The position numbers and the translations under genes were made by a program. A DNA stretch of 64,000 bases from Candidatus Bathyarchaeota archaeon (lineage in GTDB: Archaea; Thermoproteota; Bathyarchaeia; Bathyarchaeales; Bathycorpusculaceae): positions 95,082-159,081 of the forward strand of contig PLYI01000026.1 in NCBI GenBank assembly GCA_003151735.1, given 5' to 3'. Under the pieces are notes generated by a model, which searched no databases, was not told the origin of the DNA, and was given only the letters and a program-made list of their open reading frames with translations. Every line of letters begins with the position of its first letter. Position 1 is the stretch's first letter. Below are positions 1-64,000 of this stretch, piece after piece.

Positions 1-162
1 CAGTTCTTCCAAACCGTGATTATTGACTTTTGCATCCAGAATGCAGTAAGTATTTTCTGCAGTTTCGTTTGGTGAAATAATACTTCCGCATCTTGGACAT
101 GAAAAATCTCCGTCTCCGTCTATTTTAGTCAAATCCAGTTTGTATGCTTGTGTTTGTTCCAT
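1..162 (-). CDS. Small zinc-ribbon protein, 3' end off window
   Basis: The ATG is at 162 on the minus strand and the reading frame stays open to base 1, so only the first 54 residues are seen. A CPRC pair near residue 19 follows a DLTKIDGDGDF stretch. The protein closely resembles the complete 99-residue protein at 31686-31985 (DLTEIDGNGELLCPEC), which has a second CNKC pair later, so this one probably completes a four-cysteine zinc ribbon outside the window. Function is unknown; zinc binding is inferred from the cysteine pairs. Confidence 0.6.
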   Translation of the reverse strand, partial: MEQTQAYKLDLTKIDGDGDFSCPRCGSIISPNETAENTYCILDAKVNNHGLEEL

Positions 163-514
163 TTTTTTAACCTTAATTATCGTTCAATGTTTCAGTTTAT
201 AAAATTAAGTTGTTACAAGCTGAAACAACATTTGATATGCTGGTATTTTGGCTTGGGTACTATTGCTCCCCATCATAATCATCCAATTCTATTCAGGTTC
301 CCAACCCTTTTTGTAGGCAATAAGCAGAGGAGCGGGGTTGAAGTTCGGGCGGAGAAATCGCTCCCGCAGCACTCTTTTTAGCCGAGTTTTAAGCCAATCG
401 TTTTGGCGCTATATAGTTTTGGACGTATCGGTACATGTGAATTAAACTTATAAGACACATGCATCGTTGCAATCAATTAATTTGAAAACGGCTAATGAGA
501 AAGGGTTGGGTTTT

Positions 515-676
515 ATGGGTCAAGACGATGATGTTGAGCTAAGAAAATATCGAATTGATATAGGGGCTTATGGAAGCATCTGCGTTGAGGCACCTACCAA
601 AAAAGAGTGCTTGGAGCTTTTCAAGGAAGTTACACGAACGAGGCGTGACTCAAAGATAGATGAAGCACTAAGATAA
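515..676 (+). CDS. Hypothetical protein, 53 aa
   Basis: Short reading frame starting at the ATG at 515 (MGQDDDVELRKYRIDIGAYG) and ending in a charged helix-like tail. A GTTGGG stretch lies just upstream; an upstream in-frame ATG at 467 is less likely. The mid-section has alternating hydrophobic residues typical of a small beta-hairpin followed by a helix (KKECLELFKEV). I do not recognise a family. The ORF is isolated, with no operon partner. Confidence 0.45.
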   Translation: MGQDDDVELRKYRIDIGAYGSICVEAPTKKECLELFKEVTRTRRDSKIDEALR

Positions 677-679
677 CTT

Positions 680-1087
680 GATTATATTGTACACCCCTTG
701 CAGATTCTGTGCTTGAGCTGCTTCGATATTTGTTGTCAAAGAAGGAAGGTTCATTTTAACGTGTTAGTTCTTTGGGAGGTGGAAAGAGAAAAATAAATTT
801 GGTTCCTTTTCCGAAATGCTAACTTTAGGTCTTGTTCAACCGTCTTTTGTTTCTGTTGAAAAAAACAAACAAGTACTTTCAGCCTAACAATGAAAACTAA
901 CGGTAACCGTACGCATGGAAAGCATTTCTATCCGGCAAAGATCTAGTAATTTCTGAGTACAAAGAAAAAGGTTCACGCACAATCCATAAACCCTAATTCG
1001 CTTTTTTGCCCTACATGCGCTTTGTTGGTACAGGTTGTAGTCACATACCTCTATATTCAGAGGAACATTCTTTTTTTAAAGATGATT
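680..1087. other. Intergenic gap, nothing recognised
   Basis: About 400 bases between two small plus-strand ORFs. I see no supported reading frame, tRNA or strong hairpin. It is AT-rich, with scattered poly-A. Confidence 0.4.
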
Positions 1088-1207
1088 ATGGAAATGACAC
1101 TTAAATGCCCAATGTGCACGGAAAAATTAGCTAATCCAAACGAACTAAGGGCGCATAGATTGCACGCTCATAAAAGTATTTATTGTTTAATTACAAAAAC
1201 AATCTAA
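1088..1207 (+). CDS. C2H2-type zinc-finger mini-protein, 39 aa
   Basis: The likely start is the ATG at 1088 (MEMTLKCPMC); an in-frame ATG at 1082 is also possible. The sequence contains CPMC, then twelve residues, then H-x4-H, which is a textbook C2H2 finger spacing. Single-finger proteins of this size are common in archaea and are usually thought to bind DNA or RNA. That role is inference; the finger spacing is seen directly. The longer frame starting at 1022 adds a hydrophobic N-terminus that looks like non-coding sequence. Confidence 0.55.
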   Translation: MEMTLKCPMCTEKLANPNELRAHRLHAHKSIYCLITKTI

Positions 1208-1243
1208 TTAGCTATTGATTGCTTTTTAGGTTTTTTCCCACGT

Positions 1244-1257
1244 TATCGTTACATAGC
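1244..1257. promoter_or_regulatory. 14-bp repeated element TATCGTTACATAGC
   Basis: An identical 14-mer occurs at 6181-6194. Here it lies about 150 bp before the ORF at 1410; there it lies between two divergent small genes. It could be a shared promoter or operator element. The CGTTAC core recurs as an inverted repeat before the gene at 14402. Confidence 0.3.
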
Positions 1258-1409
1258 GTAAGCGTTCTACTAAATCACCTAAAAAGAAATTTTGATTAAT
1301 AAATAATGATTTTAGCCCTGAAAGATTTTCAGCTAATACTTTTGATCGGCAACGAGAACATTTTAAAGTTTATATGTTTGAAAAACCACAAATTATTGTA
1401 GGAATTTTT

Positions 1410-1649
1410 ATGGAAAAAACTTCTAATTTGGTGGAAAAAGCTAGTCACAGTATAGAAAAAACTACTGAAACAATGGCGAGTCTTGTTTTGTCAGTTATGG
1501 ATAAACTCGCTGGCAAAGAATCAGATATGAAATTAAGTTTTGATGACCTAACAGTTGAAGTTGGAATGATGAAAGCAAAATTAAACGGCTCAATTGTTCT
1601 AAACATCGTTTACTCAAAAGATGCTGAAGAAGCCAACAATTCAAAGTAA
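1410..1649 (+). CDS. Hypothetical protein, 79 aa
   Basis: The start at 1410 has a GGA about seven bases upstream. The N-terminal half (MEKTSNLVEKASHSIEKTTE and onwards) reads as an amphipathic helix with regularly spaced hydrophobic residues. The C-terminal half (KLSFDDLTVEVGMMKAKLNG) reads as beta-strands. The composition is consistent with a small cytoplasmic or membrane-associated protein. No known family is recognised and there is no operon partner. Confidence 0.5.
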   Translation: MEKTSNLVEKASHSIEKTTETMASLVLSVMDKLAGKESDMKLSFDDLTVEVGMMKAKLNGSIVLNIVYSKDAEEANNSK

Positions 1650-1837
1650 ATGCGCACTTCAACAATAAAATTGGTCTTACACTTATTTGAAAAAGCAAGT
1701 CTAATGAACTAGCTAAACCATGAAAAAGTTACCTGTTTAGCGAGTAACCAATTATGTTATTGGTAGCGATTGTTCAAATGGTTTATGATATTCAAGTATT
1801 CGTGGCGCAAATCATCTGTTTTTTCTTGAATATGCGA

Positions 1838-2491
1838 TCAACTTTGTTTGTCGTTTAGTTCTGGGGTTCGCTGCGCAATCATATCCCACCCTTCCGCAAC
1901 AGCGCTTTTTATGAGCGGCTTGATGCTTGCAAACACCTGCGGAGGCATAAACATCATCCAGCCTCTCGTAACTGTTACTCGGTCGTTAAGGTCAAGCAAG
2001 GGAAACATCAACGCAATCGCCGCGGGGAACCGATCAGACGGAATCTTACTCGACATGATTCCACCGATCGCAACTTGTTGGCTTACCGTTGTTTTCTCTC
2101 TTAGAATCGGGTAGAGGTGGGCGTCTTCTTTGTCTAAATGAATCCGCAGGTGCGAATTTAGAACCGCCGTAGCTCTGGATGCAATTAGTGGGTCAGGTTA
2201 TTTTTGTAGCTTCATTGCTTCCAGTGACTCGACCATTTTGTCGAGTTCGCCATGATCCATCAAGTACGCCCTAGCTACGAGTGGTGCCACGTTGTCGACC
2301 GCTGGAAAGACAGCTGCTTCTTCGCCCCTTGCATGATAATCCAGGATTTCATCCATGGAATGTAGTCTATCCAAAACAGGCGTAAGATTTCCGCCGCTAC
2401 GTGCAATGTCTAAGACTGAAGAATCGATCTCCGTAATATCTCGGCGGAATGCATTATGAAAACACAGAACTACATCTATAGGACTTGACAA
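1838..2491 (-). pseudogene. Haemerythrin HHE-domain protein interrupted by TAA
   Basis: The frame opens at ATG 2491 and runs 97 codons to a TAA at 2198-2200. It then continues in the same frame for 119 more codons to a stop at 1838. The first part carries CFHNAFRRD and YHARGEEAAVFP. The part after the TAA carries NSHLRIHLDKEDAHLYPIL. Together these are the histidine/acidic pairs of an iron-binding haemerythrin four-helix bundle, followed by a C-terminal segment (about 217 residues). One ochre codon between two halves of a recognisable fold indicates a nonsense mutation or a base-call error. Haemerythrin-like proteins bind oxygen or NO or store iron. Confidence 0.7.
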
Positions 2492-2614
2492 CTAAAAAAC
2501 TCCATTATAGATAAACGATAGATCGGGTTATTAATGTTCCTGACGCTCATTTGATTTTAGTTGGTAACAAGGTTATTAGTAATCTAAACTATTCATCAAT
2601 ACAATGGTAGTTTT

Positions 2615-2794
2615 ATGGCAAGAAAAAAACTCAGCCAGGAAAATCAAACCACAAAAATTGAAGGTGGCCCTCTGCCAAACAAGTCGGATCGAGAAACTAA
2701 AATCTTAAACGCCATGGCTAACACGAGCGTTCTGCTTATGAGTACTATGATGGGTGCATTTACAAGTGTCAATACTTTGAGTATTGAAATTTAA
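2615..2794 (+). CDS. Possible small protein, 59 aa
   Basis: An ATG at 2615 opens a 59-codon frame. The N-terminus is charged (MARKKLSQENQTTK) and the C-terminal half is rich in Met, Ala and Ser (ANTSVLLMSTMMGAF), suggesting one membrane-prone helix. No strong ribosome binding site is seen and no family is recognised. It could be spurious. Confidence 0.3.
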   Translation: MARKKLSQENQTTKIEGGPLPNKSDRETKILNAMANTSVLLMSTMMGAFTSVNTLSIEI

Positions 2795-2993
2795 GTTCAC
2801 TGTTGCCCACTCATCTAGGCTTGTTATTTGTTGGGCTAACTTAATAGTTTTACCGAGACTAACTCAAAGCTTTTATGCTTACTCGGTTGAATAAGAAACG
2901 GTTAAGAGTCACTCACAAAAGACCTTTCTCCAGTAAAATGTGAACAACCCTTAATCATGGCCCGCCGTCTGTAAACGACGCGCCATCACCCTT

Positions 2994-3170
2994 CTATTTC
3001 GCGGTTCCTGCTTTTGTTAGGAAGGCATCGATTAATTTGAAGTCGTCTTGTAAGGGTTGCATGTTTTTGCAGCGGTGAATAAGGACGCTGAAGTTGTTTA
3101 GTTTGGTGCCTGTTTCTAGGTAATTGTTGATTATTTCGCGTTCTTTGTCTGTTAATAGTCTTTTTCGCAT
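2994..3170 (-). CDS. Hypothetical protein, 58 aa (accessory-element type)
   Basis: The frame starts at ATG 3170 and ends in TAG at 2994. The protein begins MRKRLLTDKEREIINNYLE and ends DAFLTKAGTAK. It is mostly helical, with a basic N-terminus and a single HRC stretch. The AT-rich region 3171-3280 contains TATA-like runs serving this gene and the divergent gene at 3281. Small proteins with this RLLTDKERE-like start are familiar from archaeal plasmid-like regions, but the function is unknown. Confidence 0.5.
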   Translation of the reverse strand: MRKRLLTDKEREIINNYLETGTKLNNFSVLIHRCKNMQPLQDDFKLIDAFLTKAGTAK

Positions 3171-3280
3171 GCTTTTACTATTGCAGTACGGCTATATTAC
3201 TATTACTATTAACATATTGCTATTGTAGCAACAACCTTATAAGATAGCATTGCTACAGTAGTTATTGAGATCGGATTAAA

Positions 3281-3454
3281 ATGGAAACAATTTCACAAGA
3301 ACAAAAAATTGAGTTATTCAAACTCTGCGCTAACATCAACTGCATCGATAAAGACGGCATGGTTTACTGTTATTTTCATATGGAGTGGCGCTGGTGCGAT
3401 GGAACTAAGTGTCCCCCATCAATACGCGAGAACCGTGCAGATCAGGGATGGTAA
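3281..3454 (+). CDS. Cysteine-rich small protein, 57 aa
   Basis: The ATG at 3281 lies downstream of an AT-rich divergent promoter region with a CTTATAAG TATA-like box near 3236. Five cysteines occur in 57 residues (LFKLCANINC, MVYCYFH, WCDGTKCPPS), suggestive of metal binding, and the middle is aromatic. The stop overlaps the probable start of the next gene (ATGGTAA), so these genes form one transcription unit running to about 4250. Not recognised. Confidence 0.5.
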   Translation: METISQEQKIELFKLCANINCIDKDGMVYCYFHMEWRWCDGTKCPPSIRENRADQGW

Positions 3455-3675
3455 TTGATATGGCAACAAATCAAGAAAGAGAAAAATTAATCATCTCAAA
3501 AACCCATCTCTATAACCATTATGTCGCTGTAGAAGGCGCGATAGGTGATTGGGCTTGCTACGTTGGTCAACGTTCAGATTCAGATCAAAAAGTTCGAGAT
3601 TACGGCGACAAAATCAGTGAATCTGAAGCAAGAGATCTATTCCCAGAGTTTGAACATCTCACATGGAGGGCTTAA
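3448..3675 (+). CDS. Hypothetical protein, 75 aa
   Basis: The start is taken at ATG 3448, overlapping the end of the preceding gene; an in-frame ATG at 3460 is an alternative. The protein contains KLIISKTHLYNHYVAVEG, then GDWACYVGQ, then an acidic C-terminus (SEARDLFPEF). It is soluble and not recognised. It sits second in a four-gene run of small overlapping genes, an arrangement typical of a plasmid or virus module. Confidence 0.5.
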   Translation: MVIDMATNQEREKLIISKTHLYNHYVAVEGAIGDWACYVGQRSDSDQKVRDYGDKISESEARDLFPEFEHLTWRA

Positions 3676-3677
3676 TC

Positions 3678-3959
3678 ATGAAGGTTTCAATGGAGCTTTA
3701 TGGTGAACGAGCCAAAACCGTCGCTAAAGAATTAAACTTACAATACAGCAACAAAACCGCCACAGTACCAATGACGGCACACTTCACTTACCGCGACGTA
3801 GAAGGCCACACCGTAATCGCAGCGGAGTTCACAAGCAACGAACCCCAAAAGAAAATAGAGAAGTCACCCGAGCAAGCAAAGAAAGAATCATTAGAGCTTG
3901 AAGCGGAAGCTGCACAGTTACGCGCCGAATTGAAGAGTTTTATGGAGGTGAAAGCTTAA
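3678..3959 (+). CDS. Hypothetical protein with C-terminal coiled coil, 93 aa
   Basis: ATG 3678 is preceded at a good distance by GGAGG inside the previous gene's tail, so this start is preferred over 3663. The first ~55 residues look like a mixed alpha/beta domain. Residues ~56-93 are strongly helical and charged (QAKKESLELEAEAAQLRAEL), consistent with a short coiled coil. The stop shares bases with the next ATG (TAATG), so translation is probably coupled. Function unknown. Confidence 0.55.
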   Translation: MKVSMELYGERAKTVAKELNLQYSNKTATVPMTAHFTYRDVEGHTVIAAEFTSNEPQKKIEKSPEQAKKESLELEAEAAQLRAELKSFMEVKA

Positions 3960-4249
3960 TGACAAAATACACAAAAGAACAAATCAACAACATCCTAAAC
4001 CTTGAAGGCTGGCTCAAAACCCAAATCGACGTCTTCAACCTCTACGCGGTCCTCACAATCGGCGTCTCAAATAACTTTAAGGAATGGGAAGTTAAACAGA
4101 AAACCTACAGCGAAAAGCCACTATCCATAACTCTTGAGGACTTTGCCGACTGCACATCAAAGGCAGCCGTCAAAAAACAATTCAAGAAAATCATGGCGAA
4201 AGCTGTTTCCGCTGCAATGTTCCCAGGAGACAAGGTTTTTGACTTGTAA
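3959..4249 (+). CDS. Hypothetical protein, 96 aa
   Basis: It is preceded by a strong GGAGGTGA about ten bases before the ATG at 3959 and overlaps the upstream stop. The sequence (MTKYTKEQINNILNLEGWLK ... FPGDKVFDL) is helical with a basic C-terminal third (KKQFKKIMAKA). Not recognised. A cysteine-rich reading frame continues in the +1 frame immediately after this gene (see the 4254-4379 entry), so a frameshifted extension is conceivable. Confidence 0.6.
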   Translation: MTKYTKEQINNILNLEGWLKTQIDVFNLYAVLTIGVSNNFKEWEVKQKTYSEKPLSITLEDFADCTSKAAVKKQFKKIMAKAVSAAMFPGDKVFDL

Positions 4250-4253
4250 GTTC

Positions 4254-4379
4254 TGGGAGCGTTGTCTCTCCCGGTCAGGCGTTAAGGCCCTATGCAGTAC
4301 AGACGGCAAACAATGCAAAGTTTACACTGAAATCCAGAGAATAGAACGCATAGACAAATCGTTGCGCTTAATCTTCTAA
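4254..4379 (+). other. Cysteine-rich coding-like module, copy A
   Basis: The frame lacks an obvious start but reads RCLSRS, ALCSTDGKQCK and EIQRIERIDK before a TAA at 4377. The same module occurs at 5748-5912. Over 33 residues, 23 are identical, while several matching codons differ only at the third base. That is the pattern expected from selection on protein. It may be a remnant, a zinc-binding mini-protein with an unusual start, or a frameshifted extension of the preceding gene. Confidence 0.4.
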
Positions 4380-4398
4380 GGAGGTGAATGTTAGAACC

Positions 4399-4548
4399 AT
4401 GAAAACATTAACAGTTAGTTTAAGCGATAGAAAACTCCGAGACCTAAAACAAAGAGCTAAAGAAATCGGAATAACCCCCGATGAGATGGTAGCCGAATTA
4501 ATTCGGGATCATATCACAGGCACGTTGCTCATAACTGTAGAACGCTAA
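4399..4548 (+). CDS. Ribbon-helix-helix-like protein, 49 aa
   Basis: AGGAGGTGA at 4379-4387 precedes an ATG at 4399. The protein starts with a short beta-strand (MKTLTVSLSD) followed by two helices (LRDLKQRAKEIG and TPDEMVAELIRDHI), the order found in CopG/Arc-type DNA-binding proteins. These bind operators as dimers and often autoregulate on plasmids or act as antitoxins. No toxin partner is visible. Confidence 0.6.
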   Translation: MKTLTVSLSDRKLRDLKQRAKEIGITPDEMVAELIRDHITGTLLITVER

Positions 4549-4595
4549 GCCTTAAGCCTTCATTTCAATCTTCCCTTTTTTAAAGTTCTACCCCG

Positions 4596-4690
4596 TGAGC
4601 TTCGAGAAACCGCTCGATAAACTGTTGGAAACTCTCGGTTGGTGTATAGGGAATCTCGTTAAAATAGCTCTGAAAAAGATATAAGAAAAA
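4596..4690 (-). pseudogene. C-terminal gene remnant
   Basis: On the minus strand a frame without a start reads YFNEIPYTPTESFQQFIERF and ends about eight residues later at a TAA. This looks like the genuine tail of a protein whose 5' part is missing, the adjacent sequence being the end of the surface-protein gene. No family is recognised. Confidence 0.3.
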
Positions 4691-4706
4691 AAAGAAAGAT
4701 TTTTGT

Positions 4707-5690
4707 TTAGTATAGTTTGAACCAGATTCCGCCTGTGCCGTCATAATTTCTTGCAAATGCTAATAGTGGATGTGTATCGGTTATGGCAACTTGGTAAGCT
4801 GCCCAGCCGTCATTTGATGCGCCTGGATATAGCGAACTTCTCAGGTCGGGTGTTGGTGGAACTGTAGAAGTGTAAGTGTATGTCACTCCATTCTCTGATA
4901 TAGCGTCAAAGAATACTGGAGAGACATCGTATTTGGTGTCTGCTGTTGGTCCTGAGAGATATTCGAAACGGATTTTGACAAGGATGTATTCGTTGCCTGT
5001 GGTTGGTGCGGAGTTGAACATGTTCGCTGCATGTATGCGTGTCCAGGCTTCTGTGCCTCTGATGGTTTCTAAAAGTGTTACTCTGGCGTTGTATGTTCCG
5101 CTTAGCCAACTATATTGGATTGTTAATGGCGTTGCTGTTGGTGCTGGGTTTGATCGTGCATATCCAACTGATGGTGTGGGGATTGGTGTTGGGGATGGTG
5201 AAGCGGTAGGAGTTGGTGACGGTGAAGCGGTAGGTGTTGGAGATGGAGTTGGGGAAGCTGTCGGGGTTGGGGTTGGAGATGAAGTTGGTCTTGGCGTTGG
5301 AGAAGGAGAAGACGTTGGCGTTGGAGAAGGAGAAGACGTTGGCGTTGGAGAAGGAGAAGGAGTTGGAGTTGGAGAAGGCGTGAGTGTTGGAGTTGGTGCG
5401 GCTGTAGGAGTTGGGGTTGGAGTTGCTGTTGTTGTAGGTGGGTTGGTTGCTGTTGGGTTTGTTGTAGGTTGAGGCGAGTTTGTGGGTCTTGTTGTCGGTG
5501 CCGCGGTTGCTGTAGCAGTTGACGTTGGTGTTGGTATAGATGTTGGATTCAGCGTTGATGTTGGAGCGGGAGTTGGTGTAATTGTTGGGGTCTCATTTTT
5601 TTGGAGGGTTAGATAGTAAGCTCCCGTTGCGGAAGCGGCTGCGATTATGGCAATTAAAACTATTGTTATGAGTAAGAGCTGTTTTTTCAT
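4707..5690 (-). CDS. Surface-anchored protein with Pro/Thr stalk and DUF4352-like domain
   Basis: The start is taken at ATG 5690, with GAGGTG fifteen bases upstream; a GTG at 5702 is in frame. Residues 1-30 form a membrane anchor or signal segment ([18 protein letters not shown]). Residues ~35-175 are a low-complexity stalk of Pro, Thr, Ser and Ala in near-tandem [13 protein letters not shown] units, likely extended and glycosylated outside the cell. Residues ~185-327 form a globular beta-rich domain ([32 protein letters not shown]) resembling the DUF4352 immunoglobulin-like fold. It is probably displayed on the cell surface. The ligand is unknown. Confidence 0.7.
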
Positions 5691-5747
5691 GTGTTTTTTC
5701 ACCTCATTCTCTTTGTTTCCATGTTGTATTTAAGTTATAGTTTCAAG

Positions 5748-5912
5748 ATGAATTGCTCGAATTTCTCGGCTTTTTCTGGGTGCCGTTGTCTTAAGCGGTC
5801 TTCTCTTAGAGCTTTATGCAGCACCGACGGCTCAACCTGTAAAATCCATGCGGAGATTCAGAGAATAGAACACATAGACAAACCATATGTCCTTGATATT
5901 CAAAGAACTTAA
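5748..5912 (+). CDS. Cysteine-rich mini-protein, 54 aa (copy B)
   Basis: ATG 5748 begins MNCSNFSAFSGCRCLKRSS, then ALCSTDGSTCK, then EIQRIEHIDK. It is related to the module at 4254-4379, with 23 of 33 residues shared and several synonymous differences. Four cysteines in the spacing C-x-C-x9-C-x5-C could bind zinc. The frame lies antisense to nothing but the promoter side of the surface protein. Expression is unproven. Confidence 0.35.
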   Translation: MNCSNFSAFSGCRCLKRSSLRALCSTDGSTCKIHAEIQRIEHIDKPYVLDIQRT

Positions 5913-5930
5913 AAAGGAACGATTAATACA

Positions 5931-6104
5931 CTAAGTTTTCTGTTTTTCCAACTCTTGTTTAAGATGATAAAGTGAATAGTCTATAGCATGACTTACGTCC
6001 TTAAATTTACGCTCTTTTATTTGTTCTTGGATCCAATCGTAAACGTCTTTTGAGATGGTTACCGTTCGCCTGATTTTTGGCATAGCTTTTGATTCTGTAG
6101 TCAT
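5931..6104 (-). CDS. Ribbon-helix-helix regulator, 57 aa
   Basis: The likely start is ATG 6104 (MTTESKAMPKIRRTVTISKD); an upstream in-frame ATG at 6146 adds residues unlike the family. The strand RRTVTIS is followed by helix DVYDWIQEQIKER and helix DVSHAIDYSLYHLKQEL, a typical RHH order. It is divergent from the gene at 6231 across a short AT-rich region with a TATA-like TTATAAA. It probably regulates itself and its neighbour. Confidence 0.6.
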   Translation of the reverse strand: MTTESKAMPKIRRTVTISKDVYDWIQEQIKERKFKDVSHAIDYSLYHLKQELEKQKT

Positions 6105-6180
6105 TGCCTTATAACCCTTGTTAATCCTGAATACATACTCATACAACTACACCACAAGTCTTATAAACGGTTCAATATAA

Positions 6181-6194
6181 TATCGTTACATAGC
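6181..6194. promoter_or_regulatory. 14-bp repeated element, second copy
   Basis: Exact match to 1244-1257 (TATCGTTACATAGC). It lies between the divergent RHH gene and the gene at 6231, 37 bp before that start, where an operator or promoter would be expected. Confidence 0.35.
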
Positions 6195-6230
6195 AAACGT
6201 TAACCTTGATTGAAAGAGAGTGAGAAAGAA

Positions 6231-6515
6231 ATGTTGAAACAAAAAACCCAAACTGAAATTGAATTAGCCCCCGGACAATTTAAAGACGAAAAAACAGGCC
6301 TTATCTTCGAAAAAGTAACCATCAACCTACCCGTAAACATCGTTGATTACTATCGGATGGTAGCCCATTTCAACCACACATGGGAGTTAGAGACAGATAT
6401 GATAGTTAGCGACCTCATTGAAAAATTAGAAGCTGATTTTGAAGGACGACAAGGCCCAGACTGGAAAGAAATATTTAATCTTTACCCTGCACTTGAAAAG
6501 TTAGCAAGCAAATAG
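6231..6515 (+). CDS. Hypothetical protein, 94 aa, possible RHH fold
   Basis: ATG 6231 follows a GAGTGAGAAAG purine stretch; an in-frame TTG at 6210 is less likely. After an acidic N-terminus the protein reads EKVTINLPVNIVDYYRMVAH, like the strand and first helix of a ribbon-helix-helix unit, then a second helix (DMIVSDLIEKLEADF). It is divergent from the RHH gene at 6104. A DNA-binding role is inference. Confidence 0.5.
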   Translation: MLKQKTQTEIELAPGQFKDEKTGLIFEKVTINLPVNIVDYYRMVAHFNHTWELETDMIVSDLIEKLEADFEGRQGPDWKEIFNLYPALEKLASK

Positions 6516-6552
6516 AGAGACCCTTAAACCTTCTTTCTTTTCTTTTTCTTTT

Positions 6553-7707
6553 TTAGGGTTTAATTGGGGTTTGGCAGCCACAACTTAGGCATTTTCCCTG
6601 TGAATCAACATTTAACTCAACCTCCTGCATCGGAATAGGTAAGAAACCGTCAAAGGTTCCAAAGATAACAGCACCCAAAACCTCTGCATTTACAATATAG
6701 TAAGTTTCAGTCTGGATTGGGTTCTTGCAGTCTGGACACAACCAAACAGAACTATCCCCGTGTGTCATTATCCTTTGCAAAATGAAGAATCTTAAACCCT
6801 CTTCCTGGGCTATTTGCTCCATACAAGAAAAATAGGTTTCAGCATCCGGATAAATGATTGGCTGCAGAGGGTTAACACCTGTCGGCGTGTCCGGACCTAA
6901 GTTTTCAACAACCCACCGACACCAACCGCGAAAAGTTTCTAAGGGTGCGCCTACCTCAAAACTGTTTATTACCTGCAGAAAAACGCCGTTTTCCTTCCAT
7001 GCCTTCGCGTTCTCAAAAACGTATTTGCTATCAATCTTTGCGTTGGCTCGATAAAATTCTGGGTCTCCATGCGTTTTAAAGCTCAGTCTTACCGCGTCAA
7101 TGTTTCTGGAAAGTGTGTCAATCGTGGCACGGGAAAGCAAACCATTTGTTGAAAGCATGTTAACGCCTCCGACGTTATGGCAGAGCTCCGCAGTTTCAGA
7201 TACCCAAGATAGATTAATTGCGCATTCTAAAACAGCAAAATGAAGGCCGCGGCATCCAGAGTTAACCATGATATCGACGGTTTGGCTTGGAGAAACCCGT
7301 CGATATGTAGACGGTGCCGTTATGTCAAAAGGTGCGTTTTCACTGTTTTGTGCAGGAGCTCCTGTTAGGAAAGGTCTATTTTTATGGTAGGGTTTGACGT
7401 TACGTAGTCTTTTTCCACTGTAGTTTTTGGCGTACCAGCAATGTAGACAGCGAGAGTTGCATCCGGGTAATTGCACAGTTAAGAGGGTGGTGCCTAGGTG
7501 AAAAAAATAGTTTCCATAACAAGTCGGAAAAAGGGCTAGCACAGCGCCGTATTGTTCGATGAATAGTTTTTCGTGATCGTTAATGTACAAGCCACAGTAA
7601 CCACGTTGATTTAAATTTAAAACGCAGGAACGAGGGCAAATTCCACATTGCACTCTAGAGCCTGAGAGCTTATCATAAAACGGCGCTTCTTTTTTAAAAA
7701 CTGCCAT
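6553..7707 (-). CDS. Radical SAM protein, AmmeMemoRadiSam/PflA-like
   Basis: This 384-residue protein has an N-terminal cysteine set (QCGICPRSCVLNLNQRGYC). The radical-SAM signature CNSRCLHC, a CX3CX2C that binds the 4Fe-4S cluster cleaving S-adenosylmethionine, lies near residues 81-88. A C-terminal CPDC/CLSC pair may hold a further zinc or iron-sulfur site. The layout resembles the PflA-like archaeal radical SAM family. The substrate is unknown. It is a single gene transcribed leftwards, separated from the small element genes upstream by about 200 bases, so it could be host rather than element. Confidence 0.75.
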   Translation of the reverse strand: MAVFKKEAPFYDKLSGSRVQCGICPRSCVLNLNQRGYCGLYINDHEKLFIEQYGAVLALFPTCYGNYFFHLGTTLLTVQLPGCNSRCLHCWYAKNYSGKRLRNVKPYHKNRPFLTGAPAQNSENAPFDITAPSTYRRVSPSQTVDIMVNSGCRGLHFAVLECAINLSWVSETAELCHNVGGVNMLSTNGLLSRATIDTLSRNIDAVRLSFKTHGDPEFYRANAKIDSKYVFENAKAWKENGVFLQVINSFEVGAPLETFRGWCRWVVENLGPDTPTGVNPLQPIIYPDAETYFSCMEQIAQEEGLRFFILQRIMTHGDSSVWLCPDCKNPIQTETYYIVNAEVLGAVIFGTFDGFLPIPMQEVELNVDSQGKCLSCGCQTPIKP

Positions 7708-7903
7708 CCAACTTCACCAATAACTTTGGTGTTTTTGGTGACTTCAAAAAACCTAATAGTTTGTGGATTGCCGCTGTTTCTTTTCCGACAATTACCCTCT
7801 CTTCACCTCTCGGTTTCGGCGGCATCCACACTTTTCAATTTAACGTTAAGTAAAAAGTTACATTTGAAAATAAAAAAAGTTAAAGAAAAAAACTTGTTGA
7901 TGT

Positions 7904-8200
7904 TTAGTAGGGCCTTGTTATTCTGCCTGAAGCATCCACAGTGAAAGATTGTGATTTTCCAACTGATGCAGATACGCGAGGTGCTTCTTTGAGCTTTTCT
8001 GCGACTGGCTGCTCAACTTGGCAAAGGCAAATATGACTTTCAACTAGAAAATGTTTGTCGGCGAAAGGTATAGCTTTTACTTGTTTAATCCATTGCTCTA
8101 AAGATTCCGTGTTCTTGAATGTTAATGTGTAGTCTGGGCTAGAACTGTATCCAATTCCTTGCTTTATGGTTGGGTACTCAATATTTTGTTTTTCTGACAT
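7904..8200 (-). CDS. Hypothetical protein, 98 aa
   Basis: The start at 8200 has a GAGGTG Shine-Dalgarno fifteen bases upstream. The protein (MSEKQNIEYPTIKQGIGYSS ... SGRITRPY) has a central helix (NTESLEQWIKQVKAI) and two cysteines (HICLCQ). The C-terminus is Ser/Ala rich. Not recognised. It is the last of six consecutive minus-strand small genes downstream of the primase region and probably belongs to the integrated element. Confidence 0.55.
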   Translation of the reverse strand: MSEKQNIEYPTIKQGIGYSSSPDYTLTFKNTESLEQWIKQVKAIPFADKHFLVESHICLCQVEQPVAEKLKEAPRVSASVGKSQSFTVDASGRITRPY

Positions 8201-8234
8201 GTTTTTTCACCTCAATTAAACTTAAGAAAAGAAA

Positions 8235-8591
8235 TCAAGGGTTTAGACTTCGCTCTTTTATCTGTTTTGCCAAAACCTCAGCGGAACTCAAACCAAATAA
8301 TTGATTTCCGATTGGTGCGCTTGGATTAAATTTGTTTGGTTCGCCTGTATCTCCCATCTTACGTCCCAGTAAAGAATTTCCGATGGTTAATTTGTTTTGA
8401 GAAGTTAATCCAGCTGTCGAGTTCGCGAGGGATTCTTGGCTTTGTTTGCGGCTTGCAATAGATTTTTTGAATTGTTGAAGCTGTGGCAGAGTCCACTCTT
8501 GGTTTTCGTTGGCGAGTTTGTCGGGGAAAAGTTCAGTTATTAATGCTTCTTTTTGTTTTTCGCATTCGGGGCATTTTTCATGTGTGCTCAT
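8235..8591 (-). CDS. Hypothetical protein with CPEC motif, 118 aa
   Basis: Starts at ATG 8591 (MSTHEKCPECEKQKEALITE). One CPEC pair at residues 7-10 is not matched by a second pair, so a zinc site would need a partner chain. The remainder is Gln/Ser/Asn rich and probably partly disordered (SRKQSQESLANSTAGL). Element gene, not recognised. Confidence 0.5.
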   Translation of the reverse strand: MSTHEKCPECEKQKEALITELFPDKLANENQEWTLPQLQQFKKSIASRKQSQESLANSTAGLTSQNKLTIGNSLLGRKMGDTGEPNKFNPSAPIGNQLFGLSSAEVLAKQIKERSLNP

Positions 8592-8657
8592 GGTAGTTTC
8601 ATCTAATTACTTTGGTTACTATTCGTTAAGCGGGATAGCTCTAAAAAAGATATATCT

Positions 8658-9107
8658 TTACATTTCAGCGGATTCATCAAACTGTTTTTCTGTGCCGGCG
8701 TAAAGATAGCCGTCATGGTGCGTGTTGAATGAGCAACCGCCGGCTGCAAAACATCTGATTCTAACACCGTCCTTTGGTCCCAAATAGTTATAAACGAGGT
8801 ATTTAGCGCCGTGGAAACTGCAAAAGTGGTGTCCTATTTTTCCCTGCTTCCCAACATCTAATTTACAGATTGCCCTTGCGTGCCGTATTTTTCGTTTGCC
8901 AAAACGTTGAAGAAGAAGCTGTTTCTCGTCTTGATCGTTTGAAAAATAGTATTGCATTGCCTCTTTGAGTTCTGGACCTGTTAGATAGGTGGGTGCGCGT
9001 CCTTGCTTTGTTCTTGGTTTGCCGCTTGAATTATACTGGATCGTTGAGGCTTCAATTGTGGCATGGTTGCTTGAATGTGAAAAATCAAGAAGTAAGGTCT
9101 GCCTCAT
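8658..9107 (-). CDS. Hypothetical protein with Cys/His cluster, 149 aa
   Basis: Starts at 9107 (MRQTLLLDFSHSSNHAT). A basic helical centre (LLLQRFGKRKIRHARAICKL) is followed by HHFCSFHGAKY and CFAAGGCSFNTHHDG, giving a possible C/H metal site. It could be a small nucleic-acid-binding protein; that is inference. It is separated from the flanking element genes by under 70 bases. Confidence 0.55.
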   Translation of the reverse strand: MRQTLLLDFSHSSNHATIEASTIQYNSSGKPRTKQGRAPTYLTGPELKEAMQYYFSNDQDEKQLLLQRFGKRKIRHARAICKLDVGKQGKIGHHFCSFHGAKYLVYNYLGPKDGVRIRCFAAGGCSFNTHHDGYLYAGTEKQFDESAEM

Positions 9108-9128
9108 AGCTCTCAGAAAATTTGGTTT

Positions 9129-9566
9129 TTAACTGAGACTTAGCGGCCAGCCGTTGAGGTGTTTTTTATAGGTACGTTCGCAGGTCTTGAGCCAATAGTA
9201 AGTTTTTGAGTCAAGAACGTATTTTCCAAGCACTGCAGCTTTAAATTCCAATTCTTCCTCGGCGTCGGAAACGATTGATTCAGAGTATTCTGGGTCGGGA
9301 ATCTTTTTTTCATCTTCTAAATGTGTGATAAAAGCGCCGATTGAATAACTGTAGTCGGGGAAAAGCTGGAATTCCACTTGCCAATCAAGCATGTCCGGCT
9401 GACTGTTGGGGTCTACAGCGTACCGCTCTAAAATTGCTTTTACTGCTTTGTAGATTACTTTGAGTTCTGCTTTGCTCCAGTTCCTTGAGTTCCGAACAAT
9501 CAAGAAATACCGTTCTAATTGAGGCGTTGAAACAGTTTGATGATAACTCTTTTTTGTAGCTCTCAA
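9129..9566 (-). CDS. Hypothetical element protein, paralogue of 14402-15073
   Basis: A 145-residue protein rich in aromatic and charged residues. The stretch VEFQLFPDYSYSIGAFITHL followed by EDEKKI corresponds to VEFEHLREYDTIESFIEWL and EFEKKI in the 224-residue protein at 14402. Both are followed by a similar helix ending in a Tyr-rich segment, so the two share a domain. Function unknown. Two copies of a domain at both ends of the element suggest an element-specific family. Confidence 0.55.
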   Translation of the reverse strand: MRATKKSYHQTVSTPQLERYFLIVRNSRNWSKAELKVIYKAVKAILERYAVDPNSQPDMLDWQVEFQLFPDYSYSIGAFITHLEDEKKIPDPEYSESIVSDAEEELEFKAAVLGKYVLDSKTYYWLKTCERTYKKHLNGWPLSLS

Positions 9567-9673
9567 AGTTTTTCGATGAAGCAGAAAAAGTCCTCTAAGA
9601 CTTTTCGGTGTTAAAAGATAGAGTCAAAAACACTTTACAAAGTAAAGTGTAGTATACAAAGTAAAGTTGGCAG

Positions 9674-9934
9674 TTAAGAAACTGTTTTAGTCTCTTGGAC
9701 ATCCCAGAACGACGCGACGCCGTATCTCTCGGGTTCCCAAACCTCAATTTTCTTGCAGCCAAGGCTTCGCCAATCATCTATAATCGCAAGCACACCTTTC
9801 ACAGTATTAGTTCTTGCTCTAATCGGGTGGCCGCTACTATCTATACAGTTTAATCTATATTCGCCAAATTGGGCTAAATGTTTTTTGACGGATTGATTGA
9901 TGGGGTTTCGATATTTTGTTGTTTGTGGTGTCAT
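9674..9934 (-). CDS. Hypothetical protein, 86 aa
   Basis: Starts at ATG 9934 (MTPQTTKYRNPINQSVKKHL). It reads as an alpha/beta mini-protein with GVLAIIDDWRSLGCKKIEVW in the middle. No family is recognised. It lies between the HTH gene and the 145-aa gene on the same strand. Alternative frames here overlap it and look like shadows. Confidence 0.5.
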   Translation of the reverse strand: MTPQTTKYRNPINQSVKKHLAQFGEYRLNCIDSSGHPIRARTNTVKGVLAIIDDWRSLGCKKIEVWEPERYGVASFWDVQETKTVS

Positions 9935-9996
9935 GGTTGATACCTAAGATTCTATGCATAGATTCTCTCTCCCCTCGTTTGTACTCTAACTTTCCC

Positions 9997-10314
9997 TCAT
10001 TTGTTACCTTGATGCGCCGCGTTGAATCGCTGCATAAACTCGGCCCCCGACTCAACAACTATGTAAGGCACTATACTGTTTCTTCTCGGCGTTAACAAGT
10101 CATATTCGCGTAGAAAAGCCAAGTCTCGTTCAACGGTCCAGCGGCTAACCTGCAAACTCTCAGCGGCTGCACCTACACTAAACCGCTTAGCCGTATTCCA
10201 CAACGCAATCAATCTTTGACGCCGACGTTGCACCCTAAAGCTCGCAGATTTTTTTTCTGTTGGAACCGTGTATTCTGTTCTTGAAATTATCCGGGGCTTG
10301 TTTGCTTCAGTCAA
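9997..10314 (-). CDS. HTH transcriptional regulator, 105 aa
   Basis: The central segment RQRLIALWNTAKRFSVGAAA, then ESLQVSRWTVERDLAFLREY, is a classic helix-turn-helix with a DeoR/winged-helix character. The tail (IVPYIVVESGAEFM) is short. It sits just left of a 566-base non-coding region, so it is a good candidate for controlling replication or copy number of the element by binding the repeats there. That role is inference from position. Confidence 0.65.
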   Translation of the reverse strand: MTEANKPRIISRTEYTVPTEKKSASFRVQRRRQRLIALWNTAKRFSVGAAAESLQVSRWTVERDLAFLREYDLLTPRRNSIVPYIVVESGAEFMQRFNAAHQGNK

Positions 10315-10880
10315 TTTCTAACTCTCCAAGTGTTGCATTCTGTTGCATTTTTGAAACCTCAATGCCCCTGAAATGTCCCTAAACTCGTAAATTCTCGCAG
10401 TTTTTAACATATCTTTGAGACAATCAATTCGGCTTATTCTGCAACAAATAGAGCAAACAACAAACCACACAAACCCACAGTGTAAGTTTTTGTCAGTTTT
10501 TCTCTGAAAGTGTAGGAAAATGTGGTGAAAAAGTGATGTTTAGTAAACTTTCTAAAACTGGATAATTGCACGTTTTGTAGCATCTAATTACTGTTTACCT
10601 GAAAGTGTTGCATTCTGTAGCATTCAAAAACTTAGCGTTTTTTAGCGTTTCGTTGTAGGTGTCGGGTTTTGTCGGTTTTCTGCAGGTGTAAGGATTTGTT
10701 CACTTTTCTATGAACCCGTAACTGTAAGGGACAAATGTATTATGGCAAAAATGACATTGTTATTCGCAGTGAGCAGGAAGTATAGCATGCTTGGCCTTTG
10801 TACCCCTCTGCCAAGAAGTATAATTAGCCTCCAAAGCTTCCTGCTCTGCTCTGCAGATCTTCTAATTGCAACAACAAAAC
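10315..10880. other. Non-coding control region with repeats (possible origin)
   Basis: This gap separates the HTH gene from the end of the primase gene. It contains GTGTTGCATTCTGTTGCATT at 10330-10349 and a near copy (one base different) at 10605-10624, plus two CTGAAAGTGT repeats near 10504 and 10600 and a nested inverted repeat at 10771-10846. A repeat-rich non-coding stretch next to a regulator and a primase is what a replication origin or copy-control locus looks like. No experimental sign is available. Confidence 0.4.
10771..10846. ncRNA. Candidate structured RNA with nested stems
   Basis: GAGCAGGAAG at 10771-10780 pairs perfectly with CTTCCTGCTC at 10837-10846. Inside it, CTTGGC at 10790-10795 pairs with GCCAAG at 10810-10815. 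Two nested perfect stems in 76 bases suggest a structured RNA or a terminator beyond the primase gene. There is no homology evidence. Confidence 0.3.
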
Positions 10881-13658
10881 TTAAGCTTCCATTATTGGCG
10901 CCTCTTCTGGGAACTCATGCATCTCAGGTTGCTTAACTATGAAGCCTTTGCAGTCACATGCCCAGGCGCTATCAGCCTTCATTAATTCGGGGTCGCCTCC
11001 CATAGCAAGCATAGGATGTTGACAGCCGACGGTATGGAAGCGTCCACAGTCGCCACAAACACGGCTAGAAGTTTTGCTTTGTTCCGTGGATAACACTTTA
11101 TTTAGTGAATCTGGTTTAATTATGTGTTTGGTATTAGTTTCAAGCTTATTCTCGTTTTTTGGCTCTTGTTCAGGCTTAGAAACAATTACTTCCACGGGTA
11201 GCGTTTCACCGACAATAAATTTCTTGATTTCATTAAGGGGTTTATTTACAGTAGATTCTCCAATTGTAAAAAATTCTATAGTGGTTACTCCTTTCAAAGT
11301 AATTGTTTCTAACCACGAATCAAAGTCTTTTTCGAGTTTCAGCTTTAAATCTATTTCTGTTTCTGAAATTAAACGACTTTCACTAAATTTTAACGGGTAA
11401 TAGGTAGCTTTCCGTTTATCTGTTACATCTTCGCCTTTCTTGATTTGTACCCAACCTAAACGGTTAAGGCGGTTTAACCAAGCTCGCACAGTATTGTCGC
11501 TTATGGGATTGTTGGTTCTTTCTTCGCCTTTATTGTATGCTTCTATGAATGCTTCAAGTCTTGCGCCTACATTTTGGTTTTCTACATAGTTATGGTAGAA
11601 ATCAAGTATTTTTTTGTCTGTGCCTGTTTTGGTTGTCTGCTCAATTAAATCGAATAGTTGTTTAGCTTCTTTCACATCGGCCAAAGATGTTACGATGTAA
11701 CGTTGGTTTTCTATCGTTATTATGGGACGTTGATAGAGCTTAAACAGAGTACATGCCTGCAGTAGTTGTGTGAAGTGGTCGAAGTCTCTCATGTCTCGGG
11801 TTACGTTGCTGTCGAATAATTCTTCAAGGTTTGGGAATGGATTAACTATTTTGAGTTTTTGGTTATTCACTAAGTCTCGTATATTCATGATTAATGCTTT
11901 GATTAGGTCCTTAATGCTGGAGTCGTTGAAGTCCCAGGGGAAACTACGTTTTTTGTTAATTACTTGTTTTGCCGCTTTGATTTTTGGTTTGTCGCTGGTT
12001 GGTGTAGCGGTGAAGGTTCTTGTCGCAAATTCCTCGATGTAGGAGCTATCAACTGAAAGGAATATTGCTGTAGGGTGTCCTTCTAACATTGTTGTGTGAT
12101 TTTGTCCTTTGTCGTCAACGTAGCGGTGAGGTATTCTGGGGGCATCATGGCTTAGGGTTGTTTTGAACATGTCAAAGGTTTCAAAACTGACTTTGTCAAG
12201 GAAAACTAAGATTTTACCGTTTAGTTTTACGAGGTGATAGCTGTTTTTGACTTTGTCATCCCATGCGGTCTTATTTATTTTGTATAGTTTTATTTCGTCT
12301 TCAAATTCTTCAGGTGTAAAATCGCCTTTTTTTGGTCTGATTGGGGCGTCTTCTAAGTCTAATAACTCGTCGTTTCCCGTCATTAATTGGCCGTGCTCGT
12401 GGCTGATTACTTTTGGAGATTGACTTCCAATTAATATGACGTCTTCTTTTGGAAAATAATCTGTTGTTGACTTTGCTCCATAGGTTTTGCCAGCGCCGCT
12501 TTCAGCTTTTAAAGCGAGGTTTAACGCTTCGATGTATGTGCTTAGCCCAGAAAAGAAAACTGCTAAAATTACGTGGTTGTCGTTTTTGACGGTTTTGTTG
12601 ATGTCTGCTAAGAATGTCTCTATGTTTTTGGGGTCTGTAGCTAATTGTTTTAGAGCGTCAAGGTTTTCAGGGGCTATGTTACAAGAGTCCACTGTCATTT
12701 CTTTGTGATATTTAACCTGGTTGGTTTCGGCTTCTATTTGCTGTAGTTGCTCTGAAAGGCTTGGTTTGTTGCTAAATATATGTTCATCCCAGCCTTTGAT
12801 TACGGTTTCAGAGGAAACGTTTTTTTGTTTTGCTATGTAGTTTACTGCTTCTTCGAGGATGTGTTGGAGGTCTGCTTCTGACATTGACGGTTGACATTTT
12901 TCGTTAAATCGGTGGAGTTCATGGTTTGTAACGTCTAACCCGGTGCCTTTGCCGAGTAAATGGTCTGCGTATCGTAGTGCTTTATTGTGGCGTTCACCTT
13001 CAGAGACTCCCTTGAGCATTTGTTCGGCTGTGATTTTTTGGCTGTTATTGCCGTTGTCTTCTTCTATGAAGGGTTTAACTGCATTCATGAAGGATGCGTA
13101 TTCGATTTTTGCAAGGGGTAGATTGTTGCTTACCGTATACATGCCTGTTTTCTGTTCGTTTGTTTCGCGGTCTTTGTAGGATATAATAGTGCCTGGCGCG
13201 ACTAAGTATTGGTTGTAGGCTCTGATTTCACCCATTGCTTTTAGTCTGTTTTTCTCGTCGTAAACTCCCGGGATATGGAGTGTTTTGTTTGGAACTTGCT
13301 CTTCAGAAACGATGTAGTAGCGGTGGGGTAAACCGCGGCGTGGCGAGGTGACTTCGAAGGTTGCTGGGAGTGCCTTGCTGATTCCTCGATACATTTCTTC
13401 TGCGTCGGTGTCTATGAGTACAAGGGATTCTCCGCTGCATATTCCCCAGCGTGGATAGCTGGCTAAATCATCGGGTCCGTAAAGGTTGTTTTGCCATTCC
13501 TTCTCGAAAGCAGCTTTGTTCTCTGCAACCTTGAGAAAACGTTTGGTGTTTAAGTCGGCTTGTCTGAGTCTTTGCATTAAGATGTCTTGCTGTTGGTTTG
13601 GTGTTGGTGTGGCGGTGCTGTTAGTTATGGCTTGTTGTATTTGTTCTGTCTCGATCAT
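10881..13658 (-). CDS. Bifunctional primase-polymerase / helicase, 925 aa
   Basis: Residues ~60-190 form a prim-pol domain: the LIDTD acidic pair at 81-85, then SPRRGLPHRYY with the conserved His at 105-115 and GEIRAYNQYLVAPGT. A primase C-terminal-like segment (EGERHNKALRYADHLL) follows at ~220-236. An ATPase domain has Walker A AESGAGKT at 385-392 and Walker B KILVFLDK at ~482-489. The C-terminus has a CGDCGRFHTVGC and CDC cysteine cluster. Such proteins start and unwind DNA in archaeal plasmids and viruses, so this is the replication protein of the element. Its ATG overlaps the upstream stop as ATGA. Confidence 0.8.
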   Translation of the reverse strand: MIETEQIQQAITNSTATPTPNQQQDILMQRLRQADLNTKRFLKVAENKAAFEKEWQNNLYGPDDLASYPRWGICSGESLVLIDTDAEEMYRGISKALPATFEVTSPRRGLPHRYYIVSEEQVPNKTLHIPGVYDEKNRLKAMGEIRAYNQYLVAPGTIISYKDRETNEQKTGMYTVSNNLPLAKIEYASFMNAVKPFIEEDNGNNSQKITAEQMLKGVSEGERHNKALRYADHLLGKGTGLDVTNHELHRFNEKCQPSMSEADLQHILEEAVNYIAKQKNVSSETVIKGWDEHIFSNKPSLSEQLQQIEAETNQVKYHKEMTVDSCNIAPENLDALKQLATDPKNIETFLADINKTVKNDNHVILAVFFSGLSTYIEALNLALKAESGAGKTYGAKSTTDYFPKEDVILIGSQSPKVISHEHGQLMTGNDELLDLEDAPIRPKKGDFTPEEFEDEIKLYKINKTAWDDKVKNSYHLVKLNGKILVFLDKVSFETFDMFKTTLSHDAPRIPHRYVDDKGQNHTTMLEGHPTAIFLSVDSSYIEEFATRTFTATPTSDKPKIKAAKQVINKKRSFPWDFNDSSIKDLIKALIMNIRDLVNNQKLKIVNPFPNLEELFDSNVTRDMRDFDHFTQLLQACTLFKLYQRPIITIENQRYIVTSLADVKEAKQLFDLIEQTTKTGTDKKILDFYHNYVENQNVGARLEAFIEAYNKGEERTNNPISDNTVRAWLNRLNRLGWVQIKKGEDVTDKRKATYYPLKFSESRLISETEIDLKLKLEKDFDSWLETITLKGVTTIEFFTIGESTVNKPLNEIKKFIVGETLPVEVIVSKPEQEPKNENKLETNTKHIIKPDSLNKVLSTEQSKTSSRVCGDCGRFHTVGCQHPMLAMGGDPELMKADSAWACDCKGFIVKQPEMHEFPEEAPIMEA

Positions 13659-13870
13659 GGTTGGCGCGCCTTATTTATTGCTCTTTGGAAGTCATCCGGC
13701 GTTAATTCAAGAATAATTTGTAGGTAGTCCCAGCAGGAAAAATCGCCGAATCGCCAGCATGTTTTACAGTTGTTTGGCTCCTTTGGCGAAAACAGGTGGT
13801 TAGGATCTGCGCATGAAGGCACTGAACTGGGGCTGTTAACGCGAAACTCAGTTTTTGACTTTTCAGTCAT
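13655..13870 (-). CDS. Cysteine-containing small protein, 71 aa
   Basis: The start is taken at ATG 13870 (MTEKSKTEFRVNSPSSVPSC); an in-frame upstream ATG at 13924 overlaps the neighbour heavily. Cysteines at SCADPNH, NNCKTCWRFG and FSCWDY give C-x(n)-C-x2-C, a possible zinc knuckle. The stop overlaps the primase ATG by four bases, so the two are translationally coupled. It may be a primase accessory factor; this rests on position only. Confidence 0.55.
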   Translation of the reverse strand: MTEKSKTEFRVNSPSSVPSCADPNHLFSPKEPNNCKTCWRFGDFSCWDYLQIILELTPDDFQRAINKARQP

Positions 13871-13875
13871 GGTTT

Positions 13876-14109
13876 TCACCTTTGCGCATCGGTGTTTTCT
13901 TTTGGGTCGCCCTTCATGATCCATAGTCGCCCTGAGCTAACAGTGTGGTAAATAATTTTTGCGTCTGCAAAATCGTTTTCCAAAACCCCCAGGAATCGTC
14001 TAAACTCCTGTTCGGTCATGAGGGTTACTAAACCGCATGTTTGGCGGACTCTTTTTAGGGGAACAGTTGGTTCCTCTTCATTTGAATTGTATAGACTAAA
14101 CTTATTCAT
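13876..14109 (-). CDS. Hypothetical protein, 77 aa
   Basis: Starts at ATG 14109 (MNKFSLYNSNEEEPTVPLKR). A short helix (TEQEFRRFLGVLENDF) is followed by ADAKIIYHTVSSGRLWIMKG. It is the first gene of the leftward replication operon, five bases upstream of the next start. Not recognised. Confidence 0.5.
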   Translation of the reverse strand: MNKFSLYNSNEEEPTVPLKRVRQTCGLVTLMTEQEFRRFLGVLENDFADAKIIYHTVSSGRLWIMKGDPKENTDAQR

Positions 14110-14369
14110 ATCTTGTATCTTCTGAGCCTTGTGGCTCTGTACACTTTGGTTTTAATTATTTGGTGATTTTCCCCATTTAGTCGTTTTAGACGCATTTTTA
14201 AAGAGGCTCCCGCTTGACTCTGTTAAGCGGTTGTTTCTATGGTGTTTATTCATGTTTTGGGTTGGCTGTTTTTTTGTTGCTCTCGAATAATCTATGGACG
14301 AGTTTTTGTGGTGCAGTCTGTGCGCTTGCCTTGTAAAAGTTTAATTAGTGCTTGCGTTATCTTATTCTG

Positions 14370-14389
14370 CGTTACCAAAAACAGTAACG
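14370..14389. promoter_or_regulatory. Inverted repeat CGTTAC-N8-GTAACG
   Basis: CGTTAC at 14370-14375 and GTAACG at 14384-14389 form a perfect six-base inverted repeat ending 12 bases before the start at 14402. Position and symmetry suit an operator near the transcription start. The CGTTAC half also occurs in the repeats at 1244 and 6181. Confidence 0.4.
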
Positions 14390-14401
14390 GCTTGAGTCTT
14401 G

Positions 14402-15073
14402 ATGTCTGAACACTCAAAAACTGACCGCCAAAGAAAAAGAATGTTTGATAATCGTAAGAAGGCCCGGCGTTGTCTGGATAAGTTAGCGGAAATTATTCAA
14501 GACACTTATGATTCAACTGATAACTCTACAGTGGAATTTGCCTTAATGTTCAACGACCCAATTATGGCACACAAAGTTCAACAGATAATTTTGCCTGTTG
14601 TAAGCGTAGGAGTATCGTATAATCCTTTGAAACTTGGCAAATATGCACCCCTGAGCGTTTCAAATGAGAAAATAGATCTTAAATATCAAAATGTGTGGGT
14701 GCATCTTAGTAAGTTGGGTACGTGGGACAGAACAGTTGCTAAGTTTCCACCTGCCACTATTCGAAGTGCTGTTAGACAGATTTTAGAACGTGATCCCTCT
14801 GACTCATTGGACTTGTCTGTAGAATTTGAGCATCTAAGAGAATATGATACTATCGAGTCTTTCATAGAATGGTTAGAGTTTGAGAAAAAAATCAGACGGG
14901 ATTTCAATAAATGGGCTTATAATTCTGAGTTGCAACGTTTAGAGACGGAAGCGGAATACTTCAATATGGTTATTCTCTCTAAATATGAGTATGATCGACT
15001 ACGTCGTCTTGAGCATGATTTTAATGGTAAAAATAAGCAGGCGGTTGCTGTTCCTTCAATAGTGAAGGGTTAA
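14402..15073 (+). CDS. Hypothetical element protein, 223 aa
   Basis: ATG 14402 is preferred over the in-frame TTG at 14399. The N-terminus is strongly basic (MSEHSKTDRQRKRMFDNRKK). The middle contains YNPLKLGKYAPLSVS, and the C-terminal half matches the protein at 9129-9566. It is convergent with the integrase, with two bases between the stops. The only plus-strand gene of the element, it may be controlled by the inverted repeat just upstream. Function unknown; a nucleic-acid role is suggested by the basic start. Confidence 0.6.
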   Translation: MSEHSKTDRQRKRMFDNRKKARRCLDKLAEIIQDTYDSTDNSTVEFALMFNDPIMAHKVQQIILPVVSVGVSYNPLKLGKYAPLSVSNEKIDLKYQNVWVHLSKLGTWDRTVAKFPPATIRSAVRQILERDPSDSLDLSVEFEHLREYDTIESFIEWLEFEKKIRRDFNKWAYNSELQRLETEAEYFNMVILSKYEYDRLRRLEHDFNGKNKQAVAVPSIVKG

Positions 15074-15075
15074 GC

Positions 15076-16323
15076 CTATTTTTGCTCTTTCAGTTTTTCC
15101 CGTACTATTTGGAGTTGTTTTTCGAGTTTATCGGCTTCAGTTCTTAGCCATGCTTCACTTTCTCGTGATTGTTTTGCAAGTGGTGATCCTTTTGCTTCCA
15201 ATTTAGGCGCCGTTTCAGCATGCAGATCCCGTGCGCGGATGTAAACATTCACTTGTTTTTCAGCAAGTTCAATCAATGGGCCAACAGACCCTTTAAAACC
15301 TATGAATTCTTGTCTTAAAGCTCGAAACTCCTTATCTTTGTTTGTTAGATCCTTGACTAAAGCCTCAACAATTCTATTATTGGTATCAATTTTAATTTTT
15401 AACTCTTCCAACTGTTTGTTTGCTGCAGTTACACCGATAACGGCTGAAATATTGAGGTAGTCGTTGTACACGATGGGGTATTTTTCTTCAATTTCGGATT
15501 GTAAAGTTTGCAAATAAGTTGAGTCCGAAAGACCGATGCTTTTACCCATTAAATACTTTATTTGGAATTGGTTAAAACTGCACCGTGAAAGCCGAGACAT
15601 CAGCCATTTTCGGATGTTGTGAAAGCGTAAATTTCCAGTCGTTTTAAGCCCTGCCTGCTCAGCTAAACGATAAAGCATTTTTTGTACTCCATCAGCAGTA
15701 ATAGGGAAAAGCCTTTCGTCACTGTCTTTGCGTACCTGTAAGTATTTTGTTAACCATTCAATTGCTAAAGGATTCAAAACGCAAAACCTTGCTTTCCCTG
15801 TCTTTTGACGTGTGTTATTGAAGAAAATGAACTTGTCACCGTTTTGGATAGCATGAGCTAAACGATTTTCAACGACTTTTCGGTCCTGTTCCTCTAAAAA
15901 GGCGCTAATTTCCCAGCCTTCACTAACAGCCGTTGCTAAAAGCGCTTTCTCAAAAGTGTCTCCAACATCAAACAAAAGCTTGATGTCTCCATTACTAAAA
16001 ATATGTGAATTTGTATCGGATTCCAAGTTCACTAGTTGACCTTTTCTAAAATCGACTGTTTTGTCGATGCTTATCAAGTAGCTCCGAATTGCCGTAATAA
16101 TGCTTAAGATTCCGTTGTTTTTACAACCTTTTTCTACCTGTTCACGCTGATAATTCAAAAACAATTGTTTTATTTGCTTAACATCCATATCCTTCAAATC
16201 TTGAGTGGTTGTATGTGTTGATTGTAAAAAGCGTACTATTCTGCTTTCATACTGTTTTTTAGTGCTTGCTTTAGCAAATTCGTTCAACCATGCAACGACT
16301 GAAGGCTCATCTAATATTTTCAT
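15076..16323 (-). CDS. Tyrosine integrase, archaeal type
   Basis: A 415-residue protein. The N-terminal ~110 residues form a SAM-like arm (STKKQYESRIVRFLQSTH). Residues ~120-285 are the catalytic domain, with the beta-hairpin Lys in RQKTGKAR, FHNIRKWLMSRL (H-x-x-R) and a Tyr in LSDSTYLQ. The usual first Arg box (G-x-R-x-S-E) reads AVSEGWEISAF, and the usual LGH is LMGKS, so two canonical positions look substituted. The last ~110 residues are coiled-coil-like. It marks the right edge of the integrated element and catalyses site-specific recombination if active. No att pair was found by eye. Confidence 0.8.
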   Translation of the reverse strand: MKILDEPSVVAWLNEFAKASTKKQYESRIVRFLQSTHTTTQDLKDMDVKQIKQLFLNYQREQVEKGCKNNGILSIITAIRSYLISIDKTVDFRKGQLVNLESDTNSHIFSNGDIKLLFDVGDTFEKALLATAVSEGWEISAFLEEQDRKVVENRLAHAIQNGDKFIFFNNTRQKTGKARFCVLNPLAIEWLTKYLQVRKDSDERLFPITADGVQKMLYRLAEQAGLKTTGNLRFHNIRKWLMSRLSRCSFNQFQIKYLMGKSIGLSDSTYLQTLQSEIEEKYPIVYNDYLNISAVIGVTAANKQLEELKIKIDTNNRIVEALVKDLTNKDKEFRALRQEFIGFKGSVGPLIELAEKQVNVYIRARDLHAETAPKLEAKGSPLAKQSRESEAWLRTEADKLEKQLQIVREKLKEQK

Positions 16324-16445
16324 TTCTTCAATTCCAAATTTAGCACGAATTATTATTTTCTCAAGCTTCCACTAGAACATAAGGTAGGGGTTCATATAAA
16401 CCTTGTTAGATTCCAATAGTTCTGCTATTAGCACTTACAAATTTA

Positions 16446-16886
16446 ATGGTAGATGCAACAAGCGCGATGGCTTCAGGAATGGCAGAAGCAATGGGCGGAA
16501 AAGAAGTCCAAGACAAAGTCAGCCAAGAAATCAAACAAGGGATTCCTGAGGTTAACCAAAAAGTTAAAGCAATGATTTCGGACATAAGAAGAGACATTTG
16601 CGCCCAAATGAGGGAAAAGAGGCAGGAGTTCGAATCGCTGCTTTCTGATCCAACGTTTGATGTTGGACCGAGAATAATTGAAAAATACGACTTTAAGCTA
16701 CCAAAACTGACGGAAGAAATCGACGACAATGCGCTGTCTCAGTATTCGTAGCTGCTGTTAAGTGAGGATGTAGGTTTTGCCAAGATGTTTAAGGAACGGC
16801 TGAATGGATTGGTTCCCTTCCTAAACCTGATGAAGCAAGCAAACGGAAAACTTGAAAATATAGATCTAAGATTATTCAACATGTAA
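16446..16886 (+). CDS. Hypothetical protein, 101 aa, with in-frame continuation past TAG
   Basis: ATG 16446 opens a helical acidic/basic protein (MVDATSAMASGMAEAMGGKE ... DNALSQYS) that stops at TAG 16749-16751. The same frame continues for 44 sensible codons (LLLSEDVGFAKMFKERLNGL ... LRLFNM) to TAA 16884-16886. The continuation contains KMFKERLNGLVPFLNLMKQ, an amphipathic helix, so it looks coding. Either the gene ends at the TAG, or this is a nonsense mutation, a base error or readthrough. The frame before the TAG is the safe call. Confidence 0.5.
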
Positions 16887-16987
16887 TTTCATTCTGTTCA
16901 CATTCGGTTTGCCGCAATAACTCATAACTAATCATCCCTATAGAAAGTTTGAGCTAAACAACTTGCCCGAAATCTGTAAAGAAAATG

Positions 16988-16996
16988 TTATAAGCC
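16988..16996 (+). promoter_or_regulatory. TATA-like box (GTTATAAGC)
   Basis: An archaeal TATA-like element about 40 bases before the ATG at 17031, leaving a short leader that contains GAAGGTGG as ribosome binding site. Confidence 0.45.
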
Positions 16997-17030
16997 TTGT
17001 ACCTTCAATGTGGATTGAAGGTGGAAACAA

Positions 17031-17240
17031 ATGAACCGCAAAGAGGCAATAACTCTACTAAGCGAATTAGGCGCTAACCAACTTGTTTGTCCAAGTTTTG
17101 TTATTCTTGAACCAGATAAAATAGGTAGTTATCAATTGAAAATAGGGGGCAGCTATAACCTTCATGAAATTGGAAATTTTCTTAAGAGCCGGTTTTCAGT
17201 GGAAGAGATTAGAAATTTCTTGGTTATTTATTCACCGTAG
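17031..17240 (+). CDS. Hypothetical protein, 69 aa
   Basis: ATG 17031 is preceded by GAAGGTGG. The protein (MNRKEAITLLSELGANQLVC ... NFLVIYSP) has a first helix, a strand-rich middle (GSYQLKIGGSYNLHEIG) and a final helix (RFSVEEIRNFL). It is a compact alpha/beta protein of unknown family, well supported by its ribosome binding site and TATA-like box. Confidence 0.6.
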   Translation: MNRKEAITLLSELGANQLVCPSFVILEPDKIGSYQLKIGGSYNLHEIGNFLKSRFSVEEIRNFLVIYSP

Positions 17241-17417
17241 AAAAGGAATAAAATCTCTTTTTTAAAAAACCTTAGGGGTCCCTGTATTGATTCATCTATA
17301 AAGGCGGTTTCCTCATTAGAAAAAGTTTTTTTATAATTTTAAATAAATAAACTCCATGTCGAAAATAAAGGACAATCCGCAGAATTTTTATCAATAACCA
17401 TTAAACGCTAACAAGTG

Positions 17418-17454
17418 GACAGGTTGAGAAGGGGAATGTTCCCCTTGCCCTGTC
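17418..17454. terminator. Strong two-tier hairpin
   Basis: AAGGGGAA at 17429-17436 and TTCCCCTT at 17439-17446 pair perfectly around a two-base loop. They are enclosed by GACAGG at 17418-17423 and CCTGTC at 17449-17454. It lies in a 365-base gap with no gene and may be a terminator or a small structured RNA. The rest of the gap (17241-17605) shows nothing else. Confidence 0.4.
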
Positions 17455-17605
17455 TGAGAAGGTCTTCTTTCTCCTTAAACAAAAGGTTGTCTGTAAGGCA
17501 TAAAAGGCATGTTTCAAGATTGGCAATATATCAAAAATTTAGAAGAAGAAAAAACGAATTTCACAGAGGCTTATTTTTTTCCGATTTTTATTTCCGTTAG
17601 AATAG

Positions 17606-17956
17606 TTAGAATTTTTTAGTTAGCATCTTAATTTGGCTGTCAGAGTAGGTTTTAAGTGCCCTCAACCGTTTAGTGAGCTCGTTTCTAATGTCTTCATCTT
17701 TTTCTTTTTTCAAAGCTCTATGCAAGAGTTTATTGGCAACTTCCAAGCTGCTTTCACCAAAAACCTTGCCGAAAATATGTGATGGCTTTCCCAACGACGC
17801 TGTTGCTTGAGGAAGAATGCAGACAAAGTTTAGAGGGTACTGTTTTGATTTGTCCAGATCTACCACTACTACTTGAACTTCCGTTTTCCTTGAGTATTCT
17901 GATCGTCCACTATGTTTCTTAAGTAGGTATAGACTGGGCATCATGATTATTTTCAT
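17606..17956 (-). CDS. Hypothetical protein, 116 aa
   Basis: The start is taken at ATG 17956 (MKIIMMPSLYLLKKHSGRSE); upstream in-frame ATG 17992 adds a basic stretch. It contains a beta-rich region (VQVVVVDLDKSKQYPLNFVC), then HIFGKVFGESSLEVANKLL and a basic helical tail. Not recognised, and it stands alone between non-coding stretches. Confidence 0.5.
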   Translation of the reverse strand: MKIIMMPSLYLLKKHSGRSEYSRKTEVQVVVVDLDKSKQYPLNFVCILPQATASLGKPSHIFGKVFGESSLEVANKLLHRALKKEKDEDIRNELTKRLRALKTYSDSQIKMLTKKF

Positions 17957-18195
17957 CCTATTCTTCTTAGACCCCGAACAAGATCGAGGCATACTTACAC
18001 TGCTCTTAACTCAATCTTAAACTAGTGTGTGTAATGTCACACTACCACAAACGATGTAGCTGCCTGCATTACTGAAAATAAGGCCATTTAAGCCTGATTT
18101 GCTGCTGGTGTTCGATCCAGATTTTGTTAATTCGGTTGATTTCTATCTAACTAGAAATAAAAGGACCGATTACAAATTCACTGATGATCTAAATG

Positions 18196-18467
18196 TAAAA
18201 CTGGACGATCGTTGATTCAGATGGGAGCCTCTTTTCAAGGGGAAAACACGATTATTACGCAATCCTTGTCCGAGGAATCCCTGAAGAGCACCCAAAACTA
18301 CTTCCAACTCTGTCAAAGGATGCAGAAAACGTTGTCGAATGGCCTTCAGAGGCATTGCGATATATCAGAGACAACTACATTCCAAAGGATAGATTGATTC
18401 TTTTTTTCGCAGCAATTAACCGGGCACAGGTGAGAGGATTTTTTGAAAAGAAGAAAAATGGAATCGT
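18196..18467 (+). pseudogene. 3' remnant of an unknown gene family (copy 1)
   Basis: A start-less frame reads DSDGSLFSRGKHDYYAILV, then LPTLSKDAENVVEWPSEALR and YIPKDRLILFFAAINRAQV. The same text recurs at 38756-39022 (LPNLSKDGENVEEWPSEALR, FCAAVNRGTGERIF) and in a short piece at 53468-53510. Copy 1 runs straight into the duplicated 407-bp block, which begins at about 18468. It is therefore a truncated gene tail joined to that block. The family is not recognised. Confidence 0.45.
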
Positions 18468-18874
18468 GAAGAAGGGTTATAGTGCCCGCATTCGGTTGTT
18501 TTTTGAGTTATGTTCAACCTCAGCTAGTTCCAAAGCCTCCATTATAGGCGGTATATAGTTTGCAAATCTCCCTCGCAAACCTTTCTTGAGTCCATACCAT
18601 CCGCCCCCTGGGTTTTTTGGTGACCTCCCCCAAGCTTCAACAGTTCCCTCTTCAGCGGGTTTCTGCTCGTCAGCGCTACCCAGCGGCATCCATTCCCCTT
18701 TTGCCTTTAGCATCTTATGCAAATCATCCAAGGCACGAAGTTGATACTTAAGCTCCGTTTTACCCACCCAAACAACTATTGCTGGCGGATCTGCTTTTTC
18801 ATCTTTGTATGCTTTATATTCAGAAGTTCCTGGTGGAGTTTTGAGGATCCAAGGATCATCCTTTGTTCCTTTCT
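18468..18874. repeat. 407-bp duplication, copy 1
   Basis: This stretch appears identical to 30941-31347 by reading (offset 12473) and stops abruptly at 18874, where the sequence enters a glycosyltransferase gene. It carries a hypothetical gene on the minus strand without its first residues. The near-perfect identity implies a recent duplication or an assembly join at a repeat. Confidence 0.75.
18477..18874 (-). pseudogene. Truncated copy of the 139-aa hypothetical gene
   Basis: The reading frame is the same as in the intact gene at 30950-31369 from KKGTKDDPWILKTPPG onwards. The native start (MNFLTAK) is replaced by antisense glycosyltransferase sequence, and the first in-frame ATG gives only 96 residues. 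The C-terminal RGRFANYIPPIMEALELAEV is intact. It is probably not expressed as a full protein. Confidence 0.65.
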
Positions 18875-19599
18875 TTGTGGGTGGGATTTTCTACTCAGGA
18901 GTTTTCTCAGAAGCACTATTCATGGCATTAAGTTTAGGTGCATTCTATTTTATGGAACAAAACAAACTTCCAGTTGCAATGTTGCTAGGTTTTCTTGCAT
19001 CACTCACGAGAAGTGTCGGATTTCTAATATTCATACCATTCATAATCCTAGCTCTGCAACAACTGAAACAACACAACAAAATGCAAGCACTCAAACTAGC
19101 TATAACATCGATAATTGTCGCATTACCGTATCTTCTGTGGAATGTTGTAGGATACTTCATAACGGGTTTATTCCCAGTACAGGTTATTGCCCACGATTCG
19201 AACTGGGGAATTTATCCACCATTAATCAACCAATTCTCAAATTACTATGTCAGTCCAGTATTAACTGCACCTGTAGAGACTTTCTATATAACAGGACTAG
19301 TAATAATGCTAATCCCAGTTGCGTATTTCATTATAAGGATAAAATCTGTATTCACAGTTGAAACGAAAACTTTAGGTTACTGGGTTTTCTATGCGAGTTT
19401 ACTCTATGCAACAATCTTCACTAATGTAACACTTTTCAGCACACTTCGATATGCTATTCCGCTTTTTTCCATGTACTGGGTTTTATCAAAAATCTACGCT
19501 AAAAACACTGTTGTTGGACTGATATTATTTGGTATCACGGTATCGATGCTTATCATTGGCATTTACTTCTTCGCGATTAATAGCAACTACATGTTTTAA
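18875..19599 (+). pseudogene. PIG-V-like mannosyltransferase, 5' truncated
   Basis: From FVGGIFYSGVFSEALFMALS onwards the protein has alternating hydrophobic helices typical of a multi-membrane-spanning GPI-mannosyltransferase (PIG-V)-like enzyme, including YFMEQ...LLGFLASLTRSVGF. Only about 240 residues remain of a family usually over 400. The upstream in-frame ATG at 18805 would lie inside the duplicated block and add unrelated residues. So the first third, including the lumenal catalytic loop, has been lost at 18874. The enzyme would transfer sugar from a dolichol carrier; this copy is unlikely to be active. Confidence 0.65.
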
Positions 19600-19992
19600 T
19601 GGTGAATTGAATGAAAGACTTTCCTTCATCCTGTTTTTCTTGACTTACTTATTTTTCGGTTTTCTTCCACAAAATCACTTGGAGATGAAATACAATACTG
19701 GATGATTTAATAGAGAAGAAGAATGCAACGGCTAAAGTGACGGAAAAGCTTGTTTTGCTATCGATTAATTGGCAGCCGTAAATAACTAACTGGTTGAAGA
19801 AGAAATGAACATTTTCCAATTTTCTTTTTTTATTCACGCCTTTCTCTGCCCGAGAATGAGAAGATTAAAGGAACGCAATAGACATGGATACAGGTTTAAC
19901 CCTGTTTTCTATGCGGTTAAAAAGTTATAATTAATGAACAGTAGAAAACTGGCTGCTAACTTTTTTCTATTAGTTTATCCTTGGCCTCGTGT
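19600..19992. other. Intergenic gap with weak GAAGAAG repeats
   Basis: About 390 bases with no supported gene. AGAGAAGAAGAA near 19713 and GTTGAAGAAGAAATG...TTTTCC...TTTTCTTT at 19792-19832 resemble degenerate members of the dispersed hairpin family. Nothing else is seen. Confidence 0.35.
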
Positions 19993-21879
19993 TTATGATT
20001 GTTTGATGGTGAGGATGCGTCCATAGTTGCTATGAACGTTGATTATTCGTGTTTCGCTTTGGGTTATGTTGCCTATGTCTTGGTATCCAGGGAGTTCATC
20101 GATGTAGTTGCCTGCAAAATTGAAGGTGAAGGGCACGTTTTGTTCTTGGTCGCTAAAGTTTAATGCTATCAGGCTAAAGTTTTGGCCATCGACACGGTGG
20201 AAAATAATGATTCCTTTTTTTTGTAGGTTGGCTTGGTCGTTATAGAAATAGCCTTCTCCTTGTCTTATTTGTGGGTTCTTTCTGCGGATTTTAATGAGGT
20301 TTCTGACGAGGCCGACTGTTGATTTGCCAATCTGATCGTAGAAGTAGTCCCAGCGTACTGGTCGGAACAGTAGCACACGCCCCATTGATGCGGCGTCTGA
20401 GGGATTTGGCAGGTAATAGTTTTCTGCGAATTCTTGGCCTTGCCAAAACAGCGGAATCCCTTTAGCCGTGAGCATTCCGATCAGGTATGGTTGCAGTTTA
20501 TAGAATAAGCTTCTGTTTCCCTGCCAAATTAGCGGATCTCCCTCTACGTTGCTGAAATTGCAGACGAATCGTGAGTGGTCATGATTCTCAAAGTATTGAA
20601 GCGCAGTCTTTTGCATAGTGTCTCCGTTGGTGGTTTGTACCCTTGGAAATTGGTCTAGGCAAAACATGAAGCCCAAATTTGTAAGTTCGTCCATGTTTCC
20701 TTTGGCGATTTTTTCGCCAGCGTTAAGGGTTTTGTCTTGCCAGGTCGCGTTTGAGTAGCTCTCTGTTAGAATTCCTTTTGGATCGTTTAGTTGTTCGGCA
20801 CATTGTATAAGGTTGATTTTTCCGTTATTGTAGAATCGTTGCCAATCTGGGTCATCTTTCTTTGATTTTATTAGTTGATACGTTTCGTACGCAAGTGCCG
20901 CGTATTTCTTGCCGGTGGGGCCGTCCCAAAAATTCGGTACATTATCGTAGCGGAATCCATCTATATGGAATTGTTTGAGCCATTGGTAGTTGACTGTGTA
21001 GAAGAAATCTTGTGTGAATGGTTTGTCGTAATTGGGAGTTTTTCCGTATTCATCGGTGCCTTTCATGAAGGGGTTGTCTTGATACTGTAGAGCATTGTAA
21101 ATATAGAAGTAGGCAAAGTCGGCGGCTGTGTGGGCATATACTGAGTCAACGATGACTGCTATTCCATGTTGGTGCGCTGTATCAATGAGTTTTTGCATAT
21201 CTTTTCTGTTTCCGAAACGTTCGTCGACACCAAAGTATCCGATGGGTAGGTAACCCCAATCTATTGTTGCTGCAACGTTGGATAGGGGCATTAACTCTAT
21301 GCAGTTTATCCCCAAGTCTGCTAAGTAATCAAGTCTGTCTATGGTTTGGTCGATGCTTCCGCCAAATTCGTTAATCATTAACTCATAAATTATTAGGTCT
21401 TCTAAATCGGGCGTTTTCCAGGTGGCTTCGCTTGGGCTCCATTGGTAGGGTTTGTAACCTAAGGTTATAGCTGAGAGTTTGCCTATACCGAATTCACTGG
21501 CGCAGGGGTCGATAATCCAATCCAGCAGTTTGTTGGGGTATTGGCTTTCGGTTAGGTTTGGGTTCTCTAAACAATATCGGTACACATATCGTCCATTGGT
21601 TCCCCAAGCTGAATCTGGTGTCGGCTTAGCAATTGAACGTATATCCAGACTCGTTGACCAATAATCGCCATAATCTGGATCTATTGAGTGTTCCAATTCA
21701 AGTTTGAGAGGTTGGATATTCTGAAGAAACTGATCCTTCTCGTGAATAATTTTAACGAAAAGCTTGTTGCCCTCAGCGTTTGATATCCATGGTAAAAAGA
21801 CTCCAAAATTAACGGTGCCCAGAGGTCCTTCTCGAGCGCCTAGTTTAGTTAGTGGCAAAAGTTTCAAAAAAATCCCCAT
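19993..21879 (-). CDS. Alpha-amylase family glycoside hydrolase (GH13), 628 aa
   Basis: A beta-sandwich-like N-terminus (~1-140) is followed by the GH13 barrel. Region I reads IAVIVDSVYAH, region II GFRYDNVPNFW with the nucleophile Asp, region III LIQCAEQLND with the acid Glu, and region IV FENHDHSRF. The C-terminal ~90 residues are a beta domain (FSLIALNFSDQEQNVPF). No signal peptide is seen, so it acts in the cytoplasm on alpha-glucans. A glycogen branching enzyme lies 5.4 kb away and a glycosyltransferase tail next to that. The exact specificity (amylase, branching or trehalose-related) cannot be told. Confidence 0.85.
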   Translation of the reverse strand: MGIFLKLLPLTKLGAREGPLGTVNFGVFLPWISNAEGNKLFVKIIHEKDQFLQNIQPLKLELEHSIDPDYGDYWSTSLDIRSIAKPTPDSAWGTNGRYVYRYCLENPNLTESQYPNKLLDWIIDPCASEFGIGKLSAITLGYKPYQWSPSEATWKTPDLEDLIIYELMINEFGGSIDQTIDRLDYLADLGINCIELMPLSNVAATIDWGYLPIGYFGVDERFGNRKDMQKLIDTAHQHGIAVIVDSVYAHTAADFAYFYIYNALQYQDNPFMKGTDEYGKTPNYDKPFTQDFFYTVNYQWLKQFHIDGFRYDNVPNFWDGPTGKKYAALAYETYQLIKSKKDDPDWQRFYNNGKINLIQCAEQLNDPKGILTESYSNATWQDKTLNAGEKIAKGNMDELTNLGFMFCLDQFPRVQTTNGDTMQKTALQYFENHDHSRFVCNFSNVEGDPLIWQGNRSLFYKLQPYLIGMLTAKGIPLFWQGQEFAENYYLPNPSDAASMGRVLLFRPVRWDYFYDQIGKSTVGLVRNLIKIRRKNPQIRQGEGYFYNDQANLQKKGIIIFHRVDGQNFSLIALNFSDQEQNVPFTFNFAGNYIDELPGYQDIGNITQSETRIINVHSNYGRILTIKQS

Positions 21880-21991
21880 AAACTAACTGTTAATTCTTGT
21901 TATTTAACGATACGTAAGAAAATTTTTGGAATGATTACCCAATAATGAATAATATTGATTAACAAGCGCAGCAAACAGCTTTTTGTTAATT

Positions 21992-22038
21992 AGAAGAAGA
22001 AAAACGGCTATTGCTACGGAAAAGTGTATTTCTTCTTT
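21992..22038. repeat. Dispersed hairpin, GAAGAAGAA stem
   Basis: AGAAGAAGAAA at 21992-22002 faces TTTCTTCTTT at 22029-22038, a member of the dispersed hairpin family. It lies between the amylase start and the VapB start, so here it is not a simple 3' terminator of a neighbour. Confidence 0.5.
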
Positions 22039-22116
22039 CAGGCAAAGCCATTATTAATTTACCTTTTATGAATAGCTTTTTAGGTAGGAAAGTAAGATCA
22101 TGATGTGTGTTTATCT

Positions 22117-22410
22117 ATGGCACAGAACGAAAAAACAGACGTAACCGTTGTCAGCGAAAAAGGACAAGTCGTAATCCCGCTAAAAATACGGAAGAAATTA
22201 GGCATAGGACCAAAAACCAAACTGGTCATCTACGGTTACCAAGACGCAGTAATAATGAAAAAACTTGAAGTCCCCGACGTAACCAAAGAATTGGAAGAAA
22301 TTTACGAACGCATTAACAAGAAAATTGAGAAAGAAGGCGAATTGTCCAATGAAGAGATTAATGAAGTAATCCATGATTACAGAGCGAAGAAGACTTCTTG
22401 TGAAGTTTGA
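22117..22410 (+). CDS. vapB: VapB-type antitoxin, AbrB/MazE fold
   Basis: ATG 22117 is preferred over an in-frame GTG at 22105. VTVVSEKGQVVIPLKIRKKL is the swapped-hairpin AbrB DNA-binding motif. The C-terminal half (KELEEIYERINKKIEKEGEL) is the flexible helix that blocks the toxin. The toxin gene begins four bases after the stop. The pair is presumably autoregulated at its own promoter. Confidence 0.85.
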   Translation: MAQNEKTDVTVVSEKGQVVIPLKIRKKLGIGPKTKLVIYGYQDAVIMKKLEVPDVTKELEEIYERINKKIEKEGELSNEEINEVIHDYRAKKTSCEV

Positions 22411-22413
22411 TAA

Positions 22414-22839
22414 ATGCGTGTAGTTTTTGACACAAACGTTCTAATCTCAGCCCTAATAACGAACGGAAAACCAAAAGAGCTCTTCCAACAAGCGATCAAA
22501 GGGCACCTTCAACTTGTAACTTCAAAGAGCATCCTCCAAGAGTTTAGCCTAATTTCCAAGGACCACCGAATAAGGAAATACGCCAGCGAAGATGACGTCA
22601 TTGCTTTCTTAAGAATCATAGACAAAGTTGCAAAGATAACCAAAATTAAATCACAATTCAAAGTTGTAAGAGAAGACTCAGATGATGATATGGTGGTAAG
22701 AACAGCCTTTGACGGCAAAGCTGACTACATTGTATCAGGTGATAAACACATGCTTTCTCTGTCCACATACAGAGGAATAAGAATCGTAAATGTTGATGAA
22801 ATGTTGAGGCTTCTAAAAAAAGAAAAAGCTACAAAATAG
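22414..22839 (+). CDS. vapC: PIN-domain toxin, VapC-like
   Basis: MRVVFDTNVLISALI carries the first catalytic Asp. A Glu in ILQEFSLI, Asp in EDSDDDMVV and Asp in IVSGDKHML complete the acidic set of a PIN ribonuclease. At 141 residues it fits the COG1569-like archaeal PIN toxins. It directly follows the AbrB antitoxin, four bases apart. It would cleave RNA when the antitoxin is degraded. Confidence 0.85.
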   Translation: MRVVFDTNVLISALITNGKPKELFQQAIKGHLQLVTSKSILQEFSLISKDHRIRKYASEDDVIAFLRIIDKVAKITKIKSQFKVVREDSDDDMVVRTAFDGKADYIVSGDKHMLSLSTYRGIRIVNVDEMLRLLKKEKATK

Positions 22840-22904
22840 GATCACCTGAGATTAAACTGAAAAATAAGAAGACAATGGCTTGCACTCATATGTATTTTTT
22901 TTTA

Positions 22905-22951
22905 AGAGAAGAAGAACACTGTTTCCTACGGGAATTGTTTTTTTCTTCTTT
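22905..22951. repeat. Dispersed hairpin, GAAGAAGAA stem
   Basis: AGAGAAGAAGAA at 22905-22916 faces TTTTCTTCTTT at 22941-22951, followed by CAAC. It lies just beyond the vapC stop, where it may end transcription. Confidence 0.5.
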
Positions 22952-23180
22952 CAACTTGGCTAATTTCCTAATGCGAGTGCTCAGTTAACCAATGAAGAAG
23001 CGAGCTATTATCAGCTTTGCAGTTAAAAGAAAAGCAGTCAGGAAGAATTTTCAACTGATAATGGAAGGTATTTTAGTATCTATTTTTTTTGTGGTTTTTG
23101 CCTAAAGCTTTAATTCGGAGAAAGATGTTCAGTTTTTTGTCGAAGTTAGTCGACTTACCGATAATTTTGGTTGGTAGCAT

Positions 23181-25772
23181 ATGAGTTTGGATAATTTTAC
23201 GGTTAAATCGCAGGAAGCTATTCAGAAGGCTGTAGAAATTGCTTCTGCAAATCGCAATCAGGCTGTTGAGCCGCTTCATTTGCTGAAGGGGATCTTGCTA
23301 GTTGATGAGAATGTGGTTCCTTTCTTGCTTAGAAAACTTGGTGTCAATTCTGATGCTTTCTCTGGTTTGCTTGATAAGGAAATTGATTCTTTACCTAAGG
23401 TTACCGGGGGAGAACAGTATCTTTCCTCAAATTCTAATAAGGCACTTCATAAGGCTCAAGAGTTGGCTACTGCTGCCAAGGATGAGTTTGTTTCTATAGA
23501 GCAGTTGTTGTTGGCTATATTGTCGTTGGATGGTTCCGCTTCGCGTTTGCTCAAAAGCAGTGGTGTTAATGAAAAAGACCTCAAATCCGCAATTAGCCAG
23601 TTGCGTAAGGGATCCTCTGTTAAATCGCCGACTGCAGAAGAAACCTACAATGCCCTCAACAAGTACGCCATCAACCTAAACAGTATGGCTCAGGCTGGAA
23701 AATTAGATCCAGTTATTGGCCGCGACAGTGAAATTCGGCGGGTTCTTCAGATTCTATCTAGACGGACAAAGAACAATCCTATCTTGATCGGCGAGCCGGG
23801 TGTAGGTAAAACAGCTATCGTTGAGGGTCTTGCGCAGCGTATAATTAACGGTGATGTGCCTGAGAATTTAAAGTCAAAGCAGGTTTTTTCTCTTGATATA
23901 GGTGCCTTGATTGCAGGTGCCAAGTACAAGGGAGAGTTTGAGGAGCGTCTTAAGAGTGTAATTAAGGAAGTCGTGGGAGCAGAGGGTAATATCTTGCTTT
24001 TCATCGATGAGATTCATACGCTTGTTGGGGCAGGCGGCGGCGAGGGCGCCATGGATGCGGCCAATATTCTTAAGCCTGCATTGGCGCGAGGCGAGTTGCG
24101 TGCTATTGGCGCTACTACTTTGAAGGAATATCAGAAGTATTTTGAGAAAGACAAGGCTTTAGAGAGACGTTTTCAGCCTGTCATGGTTAATGAGCCTAAT
24201 GTTTTGGATACTATCTCTATCCTTAGAGGCCTAAAAGAGCGTTACGAAGTGTATCATCATGTTCGAATTAGAGATGATGCAATAATTGCAGCTGCTGAGT
24301 TATCTCAACGGTATATTACTGAGCGTTTTCTGCCCGATAAGGCAATTGATTTGATTGATGAAGCGGCTTCTAAGTTGGAGCTTGAAATCAATTCTGAGCC
24401 TCAGGAACTTGAGGATGTTGATCGGAAGATTCGGCAGTTAGAGATTGAACGTGAAGCCATTAAACAAGAAAAGAACGAAGTTAAGCTCAAGTCGCTAAAT
24501 CTGGAAATCGCAAATTTGATTGAGCAACGCAATAGTTTAAGGGCTAAGTGGCATGCTGAGAAAGAAATTGTTGATCAGATTCAAGCTAAGAAAAATGAGA
24601 TTGAACAGTTAAGGTTTGAAGAGGAAAATGCTAACCGTCAGGGCGATCTTGGAAAGATTGCAGCGATTCGATATGGCAAAATTCCCGATGCAACTAAAGC
24701 AATTGAGGCTTTGAAGAAGAAATTAACAGAGTTGCAGAAGGATTCAGCGCTGGTAAATGAAGAGGTAGGTGCGGAAGAGATTGCTGAAGTTGTTTCTAGC
24801 TGGACTGGAATTCCTGTTAATCGCATGTTGCAGACTGAGAAGCAAAAATTGTTAAACATAGAAACTGAGCTTCACATGAGAGTTGTTGGGCAAGATGAAG
24901 CAATCCAAGCAGTTTCTGATGCGTTGCGGCGGAGTCGTGCTGGCCTGCAAGATCCTAAGCGCCCAATTGGGTCTTTTATTTTCTTGGGTACAACTGGGGT
25001 TGGAAAAACTGAATTAGTCAAGGCCTTAGCAGAGTTTCTCTTCAACAACGAGAACAATATGGTTCGGATTGATATGTCGGAGTATCAGGAGCGACATACT
25101 GTTTCCAGGCTTGTGGGTGCTCCGCCGGGTTATGTTGGCTATGAAGAAAGCGGACAGTTAACTGAAGCAGTGCGAAGAAAGCCTTACTCTGTTGTTTTGC
25201 TTGATGAAATCGAGAAGGCGCATCCGGATGTTTTCAATATTTTACTGCAGGTCCTTGATGATGGTCGATTGACTGATAATAAAGGTCGAACAGTCGATTT
25301 CAAAAACACCATCATAATAATGACTTCCAACATAGGCTCTCACCTTATTCAAGAAAACTTAGCGAAAATTACTTCTGAAAACCGCGAGCACATCCTAAAT
25401 CAAACCAAAGAGCAAGTCTTTGAGTTACTCAAGAAAAGCATCAAACCAGAATTCCTCAACCGCATAGATGAAATAATAATGTTCCAACCCCTCACCCAAG
25501 AGGAAATTCGGAAAATAGTGGAGCTGCAACTGCAAAAAGTTGAACAAATGCTGGAAAAAAACAACATAAAACTCTCAGCAACCAAAAAAGCCATAGACTA
25601 CATCGCCAAAGTTGGATTTGACCCACAATTCGGGGCAAGACCAATAAAACGTGTCATCCAAAAAGAAATCTTGAATGAACTTTCAAAGATGCTGCTATCT
25701 GAAAAAGTCAACAAAGACACAACGATTATCGTGGATGAAAAAAACGGCCAACTGATATTTAAAAATAAATAA
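23181..25772 (+). CDS. clpB: ClpB disaggregase
   Basis: An 863-residue Hsp100 protein. The N-domain has two Clp_N repeats ([20 protein letters not shown]). The first AAA+ module has Walker A GEPGVGKT and Walker [11 protein letters not shown] long coiled-coil middle domain follows ([20 protein letters not shown]), which separates ClpB from ClpA/ClpC. The second AAA+ module has GTTGVGKT and [11 protein letters not shown]. It rescues aggregated proteins with DnaK-type chaperones. ClpB is uncommon in archaea and usually reflects transfer from bacteria. It stands alone, with no dnaK nearby. The third quarter onward shifts toward C-ending codons, an odd internal change of codon use. Confidence 0.95.
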
Positions 25773-26142
25773 GTTAAGAGGTTGCCCTCTTTGACTTTCA
25801 ACTGAAATCTTTTTCACAAGCAACATACTGGATTTGATAGAGAAATCCCTATTTATTGAGTTGTGAGCTAGCGCCTTTACTGGTGGACTTGTTCTGTAAT
25901 AAAACAGAAACTTGTGTATATTGTTCTGCAATAGAACAATTCTTGGAAAACTCTGATTTTTGAGGACGTTTCAGAAACCCGGAAGGTCGTCGCGTCCACG
26001 ATAAAATTAGGCCCCTTCTCGATCGGCTCATCGAAGAATGAACCGTCAACTTGCTAAATTATCCCGGGGTATACACGAAAACTCAGAATTTGGCTAAAGA
26101 GCTGGGGATGGGAGTTGAACGCAAATAGAGCAGCTCTGCAGG
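25773..26142. other. Gap with degenerate coding remnant
   Basis: Around 25970-26129 a plus-strand frame reads RFRNPEGRRVHDKIRPLLDR, then a TGA, then VYTKTQNLAKELGMGVERK, with stops between. It resembles a decayed DNA-binding gene and ends in the first 22-bp direct repeat. No intact gene is visible. Confidence 0.3.
26099..26120. repeat. 22-bp direct repeat, left copy
   Basis: GAGCTGGGGATGGGAGTTGAAC is repeated exactly at 26882-26903. Read on the minus strand it resembles the T-arm and acceptor end of a tRNA. The two copies bracket a VapBC pair, like attachment sites of a small cassette. Confidence 0.6.
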
Positions 26143-26583
26143 CTACCCTTTGTGTTCTTGGCTAGCGATCAATGTATTGCTTGATAGAGTTTCTACGCCC
26201 AAGGGTTCTGCAGCTTTAGCAAGTTTGTTGTCATCTGTTACTAGGATTTTACTGGTTTTCTTTGCCTCTACAAGATATGCGGAGTCATAAAACGTTAGAT
26301 TGCACTTATGAGCTGTTTGCAGTATTTCGCTTCCTTGTTCGCAATAGACCTCAACTACCTGCATACGCACAAGCATCGCATACATTAGGCTCAACGATTT
26401 CTCGGCTTCCTCAATACTTATCCTCTTAAGCAAATGAGCCTCTCTCCACAAAGCATTGCCAAGCTCATAATACGCTAAACTAATCGTTGTCCCTTCCATC
26501 AGCTTGTCCATGGCTTTTTCAGGGCATTCCCTGATAAGCCTGTATATGGCGTTAGCATCAAACAATAACCGCTGCTCTGTCAT
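26143..26583 (-). CDS. vapC: PIN-domain toxin, VapC-like (second pair)
   Basis: A 146-residue PIN protein with FDANAIYRLI, YELGNALW, TFYDSAYLVE and ILVTDDNKLA supplying the acidic residues. Its start overlaps the upstream antitoxin stop as ATGA, the usual antitoxin-first order. It probably acts as a ribonuclease. The pair sits inside 22-bp direct repeats, suggesting movement as a unit. Confidence 0.85.
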   Translation of the reverse strand: MTEQRLLFDANAIYRLIRECPEKAMDKLMEGTTISLAYYELGNALWREAHLLKRISIEEAEKSLSLMYAMLVRMQVVEVYCEQGSEILQTAHKCNLTFYDSAYLVEAKKTSKILVTDDNKLAKAAEPLGVETLSSNTLIASQEHKG

Positions 26584-26804
26584 CTGCTGTCCCTTGAAGC
26601 ACGAACGGATTGGGCGAACTCTTCAGGCGGGATTTTTTTGAGTATGGCGGATACCTCTTTGGCAAGTTTGCTTAGCTTTTCTTTTTCCAGTCGGTCTACT
26701 TCTGACTGTAAGGATTCACGTATTACCTCGCTTACGTTCACGCCTAGGCTGGATAACTTTTTTTTGAGTCCAGCGGGAACCTTGGCGCATACTGTTTCTT
26801 CCAT
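26580..26804 (-). CDS. vapB: VapB-type antitoxin (second pair), 74 aa
   Basis: The start is taken at ATG 26804 (MEETVCAKVPAGLKKKLSSL); a TATA-like GTTATACT centred near 26829 fits a leaderless start there. An ATG at 26810 is also in frame. The order strand (TVCAKVPA), helix and charged C-terminal helix is ribbon-helix-helix-like. It overlaps the toxin gene by four bases. Confidence 0.7.
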   Translation of the reverse strand: MEETVCAKVPAGLKKKLSSLGVNVSEVIRESLQSEVDRLEKEKLSKLAKEVSAILKKIPPEEFAQSVRASRDSR

Positions 26805-26881
26805 ACCCATAGGTATTACCGAAATAGTATAACAACTGCGTATGATAAGAAGATTTCTGCAATTTCTAGTTAAAGCAATTG

Positions 26882-26903
26882 GAGCTGGGGATGGGAGTTG
26901 AAC
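26882..26903. repeat. 22-bp direct repeat, right copy
   Basis: Exact copy of 26099-26120. Here the minus strand continues GTGGGTTCAACTCCCATCC, a plausible tRNA T-stem-loop, but no matching 5' half of a tRNA follows within 90 bases. Confidence 0.6.
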
Positions 26904-27023
26904 CCACTTCTTAGTGGAGATTTCACCCGCATATAGTCCTTTTTCTGCTTCTGTCATGCTTCAGACAGAGAAACTAATCAAAATTTTCAAGCACAAAAGC
27001 AAACCATCTTACAGGTTTAACTA

Positions 27024-27062
27024 GTAAAAGAAGATTGAAAAATTGGCACTTCTTCTCTTTAA
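27024..27062 (-). repeat. Dispersed hairpin, GAAGAAG stem, minus orientation
   Basis: Read on the minus strand it is AGAGAAGAAG, then CCAATTTTTCAA, then TCTTCTTTT. It matches the plus-oriented copy at 40934. A second, differently stemmed copy follows 16 bases later. Confidence 0.5.
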
Positions 27063-27077
27063 AATGGGTTACAGTCT

Positions 27078-27119
27078 AAAGAACAACACAAACAAAATTT
27101 TTCAACTGTTGTTATTCTA
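27078..27119. repeat. Dispersed hairpin, GAACAACA stem
   Basis: AAAGAACAACA and TGTTGTTATTCT flank a loop with AATTTTTCAA. It is followed by AGAAGGAAATTACA, exactly as after the copy at 31636. So this hairpin and the tail of the neighbouring zinc-ribbon gene were duplicated together. Confidence 0.55.
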
Positions 27120-27121
27120 TA

Positions 27122-27195
27122 GAAGGAAATTACAATTGAATATTATAGCAAGGATCATTTTCTTCGGTTAATTTAGGCAGAATCTTTTTCTGAGC
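27122..27195 (-). pseudogene. Tail remnant of zinc-ribbon gene family
   Basis: A minus-strand frame reads ILPKLTEENDPCYNIQL before a stop, matching the end of the gene at 31686-31985 (EKEENDLCYFIHV). Only the last ~20-25 codons remain. A stop is in frame shortly upstream. Confidence 0.4.
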
Positions 27196-27265
27196 TGGGA
27201 TATAAATTTGGATTGTAAATTACCCAAGTAAACCACAGCAATCTATTTTTTTGTTTGCGGAACGT

Positions 27266-29301
27266 TCATGGTTGTAGGTCTTCTGTCTGGCAGAGGACAT
27301 AAGCGGAGCGAGATGGCAGATAGACGCTGAGCATATTTTGACTTTTTCCTTCAGTGTTGTCTACGATAGTGAAGTGAGCCTGCTGGGAGTCCAAGCGCCA
27401 GTGTCCTCCGTACTTTTGTGCATCACTGTCTAGTATCATCCGGTATTTTCCAGGAGGAGCTTCAAATCGATAATCCGTAAAAGATTGATGGGGATTAAAA
27501 TTGAAGGCAAAAATCAAATCAGCCCTCTTGAATATAATTATCTTTTGTGTGGAATCCTCATGCAGAAGTTGAAGGACAGGTGTTTCAAGTAAGTGGTGTG
27601 TCTTGGCCAGTGCAATCATGTCTTGGTCGAAAAGGGCCAGTAAATGATGTTTTAGGTGGGTGTCGTCTGCGAGATGCCATTGTCGATTTGCATGTTTGAA
27701 TGACCAGTTGTTTCCTTCGCGAGGGAAATCTATCCAATCTGGGTGGCCGAATTCGTTGCCCATGAAATCTAGATAACCGTTGCTTGCCGTACTCAGTGTT
27801 ATCAGGCGAATCATCTTATGCAATGCTATTCCCCGGGCGACCTTAGCGGTGTCATCATCGATCCCCATGTGATGGTACATGTCTTCGCCGATTAGTCGGA
27901 AAATAAGTGTTTGGTCTCCCACTAATGCCTGGTCGTGAGATTCGGCGTAACTAATGGTTTTCTCATCTGTTCTGCGGTTGGTAAGTTCGAACCAAAGATG
28001 CCCGATGGGCCAGTCTTCATCTTTGTAATCTTTTATCAGGCGGATCCAGTAATCAGGCACTCCCATTGCAAAGCGATAGTCAAAACCGAAACCGCCCTCT
28101 AATTGGGGAACAGCCAAGCCCGGCATGCCGCTGACATCTTCCGCTATGGTAATGGCGTCGGGTTGGATATCATGAATCATTCGATTAGCTAGAGCAAGAT
28201 AGGTAAGGGCATCTTCATCCACACTGTCATCGTAGTAACCGTTGTAGGAAGTGAATACTCTCTTAAGACCGTGCTCTAGGTAAATCATGCTGGTGACGCC
28301 GTCGAATCGAAAGCCGTCAAAGAGGAATTCGTCTAGCCAATATCGGCAATTTGAAAGCAAAAAATGCAAAACCTGAGGTTTGCTGTAATCAAAGACGCGT
28401 GAATCCCATGCCTTGTGTTTTCCCCGTGGGCCTTCATGAAAATACTGAAATAGTGTCCCGTCGAAGCGGCTCAATCCCTCCACCTCGTTGGACACGGAGT
28501 GGGAATGGATCAGATCCATGAAAACGGTTAGCCCTTGGGCGTGAGCAGTGTCAATTAGGAGTTTCAAGTCCTCGGTGTTCCGTACCGTGATGAAGAGGCG
28601 AAAAAGCTTGATACTTGATATCCAAATGAACCATAGTATGGATGTTCTTGAATGGCCATCAACTGTAACGTATTGTAGCCCGCGTTGACAATTCGCGGAA
28701 GCACTTTGAGAGTGAATTCTCGGAAGGACCCGATTTTTTCTTCTTCCTGTGCCATACCGATATGTGCTTCATAAATAATAGGGGGCTCTTTAGGTCGTTT
28801 GAAATTGGGTTCTTTCCAACAATATGGCTGTGTAGGTGACCATACTTGGGCGTTGAAAATTAATGTTTTTGGATCTTGCACGACCCGTCGAGCGTATGCC
28901 GGGATACGATCGCCTTCGCCTTCGGCCCAATGAATACGGAGTCGATACAGATCGCCATGTTTCAGTTTGTTGACGGACAAGTGAATTTCCCAGACACCAT
29001 AGTCGTCGAGCCTTTTCAGCTCAAATTCTTTGCTCTCTTGCCATTTACTCATGTCGCCTATCAGGTAGATCTCTGTTGCGTTTGGAGCCCATTCCCGAAA
29101 TACCCATTCTCCTCTTTGAAAATGTAGACCGAAGTATTCGTGGCCGCAGGCAAACTCTGCTAGGCTCTTTTTACCCCGTGTAAGGCGATGTTCTGTTTCT
29201 TCGATATTTTCCAATCGGTGTCGAATCTTATCAGAAAATGGCGTGAGATAAGAGTCGCTTTTCAGCAGGCGTATTAATCGGTTTTCAGGACTGCTCATCA
29301 A
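27266..29301 (-). pseudogene. glgB: Glycogen branching enzyme, eukaryote-type, one-base frameshift
   Basis: Two frames overlap at 28564-28567. The upstream part (ATG 29301) has the CBM48 domain (EYFGLHFQRGEWVFREWAP) and ends SSRYGTPRT. The downstream part resumes with KLLIDTAHAQGLTVFMDLIH. Adding one base near 28573 restores TPEDLKLL and a 678-residue enzyme. Catalytic text matches the eukaryotic GBE1 branch: MDLIHSHSV, GFRFDGVTSM, AEDVSGMPG, ESHDQAL and FMGNEFGHPDWIDFPREGN. It would form alpha-1,6 branches in glycogen. Everything else is well conserved, so the shift is either very recent or a sequence error. Confidence 0.85.
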
Positions 29302-29334
29302 AATACCTTATTCTGTTTAAAAGGCCCACTGACG

Positions 29335-29631
29335 TCATGGGATATACTCTGTAACAAACGCCTCTGCTTTTTCTGCAGACAGACAATCTGACAGATACAT
29401 CTTAATGAGTTCTCTCAAAGCATTCCTTCGTAGTTCCTTGTTATGTTGGTTATTTGATGCGTCGTTGATTTGGCTATTTTGATTGTTAATCCAGCTGCAT
29501 GAATTGTTGATGTCGTAATTTGGATTGTAGATGTCACTTTTTGGATTATTCAGGCAGCTATTTGGATTGTCGTTTTGTGTCTTCAAGTCTTTAACAATTC
29601 GTCTAAAAAGCGAACCGATTGTTTCAGGCAT
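29335..29631 (-). CDS. Asn-rich hypothetical protein, 98 aa
   Basis: Starts at ATG 29631 (MPETIGSLFRRIVKDLKTQN). The middle, residues ~20-65, is an asparagine-rich near-repeat (NNPKSDIYNPNYDINNS, INNQNSQINDASNNQ), probably disordered. The C-terminus is a helix (RRNALRELIKMYLSDCLSAE). It lies just upstream of the branching enzyme on the same strand. Function unknown. Confidence 0.5.
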   Translation of the reverse strand: MPETIGSLFRRIVKDLKTQNDNPNSCLNNPKSDIYNPNYDINNSCSWINNQNSQINDASNNQHNKELRRNALRELIKMYLSDCLSAEKAEAFVTEYIP

Positions 29632-29688
29632 ACTAATGCTCCTTTGTGGACTATTATATTCCTAAGGTAAAACATTCTTATTAGTCTA

Positions 29689-29883
29689 CTAGAGCAACGA
29701 TTCGTAGATTTTTAGTGTCTCGTCAGCAACTTTGCACCAGGTTAAGTATTCTATTACTCTTTTGCGTCCATTCTCACCCCAGTTTCTGGCTTTTTCGGGG
29801 TTTCTCAGGGTCTCTTTTATTCCCCAAGCTATGTCAGCTGGATCTTCACCGTTAACATGCACCAGTGATATATGGTAGGTCAT
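29689..29883 (-). pseudogene. C-terminal fragment of a GT4-type glycosyltransferase
   Basis: The 64 residues read NGEDPADIAWGIKETLRNPE, then KARNWGENGRKRVIEYLTW. This is the final helix region of GT-B glycosyltransferases such as glycogen synthase (the DPxxLAxAI...NGR motif). The catalytic part is missing. Lying beside the branching enzyme, it is probably what is left of a glycogen synthase. Confidence 0.6.
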
Positions 29884-30286
29884 GATGACTTTTTGTCTAT
29901 TTTATGGTCGATGTTATTCAAGTGCGCCTCTATTTGGTCTATCTTTTTTCTATTTCTTTAATTTTATTTAGAATGGCGTATTTAGCCAAGCTAACATCCT
30001 CAATTATTAATTATGTTGGAGACAATAAAAAACCTGATAGATTTTCGTCCTAAACAAAATTAAACTCAGATTCGGATATTGAGATAACACAGGAAAACTT
30101 ATTGCGCGACCACTAAACCTTACCGAAAGTGAACTTACCGAACTGGGAAAAAAAGCGCCAAAGACCCAGAAATTAGAAAAATACTCAAAAAGGCTTCTGT
30201 GACTAAATCGGGTAACTTAACTGCATCTGCGACTAGGTAAACATAAAAGCGCAGATGTTTTGGAGTTACTAGCGGGATGGAGTTAG
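29884..30286. other. Gap with decayed coding sequence
   Basis: Near 30090-30235 frames such as GKLIARPLNLTESELTELGK and DPEIRKILKKASVTKSGNLT adjoin with shifts in a run of A residues. This suggests an old pseudogene, family not recognised. Confidence 0.3.
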
Positions 30287-30568
30287 TTGATAAACGTACA
30301 AGGAAGTAAATGGGAGCCCGATGCTAGAACAGAACCCGCGCCAAGATCAGAACCAGAACCCCGAACCGAACCAGCTCCTAGATCGGAGCCGGCCGCCAGG
30401 ACTGAACCAGAGCCTAGAACAGAACCAGCTGCGAGAACGGAACCATTGGATAATAAGATACAAACAATCAAGTGTCCTTCTTGCGGTTATCTTTTGGTGT
30501 ATTCCAAAGGAACTGGGAAGCAAACCGTCAGATGTTCAAAATGCAGAAACGTCTTCCAAGTAGAGTAG
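30287..30568 (+). CDS. Zinc-ribbon protein with ARTEP repeats, 93 aa
   Basis: The only start in frame is TTG 30287, directly after a TAG. Residues ~10-52 are tandem units of the type P-(A/E)-(A/P)-R-(T/S)-E (PRTEPAPRSEPAARTEP), highly charged and probably extended. The C-terminus is a zinc ribbon of the MJ0042/LSD1 kind: CPSCGYLLV, then CSKCRNVFQV. It may be a regulatory or secreted tether protein; unknown. The frame could also be the tail of a gene that lost its 5' end. Confidence 0.5.
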   Translation: MINVQGSKWEPDARTEPAPRSEPEPRTEPAPRSEPAARTEPEPRTEPAARTEPLDNKIQTIKCPSCGYLLVYSKGTGKQTVRCSKCRNVFQVE

Positions 30569-30949
30569 GGGTCTGTTCAGTTTTAAGTTTGGGCTTTTGA
30601 CAAAATCCGACAACCAAAATTCAAAGAAGCTAAGATTTCAGCTGAGGATGCACTTAATTTGGCTGGTTGGCTTAATTTTAGAGATAAAGGTCAAGTGGGA
30701 CATCTGGATCAAGGTTTGATAGAGTTGTCCCAAAAAGGCTATTGATTCTGCATCTATGGGATCTATAAAAAGCCTAACTTATTCTAAATAACTGCCCATA
30801 TATGGTTCCAAAAGTTAGCTCGAATGAACTCAAATGGCCTAAACAGACCAAGGTTAATTGAAACAAGTTTTTGGTGATGAACCGTCTGCACCGCAAACTT
30901 GGAAATAATTAACTCCTATAAGAAGAAAAATGGAATTCGGGAAGAAGGG
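30569..30949. other. Gap with a start-less gene tail
   Basis: At 30604-30744 a plus-strand frame reads KIRQPKFKEAKISAEDALNL, then AGWLNFRDKGQVGHLDQGL, to a TGA. It has no start and looks like the 3' end of a lost gene. The remainder shows nothing. Confidence 0.3.
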
Positions 30950-31347
30950 TTATAGTGCCCGCATTCGGTTGTTTTTTGAGTTATGTTCAACCTCAGCTAG
31001 TTCCAAAGCCTCCATTATAGGCGGTATATAGTTTGCAAATCTCCCTCGCAAACCTTTCTTGAGTCCATACCATCCGCCCCCTGGGTTTTTTGGTGACCTC
31101 CCCCAAGCTTCAACAGTTCCCTCTTCAGCGGGTTTCTGCTCGTCAGCGCTACCCAGCGGCATCCATTCCCCTTTTGCCTTTAGCATCTTATGCAAATCAT
31201 CCAAGGCACGAAGTTGATACTTAAGCTCCGTTTTACCCACCCAAACAACTATTGCTGGCGGATCTGCTTTTTCATCTTTGTATGCTTTATATTCAGAAGT
31301 TCCTGGTGGAGTTTTGAGGATCCAAGGATCATCCTTTGTTCCTTTCT
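30941..31347. repeat. 407-bp duplication, copy 2 (with intact gene)
   Basis: Matches 18468-18874. Here the minus-strand gene has its own start and continues to 31369, so this copy is the likely source. Confidence 0.75.
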
Positions 31348-31369
31348 GTTTAGCTGTCAAAAAATTCAC
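30950..31369 (-). CDS. Conserved hypothetical protein, 139 aa (DUF6855-like)
   Basis: Starts MNFLTAKQKGTKDDPWILKT. It contains GKTELKYQLRALDDLHKMLK, then WMPLGSADEQKPAEEG, WGRSPKNPGGGWYGLKKGLR and a helical end (IPPIMEALELAEVEH). I recall this arrangement from a widespread uncharacterised family, probably DUF6855; the family name is from memory. It is soluble, with an invariant-looking GS-DEQK segment that could be functional. It is partly duplicated 12.5 kb upstream. Confidence 0.65.
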   Translation of the reverse strand: MNFLTAKQKGTKDDPWILKTPPGTSEYKAYKDEKADPPAIVVWVGKTELKYQLRALDDLHKMLKAKGEWMPLGSADEQKPAEEGTVEAWGRSPKNPGGGWYGLKKGLRGRFANYIPPIMEALELAEVEHNSKNNRMRAL

Positions 31370-31685
31370 CTAATAACAGGAGTCGTTAAAGGTAATTTCA
31401 ACTTTTCGGCTTCTTGAAGCTTAAGGTCAGAGAAAGAAAAAAAATTGCTCCCAACAGAATTATAATTCTTTTTTCTTCTAACAAGAAACCTATCTTTTTC
31501 AATAGAAGAACAAAAACAATCAAATTTTTTGAAAAAGCCGTGTTCTTGTTCTATCGATTGAACTAGTATTAGTTGACTGGTCGAAGAAGTGCCACTGCAG
31601 CAACCTTCTTCTTTTTCTTATGGCAGCTACAGTTGAAAGAACAACAAAACAAAATTTTTCAACTGCGTTGTTCTACAGAAGGAAA
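31370..31685. repeat. Cluster of dispersed hairpins
   Basis: Three family members are visible: ATAGAAGAACAA...TTCTTGTTCTAT at 31503-31555; GAAGAAG at 31583-31589 with CTTCTTC at 31605-31611; and AGAACAAC at 31638-31645 with GTTGTTCT at 31667-31674 around AATTTTTCAAC. There is no gene in this stretch. Confidence 0.5.
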
Positions 31686-31985
31686 TTACACGTGAATAAA
31701 ATAGCAAAGATCATTTTCTTCTTTTTCACTTTCGAGTTTTTCTATTTCTGTTCCCGAAAGTTTTTGCAGCAAAGAAAAACCTGTTAAATGAATTGCAGTT
31801 GCACACTTGTTGCATTTAATTATCACTTCATCCAGACTTTGTTTTTCGACCTTTATATCCAAAATGGAATATCCTTCTCCGGCACAGTCATCGGGAGATA
31901 TTTTATTTCCACATTCAGGGCAAAGTAATTCTCCATTTCCATCTATTTCAGTTAAGTCCAATACGTGCGATTGTATTTGTTTCAT
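31686..31985 (-). CDS. Zinc-ribbon hypothetical protein, 99 aa
   Basis: Starts MKQIQSHVLDLTEIDGNGEL. CPECGNK and IKCNKCATAIHLTG supply four cysteines for one zinc ribbon, followed by a charged helix (EIEKLESEKEEND). A partial paralogue starts at 162 and a tail remnant lies at 27122. A member of the hairpin family abuts its 3' end. Function unknown. Confidence 0.65.
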   Translation of the reverse strand: MKQIQSHVLDLTEIDGNGELLCPECGNKISPDDCAGEGYSILDIKVEKQSLDEVIIKCNKCATAIHLTGFSLLQKLSGTEIEKLESEKEENDLCYFIHV

Positions 31986-32127
31986 TTATTGATCCTCCTC
32001 TATGGTTAGAGTTTTCAAACTTGTCCATGTTTTAGATAATATTAATTGATTTTTCCATTTTGCACTCAATTCCTTCCCAAATTGATGCCAAATTCGAAAA
32101 ACGATCGTTAAAAAGCGACAAGTTGTT

Positions 32128-32143
32128 GGATTAAATTTTAATG
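32128..32143. promoter_or_regulatory. AT palindrome, TTAAATTTTAA type
   Basis: GGATTAAATTTTAATG lies about 145 bases before the minus-strand zinc-ribbon start at 31985. It is one of several intergenic copies of the same motif. Role unknown. Confidence 0.3.
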
Positions 32144-32286
32144 CACGCACACTTTTCCGCTTCTCAGCTAAGGCTTTTTCAGTCGTCAATCTAAAGTCTA
32201 AGCAAATAGATTACGCTCCGCTCAATAGGAAAATAATGTACGTATTAACGTTAAGACGTACATTTCATTAGATTAAGCAATTACTT

Positions 32287-32436
32287 CTAAAGTTTGCTAC
32301 TCTTTTGTTCTTGCAGATTGTAGCATTTCCAGATCTTATCAGCTACCGCTTCGGAGTACCCAGAATTGGCAAGACCCTTCTTAAAAGAGCGTTCTGAAGG
32401 TTTACGCTGTTTTTTGTCATTCTGCCGTTGCGACAT
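32287..32436 (-). CDS. Small basic protein, 49 aa
   Basis: ATG 32436 opens MSQRQNDKKQRKPSERSFKK, then GLANSGYSEAVADKIWKCYN, to a TAG. An AT-rich promoter (ATATAAAATTTA) lies just upstream. A paralogue with a matching upstream region (TACAACACAAATACAA) is found at 39188-39292. Conservation of both coding and upstream sequence supports a real gene. Family unknown. Confidence 0.55.
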   Translation of the reverse strand: MSQRQNDKKQRKPSERSFKKGLANSGYSEAVADKIWKCYNLQEQKSSKL

Positions 32437-32525
32437 ATAAAATTTACTTCATTAAGTTGATAATAAACATTATGAACAGATACTCCAACCAGTAGATGAG
32501 TACAACACAAATACAAAAAATGGTT

Positions 32526-32541
32526 GGATTAAATTTTAATT
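32526..32541. promoter_or_regulatory. AT palindrome, TTAAATTTTAA type
   Basis: GGATTAAATTTTAATT lies between the 49-aa gene and the cupin gene, about 145 bases before the cupin start. It is the same motif as at 34303, 35008, 40822, 50034 and 63483. Confidence 0.35.
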
Positions 32542-32684
32542 CAATTAAATTTAGTTCGTCCCTTTCATCGCTGTAAGAGGTCCTTCGTTTCTTCTTGTTA
32601 TAGTGAGGCGTCAGTCACAATGTCTTATATGAATTGGGAGTCAATTCTTTCGCAGACTTACAGCTTGAGGAGGTGTATGGTTTT

Positions 32685-32987
32685 ATGAAGAAAGAAATGG
32701 ATCCTGTGGTGGTAGCAGCTAATGTTTCCAAGGTTCTCAACGAGAATAATAAAGTGCGGGTTCTGGAGGTGGTGTCTAAGCCTGGTGACGTTGCAAAGAT
32801 GCATTCTCATCCCGACCATGTGATTTATGTTGTGAAGGGCGGCAAGGCGGCGTTTACTTCTGGAGGTAAGACTCAAGAAATGGAGTTTAAAACTGGTTCG
32901 GTAAATTTCTTCGACGCACAAGAGCATGAAATGAAGAACATTGGAAATACAACGATGCACCTCATAGTGACGGAACTGAAAAAGTAA
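32685..32987 (+). CDS. Cupin-domain protein, 100 aa
   Basis: ATG 32685 lies 11 bases after GAGGAGGTG; the longer frame from 32634 lacks such support. The cupin motifs are KPGDVAKMHSHPDHVIYVV (metal-binding HxH) and, later, GSVNFFDAQEHEMKN. It is a single-domain beta-barrel, small-molecule or metal-binding. A paralogue lies at 34496-34795 on the other strand with the same K-GGK---TSGGKTQ core. Substrate unknown. Confidence 0.8.
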   Translation: MKKEMDPVVVAANVSKVLNENNKVRVLEVVSKPGDVAKMHSHPDHVIYVVKGGKAAFTSGGKTQEMEFKTGSVNFFDAQEHEMKNIGNTTMHLIVTELKK

Positions 32988-33362
32988 AATCCCATTAAGG
33001 CCAGTCGTCATTTTTTTTTAATTAAATTTTAATGCACAAAAAAAATGAACGATTGAAAACAAAATTATGTTGGTTCAGGTTTCCTGCAAGGGCAGTACAT
33101 GCTATGATTAGATTGTTTGTGTTTATAAACAGTTTATGTAGGCATCTGCATTCTCAATCCAGATAAGGTGTCCGCAGTTTCTGTATCTCATTAATTATTG
33201 ATTCTTTAAATCTTGTTATAAGTCTACTGGAAAAGCTCTATTGAAATTCATTGAAGTTGGGTAGTTATGGAATAAATTTAATTCTACTCAGCCACTCAAG
33301 CCTTTTTTTAATTTTAGTCCAAAAACAAGCTTATTATGCTTGGTCAGGATTATAGAGAATAG
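32988..33362. other. Intergenic gap, AT-rich
   Basis: Contains TAATTAAATTTTAATG at 33019-33034, another copy of the AT palindrome, soon after the cupin stop. No gene or stable hairpin is seen. Confidence 0.35.
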
Positions 33363-33818
33363 GTGAAATTTTTGAGTGTTAAAGAAAATCTTGAATTAAT
33401 GAAGACTCTTGATGATGCTTGGAACGCTGGACCTAACAGTCCACTTTGGGAGACTTTTAAGAATCGTCACAGAGAAGACGTTAAGGTGTATTGGCCCGCT
33501 CAACCGATTCCTACAGTAGGACGACACAATCACGATGTTGAAGCTGTTGAATTCTTTAAAACCTTCGATAACAAACTTGTCAACAATCCGTATAAAATTA
33601 TATTTGGTCAAGGAAACCATACATGCACCGTTGCTGATTGGACAGTAACTATGAAGGGACCAATGAAAGGTGCCGACGGCAAAATTGTTCCCCCAACAGG
33701 CAAAACGGCTAAGCTTGAGTTCTGTACTGTCGCAACTTGGAAGAATGGCGAAATCGTGGAAGAACGATTATTCTACGATGTTGTGGGCTTCATGCAACAA
33801 CTTGGATTGAGCAAATAA
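33363..33818 (+). CDS. SnoaL-like/NTF2-fold protein, 151 aa
   Basis: The start is GTG 33363 (MKFLSVKENLELMKTLDDAW). Features of the SnoaL polyketide-cyclase-like fold are the opening helix with WNAG, then HREDVKVYWPAQPIP, HDVEAVEFFKTFDN, FGQGNHTCTVADWTVTMKG and CTVATWKNGEIVEERLFYD. The fold makes a cone-shaped pocket. Members act as cyclases, isomerases or ester cyclases. The substrate is unknown; neighbouring cupins suggest a small-molecule modification setting. Confidence 0.75.
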   Translation: MKFLSVKENLELMKTLDDAWNAGPNSPLWETFKNRHREDVKVYWPAQPIPTVGRHNHDVEAVEFFKTFDNKLVNNPYKIIFGQGNHTCTVADWTVTMKGPMKGADGKIVPPTGKTAKLEFCTVATWKNGEIVEERLFYDVVGFMQQLGLSK

Positions 33819-33986
33819 GTCAACCTTATCTGAACCTCAACTTCCCGTTGAGTACCCTAGTCATTAATTTTTTTTTAATTAATTTTTAGTCTTGTGTGTG
33901 TTTTCATTTTTTGTCGGCTATTTTCCATTGGGCTTTTTCAAATGGTTTTTATGTTAGACTGTCCTAGTTACGAGTGGTGTTTTTGA

Positions 33987-34268
33987 ATGGTTGAAGATTT
34001 TGAACAAGACGATTTCGACATGATTGACCCGTCAGCCAAAAGAGTTCTTGTAGCCCTTTCCCAATTTGAGAAAGGTCTCGTGGTGACGGTGGACGTCTTA
34101 CACAAAAAAACAGGTTTGATGCCTGAAGCCCTAAACGACGCAGTGCGGCACCTGTCAAAATCCAAGCTCATCGACATACCTGACGCCTCAAAAAGACATG
34201 GTCCCTACGATTTCAACGGCGTCGAAATAACCGACTTCGGAAGGCAAGTGCTAGGGAAATTCGGATAA
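33987..34268 (+). CDS. Winged-helix protein, 93 aa
   Basis: MVEDFEQDDFDMIDPSAKRV leads into SAKRVLVALSQFEKGLVVTV, then KTGLMPEALNDAVRHLSKSK, then a wing (DASKRHGPYDFNGVEITDFG). This is the order of a MarR/ArsR-like winged helix. It may regulate the neighbouring cupin or SnoaL genes; that is inference from position. Confidence 0.65.
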   Translation: MVEDFEQDDFDMIDPSAKRVLVALSQFEKGLVVTVDVLHKKTGLMPEALNDAVRHLSKSKLIDIPDASKRHGPYDFNGVEITDFGRQVLGKFG

Positions 34269-34302
34269 AACTTTACAACTAGAGAAGCGAGTTTGTTGGT
34301 TT

Positions 34303-34319
34303 GGATTAAAATTTAATCC
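34303..34319. promoter_or_regulatory. AT palindrome GGATTAAAATTTAATCC
   Basis: A near-perfect 17-base palindrome followed by CTCCTCCTTGC. The same arrangement recurs at 35008. It lies between the convergent winged-helix and cupin genes. Confidence 0.4.
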
Positions 34320-34495
34320 CTCCTCCTTGCCAACCTTAACGGTTACAGATCGTAACCAGAAAAAACAGATAGTTTATCTGTTGGTACCGGTAGGTTGGAT
34401 ATAGCTACTGATACGAGGGGTAAAAAACAAGAGAAAAGTTACCCCCTCATAAATATCAAATTAACTACACGGTGAGAAGCGGTGGAAAGCTCGCT

Positions 34496-34795
34496 TTACT
34501 TTAATTCTACAACAAGCATATCAACCACTGAATCGCCAATGTTTGTAGCTTCATGGTCTTGTGCTTCCATAAAAATGGCTGAACCTTCTTTCAAATCTAT
34601 TGCCTGCGTCTTTCCTCCAGAAGTTAAGGAGAGTTTTCCTCCTTTCATTACGTAAATCATGTGTGGGGGGTGATGGTGCATTTTTGCTGTTTCGCCGACT
34701 TTGAAGGTTACTCTAACAACACGCATTTTTTCATTCTCATTTATTACTTTGTAAACGTTCGAAGCGACAATTTTAGGGTCTGATTCAATGTTCAT
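34496..34795 (-). CDS. Cupin-domain protein, 99 aa
   Basis: Starts MNIESDPKIVASNVYKVINE. The metal-binding motif is TAKMHHHPPHMIYVMKGG, then GSAIFMEAQDHEATNIG. It is a paralogue of the cupin at 32685, with about half the residues alike over the full length, so the two arose by duplication. They flank the SnoaL and winged-helix genes. Function is unknown beyond a small beta-barrel. Confidence 0.8.
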   Translation of the reverse strand: MNIESDPKIVASNVYKVINENEKMRVVRVTFKVGETAKMHHHPPHMIYVMKGGKLSLTSGGKTQAIDLKEGSAIFMEAQDHEATNIGDSVVDMLVVELK

Positions 34796-35107
34796 TTTTA
34801 AAATACCTCAAATTATACAATTATTGTTTTTGTGAAACATAAAGTGTTGTGACTACAGCCTGTGCCAACATTTTGCTGAATTGCGAATTATTGGAAAAAA
34901 ATCTAGGCAAATCATTTGTGAATGAAATTTTACGATAAGGACTTGTTTTCTTAAGTAAATAACGTTAAAAAGAGCAAAAAATAAATTCGCAGAGAAACTT
35001 TGGTGTTGGTTTAAATTTTAATCCCCTCCTCCTTGCGAAATATGCGAAACCGAAAACTGCTTATACACTACCGCCTCATATGAGGGATTAATGGAAACAA
35101 TGTTTCC
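34796..35107. other. Intergenic gap with regulatory elements
   Basis: Holds the AT palindrome at 35008-35024, a TATA-like CTTATACA near 35069 and most of the 19-base palindrome at 35091. Otherwise nothing is seen. Confidence 0.4.
35008..35024. promoter_or_regulatory. AT palindrome GGTTTAAATTTTAATCC
   Basis: Followed by CCTCCTCCTTGC, like the copy at 34303. It lies about 100 bases before the start at 35108. Confidence 0.35.
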
Positions 35108-35109
35108 AT
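35091..35109. promoter_or_regulatory. Perfect palindrome ATGGAAAC-AAT-GTTTCCAT
   Basis: A 19-base inverted repeat about 20 bases downstream of a TATA-like CTTATACA (near 35069) and touching the ATG at 35108. This is the position expected of a repressor operator over the transcription start. Confidence 0.45.
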
Positions 35110-35326
35110 GCCCGATAAGAAATCAAATTCTTCGAATCAAAAAATTTTTAGAGGTAGAAAAGAAATGACAACGAAAAAATCCAAAGCAAATAGCTTAACA
35201 CACAAAACAGACTCCAAATATAGACTAAAAGAGGTCCAAAAGAAAAATCAAAGTCCCAACAAAAGAATTGAGACATTTTTACCCATTTCAAATGAAGCGC
35301 CACCAAAAACTAATCATAATAAATAG
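35108..35326 (+). CDS. Basic hypothetical protein, 72 aa
   Basis: ATG 35108, or the in-frame ATG at 35165. The sequence is lysine- and serine-rich with no hydrophobic core (TTKKSKANSLTHKTDSKYRL), so probably disordered and possibly nucleic-acid binding. A TATA-like box and an operator-like palindrome lie upstream. No family is recognised. Confidence 0.4.
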   Translation: MPDKKSNSSNQKIFRGRKEMTTKKSKANSLTHKTDSKYRLKEVQKKNQSPNKRIETFLPISNEAPPKTNHNK

Positions 35327-35383
35327 TTGATGTATCCTTTTCTCTGAATTTACTGTTAGGACGCCACCAATGACTAAAGGGTG

Positions 35384-35399
35384 GACTAAAATTTTAGTT
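35384..35399. promoter_or_regulatory. AT palindrome ACTAAAATTTTAGT
   Basis: A perfect 14-base palindrome immediately before the convergent end of the nuclease gene. It could be a bidirectional terminator or the same element as the other AT palindromes. Confidence 0.3.
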
Positions 35400-36137
35400 T
35401 TACAGGTAGTCTTCGCATTCTTCAAATCTGCAGCTGCGACATTTCTTTGAATTATTATGGTGTTCGGGCTCAGCTTTCCCCAAAGCCAACAAAGCAAATC
35501 TATGGATCTTTTCGTTGAGGAAGTCTTCTGCTTCTCTTGTCTGGTAGCCTTGAAAAATCTTGATGCTCTCCAAAGTCACCTTGTCTTTTATGTTAATTAT
35601 CCACGCCTTCTTCTCACAGCAAACCTCAAAACACTCATCTTCCTCTAAAGAGCTGGTCTCACTAAAACTCGAATTCAAATACAACAGCGTTTGGAGTTTC
35701 TGGTTATCAAACGGCTCAAACTTGTTTTGGTATTTGTGTTTGGTGGCTGGAAACTTGGAGTCTTCAACGATAAGCGTACCGTTGCTTCGCATAACCTTAT
35801 CAGCTCGACCATAGAGTAAAAACGAAACCCTCTCATCCTCAAACCACAGCTCCCTCAAAAACCTCGTAAACAAGCCTTCACGGGCAAACTCTATATCTTT
35901 AGTCAAATCCCCAAGCGCCTCGGGTGTAACGGGCTCAAAGGTGAAGTGTTCTTTTTCGTAAACCTCTTCTTTCTCATGTGATTTGACGCCATCGATTGTA
36001 ATTTGAGTTTCAGGCGGCTTAATTCCCTTCAAATAATGTTTTATTTTAATTTCACAGTAACCCATGCAAGCGCAGAAATCAGAAACCGACGATTTAACCA
36101 CAAAATTGCCATCGGGCGCTTGCTTTATCTCTATCAT
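35400..36137 (-). CDS. Cas4-like PD-(D/E)XK nuclease, 245 aa
   Basis: N-terminal cysteines CACMGYC (~22-28) and a C-terminal CRSCRFEEC together could hold a 4Fe-4S cluster, as in Cas4/AddB-type nucleases. The catalytic core reads LLYGRADKVMR (Asp), then LIVEDSKF (the D/E-x-K position) and QTLLYL. The length fits Cas4-like exonucleases. No CRISPR array or other cas genes are nearby, so this is better called an orphan Cas4-like nuclease. Such orphans occur in mobile or repair contexts. Confidence 0.7.
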   Translation of the reverse strand: MIEIKQAPDGNFVVKSSVSDFCACMGYCEIKIKHYLKGIKPPETQITIDGVKSHEKEEVYEKEHFTFEPVTPEALGDLTKDIEFAREGLFTRFLRELWFEDERVSFLLYGRADKVMRSNGTLIVEDSKFPATKHKYQNKFEPFDNQKLQTLLYLNSSFSETSSLEEDECFEVCCEKKAWIINIKDKVTLESIKIFQGYQTREAEDFLNEKIHRFALLALGKAEPEHHNNSKKCRSCRFEECEDYL

Positions 36138-36217
36138 AACCTAACAAACCACCTAGAGATTAAAAGCCATTAAGTCCAAATCAAAATAGCCCTCTACAAG
36201 AAACAGCCGATTAACTG

Positions 36218-36261
36218 AAAGAAGAAGAAAAAGGGAAAATTTTTCAACTTTCTTCTTCTTT
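36218..36261. repeat. Dispersed hairpin, 13-bp GAAGAAG stem
   Basis: AAAGAAGAAGAAA at 36218-36230 pairs perfectly with TTTCTTCTTCTTT at 36249-36261. The loop contains AATTTTTCAA. It lies between the nuclease start and the HepT remnant tail. Confidence 0.6.
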
Positions 36262-36484
36262 CAACACAATCTTTTGACGCATGTCCGCAAAGTAAACTCC
36301 GCGAATCATCAAAACGTGTATTTTGCCAATCCAATCGTTCCTTTGTGCCACATTGTTGATTTGGCTTCTGCGAACTAAGGCGTTAAGTGTTTTTCTGTCT
36401 TTAATGAATGATGTTCTACCGTAGCCATGTAGTCTCCTAAGTTGGGGTTCGAGGGTTTGATTTTGAGCGATGAGGCTTTAGTAA
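36255..36484 (-). pseudogene. HepT/HEPN toxin remnant
   Basis: A minus-strand frame without a start reads SLIAQNQTLEPQLRRLHGYG, then SFIKDRKTLNALVRRSQINN, ending in a charged tail. FIKDRKTLNALVRR matches FIKDKKTLNTVIRS of the HepT gene at 47450. The RX4HxY active site cannot be recognised. It is a decayed member lying beside broken hicBA. Confidence 0.45.
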
Positions 36485-36516
36485 TAGTTTACCATTGACG
36501 TATGTCTGGTGGGTTC

Positions 36517-36690
36517 ATGAAATTCGGTGTTGTTGTTGAAAAAGATGAAGATGGATACTACGTCGCTTCAGTTCCAGAGTTACCGGGATGTCACACTCAA
36601 GCTAAAACCCTTGATGAAGTTATGAAAAGAATCAAGGAAGCCATTGAGGCATGTTTAGAGGTTGAGGGACTAAAAAGTCAGGCAGATTAA
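36517..36690 (+). CDS. hicB: HicB-like antitoxin, 57 aa, C-terminally short
   Basis: ATG 36517 begins MKFGVVVEKDEDGYYVASVP, followed by ELPGCHTQAKTLDEVMKRIK. This is the classic HicB partial RNase-H fold. The usual C-terminal DNA-binding part is missing: after EACLEVEG the frame runs into the remains of hicA and stops. It probably reflects a deletion fusing the two genes. Confidence 0.7.
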   Translation: MKFGVVVEKDEDGYYVASVPELPGCHTQAKTLDEVMKRIKEAIEACLEVEGLKSQAD

Positions 36691-36800
36691 CTGTCGTTCC
36701 GGTGCATCCGGGAGGAGCAATAGGAATAGGACTGCTCAATAAAATAATCAAAGACACAGGATTATCCAAAGAGGAATTTTTAGCTATACTTCTTCGCTAA
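36669..36800 (+). pseudogene. hicA: HicA toxin tail remnant
   Basis: Overlapping the end of hicB in another frame is SGRLTVVPVHPGGAIGIGLL, then NKIIKDTGLSKEEFLAILLR. This is the VPVH...I...IIKDTGLSxEEF end of HicA. The N-terminal ~40 residues, including the catalytic His/RNA-binding part, are missing, so no active toxin is expected. Confidence 0.6.
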
Positions 36801-36863
36801 GCACTCCAGCTCAGCTTCCGGCTAAATTCTTACAAGAAAGCTTGTCCTCCTTCTTTCAATGTA

Positions 36864-36909
36864 GAAGAAAAAAAAATCAGTTTTTTCCAAGCAACACAAT
36901 TTTTTCTTC
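36864..36909. repeat. Dispersed hairpin, GAAGAAAAAA stem
   Basis: GAAGAAAAAA at 36864-36873 pairs perfectly with TTTTTTCTTC at 36900-36909, with TTTTTTCCAA in the loop. A related sequence occurs at 53515-53567. Confidence 0.5.
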
Positions 36910-36933
36910 TTCCAGCATAACGCCTGCACTAAC

Positions 36934-36976
36934 AAAAGAACAACAATAAACTGGAATTTTGGCGTGTTGTTGTTTT
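36934..36976. repeat. Dispersed hairpin, GAACAACA stem
   Basis: AAAAGAACAACA at 36934-36945 faces TGTTGTTGTTTT at 36965-36976, 11 of 12 positions paired. It lies before the 3' end of the methyltransferase gene. Confidence 0.5.
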
Positions 36977-37011
36977 ACCGATCCCCAATACCGGTTAGAT
37001 TAGGGTTGCTT

Positions 37012-37614
37012 TCACGCTTTAGGCTGAGACTCTTGACGGTCAACTGTTGGCTTACAAATTAACTCATAATGATATGGTCCTACGTCAATTTGTTTAATGA
37101 CAGAGAAACCGTTCTGTGCAAGAACCCGATTGGCTTCATCTTCCGAGAGTCGTTCTTCAAATGGCGGTCCATGTTCTGTTTGGATCTTCTTCCAGTCTAC
37201 ATCGACAATGTAGGCTGTTGGTTTAGATATACGTCTAACTTCTTGGAAGAACGCTTTCCTATCCTTTACCTCATGCAGAACGTTGGCGAATAGGATAAAG
37301 TCGACGGATTCTTTGGGAATTCCAGTATGGCACACATCGCTATTTACTATTTTTATGATATTTGGATTCACTTTTGACTTGGCAATGTTTTCTTTTAAGC
37401 CATTTAGCATTGGCTGGTTGCTATCAACGGCATATACGAGGCCTTTTTCTCCTGTCATCTGAGCCATTGGTATAGTGAAAAAGCCAGGTCCCGAACCCAA
37501 GTCTGCTATGGTCATTCCTTTCGTTACCCCTGCCTCGTTTAGAATGGTTTTTGGATTATGCCATTGCTTTCTTTCTTCGGACATTAAGAACTTGACACGG
37601 TCATGATGTTCCAT
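37012..37614 (-). CDS. Class I SAM-dependent methyltransferase, 200 aa
   Basis: Motif I is IADLGSGPGFFTIPMA, followed by VYAVDSNQPML (acidic ribose-binding residue), SDVCHTGIP and VDFILFANVLHEVKD (post-motif). Length and layout match UbiE-like small-molecule methyltransferases (Methyltransf_11/25). The N-terminus (MEHHDRVKFLMSEERKQWHN) is a short cap. The substrate is unknown, and it stands alone as a transcription unit. Confidence 0.85.
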   Translation of the reverse strand: MEHHDRVKFLMSEERKQWHNPKTILNEAGVTKGMTIADLGSGPGFFTIPMAQMTGEKGLVYAVDSNQPMLNGLKENIAKSKVNPNIIKIVNSDVCHTGIPKESVDFILFANVLHEVKDRKAFFQEVRRISKPTAYIVDVDWKKIQTEHGPPFEERLSEDEANRVLAQNGFSVIKQIDVGPYHYELICKPTVDRQESQPKA

Positions 37615-37716
37615 TGCTAATGCCTCAACTGCTTATGCGAAATCAATCCACTATTAATGTACACTGGTTGAAGGCTTTCTCTTTTTTGGATTTGCTGCTG
37701 CAGTGTAAATTTTACT

Positions 37717-38184
37717 TTATGGGTTCGACCGTTTTTTGGTTCGCCATGTTAAGCCGCTATAGATTGTAAACGCTAAAAGTGCCACGAAAACCGCTGCTTT
37801 GATGATTGTGAAATCTGTGATTGCTGAGTAGAGTGCGAATGCTGCTGGAAACGCCCCGACATAGAGACTGAAGAATATTGCTGTGGGTAGTTTGTAGTTG
37901 TATTTGTAGTCTTTGAAGATGCGTCTGCCAAAGTATAATGCGGCCAAGCGTCCCATGCCGTGAGTGCATTTTATGCAATTGTAGCATGGCCTCAGGCAAC
38001 CGAGAATGTTCAGTAAACCATAAATTAAGATCAGCGTCACCAAAAGAAACACAATGCCAACCGTTATGTCAAATAGTAGAAAAGCGACTGTGTCAAGAAT
38101 AATCCACACGAAAAGGGCGAGGTTGCCGAATATAACTAAGTTTTTGGGGAAGAAAATTGGTCGACCATTTTTTGGTTCTGCCAT
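37717..38184 (-). CDS. Membrane protein with Cys-rich loop, 155 aa
   Basis: Four hydrophobic segments (FGNLALFVWIILDTVAFLLF; IVFLLVTLILIYGLL; LPTAIFFSLYVGAFPAAF; IIKAAVFVALLAFTIYSG) are split by a loop with CLRPCYNCIKCTHGMGRL. Four cysteines spaced CX3CX2CX2C could bind metal or an iron-sulfur centre at the membrane face. The family is familiar but uncharacterised. It starts at ATG 38184. Confidence 0.65.
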   Translation of the reverse strand: MAEPKNGRPIFFPKNLVIFGNLALFVWIILDTVAFLLFDITVGIVFLLVTLILIYGLLNILGCLRPCYNCIKCTHGMGRLAALYFGRRIFKDYKYNYKLPTAIFFSLYVGAFPAAFALYSAITDFTIIKAAVFVALLAFTIYSGLTWRTKKRSNP

Positions 38185-38251
38185 GCACGCCTACTCCAGC
38201 GGATGGCATATAAGGATTCTTTCAACAACCACTAACACTATTTTAGCATCT

Positions 38252-38288
38252 AGGGAACAACAAACCAATTTGCAACTGTTGTTCAACC
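38252..38288. repeat. Dispersed hairpin, GAACAACA stem
   Basis: GAACAACA at 38255-38262 pairs with TGTTGTTC at 38277-38284 around AACCAATTTGCAAC. It sits directly upstream of the membrane-protein start and beyond the zinc-finger stop. Confidence 0.5.
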
Positions 38289-38295
38289 TATTGGT

Positions 38296-38566
38296 TTAAT
38301 TGTTGAGTTTTTGCGAGAGTTTATAGCCGCAAGGTCCGCATAGGAATCCCCATGAATCATCAAACATCGTGACTAGCCAGTCTGGCCGCTGCTTTATGCC
38401 GCAGACAACACACGACTCCACGTCATAGTCTGGGGTAACCTGGTGAGTTCCTTGGTTTTTAGCGAAAGATATTCGGTGTCGACTCTGTCGAGACAGCTCC
38501 CGGAAGGATCTGAGCTTTTTTGGCTTCCCTTATCTTTCCAGGGAAGATGATTTTGGTTGTTTCCAT
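38296..38566 (-). pseudogene. Zinc-ribbon gene with frameshift
   Basis: ATG 38566 reads METTKIIFPGKIREAKKAQI up to a TAA after PNIFR. The adjoining frame continues KNQGTHQVTPDYDVESCVVC, then DDSWGFLCGPCGYKLSQKLN, to TAA at 38296. CVVC and CGPC make a four-cysteine zinc ribbon. The shift is near 38455. A tail of the same family is at 50377-50495 (SWGFLCGPCGLKLSEKLN), which argues that the C-terminal frame is genuinely coding. Confidence 0.5.
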
Positions 38567-38755
38567 TAAAGTGGCGATCGTTAGGTTCGGATGGTGCCTT
38601 CTCGTCTGCTCTTGGTTGTGCTGGGGGGTTTGGTTTTTCTAAGAAACACAAACCGCTGTTTTGTGCATGGTTGGGGTTTTCGGTGTTTGTTATTTCGTTT
38701 GGGTTGCTGGTCCATTGAGTGGTTTTTGGGTGAAGCCTTGGTTTGTGCTGCAAGA

Positions 38756-39022
38756 ATAAGAGATGGACACGTAGCTGAGACAGGAAAATCTGAAGTCTTT
38801 GATTATGATCAAGAAGCTGAAGACACAAATATTTTGAAAGACGCTATTCGTTTTCTCAAGGAGCAGCCTTCCATTCTGCCTAATTTGTCCAAGGATGGGG
38901 AGAACGTTGAAGAATGGCCTTCAGAGGCTTTGCGATATCTTGGAGATAATTATAATCCGCTAGATGGGCAAGTTCCATTTTGTGCAGCAGTTAACCGAGG
39001 TACCGGAGAAAGGATCTTTTAA
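38756..39022 (+). pseudogene. 3' remnant of unknown gene family (copy 2)
   Basis: The recognisable part reads EDTNILKDAIRFLKEQPSIL, then LPNLSKDGENVEEWPSEALR and FCAAVNRGTGERIF, and stops at 39022. It corresponds to the remnant at 18196-18467. A longer frame reaches back to 38591 but that part shows no relation to the family. A hairpin of the dispersed family follows nine bases later. Confidence 0.45.
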
Positions 39023-39032
39023 TTAATTTTGG

Positions 39033-39083
39033 GTAGAAGAAGAACGGGTGAATTCCCACGGAAACATAGGTCCTTCTTCTTTC
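39033..39083. repeat. Dispersed hairpin, AGAAGAAG stem
   Basis: AGAAGAAGAAC at 39035-39045 faces CCTTCTTCTTT at 39072-39082; an inner GGGTGAATTCCC adds pairing. It follows the remnant gene end. Confidence 0.5.
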
Positions 39084-39110
39084 CAATAGGCTTAGAAAAT
39101 TTGGCTGGGT

Positions 39111-39152
39111 AGAAGAAGACATTAACCCTGGCACACAGCGCTGTCTTCTTCT
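39111..39152. repeat. Dispersed hairpin, perfect 11-bp stem
   Basis: AGAAGAAGACA at 39111-39121 pairs perfectly with TGTCTTCTTCT at 39142-39152, followed by TTCAAC. It is the second hairpin in tandem with the one at 39033. Confidence 0.55.
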
Positions 39153-39187
39153 TTCAACTAAAGCTAATTTACTATTGGATTCACCAG

Positions 39188-39292
39188 TTAACTGATAGCC
39201 AGATGATACCATTGCCAAATTATTTCAGCAACTTCTTTAGAATATCCACAATCAGCAGTTTGCTAAACACCTGATCTGATTTCTGGCGACAT
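39188..39292 (-). pseudogene. Paralogue of the 49-aa gene, with in-frame TAG
   Basis: ATG 39292 reads MSPEIRSGV, a TAG, then QTADCGYSKEVAEIIWQWYH to a TAA. GYSKEVAEIIWQWYHL aligns with GYSEAVADKIWKCYNL of the gene at 32287. The upstream regions also match (TACAACACAAATACAA). A nonsense codon and missing residues make it a pseudogene unless TAG is read through. Confidence 0.45.
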
Positions 39293-39303
39293 CGCTGATG
39301 CAT

Positions 39304-39677
39304 ATCTAAATTTTACAAGATTTCAATATAAACATTCAGAATCCAGAACTATCATCGTATATGTGTACAACACAAATACAATTTGTTTGACTTATCAAAA
39401 ATATTAACCAAAGATCTTGTTTCAAGTATGAATCTTTAGTATGATTTAATTAACTTACGTTTGTAAAGCAACTGAGCAACCGGCATTAAGTCTAAATAGA
39501 AAAGGGCACGCTCAAAATACTTAACCTAATAGAAAAATAGATAGAAAGTCTTAAACCAAGTTAAGAACAGTAATAATGTTGGGCTTCGTGTAGGAGAAAG
39601 AGAAATTGAAAAAACATTCCGCTTTTTTAAGCACATACTTCCAAGATTCTGTCAACTACCACGGAGATAGGTGCTGA
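39304..39677. other. Upstream region of the F420-type gene
   Basis: About 370 AT-rich bases without a gene. A purine-rich run (GTAGGAGAAAGAGAAA) lies near 39590. No clear operator is seen. Confidence 0.35.
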
Positions 39678-40784
39678 ATGCTCGAGCGACTATCCTTTCA
39701 TACTCTCAACAAAGAAATCATAGAGCCAGGAATTTGCGCGGCATGCTATGGCTGCGTCAGTTTTTGCACCGCCAATAAACTCAATGTTTTATCTATCGAA
39801 AAGGGTATGCCAGTTTATTGCGATGAGAAGAACTGTCTTGAAGACGGAATATGCTACCTTATCTGCCCCAGAACCCCCGATCTGGAGAAAGCTCTAAAAA
39901 CGAAATATCAGTATGAAGAGCCAATAGGGTCCTACGTAGCACTAAGAAGTCTCCGTTCCACAAACAAAGAAATCACAGATGTCTGCTGCGACGGCGGATT
40001 AGTAACCGGATTACTCGAGTTCATGTTAGATACGCAAAGAATCGATGGAGCTGTACTCTCCAAAAAGGAAAGTCTTTGGAACAATGAGCCTACAATCGCC
40101 ACCGATTTCAAAGACCTCCTCAAGTGTGCCGGTTCAAGTCTAGCTCAATCGCAAAGCATTATGGATATAGAGGACTTTACCACATACACCTCTGGTTTTC
40201 ACGCTCTCAAAAAACCCAACCTGCTAGATTATACCAAGCTTGCAGTCGTAGGTACACCCTGCCAGATAACAACTATTAGGAAAATGCAACTGCTTCACAT
40301 TATTCCCAGTCACATAGTAAATTTCACGATAGGTTTGTTCTGTTTCGAAAACTTTCTAATGAATAACGATGGAGTCAAGTTTCTTACAAAAAAGCTAGGC
40401 ACTGACTTCGACCAGATCGAAAAAATAAACCTCAAAGAAGATTTTATCGTAAGACTAAAGGATGGAAAAGTCCACCACATTGACCTAGAAGATCTTGGCC
40501 CAATAATTCGACCCACATGTTTAGCATGTATAGATTTCTCCAACTATAGCGCCGACATCTCAGTTGGAGGAATCGGTTCTCCAGATGGTTACACGACCAC
40601 TTTGGTACGAAATCAGGCAACTCAACGACTGATAAACCTTGCAATCAGCCAAGGATACTTGGAAGAAACCACGCCAAGAGATGCCTTAGAAAAAATAAAG
40701 AAGATGGCCGAGAGAAAGAAAAACCGTGGGCAAAAAACGCTTCTCGAACGAAAAACGAAGAACACCAATCACAGAGCACACTAA
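39678..40784 (+). CDS. F420-reducing hydrogenase/dehydrogenase beta subunit-like
   Basis: A 368-residue protein with an N-terminal ferredoxin-like cysteine set (CAACYGCVSFC, then CYLICPRTPDL), followed by the FrhB core: CCDGGLVTGLLEFML, VVGTPCQITTIRKMQ, NFTIGLFCFENF and ADISVGGIGSPDGYTT. The family transfers electrons between F420 and iron-sulfur or flavin partners (FrhB, FpoF, FqoF and related). The C-terminal 30 residues are basic. It is isolated here, with no hydrogenase or Fpo genes beside it, so the partner enzyme is unknown. Confidence 0.85.
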   Translation: MLERLSFHTLNKEIIEPGICAACYGCVSFCTANKLNVLSIEKGMPVYCDEKNCLEDGICYLICPRTPDLEKALKTKYQYEEPIGSYVALRSLRSTNKEITDVCCDGGLVTGLLEFMLDTQRIDGAVLSKKESLWNNEPTIATDFKDLLKCAGSSLAQSQSIMDIEDFTTYTSGFHALKKPNLLDYTKLAVVGTPCQITTIRKMQLLHIIPSHIVNFTIGLFCFENFLMNNDGVKFLTKKLGTDFDQIEKINLKEDFIVRLKDGKVHHIDLEDLGPIIRPTCLACIDFSNYSADISVGGIGSPDGYTTTLVRNQATQRLINLAISQGYLEETTPRDALEKIKKMAERKKNRGQKTLLERKTKNTNHRAH

Positions 40785-40821
40785 ATAAATCGCTTTGACA
40801 GGCCTTAATAATCTATAGAAA

Positions 40822-40837
40822 GACTAAAATTTAATCC
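40822..40837. promoter_or_regulatory. AT palindrome GACTAAAATTTAATCC
   Basis: About 40 bases after the F420-type gene stop. Same motif as the other AT palindromes; role unknown. Confidence 0.3.
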
Positions 40838-40933
40838 ACATTTCTTAAAACCTTGTTGAAGTTTAATAGAAGAACGGGGACTGGCACTGCATTGTTATGG
40901 TTCCACAATCAAGAAAACAACCAGTTAACTGTT

Positions 40934-40970
40934 AGAAGAAGAAGTGCAATTTTTTCAATCTTCTTCTTCT
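40934..40970. repeat. Dispersed hairpin, perfect 11-bp GAAGAAG stem
   Basis: AGAAGAAGAAG at 40934-40944 pairs with CTTCTTCTTCT at 40960-40970 around TGCAATTTTTTCAAT. Its strict pairing makes it the best model of the family. Confidence 0.6.
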
Positions 40971-41030
40971 CTTAAGTCCGGTCCAGTTTTAAAGAACAGT
41001 AACATGCAAATAGAAAATTGTTAAATAAAA

Positions 41031-41040
41031 ATCAAGTGAT
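41031..41040 (+). promoter_or_regulatory. TATA-like box for the AAA/TPR gene
   Basis: TTAAATAAAA lies about 27 bases before the GTG at 41061, the spacing expected for a leaderless archaeal transcript. Confidence 0.45.
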
Positions 41041-41060
41041 CATATAATACATTATATTTG

Positions 41061-44000
41061 GTGAAGCGCTTGAGTCTGTCTAATCCCGTGTTAGTTGGAA
41101 GAAGCAATGAATTAAGCGCTTTATGCAAGAACTTAGAGGCTGTTCTGAATGCTAATGGAAAGACAATCTTTATTTCTGGCGAAGCTGGAAGTGGAAAGAC
41201 CAGACTGGTTAATGAGTTTGTCGAGATAGCTCGCAAGAAAGAAATCAACATTTTGTATGGTTGGTGTTTGAGCAATGCAGGTGTTCCCTATTTTCCTTTT
41301 ATCGAGGCGTTTAGTGCAGTTTTTTCGAGCATGGAAGGACTAATTTCTGTCATGCCTACGATTTTTGGCCAACCCGATGGTTTAATACCTTTTCAAGGTA
41401 GCGGATTTGGAGGAGAGCAGAGGTCACCGCAAGTTTGGATGGACTTCACCTTTTCATCGGTCACAAAAGAATTACAAAGTTTGTCGACAAAAAAGCCAGT
41501 TATTTTAGTACTTGAAGATATTCACTGGGCTGATTCTGCTTCGCTGGCTTTGCTTCATTACATTTCCAGGTTTGTCAATTCTGAAAGGATTCTTGTTCTA
41601 GCTACATTTAGAAGTGAAGGTTTAAGCTTTGATTTAGAAGGGCAACCATCATCGATTGTTGAAACACTTCGAGCGATGGGAAGGGAGGATTTATATCGGG
41701 AAATTAAGCTGCCCAGCCTTAATGCATATGAGGTTGGATTGTTGGCATCCAGTATGTTGGGTGGTCAAATTCAACCTTCTTTTTTGGAAAATTTGTCAAC
41801 TGAGAGTCATGGAAATGCTCTTTTTGTTGTTGAGTCCTTGCGAACACTGATGAGTGAAGGCTGTCTTATTCAAGAAAATGGTGAATGGCATCCTTCCACC
41901 GATAGATTAAGAATTCCTTCAAAAGTCAAAGACTTAATTCTGCAAAGAGTTAGTGGTTTAAAACTTAAGCAAAGAAAAATCCTTGACGTTGCTTCTGTTC
42001 TTGGAGAGAAGTTTGATTACAGGTTGATTGCCTCAGTTTTGAGTCAAGAGCAAATTCAGATATTAGAAAAATTGAATTCCATCGCTAAAACAACTTCCCT
42101 GATAAAATTTGAAGATAATTCTTATTCGTTTGATCATGCGAAGTCTCGGGAGATAATCTATGATGAATTGCCCCTGCCTTTGAAGACGGGTTACCACCTG
42201 ATGATTGCGGAGAGATTAGAAACTCTAAGCAGGATAGACAAGAAAAGTGTAGTCAGCGACTTAGCTTATCACTTTGAAAAAGCTGGGAACTCGCCTAAAA
42301 CATTGGTCTATTCGTTAATGGCGGGTAAGGAAGCCTTAGCAAAGTTTAGCAATTTGGAGGCGAAGAAATACTTCTTACATGTTCTAGATATTGCTGGGGA
42401 GAAAGAAGAATACTGTAATGATCGTATTTCTGCTATCGAAGGGCTTGGCGATGCTTTTTTTGCAACAGGTGAGTTTAGTGAAGCGCTGAATAAGTTTCAA
42501 CAGCTTATGAATATTACAAATACTGAAATTGTTAAGTTGCGTGCCATTAGAAAAGCGATGGTGTCCGCTCGTTTTCTTGGCAATTTTGATCTTTCATTAG
42601 AATTATCAAAAGAGGCGGAAAACCTCAAGGGCGCAAATAGCTTGGAATATGCGCGGGTTCTTCTAAACAAAGGGGCAGCTATGGGTTCTTTTGGAAACAC
42701 CAAAGAAGCATTGGTGTGCTTGGAAAAAGCCATAATTGAATTCGAAGAAGCAAATTCCTTGGCAGATCTGGCCCAAGGGCTAAACGAAAGTGCTAGTTTA
42801 TACCAAACTGAAGGCTACCCTGAAAAAGCCGTTGCTACTGCAAAGCGTGCTGTTGCTTTGAATGAAGAAATTGGAGATTTGCGAGGACAAGTCGACGCTT
42901 ACTTCTATGCTGGTCAAATATTTTTTAATTACCGATTGTTTCAAGAAGCTTTTGCATGCTTCGATAAGTCGTTTAAGATTGGGGAGCAGATATCTTACAA
43001 CAATAGAGCTTCTTGGGCTGCGCTCTATTCGGCCATAGCTCTTGATATATTAAGGCAATTAAAATCTGCGATTTCCCAGAACTTGTTAGCGGTCAAATAT
43101 GCCGAGAAAACGGATTCTCACTATTCTCAAAGCCAGAGTTGGGCGAATCTTTTGGCGTTGTATTCAAAAATTGGCGATATAGAAAACGCTGATAGGTGTT
43201 ACGCTAAGATTAAGCAGTTGTTCCCAGATGAGTCTAAGGCAGGTAGTAAACTTGGTTATGCTGCTATGGTTAAAGCTGAGGCATTGTTTTTTGCTGCAAA
43301 GAAGGATTGGGTAAAAAGTAACGGGCTTTTTGACTTGAGTCTTGATCTTTTGAAAGGCACGCTTTTTGCAAAACCCTTTGAAGCAACAATGAGGATGGAT
43401 TACGCTCGAACATTGAATAATCAAGGGCTCTCAGATTTTGCTGATGCTCAAATGGCAAAAGCCTTGATGCTTACAAAGAAAATTGATAGCCAATTCAGAG
43501 ATTTTAGAGTTGAAACAGCCTTAATTGTTAAAAAAGATAACGTAATGGGGGAAGAAATTGATTTTAGACTTGATTTTGTCAACGTTTCCAGAATTAATGG
43601 GTTCCTTGTAAGAATCGAAAATGTTATTCCTCCCAACTTCAACTTTTGTAATCTGCAAGCTGGGTATGTTCTAACAAAAGGTTCTTTAGACCTCAAAAAA
43701 CAATCCATTGAACCTTTTCAAAACGTTACTATCAAATTTACACTTCAAGCAGCTAAAGAAGGCAATTACATCTTTTCTCCGGAGCTTTTCTATGAAGATA
43801 AAACGAAGAATATTAAAGTGCACAAATTCAAGCCAGTCAATATAAAGATAAACCCTGCATTTCAATCAAAGGAGAATCAAAGTGAAAAATTGCTTCAAGT
43901 TGTTTCTGCAGAAAAGCAATTTGTGCCTTCACAAGATTTAGTCGTGGAATTTGAGTTTAAAGGTGAACATTCTAGCAAAGTTTTTGATTTTTTGGTTGGT

Positions 44001-44288
44001 TCTTTTGTTGAAGACTATATGCGGTTGAGATTGCCTCTCGAGAAGTCGGGATGGAGAACCTTGATGAATGCAATTAAGCGCACCAGAGTCCCGGTTTCAG
44101 CTGTTTATGGAAGAAAAGGTCGATTGGGAAAAGCAATCGGGGAGTTGCAATATAGAGGCTTAGTTGAAATGCGTTTCTTCCCTGGTGAACGAGGAAGGGG
44201 TGGTAATATTATGAAGCTCCGGATTTGCTACGAAAAGGAACCGGTAAAGAGGCAGATTGATCTTAAGGTTGCAAAAAACAAAAAATAA
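41061..44288 (+). CDS. AAA ATPase with TPR repeats and C-terminal HTH, 1075 aa
   Basis: The start is GTG 41061, placed by a TATA-like box 27 bases upstream; a TTG at 41058 is in frame. Residues ~10-250 are an AAA_16/STAND-type ATPase: SGEAGSGKTRL (Walker A) and VLEDIHWADSASLALL (Walker B). Residues ~330-800 are TPR-like helical pairs (ALAKFSNLEAKKYFLHVLDI, GDAFFATGEFSEALNKFQQL). A beta-rich region follows, then a basic winged-helix-like end (LRLPLEKSGWRTLMNAIKR). STAND proteins oligomerise on sensing a ligand, so this is probably a signal-responsive regulator. The ligand and targets are unknown. Confidence 0.75.
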   Translation: MKRLSLSNPVLVGRSNELSALCKNLEAVLNANGKTIFISGEAGSGKTRLVNEFVEIARKKEINILYGWCLSNAGVPYFPFIEAFSAVFSSMEGLISVMPTIFGQPDGLIPFQGSGFGGEQRSPQVWMDFTFSSVTKELQSLSTKKPVILVLEDIHWADSASLALLHYISRFVNSERILVLATFRSEGLSFDLEGQPSSIVETLRAMGREDLYREIKLPSLNAYEVGLLASSMLGGQIQPSFLENLSTESHGNALFVVESLRTLMSEGCLIQENGEWHPSTDRLRIPSKVKDLILQRVSGLKLKQRKILDVASVLGEKFDYRLIASVLSQEQIQILEKLNSIAKTTSLIKFEDNSYSFDHAKSREIIYDELPLPLKTGYHLMIAERLETLSRIDKKSVVSDLAYHFEKAGNSPKTLVYSLMAGKEALAKFSNLEAKKYFLHVLDIAGEKEEYCNDRISAIEGLGDAFFATGEFSEALNKFQQLMNITNTEIVKLRAIRKAMVSARFLGNFDLSLELSKEAENLKGANSLEYARVLLNKGAAMGSFGNTKEALVCLEKAIIEFEEANSLADLAQGLNESASLYQTEGYPEKAVATAKRAVALNEEIGDLRGQVDAYFYAGQIFFNYRLFQEAFACFDKSFKIGEQISYNNRASWAALYSAIALDILRQLKSAISQNLLAVKYAEKTDSHYSQSQSWANLLALYSKIGDIENADRCYAKIKQLFPDESKAGSKLGYAAMVKAEALFFAAKKDWVKSNGLFDLSLDLLKGTLFAKPFEATMRMDYARTLNNQGLSDFADAQMAKALMLTKKIDSQFRDFRVETALIVKKDNVMGEEIDFRLDFVNVSRINGFLVRIENVIPPNFNFCNLQAGYVLTKGSLDLKKQSIEPFQNVTIKFTLQAAKEGNYIFSPELFYEDKTKNIKVHKFKPVNIKINPAFQSKENQSEKLLQVVSAEKQFVPSQDLVVEFEFKGEHSSKVFDFLVGSFVEDYMRLRLPLEKSGWRTLMNAIKRTRVPVSAVYGRKGRLGKAIGELQYRGLVEMRFFPGERGRGGNIMKLRICYEKEPVKRQIDLKVAKNKK

Positions 44289-44499
44289 ACAATTGCAATT
44301 AATCTTTATTCAGTCATTTTGGGCTTTTATATTGCTTTATTTTGATTTAAGTGGTTAATTTTATAACAATTATTTAGATCAAGCCGTTTTTTTCAGTAAA
44401 TGAGCTTTTGGGGTGTAAATAAAGGTTTTTTCAATAGTAAAAATACCTAGGTATTTTTTGCATCCTAAGAATCATGGCAAGGAAAAATTGGTGAAAAAA

Positions 44500-46197
44500 A
44501 TGAATAAAAAAGGATTGACAAAAACAATATTTGCAGTTGGACTAATAGCAGCAATTTTGTTTGCTAGTCTTCTATCGTATGGAATCACATCAACTCAACT
44601 CACAGTAGGAAAACAAGAATTACGGGGCGACACAGGTGCTCAAGGACCCAAAGGCGATAGCGGTGAGACGGGAGCAGCTGGAGCCGCAGGGGCTGCAGGT
44701 GCAAGAGGACCTTCTGGGGCGACAGGAGCAATTGGAGCGACGGGAGCAGCTGGAGCAACAGGGGCTACTGGAGCCCAGGGTCCACAAGGACTACAAGGAC
44801 CCGTAGGACTCTCTACACCAGACTATGATAGCGGTTGGATAGACATAACGTCCAAAGCAGGACAATCCATAATGGTTAACCACAACCTAAACAGCGTTGA
44901 CACAATAGTCCAGATAACTGGAAAGATAAGTCTTGACGGACAAGCACATCAAAAATACTACGGCCTAACAGGTTACATACCAGGTTGGAACATAACCATT
45001 GGTGGAACAAAGGACGATGAGGCTTTTGCAATCGCCAAAACCACTGACGGCGGATACATTGTTGCAGCAGAGACAACATCTTTTGGAGCCGGAGGCTGGG
45101 ACATAATGTTGCTTAAACTAGATGCAAACGGCAATCTACAGTGGAACAAGACCTATGGCGGTCCTGGAACCGATTATGTTAACTACATTATACAGACCTC
45201 TGACGGTGGATACTTAACCTGTGGACCCACCAATTCTTACGGAAACGGTGGTTTTGATATAATGCTACTAAAGACAGATGCTTCGGGAAACATGCAATGG
45301 AACAAAACATTCGGAACAAAGCAGGATGAGTATTCGTATGGCGTGACGCAAACAAAAGACGGTGGGTACATTGCAGTCGGCACAAATTCAAGCACATTCT
45401 TCGTTAACGGTACAGGATCAGTAGATGTCTTTCTCGTTAAAACTGATGCATTGGGCAATCTTCAATGGAACAAACCCTATGTAACGGTAGATGGATATGG
45501 CATGGGCTTTAATGTACTTCAAACTAGCGATGGCTATGTTTTCAGTAGTGCAGGATTTTACGGTGCGGGAGAACATGATTTCGGGATAACAAAGACTGAC
45601 ACTCAGGGAAATGTTATATGGTTCAAATCTTTCGGTGGAAATGCTACAGATATTTGCCGTTCGCTAGTAGCTACAACTGATGGCGGATATGCGTTGGCGG
45701 GCTTGACGAATTCTTTTGGGAGTGGTCTACACGATGTATGGTTGGTTAAGCTAAACAGCACCGGCGACATGGTTTGGAACAAAACCTACGGTGGAACAGG
45801 TGATGACAACCTCTTCGCATATTCAGGGCTAGTCCAATCTTCAGATGGTGGATATGCAATGACGGCAGCTACAACCTCGTATGGAGCAGGCAACAGAGAC
45901 TTTTGGATGATAAAGACAGACTCATACGGAAACGTCCAATACACCAAAACATACGGTGGAATGGGACTAGAGACACCTTACTCAATGGTTCAGGCAGCTG
46001 ACGGCTCGTTTGTGATAGCAGGCTTCACTAACTCTTTTGGGGCGGGCGGCTATGACATCTACATAGTAAAAACGAGTGTTGAAGGTGAGGCAGGCTTGGC
46101 GTGGAGTAATTCCACAGCAAACTCCATAACATTGTATCGAGGCGCAAACGACATCTACTGGAACTACGTGCGAGTTCAAGTTTGGAAAATAAAATAG
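44500..46197 (+). CDS. Collagen-like secreted protein with propeller-type repeats, 565 aa
   Basis: The start is taken at ATG 44500 (MNKKGLTKTIFAVGLIAAIL), a signal/anchor segment; the upstream in-frame start at 44458 adds polar residues. Residues ~43-103 are about twenty uninterrupted Gly-X-Y triplets (GPKGDSGETGAAGAAGA), rich in Ala and Thr as in bacterial collagen-like proteins. Then come ~53-residue repeats with SDGGYLTCG, DIMLLKTDASGN and MQWNKTFG cores, resembling beta-propeller blades. An exported surface adhesin or matrix protein is likely. Collagen-like tracts are rare in archaea. Confidence 0.75.
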   Translation: MNKKGLTKTIFAVGLIAAILFASLLSYGITSTQLTVGKQELRGDTGAQGPKGDSGETGAAGAAGAAGARGPSGATGAIGATGAAGATGATGAQGPQGLQGPVGLSTPDYDSGWIDITSKAGQSIMVNHNLNSVDTIVQITGKISLDGQAHQKYYGLTGYIPGWNITIGGTKDDEAFAIAKTTDGGYIVAAETTSFGAGGWDIMLLKLDANGNLQWNKTYGGPGTDYVNYIIQTSDGGYLTCGPTNSYGNGGFDIMLLKTDASGNMQWNKTFGTKQDEYSYGVTQTKDGGYIAVGTNSSTFFVNGTGSVDVFLVKTDALGNLQWNKPYVTVDGYGMGFNVLQTSDGYVFSSAGFYGAGEHDFGITKTDTQGNVIWFKSFGGNATDICRSLVATTDGGYALAGLTNSFGSGLHDVWLVKLNSTGDMVWNKTYGGTGDDNLFAYSGLVQSSDGGYAMTAATTSYGAGNRDFWMIKTDSYGNVQYTKTYGGMGLETPYSMVQAADGSFVIAGFTNSFGAGGYDIYIVKTSVEGEAGLAWSNSTANSITLYRGANDIYWNYVRVQVWKIK

Positions 46198-46314
46198 TCA
46201 ATTTCTCTCTTTCTTTTTTTGTTTTGAGTCACCTAATTTATTGCTAAGAATGCGCCTTCTTGGACGTGATGTAAGCTCTTTTTTAGAAATAGTCGCTTTC
46301 GTGGTTGGAAAGGA

Positions 46315-47220
46315 TTAATTGCATTTATCGACTTTTAGACTCTCAACAAACTCGTTTGCAAAGTCTTCCATCGAAGTTAATTCAACGCCGTAAAGCTTGG
46401 AGAGTTCGTCCATTTCGATTGTTGAGTCAAAAAAATTAAGTCCAGCCAACATCCCTGAAATCATGGTTGGCAAACCGGGTATAGGCTCACCTGGAGCAAC
46501 ATGGTTTATGGGTATTTGGCGGTTTAAGACTTTTTCAAAAACTGCGACTGAGTCAAGCATTGAATAAGGTTTTGGACCACCAATGACTATTCGTTGATTA
46601 ATTGCCTTAGGGTTATTGATTGAGGCAACTATGAACTTTGCCACGTCGTTTAGTGATATGAAGGAGTGTTTTCTTTTTCCTTCGCCTACTATTGTTACAT
46701 TTTGTCCTGTGATTGCTGGGATGCCGACTGGCAGGGCTATCCATGTCTCCATGAAAGCGTTTGGAGCAACAATAGTGTAGGGAATGTTGCTTGATCGAAG
46801 GTAATCTTCGGTTTTTGCTTTTGCCTGAACAAATGGAACTGGACTGTTTGGATCTGCAATGCTTAATGAAGTGAATATGAATTGTTTCAATCCGTTTCCT
46901 TTAGCGGAATCTATCAGGTTATGGTTGCCTTCAAGATCCACAGTTGTAGGAGTGTCTAGACCTCCGCGTTTGGTTGCAGTAGCTGTGGTGATTAGAAATT
47001 GGGCGCCTTTGACTGCTGCATTTAGGGAGGCTGGATCTTTCAAATCTCCAAAAACCGCTTGAGCCCCAGCTTGAACTAAAGGCTGGTAGTTTGATTGAGG
47101 TCTAACAAGAATGCGAACGTTTTTTCCTTTTGCTAAGAGCATTCGAGTGATTGTTCCACCTAAATCGCCGGTGGATCCAACCATTAGAATAAGGTCTTCT
47201 TGGTTGTTTTCGGTAATCAT
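46315..47220 (-). CDS. NmrA-like NAD(P)-binding protein, 301 aa
   Basis: The N-terminal Rossmann motif is LMVGSTGDLGGTITRMLLAK (GxxGxxG). RILVRPQSNYQPL, FGDLKDPASL and FIFTSLSIADPNSPV follow, as in atypical short-chain dehydrogenases of the NmrA/NAD(P)H-quinone-sensor group. The usual YxxxK pair is not apparent. It may sense NAD(P) or reduce a small substrate. Single gene; no operon partner. Confidence 0.8.
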   Translation of the reverse strand: MITENNQEDLILMVGSTGDLGGTITRMLLAKGKNVRILVRPQSNYQPLVQAGAQAVFGDLKDPASLNAAVKGAQFLITTATATKRGGLDTPTTVDLEGNHNLIDSAKGNGLKQFIFTSLSIADPNSPVPFVQAKAKTEDYLRSSNIPYTIVAPNAFMETWIALPVGIPAITGQNVTIVGEGKRKHSFISLNDVAKFIVASINNPKAINQRIVIGGPKPYSMLDSVAVFEKVLNRQIPINHVAPGEPIPGLPTMISGMLAGLNFFDSTIEMDELSKLYGVELTSMEDFANEFVESLKVDKCN

Positions 47221-47449
47221 TGAGAATTCCAGATTTAACTATGGATCATTTAGCCTAAAAAGTTTGAGGTAACCCCAGCTTTGTCTTTTCAGCTATTTCG
47301 TTGAGCTTTGATATTGAAATTGGTTTAGATTTTGCTGCATTCCTCAATCCTGAGTCTAAATGACTGATAGAAGAAGCAACGCTGGTGCACTAATTTTATT
47401 CTCCGTTTGGAGTTATAATGTGATTCTTTTTTTGTTTTTCCTGTAGGTG

Positions 47450-47795
47450 TTATTCTTGATCTTTTTTGATTTTTTGAATGGTCTTTTTGAGCTCCGGGAT
47501 ATTATGTTTGATTGTTTCCCAGATTGTTTCAGTGTCCATGCCAAAGTATGCGTGAATTAGTTTGTCTCGCATCCCTGTAATTTCTTTCCATGGGAGTTCT
47601 GGATATTTGGCTTTGAGGTGATTAGGAAGTTGCTTGGATGCTTCTCCAATGATTTCGATGCTGCGAATTACGGTGTTAAGTGTTTTTTTTGTCTTTGATG
47701 AACTCTTGATAGGTCATGCTGGCAACGAAGTTTTCGATGTCGGTTATTGCCTCTAGAATGTCTTGTAAGTAATCCCGTATATCGCGGTCCTTCAA
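47450..47795 (-). pseudogene. hepT: HepT (HEPN) toxin with one-base frameshift
   Basis: TTG 47795 overlaps the MntA stop and reads LKDRDIRDYLQDILEAITDI up to FIKDKKNT and a TAA. Removing one A from a run of eight (about 47691-47698) restores FIKDKKTLNTVIRSIEIIGE. The rest of HepT then follows, including the RX4-6H ribonuclease motif as MRDKLIHAYFGMD. It is the partner of the adjacent nucleotidyltransferase. The homopolymer location makes a sequencing error likely. Confidence 0.75.
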
Positions 47796-48085
47796 ATCAT
47801 GATAACTTCCTGCACTATGTGTTCGCCTATGTGGGGTTTTAGTGCCTTCTTGGAGACTAAGTCGACTTTGACGCCTAACAAGTCTGAGAGGTAGTTTTCT
47901 AGCTTCATGAATTCGAATAAGCCAACGGGCTCGTCAAACTCTACTAGAATATCCAAATCGCTGCTGAGCTTCTGTTCGCCTCGAACATAAGAGCCAAAAA
48001 CACCTATGGTTTTCACTTTGAACTTATCCTTAAGCTCAATTTTATGCTGTAAAAGCGCAGATTTGAAAGTTTCAACATCTCTCAT
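47792..48085 (-). CDS. mntA: MntA-like nucleotidyltransferase antitoxin, 97 aa
   Basis: GSYVRGEQKLSSDLDILVEF is the minimal nucleotidyltransferase signature (GSxxRG...DxD). At this length it is a MNT-type protein. In MntA-HepT systems the MNT protein AMPylates a Tyr of the HEPN toxin to silence it. The stop overlaps the TTG of hepT. The pair may form a toxin-antitoxin system, if the hepT shift is not real. Confidence 0.8.
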   Translation of the reverse strand: MRDVETFKSALLQHKIELKDKFKVKTIGVFGSYVRGEQKLSSDLDILVEFDEPVGLFEFMKLENYLSDLLGVKVDLVSKKALKPHIGEHIVQEVIMI

Positions 48086-48441
48086 AGTTTTAAAATATGC
48101 TGACTACGAACTTAAAGCCTTTTCACAAAACAGCCAAACTCAGCATCTGAGTTTTAAATTTTGACTGGTAGAAGAAGAACCGAAAATTTTTCAATCTTCT
48201 TCTAGTTTTGACACCTAGTCTTTTGGCGCAAATCTTCTCTTGTTTCTGGCAAAGTCAAGATAGTAGTTGTTCACCCTAAAAATTTCACCCGTTCAACTTC
48301 TTCTCTAAAGAAAGGAAAGACTTAGTAAGCGGATTTTTCGCTTTTTTATCATTCCGCTCCAAGTTTTCCAACTCTAAAGAGAGAATACCGTTTTGCTTCC
48401 TCAACCACATTAGTGCAAACATACAATCAACTTTTCAGTAA
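48086..48441. repeat. Gap with hairpin element (48167-48205)
   Basis: AGAAGAAGA at 48170-48178 pairs with TCTTCTTCT at 48195-48203 around a GAAAATTTTTCAA loop. About 130 bases from 48165 are recognisably similar to 50707-50840, including TTTTGACxC and GTTCACCCTAAAA, so a longer element than the hairpin alone is repeated. No gene is seen. Confidence 0.5.
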
Positions 48442-49995
48442 TCAAGCAGAGTAAGCCATTTTCTGCAACGATTTTATTATTCTTACTTCTTCAAGAATTT
48501 TCTTTAAAATTTCTTCATCGCCCAAAATTCCTTCTGGAGGATCAACAATTCTTTTAAGCGGCAACGGCACACGATCCATGCGATAAGCTGAGCCTTCCAC
48601 TTCTATGCCAACAAATGCCGAAGGGAACAATACGTCAGCCAACATAGCAGTGGCGTTCATGTGGGGGTCAATAACTATAAGCGGGTTTTTGACGAGGTGT
48701 TCCACAGCTTCTTTTGGAAAATTGGCTACGGGATCCGAGGCAACAACTAAAGCGGCATCCGACTCCTTGCGCATTAGAATATCGACAACAGAGGTTTCTC
48801 CCGGATTATACCTTGGGTAACCAAGGGAAAAATCAACAGCATAAGGATAACCACTCTGCCAAGCTAAAACGATGTTTGCGCCTGCAACATTGAAGTGCCC
48901 CCTCATGGGCATGATTACGAATTTTGTGCGAGCATTAAGATCACGAACTAATTGAATGGCGACTTCTATGTTTCGTGATTTACCCGCGCTCTGAGTTAAG
49001 CCCATACCGAAAAAGATAACGCCGAACTCACAGTTCACCAATGCATCAGTAACTTCTTTCAGGTACTCCACTGGAACGCCTGCGACTTTGTCAACGTCAA
49101 GTTCTTGATCATTAACTAACGCTCGCAATGCCTGCATGAGCTCATAGTCTTTGTTAGGTTCAACCTGGACAAAGTAGTCAGCCATCTGGGCAGTCATGGT
49201 TTTGCGTACGTCAATCACCACAAGTTTTCGGCCTTCTTTGCTCAGAATTTGGGGCACTCCACTTACGACGCAGCTTTGTGTGTGAACATGTGGCTGAAAC
49301 TTCACGAATCCTCTTCTTCGCGCGCTTTCAAATTTCTTTTGACCTGCAGCTGCTTTGAGTTTTTGCAAGTAAGCTCTCCATTCACTGTTCTCAAATCGTC
49401 CTTCAGTAAAGCTGGTGTATCTTTCCAAGTGCCTTGGGTGGGCACTCCACGGATCGCAGCCCCAATAAATGATAAGGTCGGCGCGGTGCCTAATTTGCCC
49501 CAAAGTGCACGTGGGAAGACCAACTTCCTGTATGCCTAAAATCGACGGCCCATGGCAGACAGTCGATGTGTTATCAAGAACTCCACCGATCTCTTCCGCT
49601 AATTCTACGCCTATACGCTGAGCTTCGCAACTTGTTGAACTCCAACCATACAAAACGGGGTAATTTGCGTTAGCGAGAATCTCGGCCGATTTATGCACAG
49701 CTTCTTGAAGGGAAGTTTCAACCAGCTTGCCGTTCTTTCTTATCAGCGGTTTTCGAAACCTATGTTCCCCGGCGAAGCCCAAAAATTTGGCATTGCTAAG
49801 TGCACAACCATTTTTTACGCTAATCACTCTCCCGTCTTTAACGGTTAATTCAATATCGTCACACAAACATCCACAAACAGGACACGTTACAGATTTAATT
49901 GACAGTGTTTCACCGCCTAAATCTCTTTTACGAGACTTGAGTTCGTCACTTATTCTACAATTAGTTTCTTCATATATTCCTTCCGGGATCTCCAT
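48442..49995 (-). CDS. fwdB: Formylmethanofuran dehydrogenase subunit B
   Basis: The start is taken at ATG 49995 (MEIPEGIYEETNCRISDELK); a longer frame to 50121 adds a basic stretch unlike the family and would overlap the AT palindrome promoter region. Residues ~33-50 hold the 4Fe-4S motif SVTCPVCGCLCDDIEL. NTSTVCHGPSILG carries the Cys that binds the molybdopterin/tungstopterin metal. LIIYWGCDPW, VIDVRKTMTAQMADYF and GMGLTQSAGKSRN follow. It is the catalytic subunit for CO2 reduction to formylmethanofuran in the archaeal Wood-Ljungdahl/methanogenic branch. No A, C or D subunits lie beside it. Confidence 0.9.
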   Translation of the reverse strand: MEIPEGIYEETNCRISDELKSRKRDLGGETLSIKSVTCPVCGCLCDDIELTVKDGRVISVKNGCALSNAKFLGFAGEHRFRKPLIRKNGKLVETSLQEAVHKSAEILANANYPVLYGWSSTSCEAQRIGVELAEEIGGVLDNTSTVCHGPSILGIQEVGLPTCTLGQIRHRADLIIYWGCDPWSAHPRHLERYTSFTEGRFENSEWRAYLQKLKAAAGQKKFESARRRGFVKFQPHVHTQSCVVSGVPQILSKEGRKLVVIDVRKTMTAQMADYFVQVEPNKDYELMQALRALVNDQELDVDKVAGVPVEYLKEVTDALVNCEFGVIFFGMGLTQSAGKSRNIEVAIQLVRDLNARTKFVIMPMRGHFNVAGANIVLAWQSGYPYAVDFSLGYPRYNPGETSVVDILMRKESDAALVVASDPVANFPKEAVEHLVKNPLIVIDPHMNATAMLADVLFPSAFVGIEVEGSAYRMDRVPLPLKRIVDPPEGILGDEEILKKILEEVRIIKSLQKMAYSA

Positions 49996-50033
49996 GGCTA
50001 TCGAATTAACAATCAAATAGATGTTGGGTGATT

Positions 50034-50049
50034 GGATAAAATTTAATCC
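50034..50049 (-). promoter_or_regulatory. AT palindrome GGATAAAATTTAATCC upstream of fwdB
   Basis: Lies 39-54 bases before the preferred fwdB start, where the TATA box or an operator would be. It is the clearest case where the recurrent palindrome could act as a promoter element. Confidence 0.4.
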
Positions 50050-50121
50050 AAAACTATCCAAAAAATGAAACCTATGTTGATTAAATCTTCGATGTTGTTT
50101 GGAGCACACTTGATTTGCCAA

Positions 50122-50376
50122 AGGTCACATATGGCTGACAAACCTATCTTTCTTCGCTGAGGGTTTAAACTAATTTCGGGAAACCCGTAAGTTTGCAGGC
50201 TAAATTAAAATTTATTCCAACCAACTTTTTCTTCTTTCTACCAGACTGAATCATAAGGAATCCAAGCTTTTGGGGGAAAGGTTTGTTCCCGAGTTCCCAA
50301 GTTATATGATTTTTAAGGATGTATCCAGTCTCTAAAAGAAATAAAAAGAGCAATTTCAAAAATTATTAATTTTAGG
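50122..50376. other. Gap upstream of fwdB, nothing clear
   Basis: AT-rich, with one more degenerate palindrome (TAAATTAAAATTTATTCC near 50200). No supported gene is seen. Confidence 0.3.
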
Positions 50377-50495
50377 TTATGCCCACCTCGTTTTGTTTAG
50401 TTTTTCTGAGAGTTTTAGTCCGCATGGACCGCAAAGGAAGCCCCATGAGTAATCGAATTTTGTAATTTGCCAGTCTGATCTGTCTTTAAGAAAAA
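50377..50495 (-). pseudogene. Tail of zinc-ribbon gene (related to 38296)
   Basis: A minus-strand frame reads KDRSDWQITKFDYSWGFLCG, then PCGLKLSEKLNKTRWA, to a TAA. It aligns with RPDWLVTMFDDSWGFLCGPC at 38296-38566 but lacks the first cysteine pair and start. Confidence 0.4.
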
Positions 50496-50681
50496 TTGAA
50501 AGATTCAATTAAACGTGAAGTACTCCTAACCTTACGAGAAACATTTGATAAACAGGTCTTAACTATTCCCAATAGGTATACCCAACTTGTTGAGGAGCTT
50601 TTTGATTTTAGTTATGGCGGTCCCGCGAATGGATATGTTTTGGCCTTAGCCCTTGCTGTTCAAAAAGCCGTTAAGAGCTGA
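50496..50681 (+). CDS. Hypothetical protein, 61 aa
   Basis: TTG 50496 opens MKDSIKREVLLTLRETFDKQ, then LTIPNRYTQLVEELFDFSYG and a hydrophobic helix (GYVLALALAVQKAVK). The composition looks coding and the tail is helical. The start is weak, so this could be the end of a longer lost gene. Not recognised. Confidence 0.4.
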   Translation: MKDSIKREVLLTLRETFDKQVLTIPNRYTQLVEELFDFSYGGPANGYVLALALAVQKAVKS

Positions 50682-50708
50682 ATAGAGAAAAAGACGTAGA
50701 TAGTTATC

Positions 50709-50750
50709 TGGTAGAAAAAAAGAAAATTCTTCAATCTCTTCTTCTTTTGA
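50709..50750. repeat. Dispersed hairpin, degenerate GAAAAAA/TCTTCTT stem
   Basis: GGTAGAAAAAAAGAAAATTCTTCAATCTCTTCTTCTTTT resembles the element at 48167, with mismatches in the 5' arm. It is followed by the same TTTTGACGCA tail as at 36261. Confidence 0.4.
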
Positions 50751-50919
50751 CGCATAACTTTTTGGCACATCTCTTCCTTCTTGCAAATCAAGTTGGATGT
50801 TGTTGTTCACCCTAAAATTTCGCCATGAACAACTTCTACTATTTGGACGAACGAGTTTTTCCCTATTGACGAAGTTTTTTCTTTTCTTTCAACTCAGCAG
50901 GGTTATGGCAAACCCCAAT

Positions 50920-50956
50920 AGAACAACAACAGTTGAAAAACGCGTGTTGTTGTTCT
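50920..50956 (-). repeat. Dispersed hairpin, perfect 12-bp GAACAACAACA stem
   Basis: AGAACAACAACA at 50920-50931 pairs perfectly with TGTTGTTGTTCT at 50945-50956. The loop GTTGAAAAACGCG carries the TTTTTCAA motif in reverse orientation. Confidence 0.6.
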
Positions 50957-50981
50957 TTCAGCACTGTCATTGAGCTATGGA

Positions 50982-51018
50982 AGTAGTAGATGCTGCAAAT
51001 TTCAACTAGACTACTACT
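50982..51018. repeat. Dispersed hairpin, AGTAGTAG stem
   Basis: AGTAGTAG at 50982-50989 pairs with CTACTACT at 51011-51018, with AAATTTCAA in the loop. It is a third stem sequence in the same architecture. Confidence 0.5.
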
Positions 51019-51084
51019 CTTGTATGAAGAACTTTTTTTACCGATTACTTTTGCAATGTTTTTCAAAAATGCATAGTTAACTTA

Positions 51085-51186
51085 GTAGAAGGATAAGCCC
51101 GATTTTTTCAACCTTTTTCTTCTTTTAAGATAAAGTTTAGTTGAAAGGCCAACAACAAAACATTTTTCCAACTGTTGTAGTACTTT
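51085..51186. repeat. Two further hairpins in tandem
   Basis: GTAGAAGG...GATTTTTTCAACC...TTCTTCTTTT at 51085-51126 is followed by AAAGGCCAACAAC...CATTTTTCCAACTGTTGTAG at 51144-51180. They have different stems and the same loop type, and extend the cluster starting at 50709. Confidence 0.45.
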
Positions 51187-51452
51187 TAGTTTAAAAATCT
51201 CGTAGCAACGAAGTTGATGAGCCTCAAGAACAAAAAGTACTAACTGGATGGGGGAATTTATTGTGAGTTTGTTTGCCGGGGTTTCGAGTTTCTAAAATTA
51301 GTTAGGGCAGGCTGAGTCTAAGCCTTAACTGCGTTCACGGTCCATAAAAGCAATGTCTTAATCGCTGAATGATCTTTCACCGTTTTGACCATGCAGCTCA
51401 TTGCTTTTTTGCAACGCTATTATGTCCAGCCCGTTAAAGCCAAGTCTTAGTC
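51187..51452. other. Gap, nothing recognised
   Basis: About 270 bases of mixed composition between the hairpin cluster and the 51453 inverted repeat. No supported frame or RNA is visible. Confidence 0.3.
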
Positions 51453-51486
51453 ACGTATCAATTTTCAGCTGTTTCAATTGATACGT
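51453..51486. terminator. Inverted repeat ACGTATCAATT/AATTGATACGT
   Basis: A perfect 11-base stem with a 12-base loop (51453-51463 and 51476-51486). It lies about 160 bases beyond the DUF72 gene end on the minus strand, so it is a possible terminator or a binding site. Confidence 0.4.
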
Positions 51487-51562
51487 TCCATGCTTCAACG
51501 CATTACTTAAAGCGTGCTCCTCAGCCTGCAAATATGACATTATGGATGCGGACTATTAAATA

Positions 51563-51582
51563 TTGTGACATTTATGTCACAA
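51563..51582. promoter_or_regulatory. CRP/FNR-like palindrome
   Basis: TTGTGACAT-TT-ATGTCACAA is a perfect inverted repeat. It is followed at once by TTGTAC...GTACAA (51585-51612). The TGTGA/TCACA halves resemble CRP-family sites but with an 8-base spacer. No gene start clearly depends on it except the mini-ORF at 51574. Confidence 0.4.
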
Positions 51583-51651
51583 ATTGTACTATGTATGTGC
51601 CATTTGGTACAATCGATAAGATGTCCTATGTGCGGTAGAGAGTTTAACTAA
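51574..51651 (+). CDS. Possible zinc-binding mini-ORF, 25 aa
   Basis: ATG 51574 reads MSQIVLCMCHLVQSIRCPMC and ends GREFN. The CxC and CPMC pairs look like a zinc ribbon end. It overlaps the DUF72 3' end by eight bases on the opposite strand and could equally be a gene fragment. Confidence 0.25.
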   Translation: MSQIVLCMCHLVQSIRCPMCGREFN

Positions 51652-52471
51652 AGAATGCGCCTAACTGGGATTGTTTAACGGTATTCTTGGATTTTGCTTT
51701 TTTCTGTTCTTCAGTTGTCAATCCTAACTTCTCAATCAGTTGAAGACAATTCTCTGGTGCATAACCGTGATAGTGATTGTTAAAGTAGCCATAGATTTTT
51801 TTGACTTTGGTTGAAGTTTGTTGAACTATTGGAATCCAAGTATCTATCTCTTTTTCGCTATACCTGTAGTCAAACCAGATATTTTCTCCTTTGCCATGCC
51901 ACCTGAAGTAAGCGAAATCAGTGGTCAAGTGGATTTCTGGTGGAAGAAGCGGTTCGTCAACAATAGTGTAAGCTATTCCATATTTCTTCAAGAGCTTAAA
52001 AGTTAGAGTTTCAGGAAGCAACCATGTTAAATTCCTGAATTCTACTGCATACCTAAAAGTTGGGTCAAGCATTTTGAAGAATTCTTCAAGGTTCTCTGGA
52101 TTGTATGTGTACTTTGGTGGGAGTTGTATCAGTAGACATGCGAGTTTTCCACCTAGCTGTAGAGGTCGCATTAAGTCCAAGAACTCTTCCAAATGGGACT
52201 TAACTTCTTTTTTTAGGCCAAGCATATTGTCATGCGTTATCGTTTTAGGTAGTTTAGCACTGAAGAGAAAATCGCTGGGTGAATACTTTAGCCAACCTAT
52301 GACCGTGCCTTTGGTGGGATTGCGATAGAAGGTTGAGTCTATTTCAGCAGTTTTGAAGACTTTTGAGTACGCTCTAAGTTTACTTTGTCCACTTCTCTTC
52401 TCGTAAAAGTTACCTTCCCATTCTTTGTAACTCCATCCGCAAGTTCCTAAGATTATGTTGTCTTTACTCAA
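51644..52471 (-). CDS. DUF72 (YecE-like) protein, 275 aa
   Basis: GTCGWSYKEWEGNFY opens a TIM-barrel of the DUF72 family, followed by AEIDSTFYRNPTKGTVIGWL, FLFSAKLPKTITHD, LLIQLPPKYTYNPEN, VEFRNLTWL and YFRWHGKG. These are the conserved strand ends. The biochemical role is not established in the family. It overlaps its paralogue upstream by eight bases, so the two are co-transcribed. The C-terminal tail is lysine-rich. Confidence 0.85.
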   Translation of the reverse strand: MSKDNIILGTCGWSYKEWEGNFYEKRSGQSKLRAYSKVFKTAEIDSTFYRNPTKGTVIGWLKYSPSDFLFSAKLPKTITHDNMLGLKKEVKSHLEEFLDLMRPLQLGGKLACLLIQLPPKYTYNPENLEEFFKMLDPTFRYAVEFRNLTWLLPETLTFKLLKKYGIAYTIVDEPLLPPEIHLTTDFAYFRWHGKGENIWFDYRYSEKEIDTWIPIVQQTSTKVKKIYGYFNNHYHGYAPENCLQLIEKLGLTTEEQKKAKSKNTVKQSQLGAFFS

Positions 52472-53369
52472 TTACTATTTTCAGCTCCTTTATGACTTCT
52501 TTTATGTTGAGGTAGTTTTTGTCTGGAATGCTATTTAGAAACTCGGAGAGGTGTGCTGTCTGGTTTTGTTTAACATCTATGACTTTCCAGCCTTGTTTTT
52601 TGATTAGTTGTGACTTGGAAGATGGGAATGTTGCGTCTTGAGCTAAAACTTCTTTTGCTGAATCTGCACCAATACCTGAAGTTACAGGCAAGAAATGTCC
52701 AGTCTTCAAATGTTGTTGAAACCTCAAAGCGTCATTATTCATCCGTACTCCATGATAAGATAGTATTACTTTCTTTGAATTAGTTTCTTCAGCTCGTTTT
52801 TGTATTTCCAATTGTTCAACATTGGTGAATTGGTAGATATTGTGTTGTCCCTTGCCGAATAATCTGGAATATGTTTCATTGAGACTAAAGCTTGGTTTTT
52901 GCTTTGACAAATCAACACAATGTATTATGTTGAAGTCTTGCATTAAGTTAGTTACCTGTTGGGTTATTTGTGCTCTGTATTCCCAAACAAGCTGGACGCC
53001 TTTCGAGTTAATTGTTGAAAGAAAATCTCTTGTATCATTAGTGATTGTGTAACTAGTTGGTGTCTCCAACACTACATAAGGGGTTTGAAGAAGATTAGCG
53101 TAGTTTTTGGTTTTGTAGAATACTTCATAGGCTTCATCTATTGGTTTTAAGCCTATTCTATGAGTTAGGTCTTGGTTGCATCTTACAGAAAAAGTGAAGT
53201 CTTTTGGAACTGTTCTTCTCCATCGCTCCACAGTTTGTACAGATGGGTACTCATAAAATGTGTAGTTAATTTCAACAAAGTTGAATATTTCACTGTAAAC
53301 TTTCAAAGAGGGTTTAGGTGGAACATTGAAGTAACTCCATCCACCTGTTCCAACAAGATAATCAGTCAA
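52464..53369 (-). CDS. DUF72 paralogue, 301 aa
   Basis: GTGGWSYFNVPPKPSL, VEINYTFYEYPSVQTVERWR, DFTFSVRCNQDLTHR, VVLETPTSYTITNDTR and LVWEYRA follow the DUF72 pattern but diverge strongly from the downstream copy. It lacks the RWHG strand (YHGVRMNND instead) and has a longer C-terminus. Transcribed first of the pair from ATG 53369. Perhaps the two form a heteromer; this is inference from overlap. Confidence 0.8.
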   Translation of the reverse strand: MTDYLVGTGGWSYFNVPPKPSLKVYSEIFNFVEINYTFYEYPSVQTVERWRRTVPKDFTFSVRCNQDLTHRIGLKPIDEAYEVFYKTKNYANLLQTPYVVLETPTSYTITNDTRDFLSTINSKGVQLVWEYRAQITQQVTNLMQDFNIIHCVDLSKQKPSFSLNETYSRLFGKGQHNIYQFTNVEQLEIQKRAEETNSKKVILSYHGVRMNNDALRFQQHLKTGHFLPVTSGIGADSAKEVLAQDATFPSSKSQLIKKQGWKVIDVKQNQTAHLSEFLNSIPDKNYLNIKEVIKELKIVIE

Positions 53370-53467
53370 TAATTATCCTCAAAAGGATATTCAGGGTCTG
53401 ATTATAATAACATTTTAAAGATTATGCGATGTCAATCTATAGTTGTTTCTTAATGTCTAACATTTGA

Positions 53468-53567
53468 TGCCTTTTTTCGCAGCAATTAACCGGGGTACAG
53501 GTGAGAGGATTTTTAGAGAAGAAAGAAAAAATCGATTTTCCAAGAACCACAGTTTTTTCATTTCTTT
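53468..53567 (+). pseudogene. Short gene-tail remnant plus hairpin (copy 3)
   Basis: FFAAINRGTGERIFREE at 53468-53520 matches the end of the remnants at 18196 and 38756. It runs into GAGAAGAAAGAAAAAATCG...TTTTTTCATTTCTTT, a degenerate hairpin like that at 36864. Confidence 0.4.
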
Positions 53568-53634
53568 AAATCTCGGGGTTCTAAGTTGATAAGCTTAAAG
53601 GATGAAAGGTCATAATCTGTTATGAGGTATTAGC

Positions 53635-55503
53635 ATGCGATTGTTTGCTGGGACTTCCGAGCAGTTTTTGGAAGACACCGTCCAAAACCAGATCGCTGAG
53701 AAACTTAGACTTGCCTTCTTTAGTTACTTTAGATATTACCCCTCGCATAGCGAGTTGAATTCGTGGAGGAATTCGCTTCGCGCGGTCTCGATGGTTTTTC
53801 AAAATGCAAAGCTTACCCAACAGGGAATTTTGCTTGAGTACCAATTGCCAATGACGTCTAAACGATTGGATTGCATGATTTGTGGAAAAGACGCTAACGG
53901 CAAAGATAATGCCATTATTATTGAATTAAAGCAATGGGACCGCTGCCAAGAGGCACCTGGAAAGAACGAGGTGATCTCTTGGGTAGGAGGTCGAAGAGAG
54001 CTTTTGCATCCTTCCGTTCAAGTCAGCCAGTACAAGCGATATCTAAAGGATACTCATACTGCTTTTTACCAGGAACCAAACCCAGTAATTCTCAATGCTT
54101 GTGCATATCTGCATAACTATAGCGTTTATTCGGAAGACATTTTGTTCTCAGAAAAGTTTTCCGAGGCTCTTTTAAATTCACCTCTATTCACTGCTGACGA
54201 CGTCAACAAGTTATCAGGATACTTGACTAAGAAACTTGAGTTAGGCAGCGGTGTGGATGTGCTCAAGCGGATTGAAGAGAGCAAGTACAGACCTAGCAAG
54301 AAACTTATGGAGCACGTGAGTAATGTTATTGACGGAATTCCAGAGTATACATTATTGGATGAACAGCAAATCGTCTACGACAGCGTATTTTTATGTGCTA
54401 AATCAGGGTTTCACGATAAACAAAAAACAGTTATAATAATCAAAGGTGGTCCAGGAACAGGTAAATCAGTTATCGCCATAAATCTCATGGCTGACTTACT
54501 TCGAGCTGAATACAATGCTCAATATGCGACTGGATCGCGAGCTTTCACCGAAACCCTGAGAAAAATAATTAAATCAAGAGGGGCTGCCCAGTTCAAATAC
54601 TTCAATAGTTACACCGAAGCTCAAAACAACGAAATAGACGTCTTAATCGCAGATGAAGCGCACCGACTAAGAGAGACAAGCTTCAACCGATTCACGCCCA
54701 AAGCTGAAAGATCAACTGTTCCACAAATTGAAGAGTTACTCAATGCCTCTAAAGTCTCGGCGTTTTTCATTGACGATGACCAAGTTGTGCGCCCCGGAGA
54801 AATCGGTTCAGTCAATTACATCAAAGAGTATGCTTCAAAGAACAACTGCAAAGTTTTCGAGTACGAATTGGAAGCGCAGTTCCGCTGTAACGGTTCAGAC
54901 GCATTCGTAAACTGGGTAAACAACACCTTGGGCATCAAACGAACTGCTAATATAATTTGGGATCAGCATGAAGAATTCGATTTGCAAGTTTTTGACACCC
55001 CAGAAGATCTCGAAAACGCAATAAGATCCAACGTCAAAGCAGGCTACACAGGAAGAGTTTCAGCAGGTTTCTGCTGGCCATGGTCCAATCCAAAAGGCGA
55101 TGGAACACTCGAAGACGACGTAATCATAGGCGACTACCGCAGACCATGGAATGCCAAACCCGACGCAAGAATAATAGCTGATGGAATCCCAAAATCAAAC
55201 CTCTGGGCATACGACCCCAACGGAATAAACCAAGTAGGCTGCATATACACCGCCCAAGGATTCGAATTCGACTACGCCGGAGTAATATTTGGAAACGACC
55301 TCACCTACAACTTCGACGAACAAAAATGGAAAGGACACCCAGAAAACTCCGCAGACGACGTAGTAAAAAGATCCAAAAACAACTTCACAGACCTAATCAA
55401 GAACACCTACAGAGTACTACTATCACGTGGAATGAAAGGATGTTACATCTATTTCGTTGATAAAGAGACTGAAAAGTTCTTTAAATCAAGAATAGAAAAG
55501 TAG
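53635..55503 (+). CDS. PD-(D/E)XK nuclease - SF1 helicase fusion (DUF2075), 622 aa
   Basis: Residues ~70-110 give RLDCMICGKDANG, then NAIIIELKQWD, the D...ExK core of a PD-(D/E)XK nuclease. Residues ~270-600 are the DUF2075 helicase: IKGGPGTGKSVIAINLMA (Walker A), LIADEAHRLRE (Walker B), EYELEAQFRCNGSD, YTAQGFEFDYAGVIFG and NTYRVLLSRGMKGCYIY (motif VI). Such proteins recur in defence and restriction neighbourhoods. It is the first gene of a three-gene operon, 8 bases before a NUDIX gene. The last third uses mainly C-ending codons, unlike the first. Confidence 0.8.
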   Translation: MRLFAGTSEQFLEDTVQNQIAEKLRLAFFSYFRYYPSHSELNSWRNSLRAVSMVFQNAKLTQQGILLEYQLPMTSKRLDCMICGKDANGKDNAIIIELKQWDRCQEAPGKNEVISWVGGRRELLHPSVQVSQYKRYLKDTHTAFYQEPNPVILNACAYLHNYSVYSEDILFSEKFSEALLNSPLFTADDVNKLSGYLTKKLELGSGVDVLKRIEESKYRPSKKLMEHVSNVIDGIPEYTLLDEQQIVYDSVFLCAKSGFHDKQKTVIIIKGGPGTGKSVIAINLMADLLRAEYNAQYATGSRAFTETLRKIIKSRGAAQFKYFNSYTEAQNNEIDVLIADEAHRLRETSFNRFTPKAERSTVPQIEELLNASKVSAFFIDDDQVVRPGEIGSVNYIKEYASKNNCKVFEYELEAQFRCNGSDAFVNWVNNTLGIKRTANIIWDQHEEFDLQVFDTPEDLENAIRSNVKAGYTGRVSAGFCWPWSNPKGDGTLEDDVIIGDYRRPWNAKPDARIIADGIPKSNLWAYDPNGINQVGCIYTAQGFEFDYAGVIFGNDLTYNFDEQKWKGHPENSADDVVKRSKNNFTDLIKNTYRVLLSRGMKGCYIYFVDKETEKFFKSRIEK

Positions 55504-55511
55504 GGTTTGAA

Positions 55512-55922
55512 ATGAAACACTTAGAAGTCGTGGGGGGGATTCTGATATTCCAGGGTAAAATATTGTGTATGCAGCGTAATATTGGGAAATATGAATATTT
55601 GAATTTCAAATACGAGTTCCCTGGGGGAAAAGTCGAGGCAGGAGAGAATCATCCCCAAGCACTTATGCGTGAATTAAAAGAGGAGCTGGATCTCGACCTC
55701 AATGTATTTGAAACTGATTATTTCGGTGAAGTAAGTTACCAATATCCAGATTTTGCAATCACTATGTATTGTTATCTTTGCCATCTTTCCTCGAACTGTT
55801 TCCAACAAAAGGAACATGCAAACTACAAATGGCTGAACCAAAATGAACTACATACATTAGATTGGGCTCCAGCGGATCATCCAATTGTAAAAAAATTAGA
55901 AAAGTTGGTCTCTCTTGAATAA
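55512..55922 (+). CDS. NUDIX hydrolase, 136 aa
   Basis: The Nudix box is complete: GGKVEAGENHP then RELKEELDL (GX5EX7REUXEEXGU form). EVVGGILIFQGKILCMQR precedes it. Size and order match MutT/8-oxo-dGTP-type enzymes, which hydrolyse nucleoside diphosphates linked to another moiety. The stop lies within the start of the next gene (eight-base overlap). Wedged between two helicase-nuclease genes, it more likely serves that system, for example by acting on a modified nucleotide or signal, than general housekeeping. That is inference. Confidence 0.85.
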   Translation: MKHLEVVGGILIFQGKILCMQRNIGKYEYLNFKYEFPGGKVEAGENHPQALMRELKEELDLDLNVFETDYFGEVSYQYPDFAITMYCYLCHLSSNCFQQKEHANYKWLNQNELHTLDWAPADHPIVKKLEKLVSLE

Positions 55923-58807
55923 TATAGATGTAATTCCCGAATTACATAAGAGCCTAATTACTGGATGTATTGATGGTTCTTCTAAATCATTAGAGGAATA
56001 TCAACCAAAATTACTTCTTAATAGTCCAGAATCAAAAGTCCTTTCAAATATCATAACAGAATTGAAAAAATGCGATGAATTTTTCTTCTCTGTTGCATTT
56101 GTTACAAATAGTGGTGTTGCTGTTCTTATTGAAACTCTCAAGGAATTAGAAAAGAAGGAAGTTCGTGGAAAAATTATCGTATCTGAATATCAATACTTTA
56201 CAGAACCACGTGCTTTAGAGCGTCTAATTGGTTTAAAGAATCTCGACATTCGAATTATTAGCGAAGAACAACACCTTCATTCAAAAGGCTATATTTTACG
56301 AAATAACAAAACCATCTCGCTTATTGTTGGAAGCAGTAATTTAACACAAGACGCACTTTGTAAAAATCAGGAATGGAACATAAAAATTACAACATCTTCT
56401 CATGGATCGTTAATTGTAGATACGTTTGAAGAATTTAATCGACTCTACAAATGTGCAACTCCTGTAACTCCAGAATGGCTTGATACATACAAAGAAATCT
56501 ATAAGAAACAACACGAAATCAAAAGAAGAGTTGTTGACGAATTCGAAGAAGATTCTATTGTACCTGTTCGACCGATTATTCCAAACAAAATGCAGAGTTC
56601 TGCGTTAGAATCGTTAAAGTTACTCAGGTCTGAAGGTAACAAAAAGGCACTTCTCATCTCTGCAACCGGAACAGGGAAAACGTACCTATCGACTTTTGAT
56701 GTCAAGATAGTAAATCCAAAGAGATTCCTGTTTGTTGTTCATCGTGAAAACATAGCAAGAACCGTGATGAAATCTTTCAAGAGAATTTTTGGTGCAAGTA
56801 AGAAGATGGGTATTCTTACTGGATCCGAGAAAGACTTTGAAGCGGATTATATTTTCTCAACAATTCAAACTCTTTCAAAACCAGATATTCTTAAAAAATT
56901 CTCCCCCGATTATTTCGACTATATAGTAATTGATGAAGTTCATCGGTCAGGGGCAACATCTTATAGAACAATCCTCGAACATTTCAATCCAAACTTTTTG
57001 CTCGGAATGACAGCTACTCCAGAAAGAACGGATGGTTATGACATTTTTAAGGCGTTTGATTACAATATCGCCTATGAAATTAGACTCCATACGGCCTTAG
57101 AAGAGGACATGCTCTCACCTTTCCATTATTACGGAGTTACGGATATTTCGATAGATGGAAAGTTACTGGACGATTATACAGAATTCAATGATCTTGTTTC
57201 AAATGAACGTGTTGAGAGAATTATAGAGAATTCAAAGTTTTACGGATGTGACCGGGGAAGAATTAAAGGATTAATTTTCTGTTGCCGGGTTGAAGAAGCA
57301 AAGGAACTTTCAGAAAAACTCAATCTCAAAGGTTATCGGACAATTGCCCTATCTGGAGAAAATGATGAAAAGGAGAGGGAAGACTGTATTGAGCGCCTTG
57401 AATCCGATGAGCGAGAAGATTACCTAGACTACATTTTGACAGTTGATATTTTCAATGAAGGTGTTGACATTCCATCTGTCAATCAGATTATTATGCTGCG
57501 TCCGACTCAGTCAGCCATCGTTTTTGTTCAGCAACTTGGACGAGGATTACGAAAGGCCGAAGATAAGGACTTTCTGACTGTTATTGATTTCATTGGAAAT
57601 TATTCGAACAATTATCTCGTGCCAATCGCCCTATATGGTGACAGTTCCTATAACAAAGATACACTTCGAAAATTAATTTCAACGGGAAGTAACCTAATTC
57701 CTGGTGCTTCCACAGTCAATTTTGACCAAGTATCAAAACAGAGGATTTACGAAGCAATTGATACTGCAAGAGTCAACAGTTACAAAGAATTAAAAGAAGA
57801 TTATTTGCTCTTAAAATACAAATTGGGGCGGATTCCCTCCATGATGGATTTCGTGGAACATGGAAGCCGGGACCCCATGATGTATGTTGAAAAAGATGGT
57901 TCGTTTTATGCATTTATCGATAAGCAAGAGAACATCGGAGCGTTATCTCCATTACAGATTAGAAGGCTTTAGCTTCTTTGCTAAAGAAGTATGTGATGGG
58001 AAACGATTAGAGGAAGTTCTTCTTTTGAAATTGCTTATCGAAAAAGATCAGGTTTCCAATAGTGAATTTACAAGAATATTATGTGACGAACATCAAATAG
58101 AATCTCATTCAATCGACTCTGCTATTGATTACTTAAACGGTGAATTCCACCAACTGAGCGATCGTGAAAAATATAGTTCAACAAAATATGTTGAATTATC
58201 TCAAGAAGGAATTCTCTCAAAAACAAAAGAGTTAGATGAATTATTAGCATCTCCTACTTTCTATTCGAATTTGTTGGATTCAATCAAATTCGCAATTAAT
58301 CGATTCACATATTCATTTGATTCAAAACAATATTTCAACGGATTCTCACTTTATCATAAATACTCCCGAAAAGATGTTTGCCGAATCTTAAACTGGTCGA
58401 AAGATGAACATTCAACGATTTATGGATACAAAATAAAATCCAACACCTGCCCAATTTTCGTGACTTATTCAAAACGGGAAGATATTCTTGCAAGTATAAA
58501 GTATCAAGATTATTTCCTTGATAACAAGAATTTCCACTGGATGACTCGACATAACAGAACAGTTGACTCTCAAGATGTTCTGAATATTCAAAAGTATAAG
58601 GAAACAGGACTGAGAATTTGCTTATTTGTGAAAAAATCTGATGCAGAAAGCGACGATTTCTATTATATTAGTGATTTAACCCCTTACGAATATAATTCAC
58701 AAACAATCAAAGATGATTCCGGGGCCAACCTACCGATTGTCAACATCAATTATGAAATAAACACCCTCGTCGCAGAGAATATTTACAACTATTTGATAGG
58801 GGAATAA
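55915..58807 (+). CDS. PLD-nuclease / SF2 helicase / DUF3427 protein, frameshifted near 57960
   Basis: The start is TTG 55915. Residues ~30-200 are a phospholipase D-type nuclease domain with one HKD-like motif (HLHSKGYILRNN, then GSSNLTQDAL). Residues ~230-560 are an SF2 helicase: LISATGTGKTYLS, VIDEVHRSGATSY, LGMTATPERTDG and QQLGRGLRKAEDK. The frame stops at 57972 after LSPLQIRRL. In the next frame LEGFSFFAKEVCDGKRLEEV and the rest of DUF3427 follow to 58807. One extra base restores a 963-residue protein. It is the third gene of the operon, coupled to NUDIX. PLD-helicase-DUF3427 proteins are typical of bacterial defence islands. Confidence 0.8.
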
Positions 58808-59060
58808 AAAAAATTAATCTTTTTTTGCAAGTCTTCTTTTCAAATACCTGCAAGTTCTGTGCCCCCTACAGTAAACAAAACGCTCTTTTTTCCCCAAGGT
58901 ATTCAGTTTGTTCTGAGCAATGGTCTTTCGGTGCCTTAAAGACAATGGCTGTGTACATTAAATTTTAGCTCAAGTAGTAAAGTAACCAATAGCTCCCCAG
59001 ATGATTGTTTAAAATGTTCGTGGTTAGAGTAGTTTTAAATTAATTTAAAAAGGCACCAAA
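58808..59060. other. Gap between two DNA-processing operons
   Basis: Contains a CATTAAATTTTAG palindrome-like element near 58957 and a TATA-like TTTTAAAT at 59033-59040. No gene is seen. Confidence 0.4.
59033..59040 (+). promoter_or_regulatory. TATA-like box for the Mrr operon
   Basis: TTTTAAAT is centred about 24 bases before the ATG of the 22-codon leader ORF at 59061, a leaderless spacing. Confidence 0.45.
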
Positions 59061-59129
59061 ATGGAGTTAGCGATAACAAAACTCAAAAAGATAATCAAGC
59101 ATATTTATCCAAATCAAGTGATCAAATGA
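59061..59129 (+). CDS. Coupled leader ORF, 22 aa
   Basis: The frame runs ATG 59061 to TGA 59127-59129 (MELAITKLKKIIKHIYPNQV). Its stop overlaps the endonuclease ATG as ATGA. A basic, amphipathic peptide at leaderless spacing from a TATA box, it may set translation of the toxic nuclease or be an antitoxin-like peptide. Evidence is positional only. Confidence 0.4.
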   Translation: MELAITKLKKIIKHIYPNQVIK

Positions 59130-60322
59130 CTAAGAATCTTTCAACTTACGAAAAAGGATTAGCTCTTGAGCTAAGACTTGCGGAACTATTCAAAAAAATG
59201 GGTTATCACGTTACCCATGATGCTAAGAAAGTGGGTTTATCAGGCGCTGAACATCAAATAGATGTTTTAGCTGAATATAATTGTCCGTTACACATTTCGA
59301 AGATAATTGTTGAAGCCAAGTCTTATGATAAACCTATAGACAAGGACAGAATAATGAAGCTCATGCAGATTGTAACTGACCTAGGCGCTGACAGGGGAAT
59401 TATTGTTACTACAAGCTACTTTACACCTGAAGCCGTCAAGACTGCAACCGGACATAACGTTGAGTTATGGGATAGAGAACAACTTGCAAGATTATTAGGT
59501 GAAATAGAAATTAGTGCTTCAGAACAAGGTTTAATGAAAGAAGTCACTTTCATAGAACGAGCAGTTAGGTTCAACCTATCTATACAGGATGCACAGAGGA
59601 TAGAGAAAAGCATCCTAGAACAACGTGCAAAAGGTGGTTTCTTAGGTGCAGGAAAAATCAACGAAACCTTAGAATCAATTTCGCTTCAATATCTACCCTA
59701 TTATGAGGCTGAAATTCAAACATCCATAAGCGAGAATGAAAAGACGGGTTTGCTAAGTAAGAGGACTGTTCAAAAAGTAGTTACAGTTAGAACGAATCTT
59801 AACGGTCAAAATGGCGACTTAGTAACTGTAACTGAAGAAGGTCTTACTTTACCGTATCCATTCTTGAAACGGTTAAGCGAGGAAGACATCAGAGTCTTTA
59901 AAATAATGCAAGAGAAAAAATGGTATAGCTCAAAAGACCTTTCAGGATTAGGTATCTCCGAAGGGAAAACAAGAAAGATTCTAAGCATACTTGCCAACGT
60001 AGGAGCAGTTAAGACCGCAATAGGAAACAGGGGTGTAACTATCTACCAACCTTTAGTAGAGTTTCCAAATGACCCGCGGCTTCTGAAGTCAATCTCTGAT
60101 TCGCTGAAAGTACAAGAGGTATCAACAAAAGATGCAACCTTCATATCACCATCAATGGAAGCAAGTGATGTCATGAAACGATTGGAATGTTATTGGAATG
60201 GCAAAGTGAACAATTTGTCAATATTGTATTTTCCTTGTTATATTTGCACTTTAACAACTCAAGATGGCTCTAAAAGAACAGACGTGATTGATGCTACGAG
60301 TGGGAAGTTAATTGAGTTCTAG
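59126..60322 (+). CDS. Mrr-like restriction endonuclease protein, 398 aa
   Basis: Residues ~1-130 are the Mrr/type IV nuclease domain: YEKGLALELRLAELFKKMGY, EHQIDVLAEY (catalytic Asp), KIIVEAKSY (ExK), MQIVTDLGADRGIIVTTSYF and LWDREQLARLL. The middle region has no clear name. Residues ~250-310 read as a winged helix (DIRVFKIMQEKKWYSSKDLS, GKTRKILSILANVGAVKT), then a C-terminal beta domain. Mrr enzymes cut modified DNA. The gene is coupled to a 22-codon leader and followed by helicase and nuclease genes. Confidence 0.8.
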   Translation: MTKNLSTYEKGLALELRLAELFKKMGYHVTHDAKKVGLSGAEHQIDVLAEYNCPLHISKIIVEAKSYDKPIDKDRIMKLMQIVTDLGADRGIIVTTSYFTPEAVKTATGHNVELWDREQLARLLGEIEISASEQGLMKEVTFIERAVRFNLSIQDAQRIEKSILEQRAKGGFLGAGKINETLESISLQYLPYYEAEIQTSISENEKTGLLSKRTVQKVVTVRTNLNGQNGDLVTVTEEGLTLPYPFLKRLSEEDIRVFKIMQEKKWYSSKDLSGLGISEGKTRKILSILANVGAVKTAIGNRGVTIYQPLVEFPNDPRLLKSISDSLKVQEVSTKDATFISPSMEASDVMKRLECYWNGKVNNLSILYFPCYICTLTTQDGSKRTDVIDATSGKLIEF

Positions 60323-60387
60323 CCTTAAGTTAGATTCTATACGCAACGTCAATGATGACGTTGACAAGTGCTAAGGCAGGTAAGAAT

Positions 60388-62663
60388 ATGAATCTCATGG
60401 ATAATCTAAATCCTCAGCAGCAGGAAGCTGTGAAAGAGATTGAGAAGCCCCTTTTAATAATAGCGGGTGCTGGTTCAGGCAAGACTTTAACTGTGGCAAG
60501 TAAAATTGCATATCTTTTGGAAAAGGGCGTCAAAAAAGAGAATATACTTGCTTTAGCTTTTAATCAAAAGGCGGCAGAGGAGCTTAAGAATAGAGTCATT
60601 GGGATGGTTGGGAATGCTGAGGACTTGAGCATTTCAACTTTTCACTCTTTTTGCAACCAAGTTATTCAGGATAACATTCTCAACACTAAACTTAACGCTA
60701 ACTTTAAGGTAATTACTGAAACCGCTCAAAAAGTTTACTTGACCAGAACATCAACAGCTTTGGTATTGAGCATCTTGAATTCAACCATGAACCCTACACC
60801 TTAGCCGAAGAAATGAAAAAGTTCATATCAAGATGCAAAGACGAATCGGTCACACCAGATGACATTCGACAATACATTGAAACCCAGGAAAAAACCGAGC
60901 TCGATGAAGAAGCTCTTGATGACCTAAACAATCTAAAGGACATACTAAAAATTTTCAGGTCCTATGAAGATTACAAAGCAAAAAATAATATGCTTGATTT
61001 TGGAGACATGCTCTGTGCAGTCTACAACCTGCTAAAGAATAAGCCGCTAATTCTGAAGAAATATCGAGAAAAATTCCAGTTCGTTATCGTTGATGAATTC
61101 CAAGACACTAATTACATTCAACTTCAGATTGTCCATTTGATTGCCAGCCAACATGGCCACATCACAGTGGTAGGAGATGACGATCAAAGCATCTACCGTT
61201 TCCGAGGAGCCTACGTAACCAACATAGCGGAATTCAAAAAAATGTTTCCTAACTACGTTGAAAAAACGTTAGAACACAATTACCGAAGTACCAAAAAAAT
61301 CGTAACAGTCGCCAACACATTAATTGAAAACAGCCCCGAAAGAACCATTAAGAAACTTTTCACAAACAACCCAGACGGAGAAAAAGTAGCTGTTGTAGAA
61401 ACTCCAAGCGACTCATCTCAAGCAAATTACATTCTTGAGACAGTCAAAGACCTCCTAAAAAAATACCCCTTACAAGACATAGCGATACTTTGCAGGCGAA
61501 GATCAACTGCTGAACCAATAATCAAAGCATTCAGAAAACAAGCCATTCGCTTCAACTTTGTTGGCGAGACAGGCTTCTTTCAAGAGCCTATAATTAAAGA
61601 CGTTACAGCTTACCTCAAAGTCATAAGTAATCCGTTAGAAAATAATGTTGAAATCGTAAGGATTCTAAACCGAAATAATTACGGCATTAAGCAGATTGAG
61701 ATATGCAAGTTCAACTGCTATGCAAATCAAAATGACCTTTCATTATATGAGGCGTTTGACCACTTAAGCGCTATTGATGTGGATAAATTCAAGTTTCTCC
61801 AAGTCAAACAGACCCTCTCCGACTTAATTGGCTCCAAAAAGAGACTTCGAACACTTGACCTCATTCATAGTTTGCTTTTTGAACGGGAGTTCTACAAGTT
61901 CGAGATAGCGCTCCAAAACAACCGAAACATACAGCTCCTAAACCAATTTTTCGAGTTTGCCGAGGAATTCAACGGCATCTATCCGAATAACGATATTGAA
62001 GACTTCACAGAGTATCTGTCGTTTGCCTCTAACTTTGAAATTGAAGAGAAGAACCTTGAGGAACAAGCTGTAGTCATCTCAACTATCCATGGCGTTAAAG
62101 GTATGCAGTACCCTGTGGTCATTATTCCTGATCTTGTGGAGCGAAAAATGCCTACAATTTATCAGAAAGACAAGTTTGCCATCCCGTTAGAGTTACTCAA
62201 GGGTGTACAATCAAAGTTTGATGAAAAAGAACTTCATCTGCAAGAGGAAAGAAGACTGTTTTATGTAGCTATAACTAGGGCAAAAGACAAACTAATTATT
62301 ACTTATGCTAAAAGGTACGGCGAGAATAAGACTGATTCTAAACCTTCAAAATTCTTAAAAGAAATAGATTATCAACAAAATGAATGCATAGATTTTCAGC
62401 AAGCTGACGCTCAAGATCTCTCTGCTGAATTTGCAACAGTGGAAAATCAAACGCAAACGCGTCTCATGAAACAAGTAATATCTAATCTGGCGACTGGAAA
62501 ATTCAACGAAGCCCTACAAGACGTGCTCTTATACGCTAAATCTACAAACAAAGACTTAGACGTCAAAACCGAACTTATAGGTAAACTAAAAGAACCCGAC
62601 TACTCAGCACTGGAACAAACGGTTGAAGAGCCAGTTACAGTTTCGGAAAAATCACGTGTTTAG
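60388..62663 (+). pseudogene. UvrD/PcrA-type SF1 helicase with frameshift near 60730
   Basis: ATG 60388 (MNLMDNLNPQQQEAVKEIEK) follows AGGTAAG. Motifs are IIAGAGSGKTLTV, AFNQKAAEELKNRV and STFHSFCNQV. After ITETAQK the frame runs off to 60804, while the next frame gives LLDQNINSFGIEHLEF and MKKFISRCKDESV. VIVDEFQDTNYIQ, VGDDDQSIYRFRGAY, EHNYRSTKKI, STIHGVKGMQYPVVIIP and LFYVAITRAKDKL follow. One base in CAAAAAG at about 60727-60733 accounts for the shift. It unwinds DNA 3'-5', probably with the nuclease that overlaps its 3' end. All motifs are intact, so base error is as likely as true decay. Confidence 0.8.
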
Positions 62664-63363
62664 CGTGTCGCAGTTTGTTGGCTACAAGAAGTGTCCCAGG
62701 CTCTACCAGTATCGGCATGTTATGAAGATTCCAGAGAAGCCCTGCCACTACTTTGATTTCGGCTCCTCGCTCCACAGTATTGCGGAGCAATTAACCCGGA
62801 TGCAAAAAGACGGCAAAACCATCAACGAAGCTGTGGCGGGTGAACTTCTGGCTAAGTTCTGGGATCCGAAAGGCTACAAGTCAAAGATCGATGAGCAACG
62901 TGATTATGCTGAAGCGAAGGCGATCTTGAAGGTTTTCCTCGAAGAGCAAGCTAAGAGTAAGACGGAGATTGTGGATATTGAGCGGTGGTTTGAAATCTCT
63001 ATTGGCGACATCAAGCTGAGAGGCCGAATCGACCGCATCGATCGAGACGGAGCTGGCTACACAGTAGTGGACTATAAGACCAGCAAAAAGGCATCATCAC
63101 TAAATGAGCTAAAAAAGGACATGCAACTGCTTGTTTATGCGCTCGCAGTTAAGCAAATGTATGGCAGTGGACCTTTGAAGGTAGGCAACTGGTTCTTACG
63201 GTCCAACGAAAAAGTGTTCTTTGAACCCGAAAACCCAGCCATAGAAGCAATACAAACAGAAATCACGGAAATGGCAGCAAAAATCAAAGCAGCAAAATTT
63301 GAACCCAAAAAAGGAAGCTGGGAATGCAACTACTGCGACTACGGCTGCCTCTGCGAGACTTGA
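62623..63363 (+). CDS. RecB/AddB/Cas4-like PD-(D/E)XK nuclease, 246 aa
   Basis: HVFSVSQFVGYKKCPRLYQY opens the family, then FDFGSSLHSIAEQL, LRGRIDRIDRDG (catalytic Asp), YTVVDYKTSKKAS (D-x-K) and MQLLVYALAV. C-terminal cysteines CNYCDYGCLC with the early Cys suggest a 4Fe-4S cluster. The gene overlaps the helicase 3' end by 41 bases in another frame. Shifting one base in GGAAAAATC at about 62643-62650 would fuse the two into a helicase-nuclease of the AddA-like type. So it is either a separate subunit or part of a frameshifted fusion. Confidence 0.8.
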   Translation: MKSQLQFRKNHVFSVSQFVGYKKCPRLYQYRHVMKIPEKPCHYFDFGSSLHSIAEQLTRMQKDGKTINEAVAGELLAKFWDPKGYKSKIDEQRDYAEAKAILKVFLEEQAKSKTEIVDIERWFEISIGDIKLRGRIDRIDRDGAGYTVVDYKTSKKASSLNELKKDMQLLVYALAVKQMYGSGPLKVGNWFLRSNEKVFFEPENPAIEAIQTEITEMAAKIKAAKFEPKKGSWECNYCDYGCLCET

Positions 63364-63482
63364 GTACGATTGGAGAGACCTAGCTTACATGACTTATTTT
63401 TCCATTTAAATGCCAAATTTTCTCTATCCTGAGTAGCCCTTTTTTCCGTGTCCCAGCGCTACGTTGAAGCAGTAGATTAGTT

Positions 63483-63496
63483 GGATTAAAATTTAA
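63483..63496. promoter_or_regulatory. AT palindrome GGATTAAAATTTAA
   Basis: About 100 bases before the start at 63591. Another copy of the recurrent motif. Confidence 0.3.
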
Positions 63497-63590
63497 TATT
63501 TTCTTTCTCTCTGATGTGTTAAAGACTAAAAAATCATATATACTACTTCTTCAGATAATAAAAATTGCCTTTTTTTGGGAGAATGATGAA

Positions 63591-63956
63591 ATGTCAAAAT
63601 CAAATGTCGAGTATCCAATCCATGTGCCAGTCGTAATCTTGCGTGGAATACCTGTATGGTTCAGAGAATACGCTGACCTCGTAGGGAAGTATGGAAAGAA
63701 CGAAGCCGGGCGGTTGGTAACCCCTGCACAAGCTGCAACCATGGGCGCTATAGTCGATGTTACCGGGATCAGAGGCGGCATCCGAGTCCCCCACATTCAT
63801 GAGGGCAAGGACATTCGCGTCTTGAACGAAAAAAGCTGGGGTGCCTTCTCGAAGGAAGCTACGAAAATCTTTGCTCAAAAAATAGCGATTGCAAACACAG
63901 TATCTTTTGACCAGCTTAAGGAAGTTGCAGATATAGCTCACGCCATGCCTGAATAA
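63591..63956 (+). CDS. Hypothetical protein, 121 aa
   Basis: ATG 63591 follows GGGAGAATGATGA; an upstream in-frame ATG at 63516 adds hydrophobic residues. The protein (MSKSNVEYPIHVPVVILRGI) contains WFREYADLVGKYGKNEAGRL, GAIVDVTGIRGGIRVPH and a helical end. Not recognised. It is soluble and ends 44 bases before the end of the window. Confidence 0.55.
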   Translation: MSKSNVEYPIHVPVVILRGIPVWFREYADLVGKYGKNEAGRLVTPAQAATMGAIVDVTGIRGGIRVPHIHEGKDIRVLNEKSWGAFSKEATKIFAQKIAIANTVSFDQLKEVADIAHAMPE

Positions 63957-64000
63957 TAAATGTCTAACAATCCCCCTTTTTCTTTTAATTTCAACGGGCT

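What the first reader, a model, noticed from the sequence alone, without database searches (positions are those of the whole stretch)
21992..53567. Dispersed hairpin family with interchangeable stems
At least fifteen intergenic hairpins share arm length, spacing and often a TTTTTCAA loop, but the arms swap between GAAGAAGAA/TTCTTCTTC, GAACAACAA/TTGTTGTTC and AGTAGTAG/CTACTACT. Both arms change together, which is covariation evidence for a functional fold. Examples with perfect stems are 36218-36261, 39111-39152, 40934-40970 and 50920-50956.
Basis: seen in the sequence. Interest (0 to 1): 0.75.

Follow-up and report, generated by a model that had tools for sequence, protein, structure and literature searches.

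The report
Stray viral DNA-packaging hairpins in archaea
Short palindromic DNA hairpins between genes of this archaeon belong to the same family as a hairpin built into the DNA-packaging (small terminase) gene of tailed viruses of its relatives, where it is probably the mark that tells the virus which DNA to package.

Summary
The hairpins are real: 14 strict members in the window, all outside called genes, plus several decayed ones. Arms match by class (AAG, AAC, AGT). They are clustered, not genome-wide: 7 of 11 exact copies in 3.5 Mb lie in this window. Flanking-gene orientation argues against terminators.

The family's home is elsewhere. In tailed-virus contigs and proviruses of Bathyarchaeia the hairpin sits in frame in the gene upstream of the large terminase, between a helix-turn-helix and a helical domain: a small terminase (TerS) by position and architecture. 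Of 77 such genes found by their C-terminal domain, 56 carry a perfect stem of at least 9 bp there, against 6 of 461 control windows. Stems swap at homologous codons (QQQ..CCC, EEE..SSS, VVV..TTT). Arm class tracks the helix-turn-helix. A covariance model built only from 15 terS hairpins finds 8 window places at E<0.05, best 7.6e-7.

Best reading: a palindromic DNA site bound by TerS, probably the packaging start; pac inside terS is known for P22 and haloviruses. The window holds free-standing copies, relics or pseudo-pac sites. Binding, packaging and any host role are untested.

The parts
21992..22037 (.). AAG-arm hairpin, loop CGGCTATTGCTACGGAAAAG
   Evidence: terS model R2 E=0.015
22907..22950 (.). 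AAG-arm hairpin
   Evidence: R2 E=0.022
27082..27113 (.). AAC-arm hairpin with TTTTTCAA loop; 84% identical over 119 nt to 31605-31721
   Evidence: not reported by R2 at E up to 10
31434..31479 (.). A-rich-arm hairpin (AAGAAAAAA..TTTTTTCTT), 82% identical to one on contig C81
   Evidence: R2 E=1.1 only
31583..31611 (.). AAG-arm hairpin
   Evidence: not reported by R2 at E up to 10
31638..31671 (.). AAC-arm hairpin, TTTTTCAA loop, imperfect
   Evidence: R2 E=0.71 only
36219..36260 (.). AAG-arm hairpin, TTTTTCAA loop; on the minus strand the bases before it read ADMRQKIVLKEEE (by eye), resembling the end of the terS HTH
   Evidence: R2 E=6e-5
36863..36910 (.). A-rich-arm hairpin (AGAAGAAAAAA..TTTTTTCTTCT)
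   Evidence: R2 E=0.027
36938..36974 (.). AAC-arm hairpin, 27 nt after the previous one (chain)
   Evidence: R2 E=0.25 only
38255..38284 (.). AAC-arm hairpin
   Evidence: not reported by R2 at E up to 10
39035..39082 (.). AAG-arm hairpin 12 nt after the stop of ORF 38591-39022; a stretch of C89, 74% identical over 322 nt, has a hairpin at the same place
   Evidence: R2 E=0.63 only
39111..39152 (.). AAG-AC-arm hairpin (AGAAGAAGACA..TGTCTTCTTCT), the arm class of one terS lineage
   Evidence: R2 E=0.0063
40934..40970 (.). AAG-arm hairpin, TTTTTCAA loop; best match to the terS model
   Evidence: R2 E=7.6e-7, 8.4e-6 over the whole genome
48169..48204 (.). AAG-arm hairpin A, TTTTTCAA loop
   Evidence: R2 E=0.25 only
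48206..48289 (-). anchor linker; antisense resembles a decayed 'MRQKIRxLRL' codon run (by eye); leads into hairpin B (to 48304)
   Evidence: 3 copies found in the own genome
50713..50840 (.). second copy of the hairpin A - anchor - hairpin B module; hairpin A decayed
50920..50956 (.). AAC-arm hairpin (12 bp)
   Evidence: R2 E=0.001
50982..51018 (.). AGT-arm hairpin
   Evidence: R2 E=2.4 only
51087..51126 (.). imperfect AAG-arm hairpin missed by the strict scan
   Evidence: R2 E=3.8e-5
51141..51183 (.). imperfect AAC-arm hairpin
   Evidence: seen in the sequence only

Best explanation
The hairpins are free-standing copies of a palindromic DNA element whose home is inside the small-terminase (terS) gene of tailed viruses and proviruses of Bathyarchaeia. 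There it encodes the flexible linker between the DNA-binding helix-turn-helix and the helical domain, but it is kept as an inverted repeat while the encoded residues change. The most likely role in the virus is a double-stranded DNA site bound by TerS itself, the packaging initiation (pac-like) site. The triplet rhythm of the arms fits an origin in a reading frame. The window copies lie outside that gene, between host genes and in chains: relics of terS-like modules that can at most act as pseudo-pac sites at which a virus would start packaging host DNA. Shown: family membership, in-frame position in the virus gene, arm covariation, arm-to-HTH association, free-standing state in the window. 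Inferred: descent of the window copies from terS, TerS binding, packaging start, relic or pseudo-pac status.
For: (1) A model built only from 15 terS hairpins (11 viral, 4 from relatives' genomes) finds 8 window places at E<0.05 (best 7.6e-7), all at hairpins read before, and nothing at E<1 in 135 kb of the same contig outside the window; over the whole own genome it lists 11 places at E up to 1, one of them the genome's own terS (a lower bound: 150 of 1397 first-look candidates were scored). (2) 77 terS loci found by C-terminal domain: best perfect inverted repeat in the linker at least 9 bp in 56 (34 of 54 after removing C-termini 85% or more identical) against 6 of 461 control windows (4 of 324 for the 54). 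(3) A stretch similar to the large terminase follows in 47 of 47 viral and 23 of 30 genome loci (Pfam Terminase_6N confirmed for the two I tested). (4) Arm classes swap at homologous codons with encoded residues QQQ/CCC, EEE/SSS or VVV/TTT; 59 two-sided against 2 one-sided cells. (5) Arm distance correlates with HTH distance beyond C-terminal distance: partial r 0.243, p 2e-4, 43 genes. (6) In G018 a terS-borne hairpin and five free-standing copies share loops (0, 0, 4, 0, 0 of 500 shuffles as good). (7) pac lies inside terS in P22 (PMC9611059, passages) and in archaeal PhiH1, PhiCh1 and ChaoS9 (PMC6471424, PMC6210493, passages); host pseudo-pac sites drive P22 transduction (PMC11226127, abstract).
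Against: No binding or packaging data exist. Loop-only similarity of window hairpins to terS loops is weak (3 of 16 at p<0.05, combined p 5e-4); 7 of the 14 strict window hairpins score above E 0.2 or are not reported by the terS model. 10 of 77 linkers have no stem of 7 bp: three cut loci misread by my script, the own genome's terS (6 bp), and six short linkers that look hairpin-less, so the site is not essential in every relative. The seven seeds of the C-terminal search were first found through hairpins. Two of four pair-counting measures are not far from shuffles. The fold search gave no significant PDB match and no terminase; TerS identity rests on position and architecture. No HTH or C-terminal domain was found near the window hairpins. 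G107, the relative with most AAG matches, carries a terS with a different arm class. Whether the hairpin region is richer in recent transfers than a hairpin-free control is unclear: 15 against 3 matches to other species of at least 200 nt and 80% identity, but only 5 against 3 distinct segments (the list is cut off).
Confidence: 0.5

Rival explanations
1. A selfish palindromic element of the REP, MITE or Rickettsia-palindromic-element kind that spreads between genes and also landed in frame in a tolerant linker of terS; the hairpin has no packaging role.
For: Dispersed copies with shared loops and unrelated flanks; chains of hairpins with linkers; hairpin modules also sit in multi-HTH ORFs; a few terS homologs lack it.
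Against: Same linker position in 56 of 77 terS loci with arms tracking the HTH is hard for chance insertion; the Y1 transposase that moves REPs was not found in the own genome or in the two relatives with most matches.
Confidence: 0.25
2. The terS hairpin is an operator or mRNA element by which TerS controls its own expression; host copies are relics.
For: Position directly after the HTH codons; arm-to-HTH association.
Against: It lies inside the coding region, not at the promoter or start; almost no one-sided (G-U) changes, so an RNA fold is less likely.
Confidence: 0.12
3. Transcription terminators or mRNA 3' hairpins of the host.
For: Intergenic in 21 of 21 own-genome cases read; convergent gaps somewhat over background, 26% against 18%; one hairpin 12 nt after a stop codon, shared with a paralogous stretch.
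Against: Divergent gaps are occupied nearly as often as background, 23% against 27% (crude gene calls); locally clustered; no Rfam match in the window.
Confidence: 0.05
4. Arm matching is maintained without function by template-switch correction of quasi-palindromes, so covariation says nothing about selection.
For: Mechanism recalled from general knowledge; some free copies are decayed.
Against: Does not explain why the palindrome recurs at one codon position of one gene family or tracks its HTH.
Confidence: 0.08

Closest known systems
pac sites inside terS (P22; haloviruses PhiH1, PhiCh1, ChaoS9)
   Same: A DNA packaging signal lying within the small-terminase coding sequence (passages of PMC9611059, PMC6471424, PMC6210493).
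   Different: P22 pac is described as a 22-bp asymmetric sequence and the halovirus pac as a GC-rich motif near the terS stop; here it is an inverted repeat in the inter-domain linker with swappable arm classes. Cleavage or packaging not shown.
Host pseudo-pac sites (P22 in Salmonella, PMC11226127, abstract)
   Same: Chromosomal copies resembling a virus packaging signal.
   Different: Here copies carry full palindromes, stand in chains of several classes and are clustered; no transduction data.
REP / BIME elements (recalled; listing and passages)
   Same: Short intergenic palindromes in chains with linkers.
   Different: Few exact copies in this genome, triplet arms, no Y1 transposase found in the own genome, and a coding home in terS.
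Rickettsia palindromic elements (recalled; search listing only)
   Same: Palindromes present in frame within genes and between genes.
   Different: Here tied to one position of one virus gene family with arm class tracking the HTH.

Membership tests
Small terminase (TerS), for the gene that carries the hairpin | Gene adjacent to the large terminase | tested here: met
   47 of 47 viral and 23 of 30 genome loci by tblastn with two TerL proteins; Pfam match for the two tested
Small terminase (TerS), for the gene that carries the hairpin | N-terminal HTH, linker, helical oligomerisation core | tested here: met
   One AlphaFold model: helices 9-21, 26-32, 39-48, low-confidence 56-63, helices 78-92 and 99-150; mean pLDDT 86.6, pTM 0.47; oligomer not tested
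Small terminase (TerS), for the gene that carries the hairpin | Recognised homology to known TerS by family model or fold | tested here: not met
   No TerS family for the two viral proteins scanned in Pfam and PHROGs; no PDB fold match at E<=0.001; NCBIfam not tried. Called TerS-like by synteny
pac / packaging initiation site | Located in or beside terS | tested here: met
pac / packaging initiation site | Bound by the cognate TerS | not testable with these tools
   indirect only: arm-to-HTH association
pac / packaging initiation site | Packaging starts there | tested here: inconclusive
   Many virus contig ends lie at stop codons, which looks like trimming
REP element | Associated Y1/RAYT transposase | tested here: not met
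   PF01797 not found in the own genome; found in 5 of 13 carrying relatives, not in the two richest, G018 and G107
REP element | High copy number across the genome between genes | tested here: not met
   11 exact places, clustered; 11 places listed by model (lower bound)
Intrinsic terminator | Downstream of genes, depleted in divergent gaps | tested here: not met
   16 of 70 in divergent gaps, background 71 of 264

The most novel reading that the evidence does not exclude
The chains of free-standing hairpins of several classes are maintained arrays of packaging signals matching different virus lineages: either decoys that divert the terminases of infecting viruses, or loading sites through which host or satellite DNA is packaged and moved between cells, with the helix-turn-helix plus its own hairpin acting as a swappable recognition cassette.
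Probability: 0.15. Interest if true: 0.9.

Novelty: new variant of a known kind. Interest (0 to 1): 0.75.

Why it matters
It offers a candidate packaging signal for viruses of Bathyarchaeia that can be tested from sequence data: virion reads should begin near the hairpin. It is an unusual case in which a DNA palindrome is kept inside a reading frame while the encoded residues flip (Gln/Cys, Glu/Ser, Val/Thr), with the arms following the DNA-binding domain, so a helix-to-half-site code might be read out. Free-standing copies in host genomes could mark past infection, transduction start points or decoys. The listings of my paper searches (titles and starts of abstracts) showed no paper that describes this; two papers on Bathyarchaeia viruses, searched for passages, mention no such site in the places shown (PMC10848311; PMC11705971).

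Tried and rejected
Terminator reading: gene orientation. REP/RAYT reading: Y1 transposase not found where copies are most. Known RNA family: none in the window. Integron-like cassettes and a 'hot region for gene transfer': the hairpin region is mosaic, and a hairpin-free control has fewer high-identity matches but nearly as many distinct segments (15 against 3 rows, 5 against 3 segments), so I draw nothing from it. Virus contig ends as packaging cuts: many fall on stop codons, so probably trimming (one search printed nothing because of a file-name slip). AAG hairpins in viral contigs: 70 loci, most with unrelated loops and flanks; I read the frames around five, of which three are terS. Orthologs of ORF 39678-40784 in two Bathyarchaeota have no hairpins beside them. 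A loop-similarity test was weak. Fold search gave nothing significant.

Selection to bear in mind: most relative loci were fetched because of AAG hits, so AAG counts there are biased; AAC and AGT counts are less so (AAC/AGT two-by-two Fisher 2.5e-5, AAG/AAC in the window 0.035). The AAG pattern read backwards also occurs in 18 of 120 genomes, up to 4 times, so single hits in relatives may be chance. The 43 genes and the 15 were kept for a stem of at least 7 bp, the 15 also for one register; keep all 77 and 54. In one search own arms pair by construction, so only the between-class comparison is informative. HTH and C-terminal distances are ungapped identities.
Full report
WHAT IS THERE. The window is G000:C123:95082-159081 of a 3.5-Mb, 124-contig genome, 97.8% complete. 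A protein of the window has two close relatives among named genomes, both Bathyarchaeota (72% and 68% identity). Between 21992 and 51018 there are 14 hairpins with arms of at least seven bases in triplet rhythm (AAG, AAC, AGT), plus about six looser ones. The order purine arm then pyrimidine arm is kept: AGAAGAA followed by its complement in 18 position pairs against 0.6 expected, the opposite order in 2. All 14 strict window hairpins, and 21 of 21 in the own-genome stretches read, lie outside called genes; the coding fraction of the window is 0.71 (simple gene caller; 0.29^14 is 3e-8). Over all loci, relatives included, 25 of 106 lie in called ORFs against 74.2 expected.

WHERE THEY ARE. In the whole genome exact AAG hairpins occur at 8 places, 5 in this window; exact AAC hairpins at 3, 2 in this window. 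The rest sit on contigs C81, C89 and C39. Of 120 genomes, own included, 33 have the exact AAG pattern, some often (64 forward matches in G107, 27 in G018, overlapping matches counted apart); the pattern read backwards occurs in 18 of the 120, at most 4 times and not at all in the own genome. In relatives the hairpins often stand in chains; one stretch of G022 has five in about 300 nt, four AAG and one AAC (L028, read by eye).

COVARIATION WITHOUT CIRCULARITY. Matching arms are what one searches for, so I looked for anchors outside the hairpin. A conserved linker of about 80 nt (window 48206-48289 and 50745-50824, plus C81, G024, G013) follows a hairpin that is AAG-type at 48169, on C81 and in G013, but AGT/GTC-type at two places in G024, and decayed at 50713. 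A sequence-only model of this linker gives 8 strong copies in 4 of 61 genomes, own included, with weaker hits in 4 more (strict filters, so a lower bound). At G018's copies the hairpin is imperfect. In reverse complement the linker resembles a codon run MRQKIRxLRL, the end of a helix-turn-helix (by eye). In G005 such modules lie inside open frames.

THE HOME OF THE HAIRPIN. A scan of viral contigs for the 12-nt AAC arms gave 13 loci, 13 of 13 with the hairpin in frame in one gene. The protein reads MTKGKPW...TEEAIRQKLIKFGLL, then a hairpin-encoded linker KEQQQPKNSNCCCST, then a helical domain. In the two loci tested the next gene is the large terminase (Terminase_6N, E 1.3e-13 and 1.5e-13). 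To reduce bias I aligned only the C-terminal domain (A5; its seven seeds had been found through hairpins) and searched again: 47 viral loci, and matches in 30 of 120 genomes, own included (C115); 30 genome loci were read. In these 77 loci the best perfect inverted repeat before the C-terminal domain is at least 9 bp in 56 (42 of 47 viral, 14 of 30 genome) and at least 7 bp in 67; control windows of the same length in the same loci reach 9 bp in 6 of 461 and 7 bp in 61 of 461. Removing C-termini 85% or more identical leaves 34 of 54 at 9 bp or more and 44 at 7 or more (controls 4 and 51 of 324). Ten of 77 have less than 7 bp: three cut loci misread by my script (one of them shows a 12-bp stem), the own genome's terS (6 bp), and six short linkers without a hairpin. 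A large-terminase-like stretch follows in 47 of 47 viral and 23 of 30 genome loci. The virus records carry no host names; I call the viruses bathyarchaeal because very similar genes lie in Bathyarchaeia relatives (G025, G016).

STEMS SWAP AT THE SAME CODONS. Orthologous linkers use AGAACAACAACA, AGAAGAAGAAG, AGAAGAAGACAA, AAGAAAAAA, AGTTGTTGTTG, AGAAGTAGTAG and others. The encoded residues flip accordingly (QQQ..CCC, EEE..SSS, VVV..TTT), so the protein is unlikely to be what is kept. On 15 genes in one register, 59 cells change on both sides and 2 on one side; covariation is 0.629 against 0.179 (sd 0.031) in shuffles and at most 0.425 when slid by three, the triplet period. Two measures are less clear: 13 of 15 pairs with two-sided change against 10.7 (22 of 500 shuffles), and 22 further pair types against 20.1 (136 of 500). 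Near absence of one-sided changes suggests selection on duplex DNA. Arm distance follows HTH distance (r 0.25, p 2e-4), also with C-terminal distance held fixed (0.243, p 2e-4); with HTH fixed the C-terminal correlation is 0.09, p 0.03 (43 genes chosen for a stem). Close linkage of HTH and hairpin on the DNA could give part of this.

LINK TO THE WINDOW. A covariance model made only from those 15 terS hairpins (11 viral, 4 from relatives' genomes, two of these four without a large terminase found) was run over 324 kb of own-genome DNA. The window has 8 places at E<0.05 (40924, 51077, 36210, 50910, 39101, 21985, 22900, 36856), C81 three, and the 135 kb of the same contig outside the window none at E<1. 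Seven of the eight are among the 14 strict hairpins. The other seven strict ones score weaker (36938 and 48169 at 0.25, 39035 at 0.63, 50982 at 2.4) or are not reported at E up to 10 (27082, 31583, 38255). Over the whole genome the model lists 11 distinct places at E up to 1: 5 in the window, 4 on C81, the terS on C115, and C80:3152, which I did not read. That list is a lower bound, as only 150 of 1397 first-look candidates were scored and the window place at 50910 is missing from it. In G018 the hairpin inside a terS copy with one stop codon resembles five free-standing hairpins including the loop. Loop similarity between window and terS hairpins is weak by itself. Neither the HTH nor the C-terminal domain was found near the window hairpins: they are free-standing.

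HOW IT PROBABLY WORKS. TerS proteins bind DNA with an HTH and bring it to the large terminase; in P22 the pac site lies in the terS gene (PMC9611059, passages), and in the archaeal viruses PhiH1, PhiCh1 and ChaoS9 pac is within terS (PMC6210493, PMC6471424, passages). An inverted repeat directly after the HTH codons, tracking the HTH, fits a site bound by TerS, most simply the packaging start. This is inference. The AlphaFold model of one protein has the expected architecture with the hairpin-coded linker of low confidence, but no solved terminase was matched. For host copies, pseudo-pac sites are known in P22-Salmonella transduction (PMC11226127, abstract). Whether these copies are relics, pseudo-pac sites or decoys is open; decay of some copies favours relics.

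VERDICT. Observation confirmed; interpretation partly right (real covariation, probably at the level of DNA, and clustered rather than genome-wide). The finding is unusual because it leads from host intergenic hairpins to an in-frame palindrome in a virus packaging gene.

Noticed in passing
L126 (G005:C47), 796-1910, minus strand: Several helix-turn-helix units joined by hairpin-coded linkers, next to and partly fused with a fragment resembling the ABC-ATPase gene that follows the large terminase in the viruses; may be HTH-plus-hairpin modules multiplying inside a provirus remnant.
   Followed up: partly
window 27266-29301: Glucan branching enzyme split over two ORFs (28564-29301 and 27266-28567), apparently a broken gene.
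   Followed up: no
window 18448-18874 and 30920-31347: A stretch of about 427 nt is repeated at 100% identity (G000:C123:126001-126428); the second copy covers most of ORF 30950-31369 (DUF6855).
   Followed up: no
G107 loci L045-L059: AGAAGAAGG hairpins (64 forward pattern matches, 15 loci read) embedded in longer repeats with short CAACAT/AACGTCACGC units; its terS has a different arm class.
   Followed up: partly
G000:C80:3152-3213: Further match to the terS hairpin model (E=0.004), not inspected.
   Followed up: no
window 38744-39064 and L107 (C89): Two stretches 74% identical both carry a hairpin at the 3' end of the gene, so the hairpin probably predates the duplication.
   Followed up: partly
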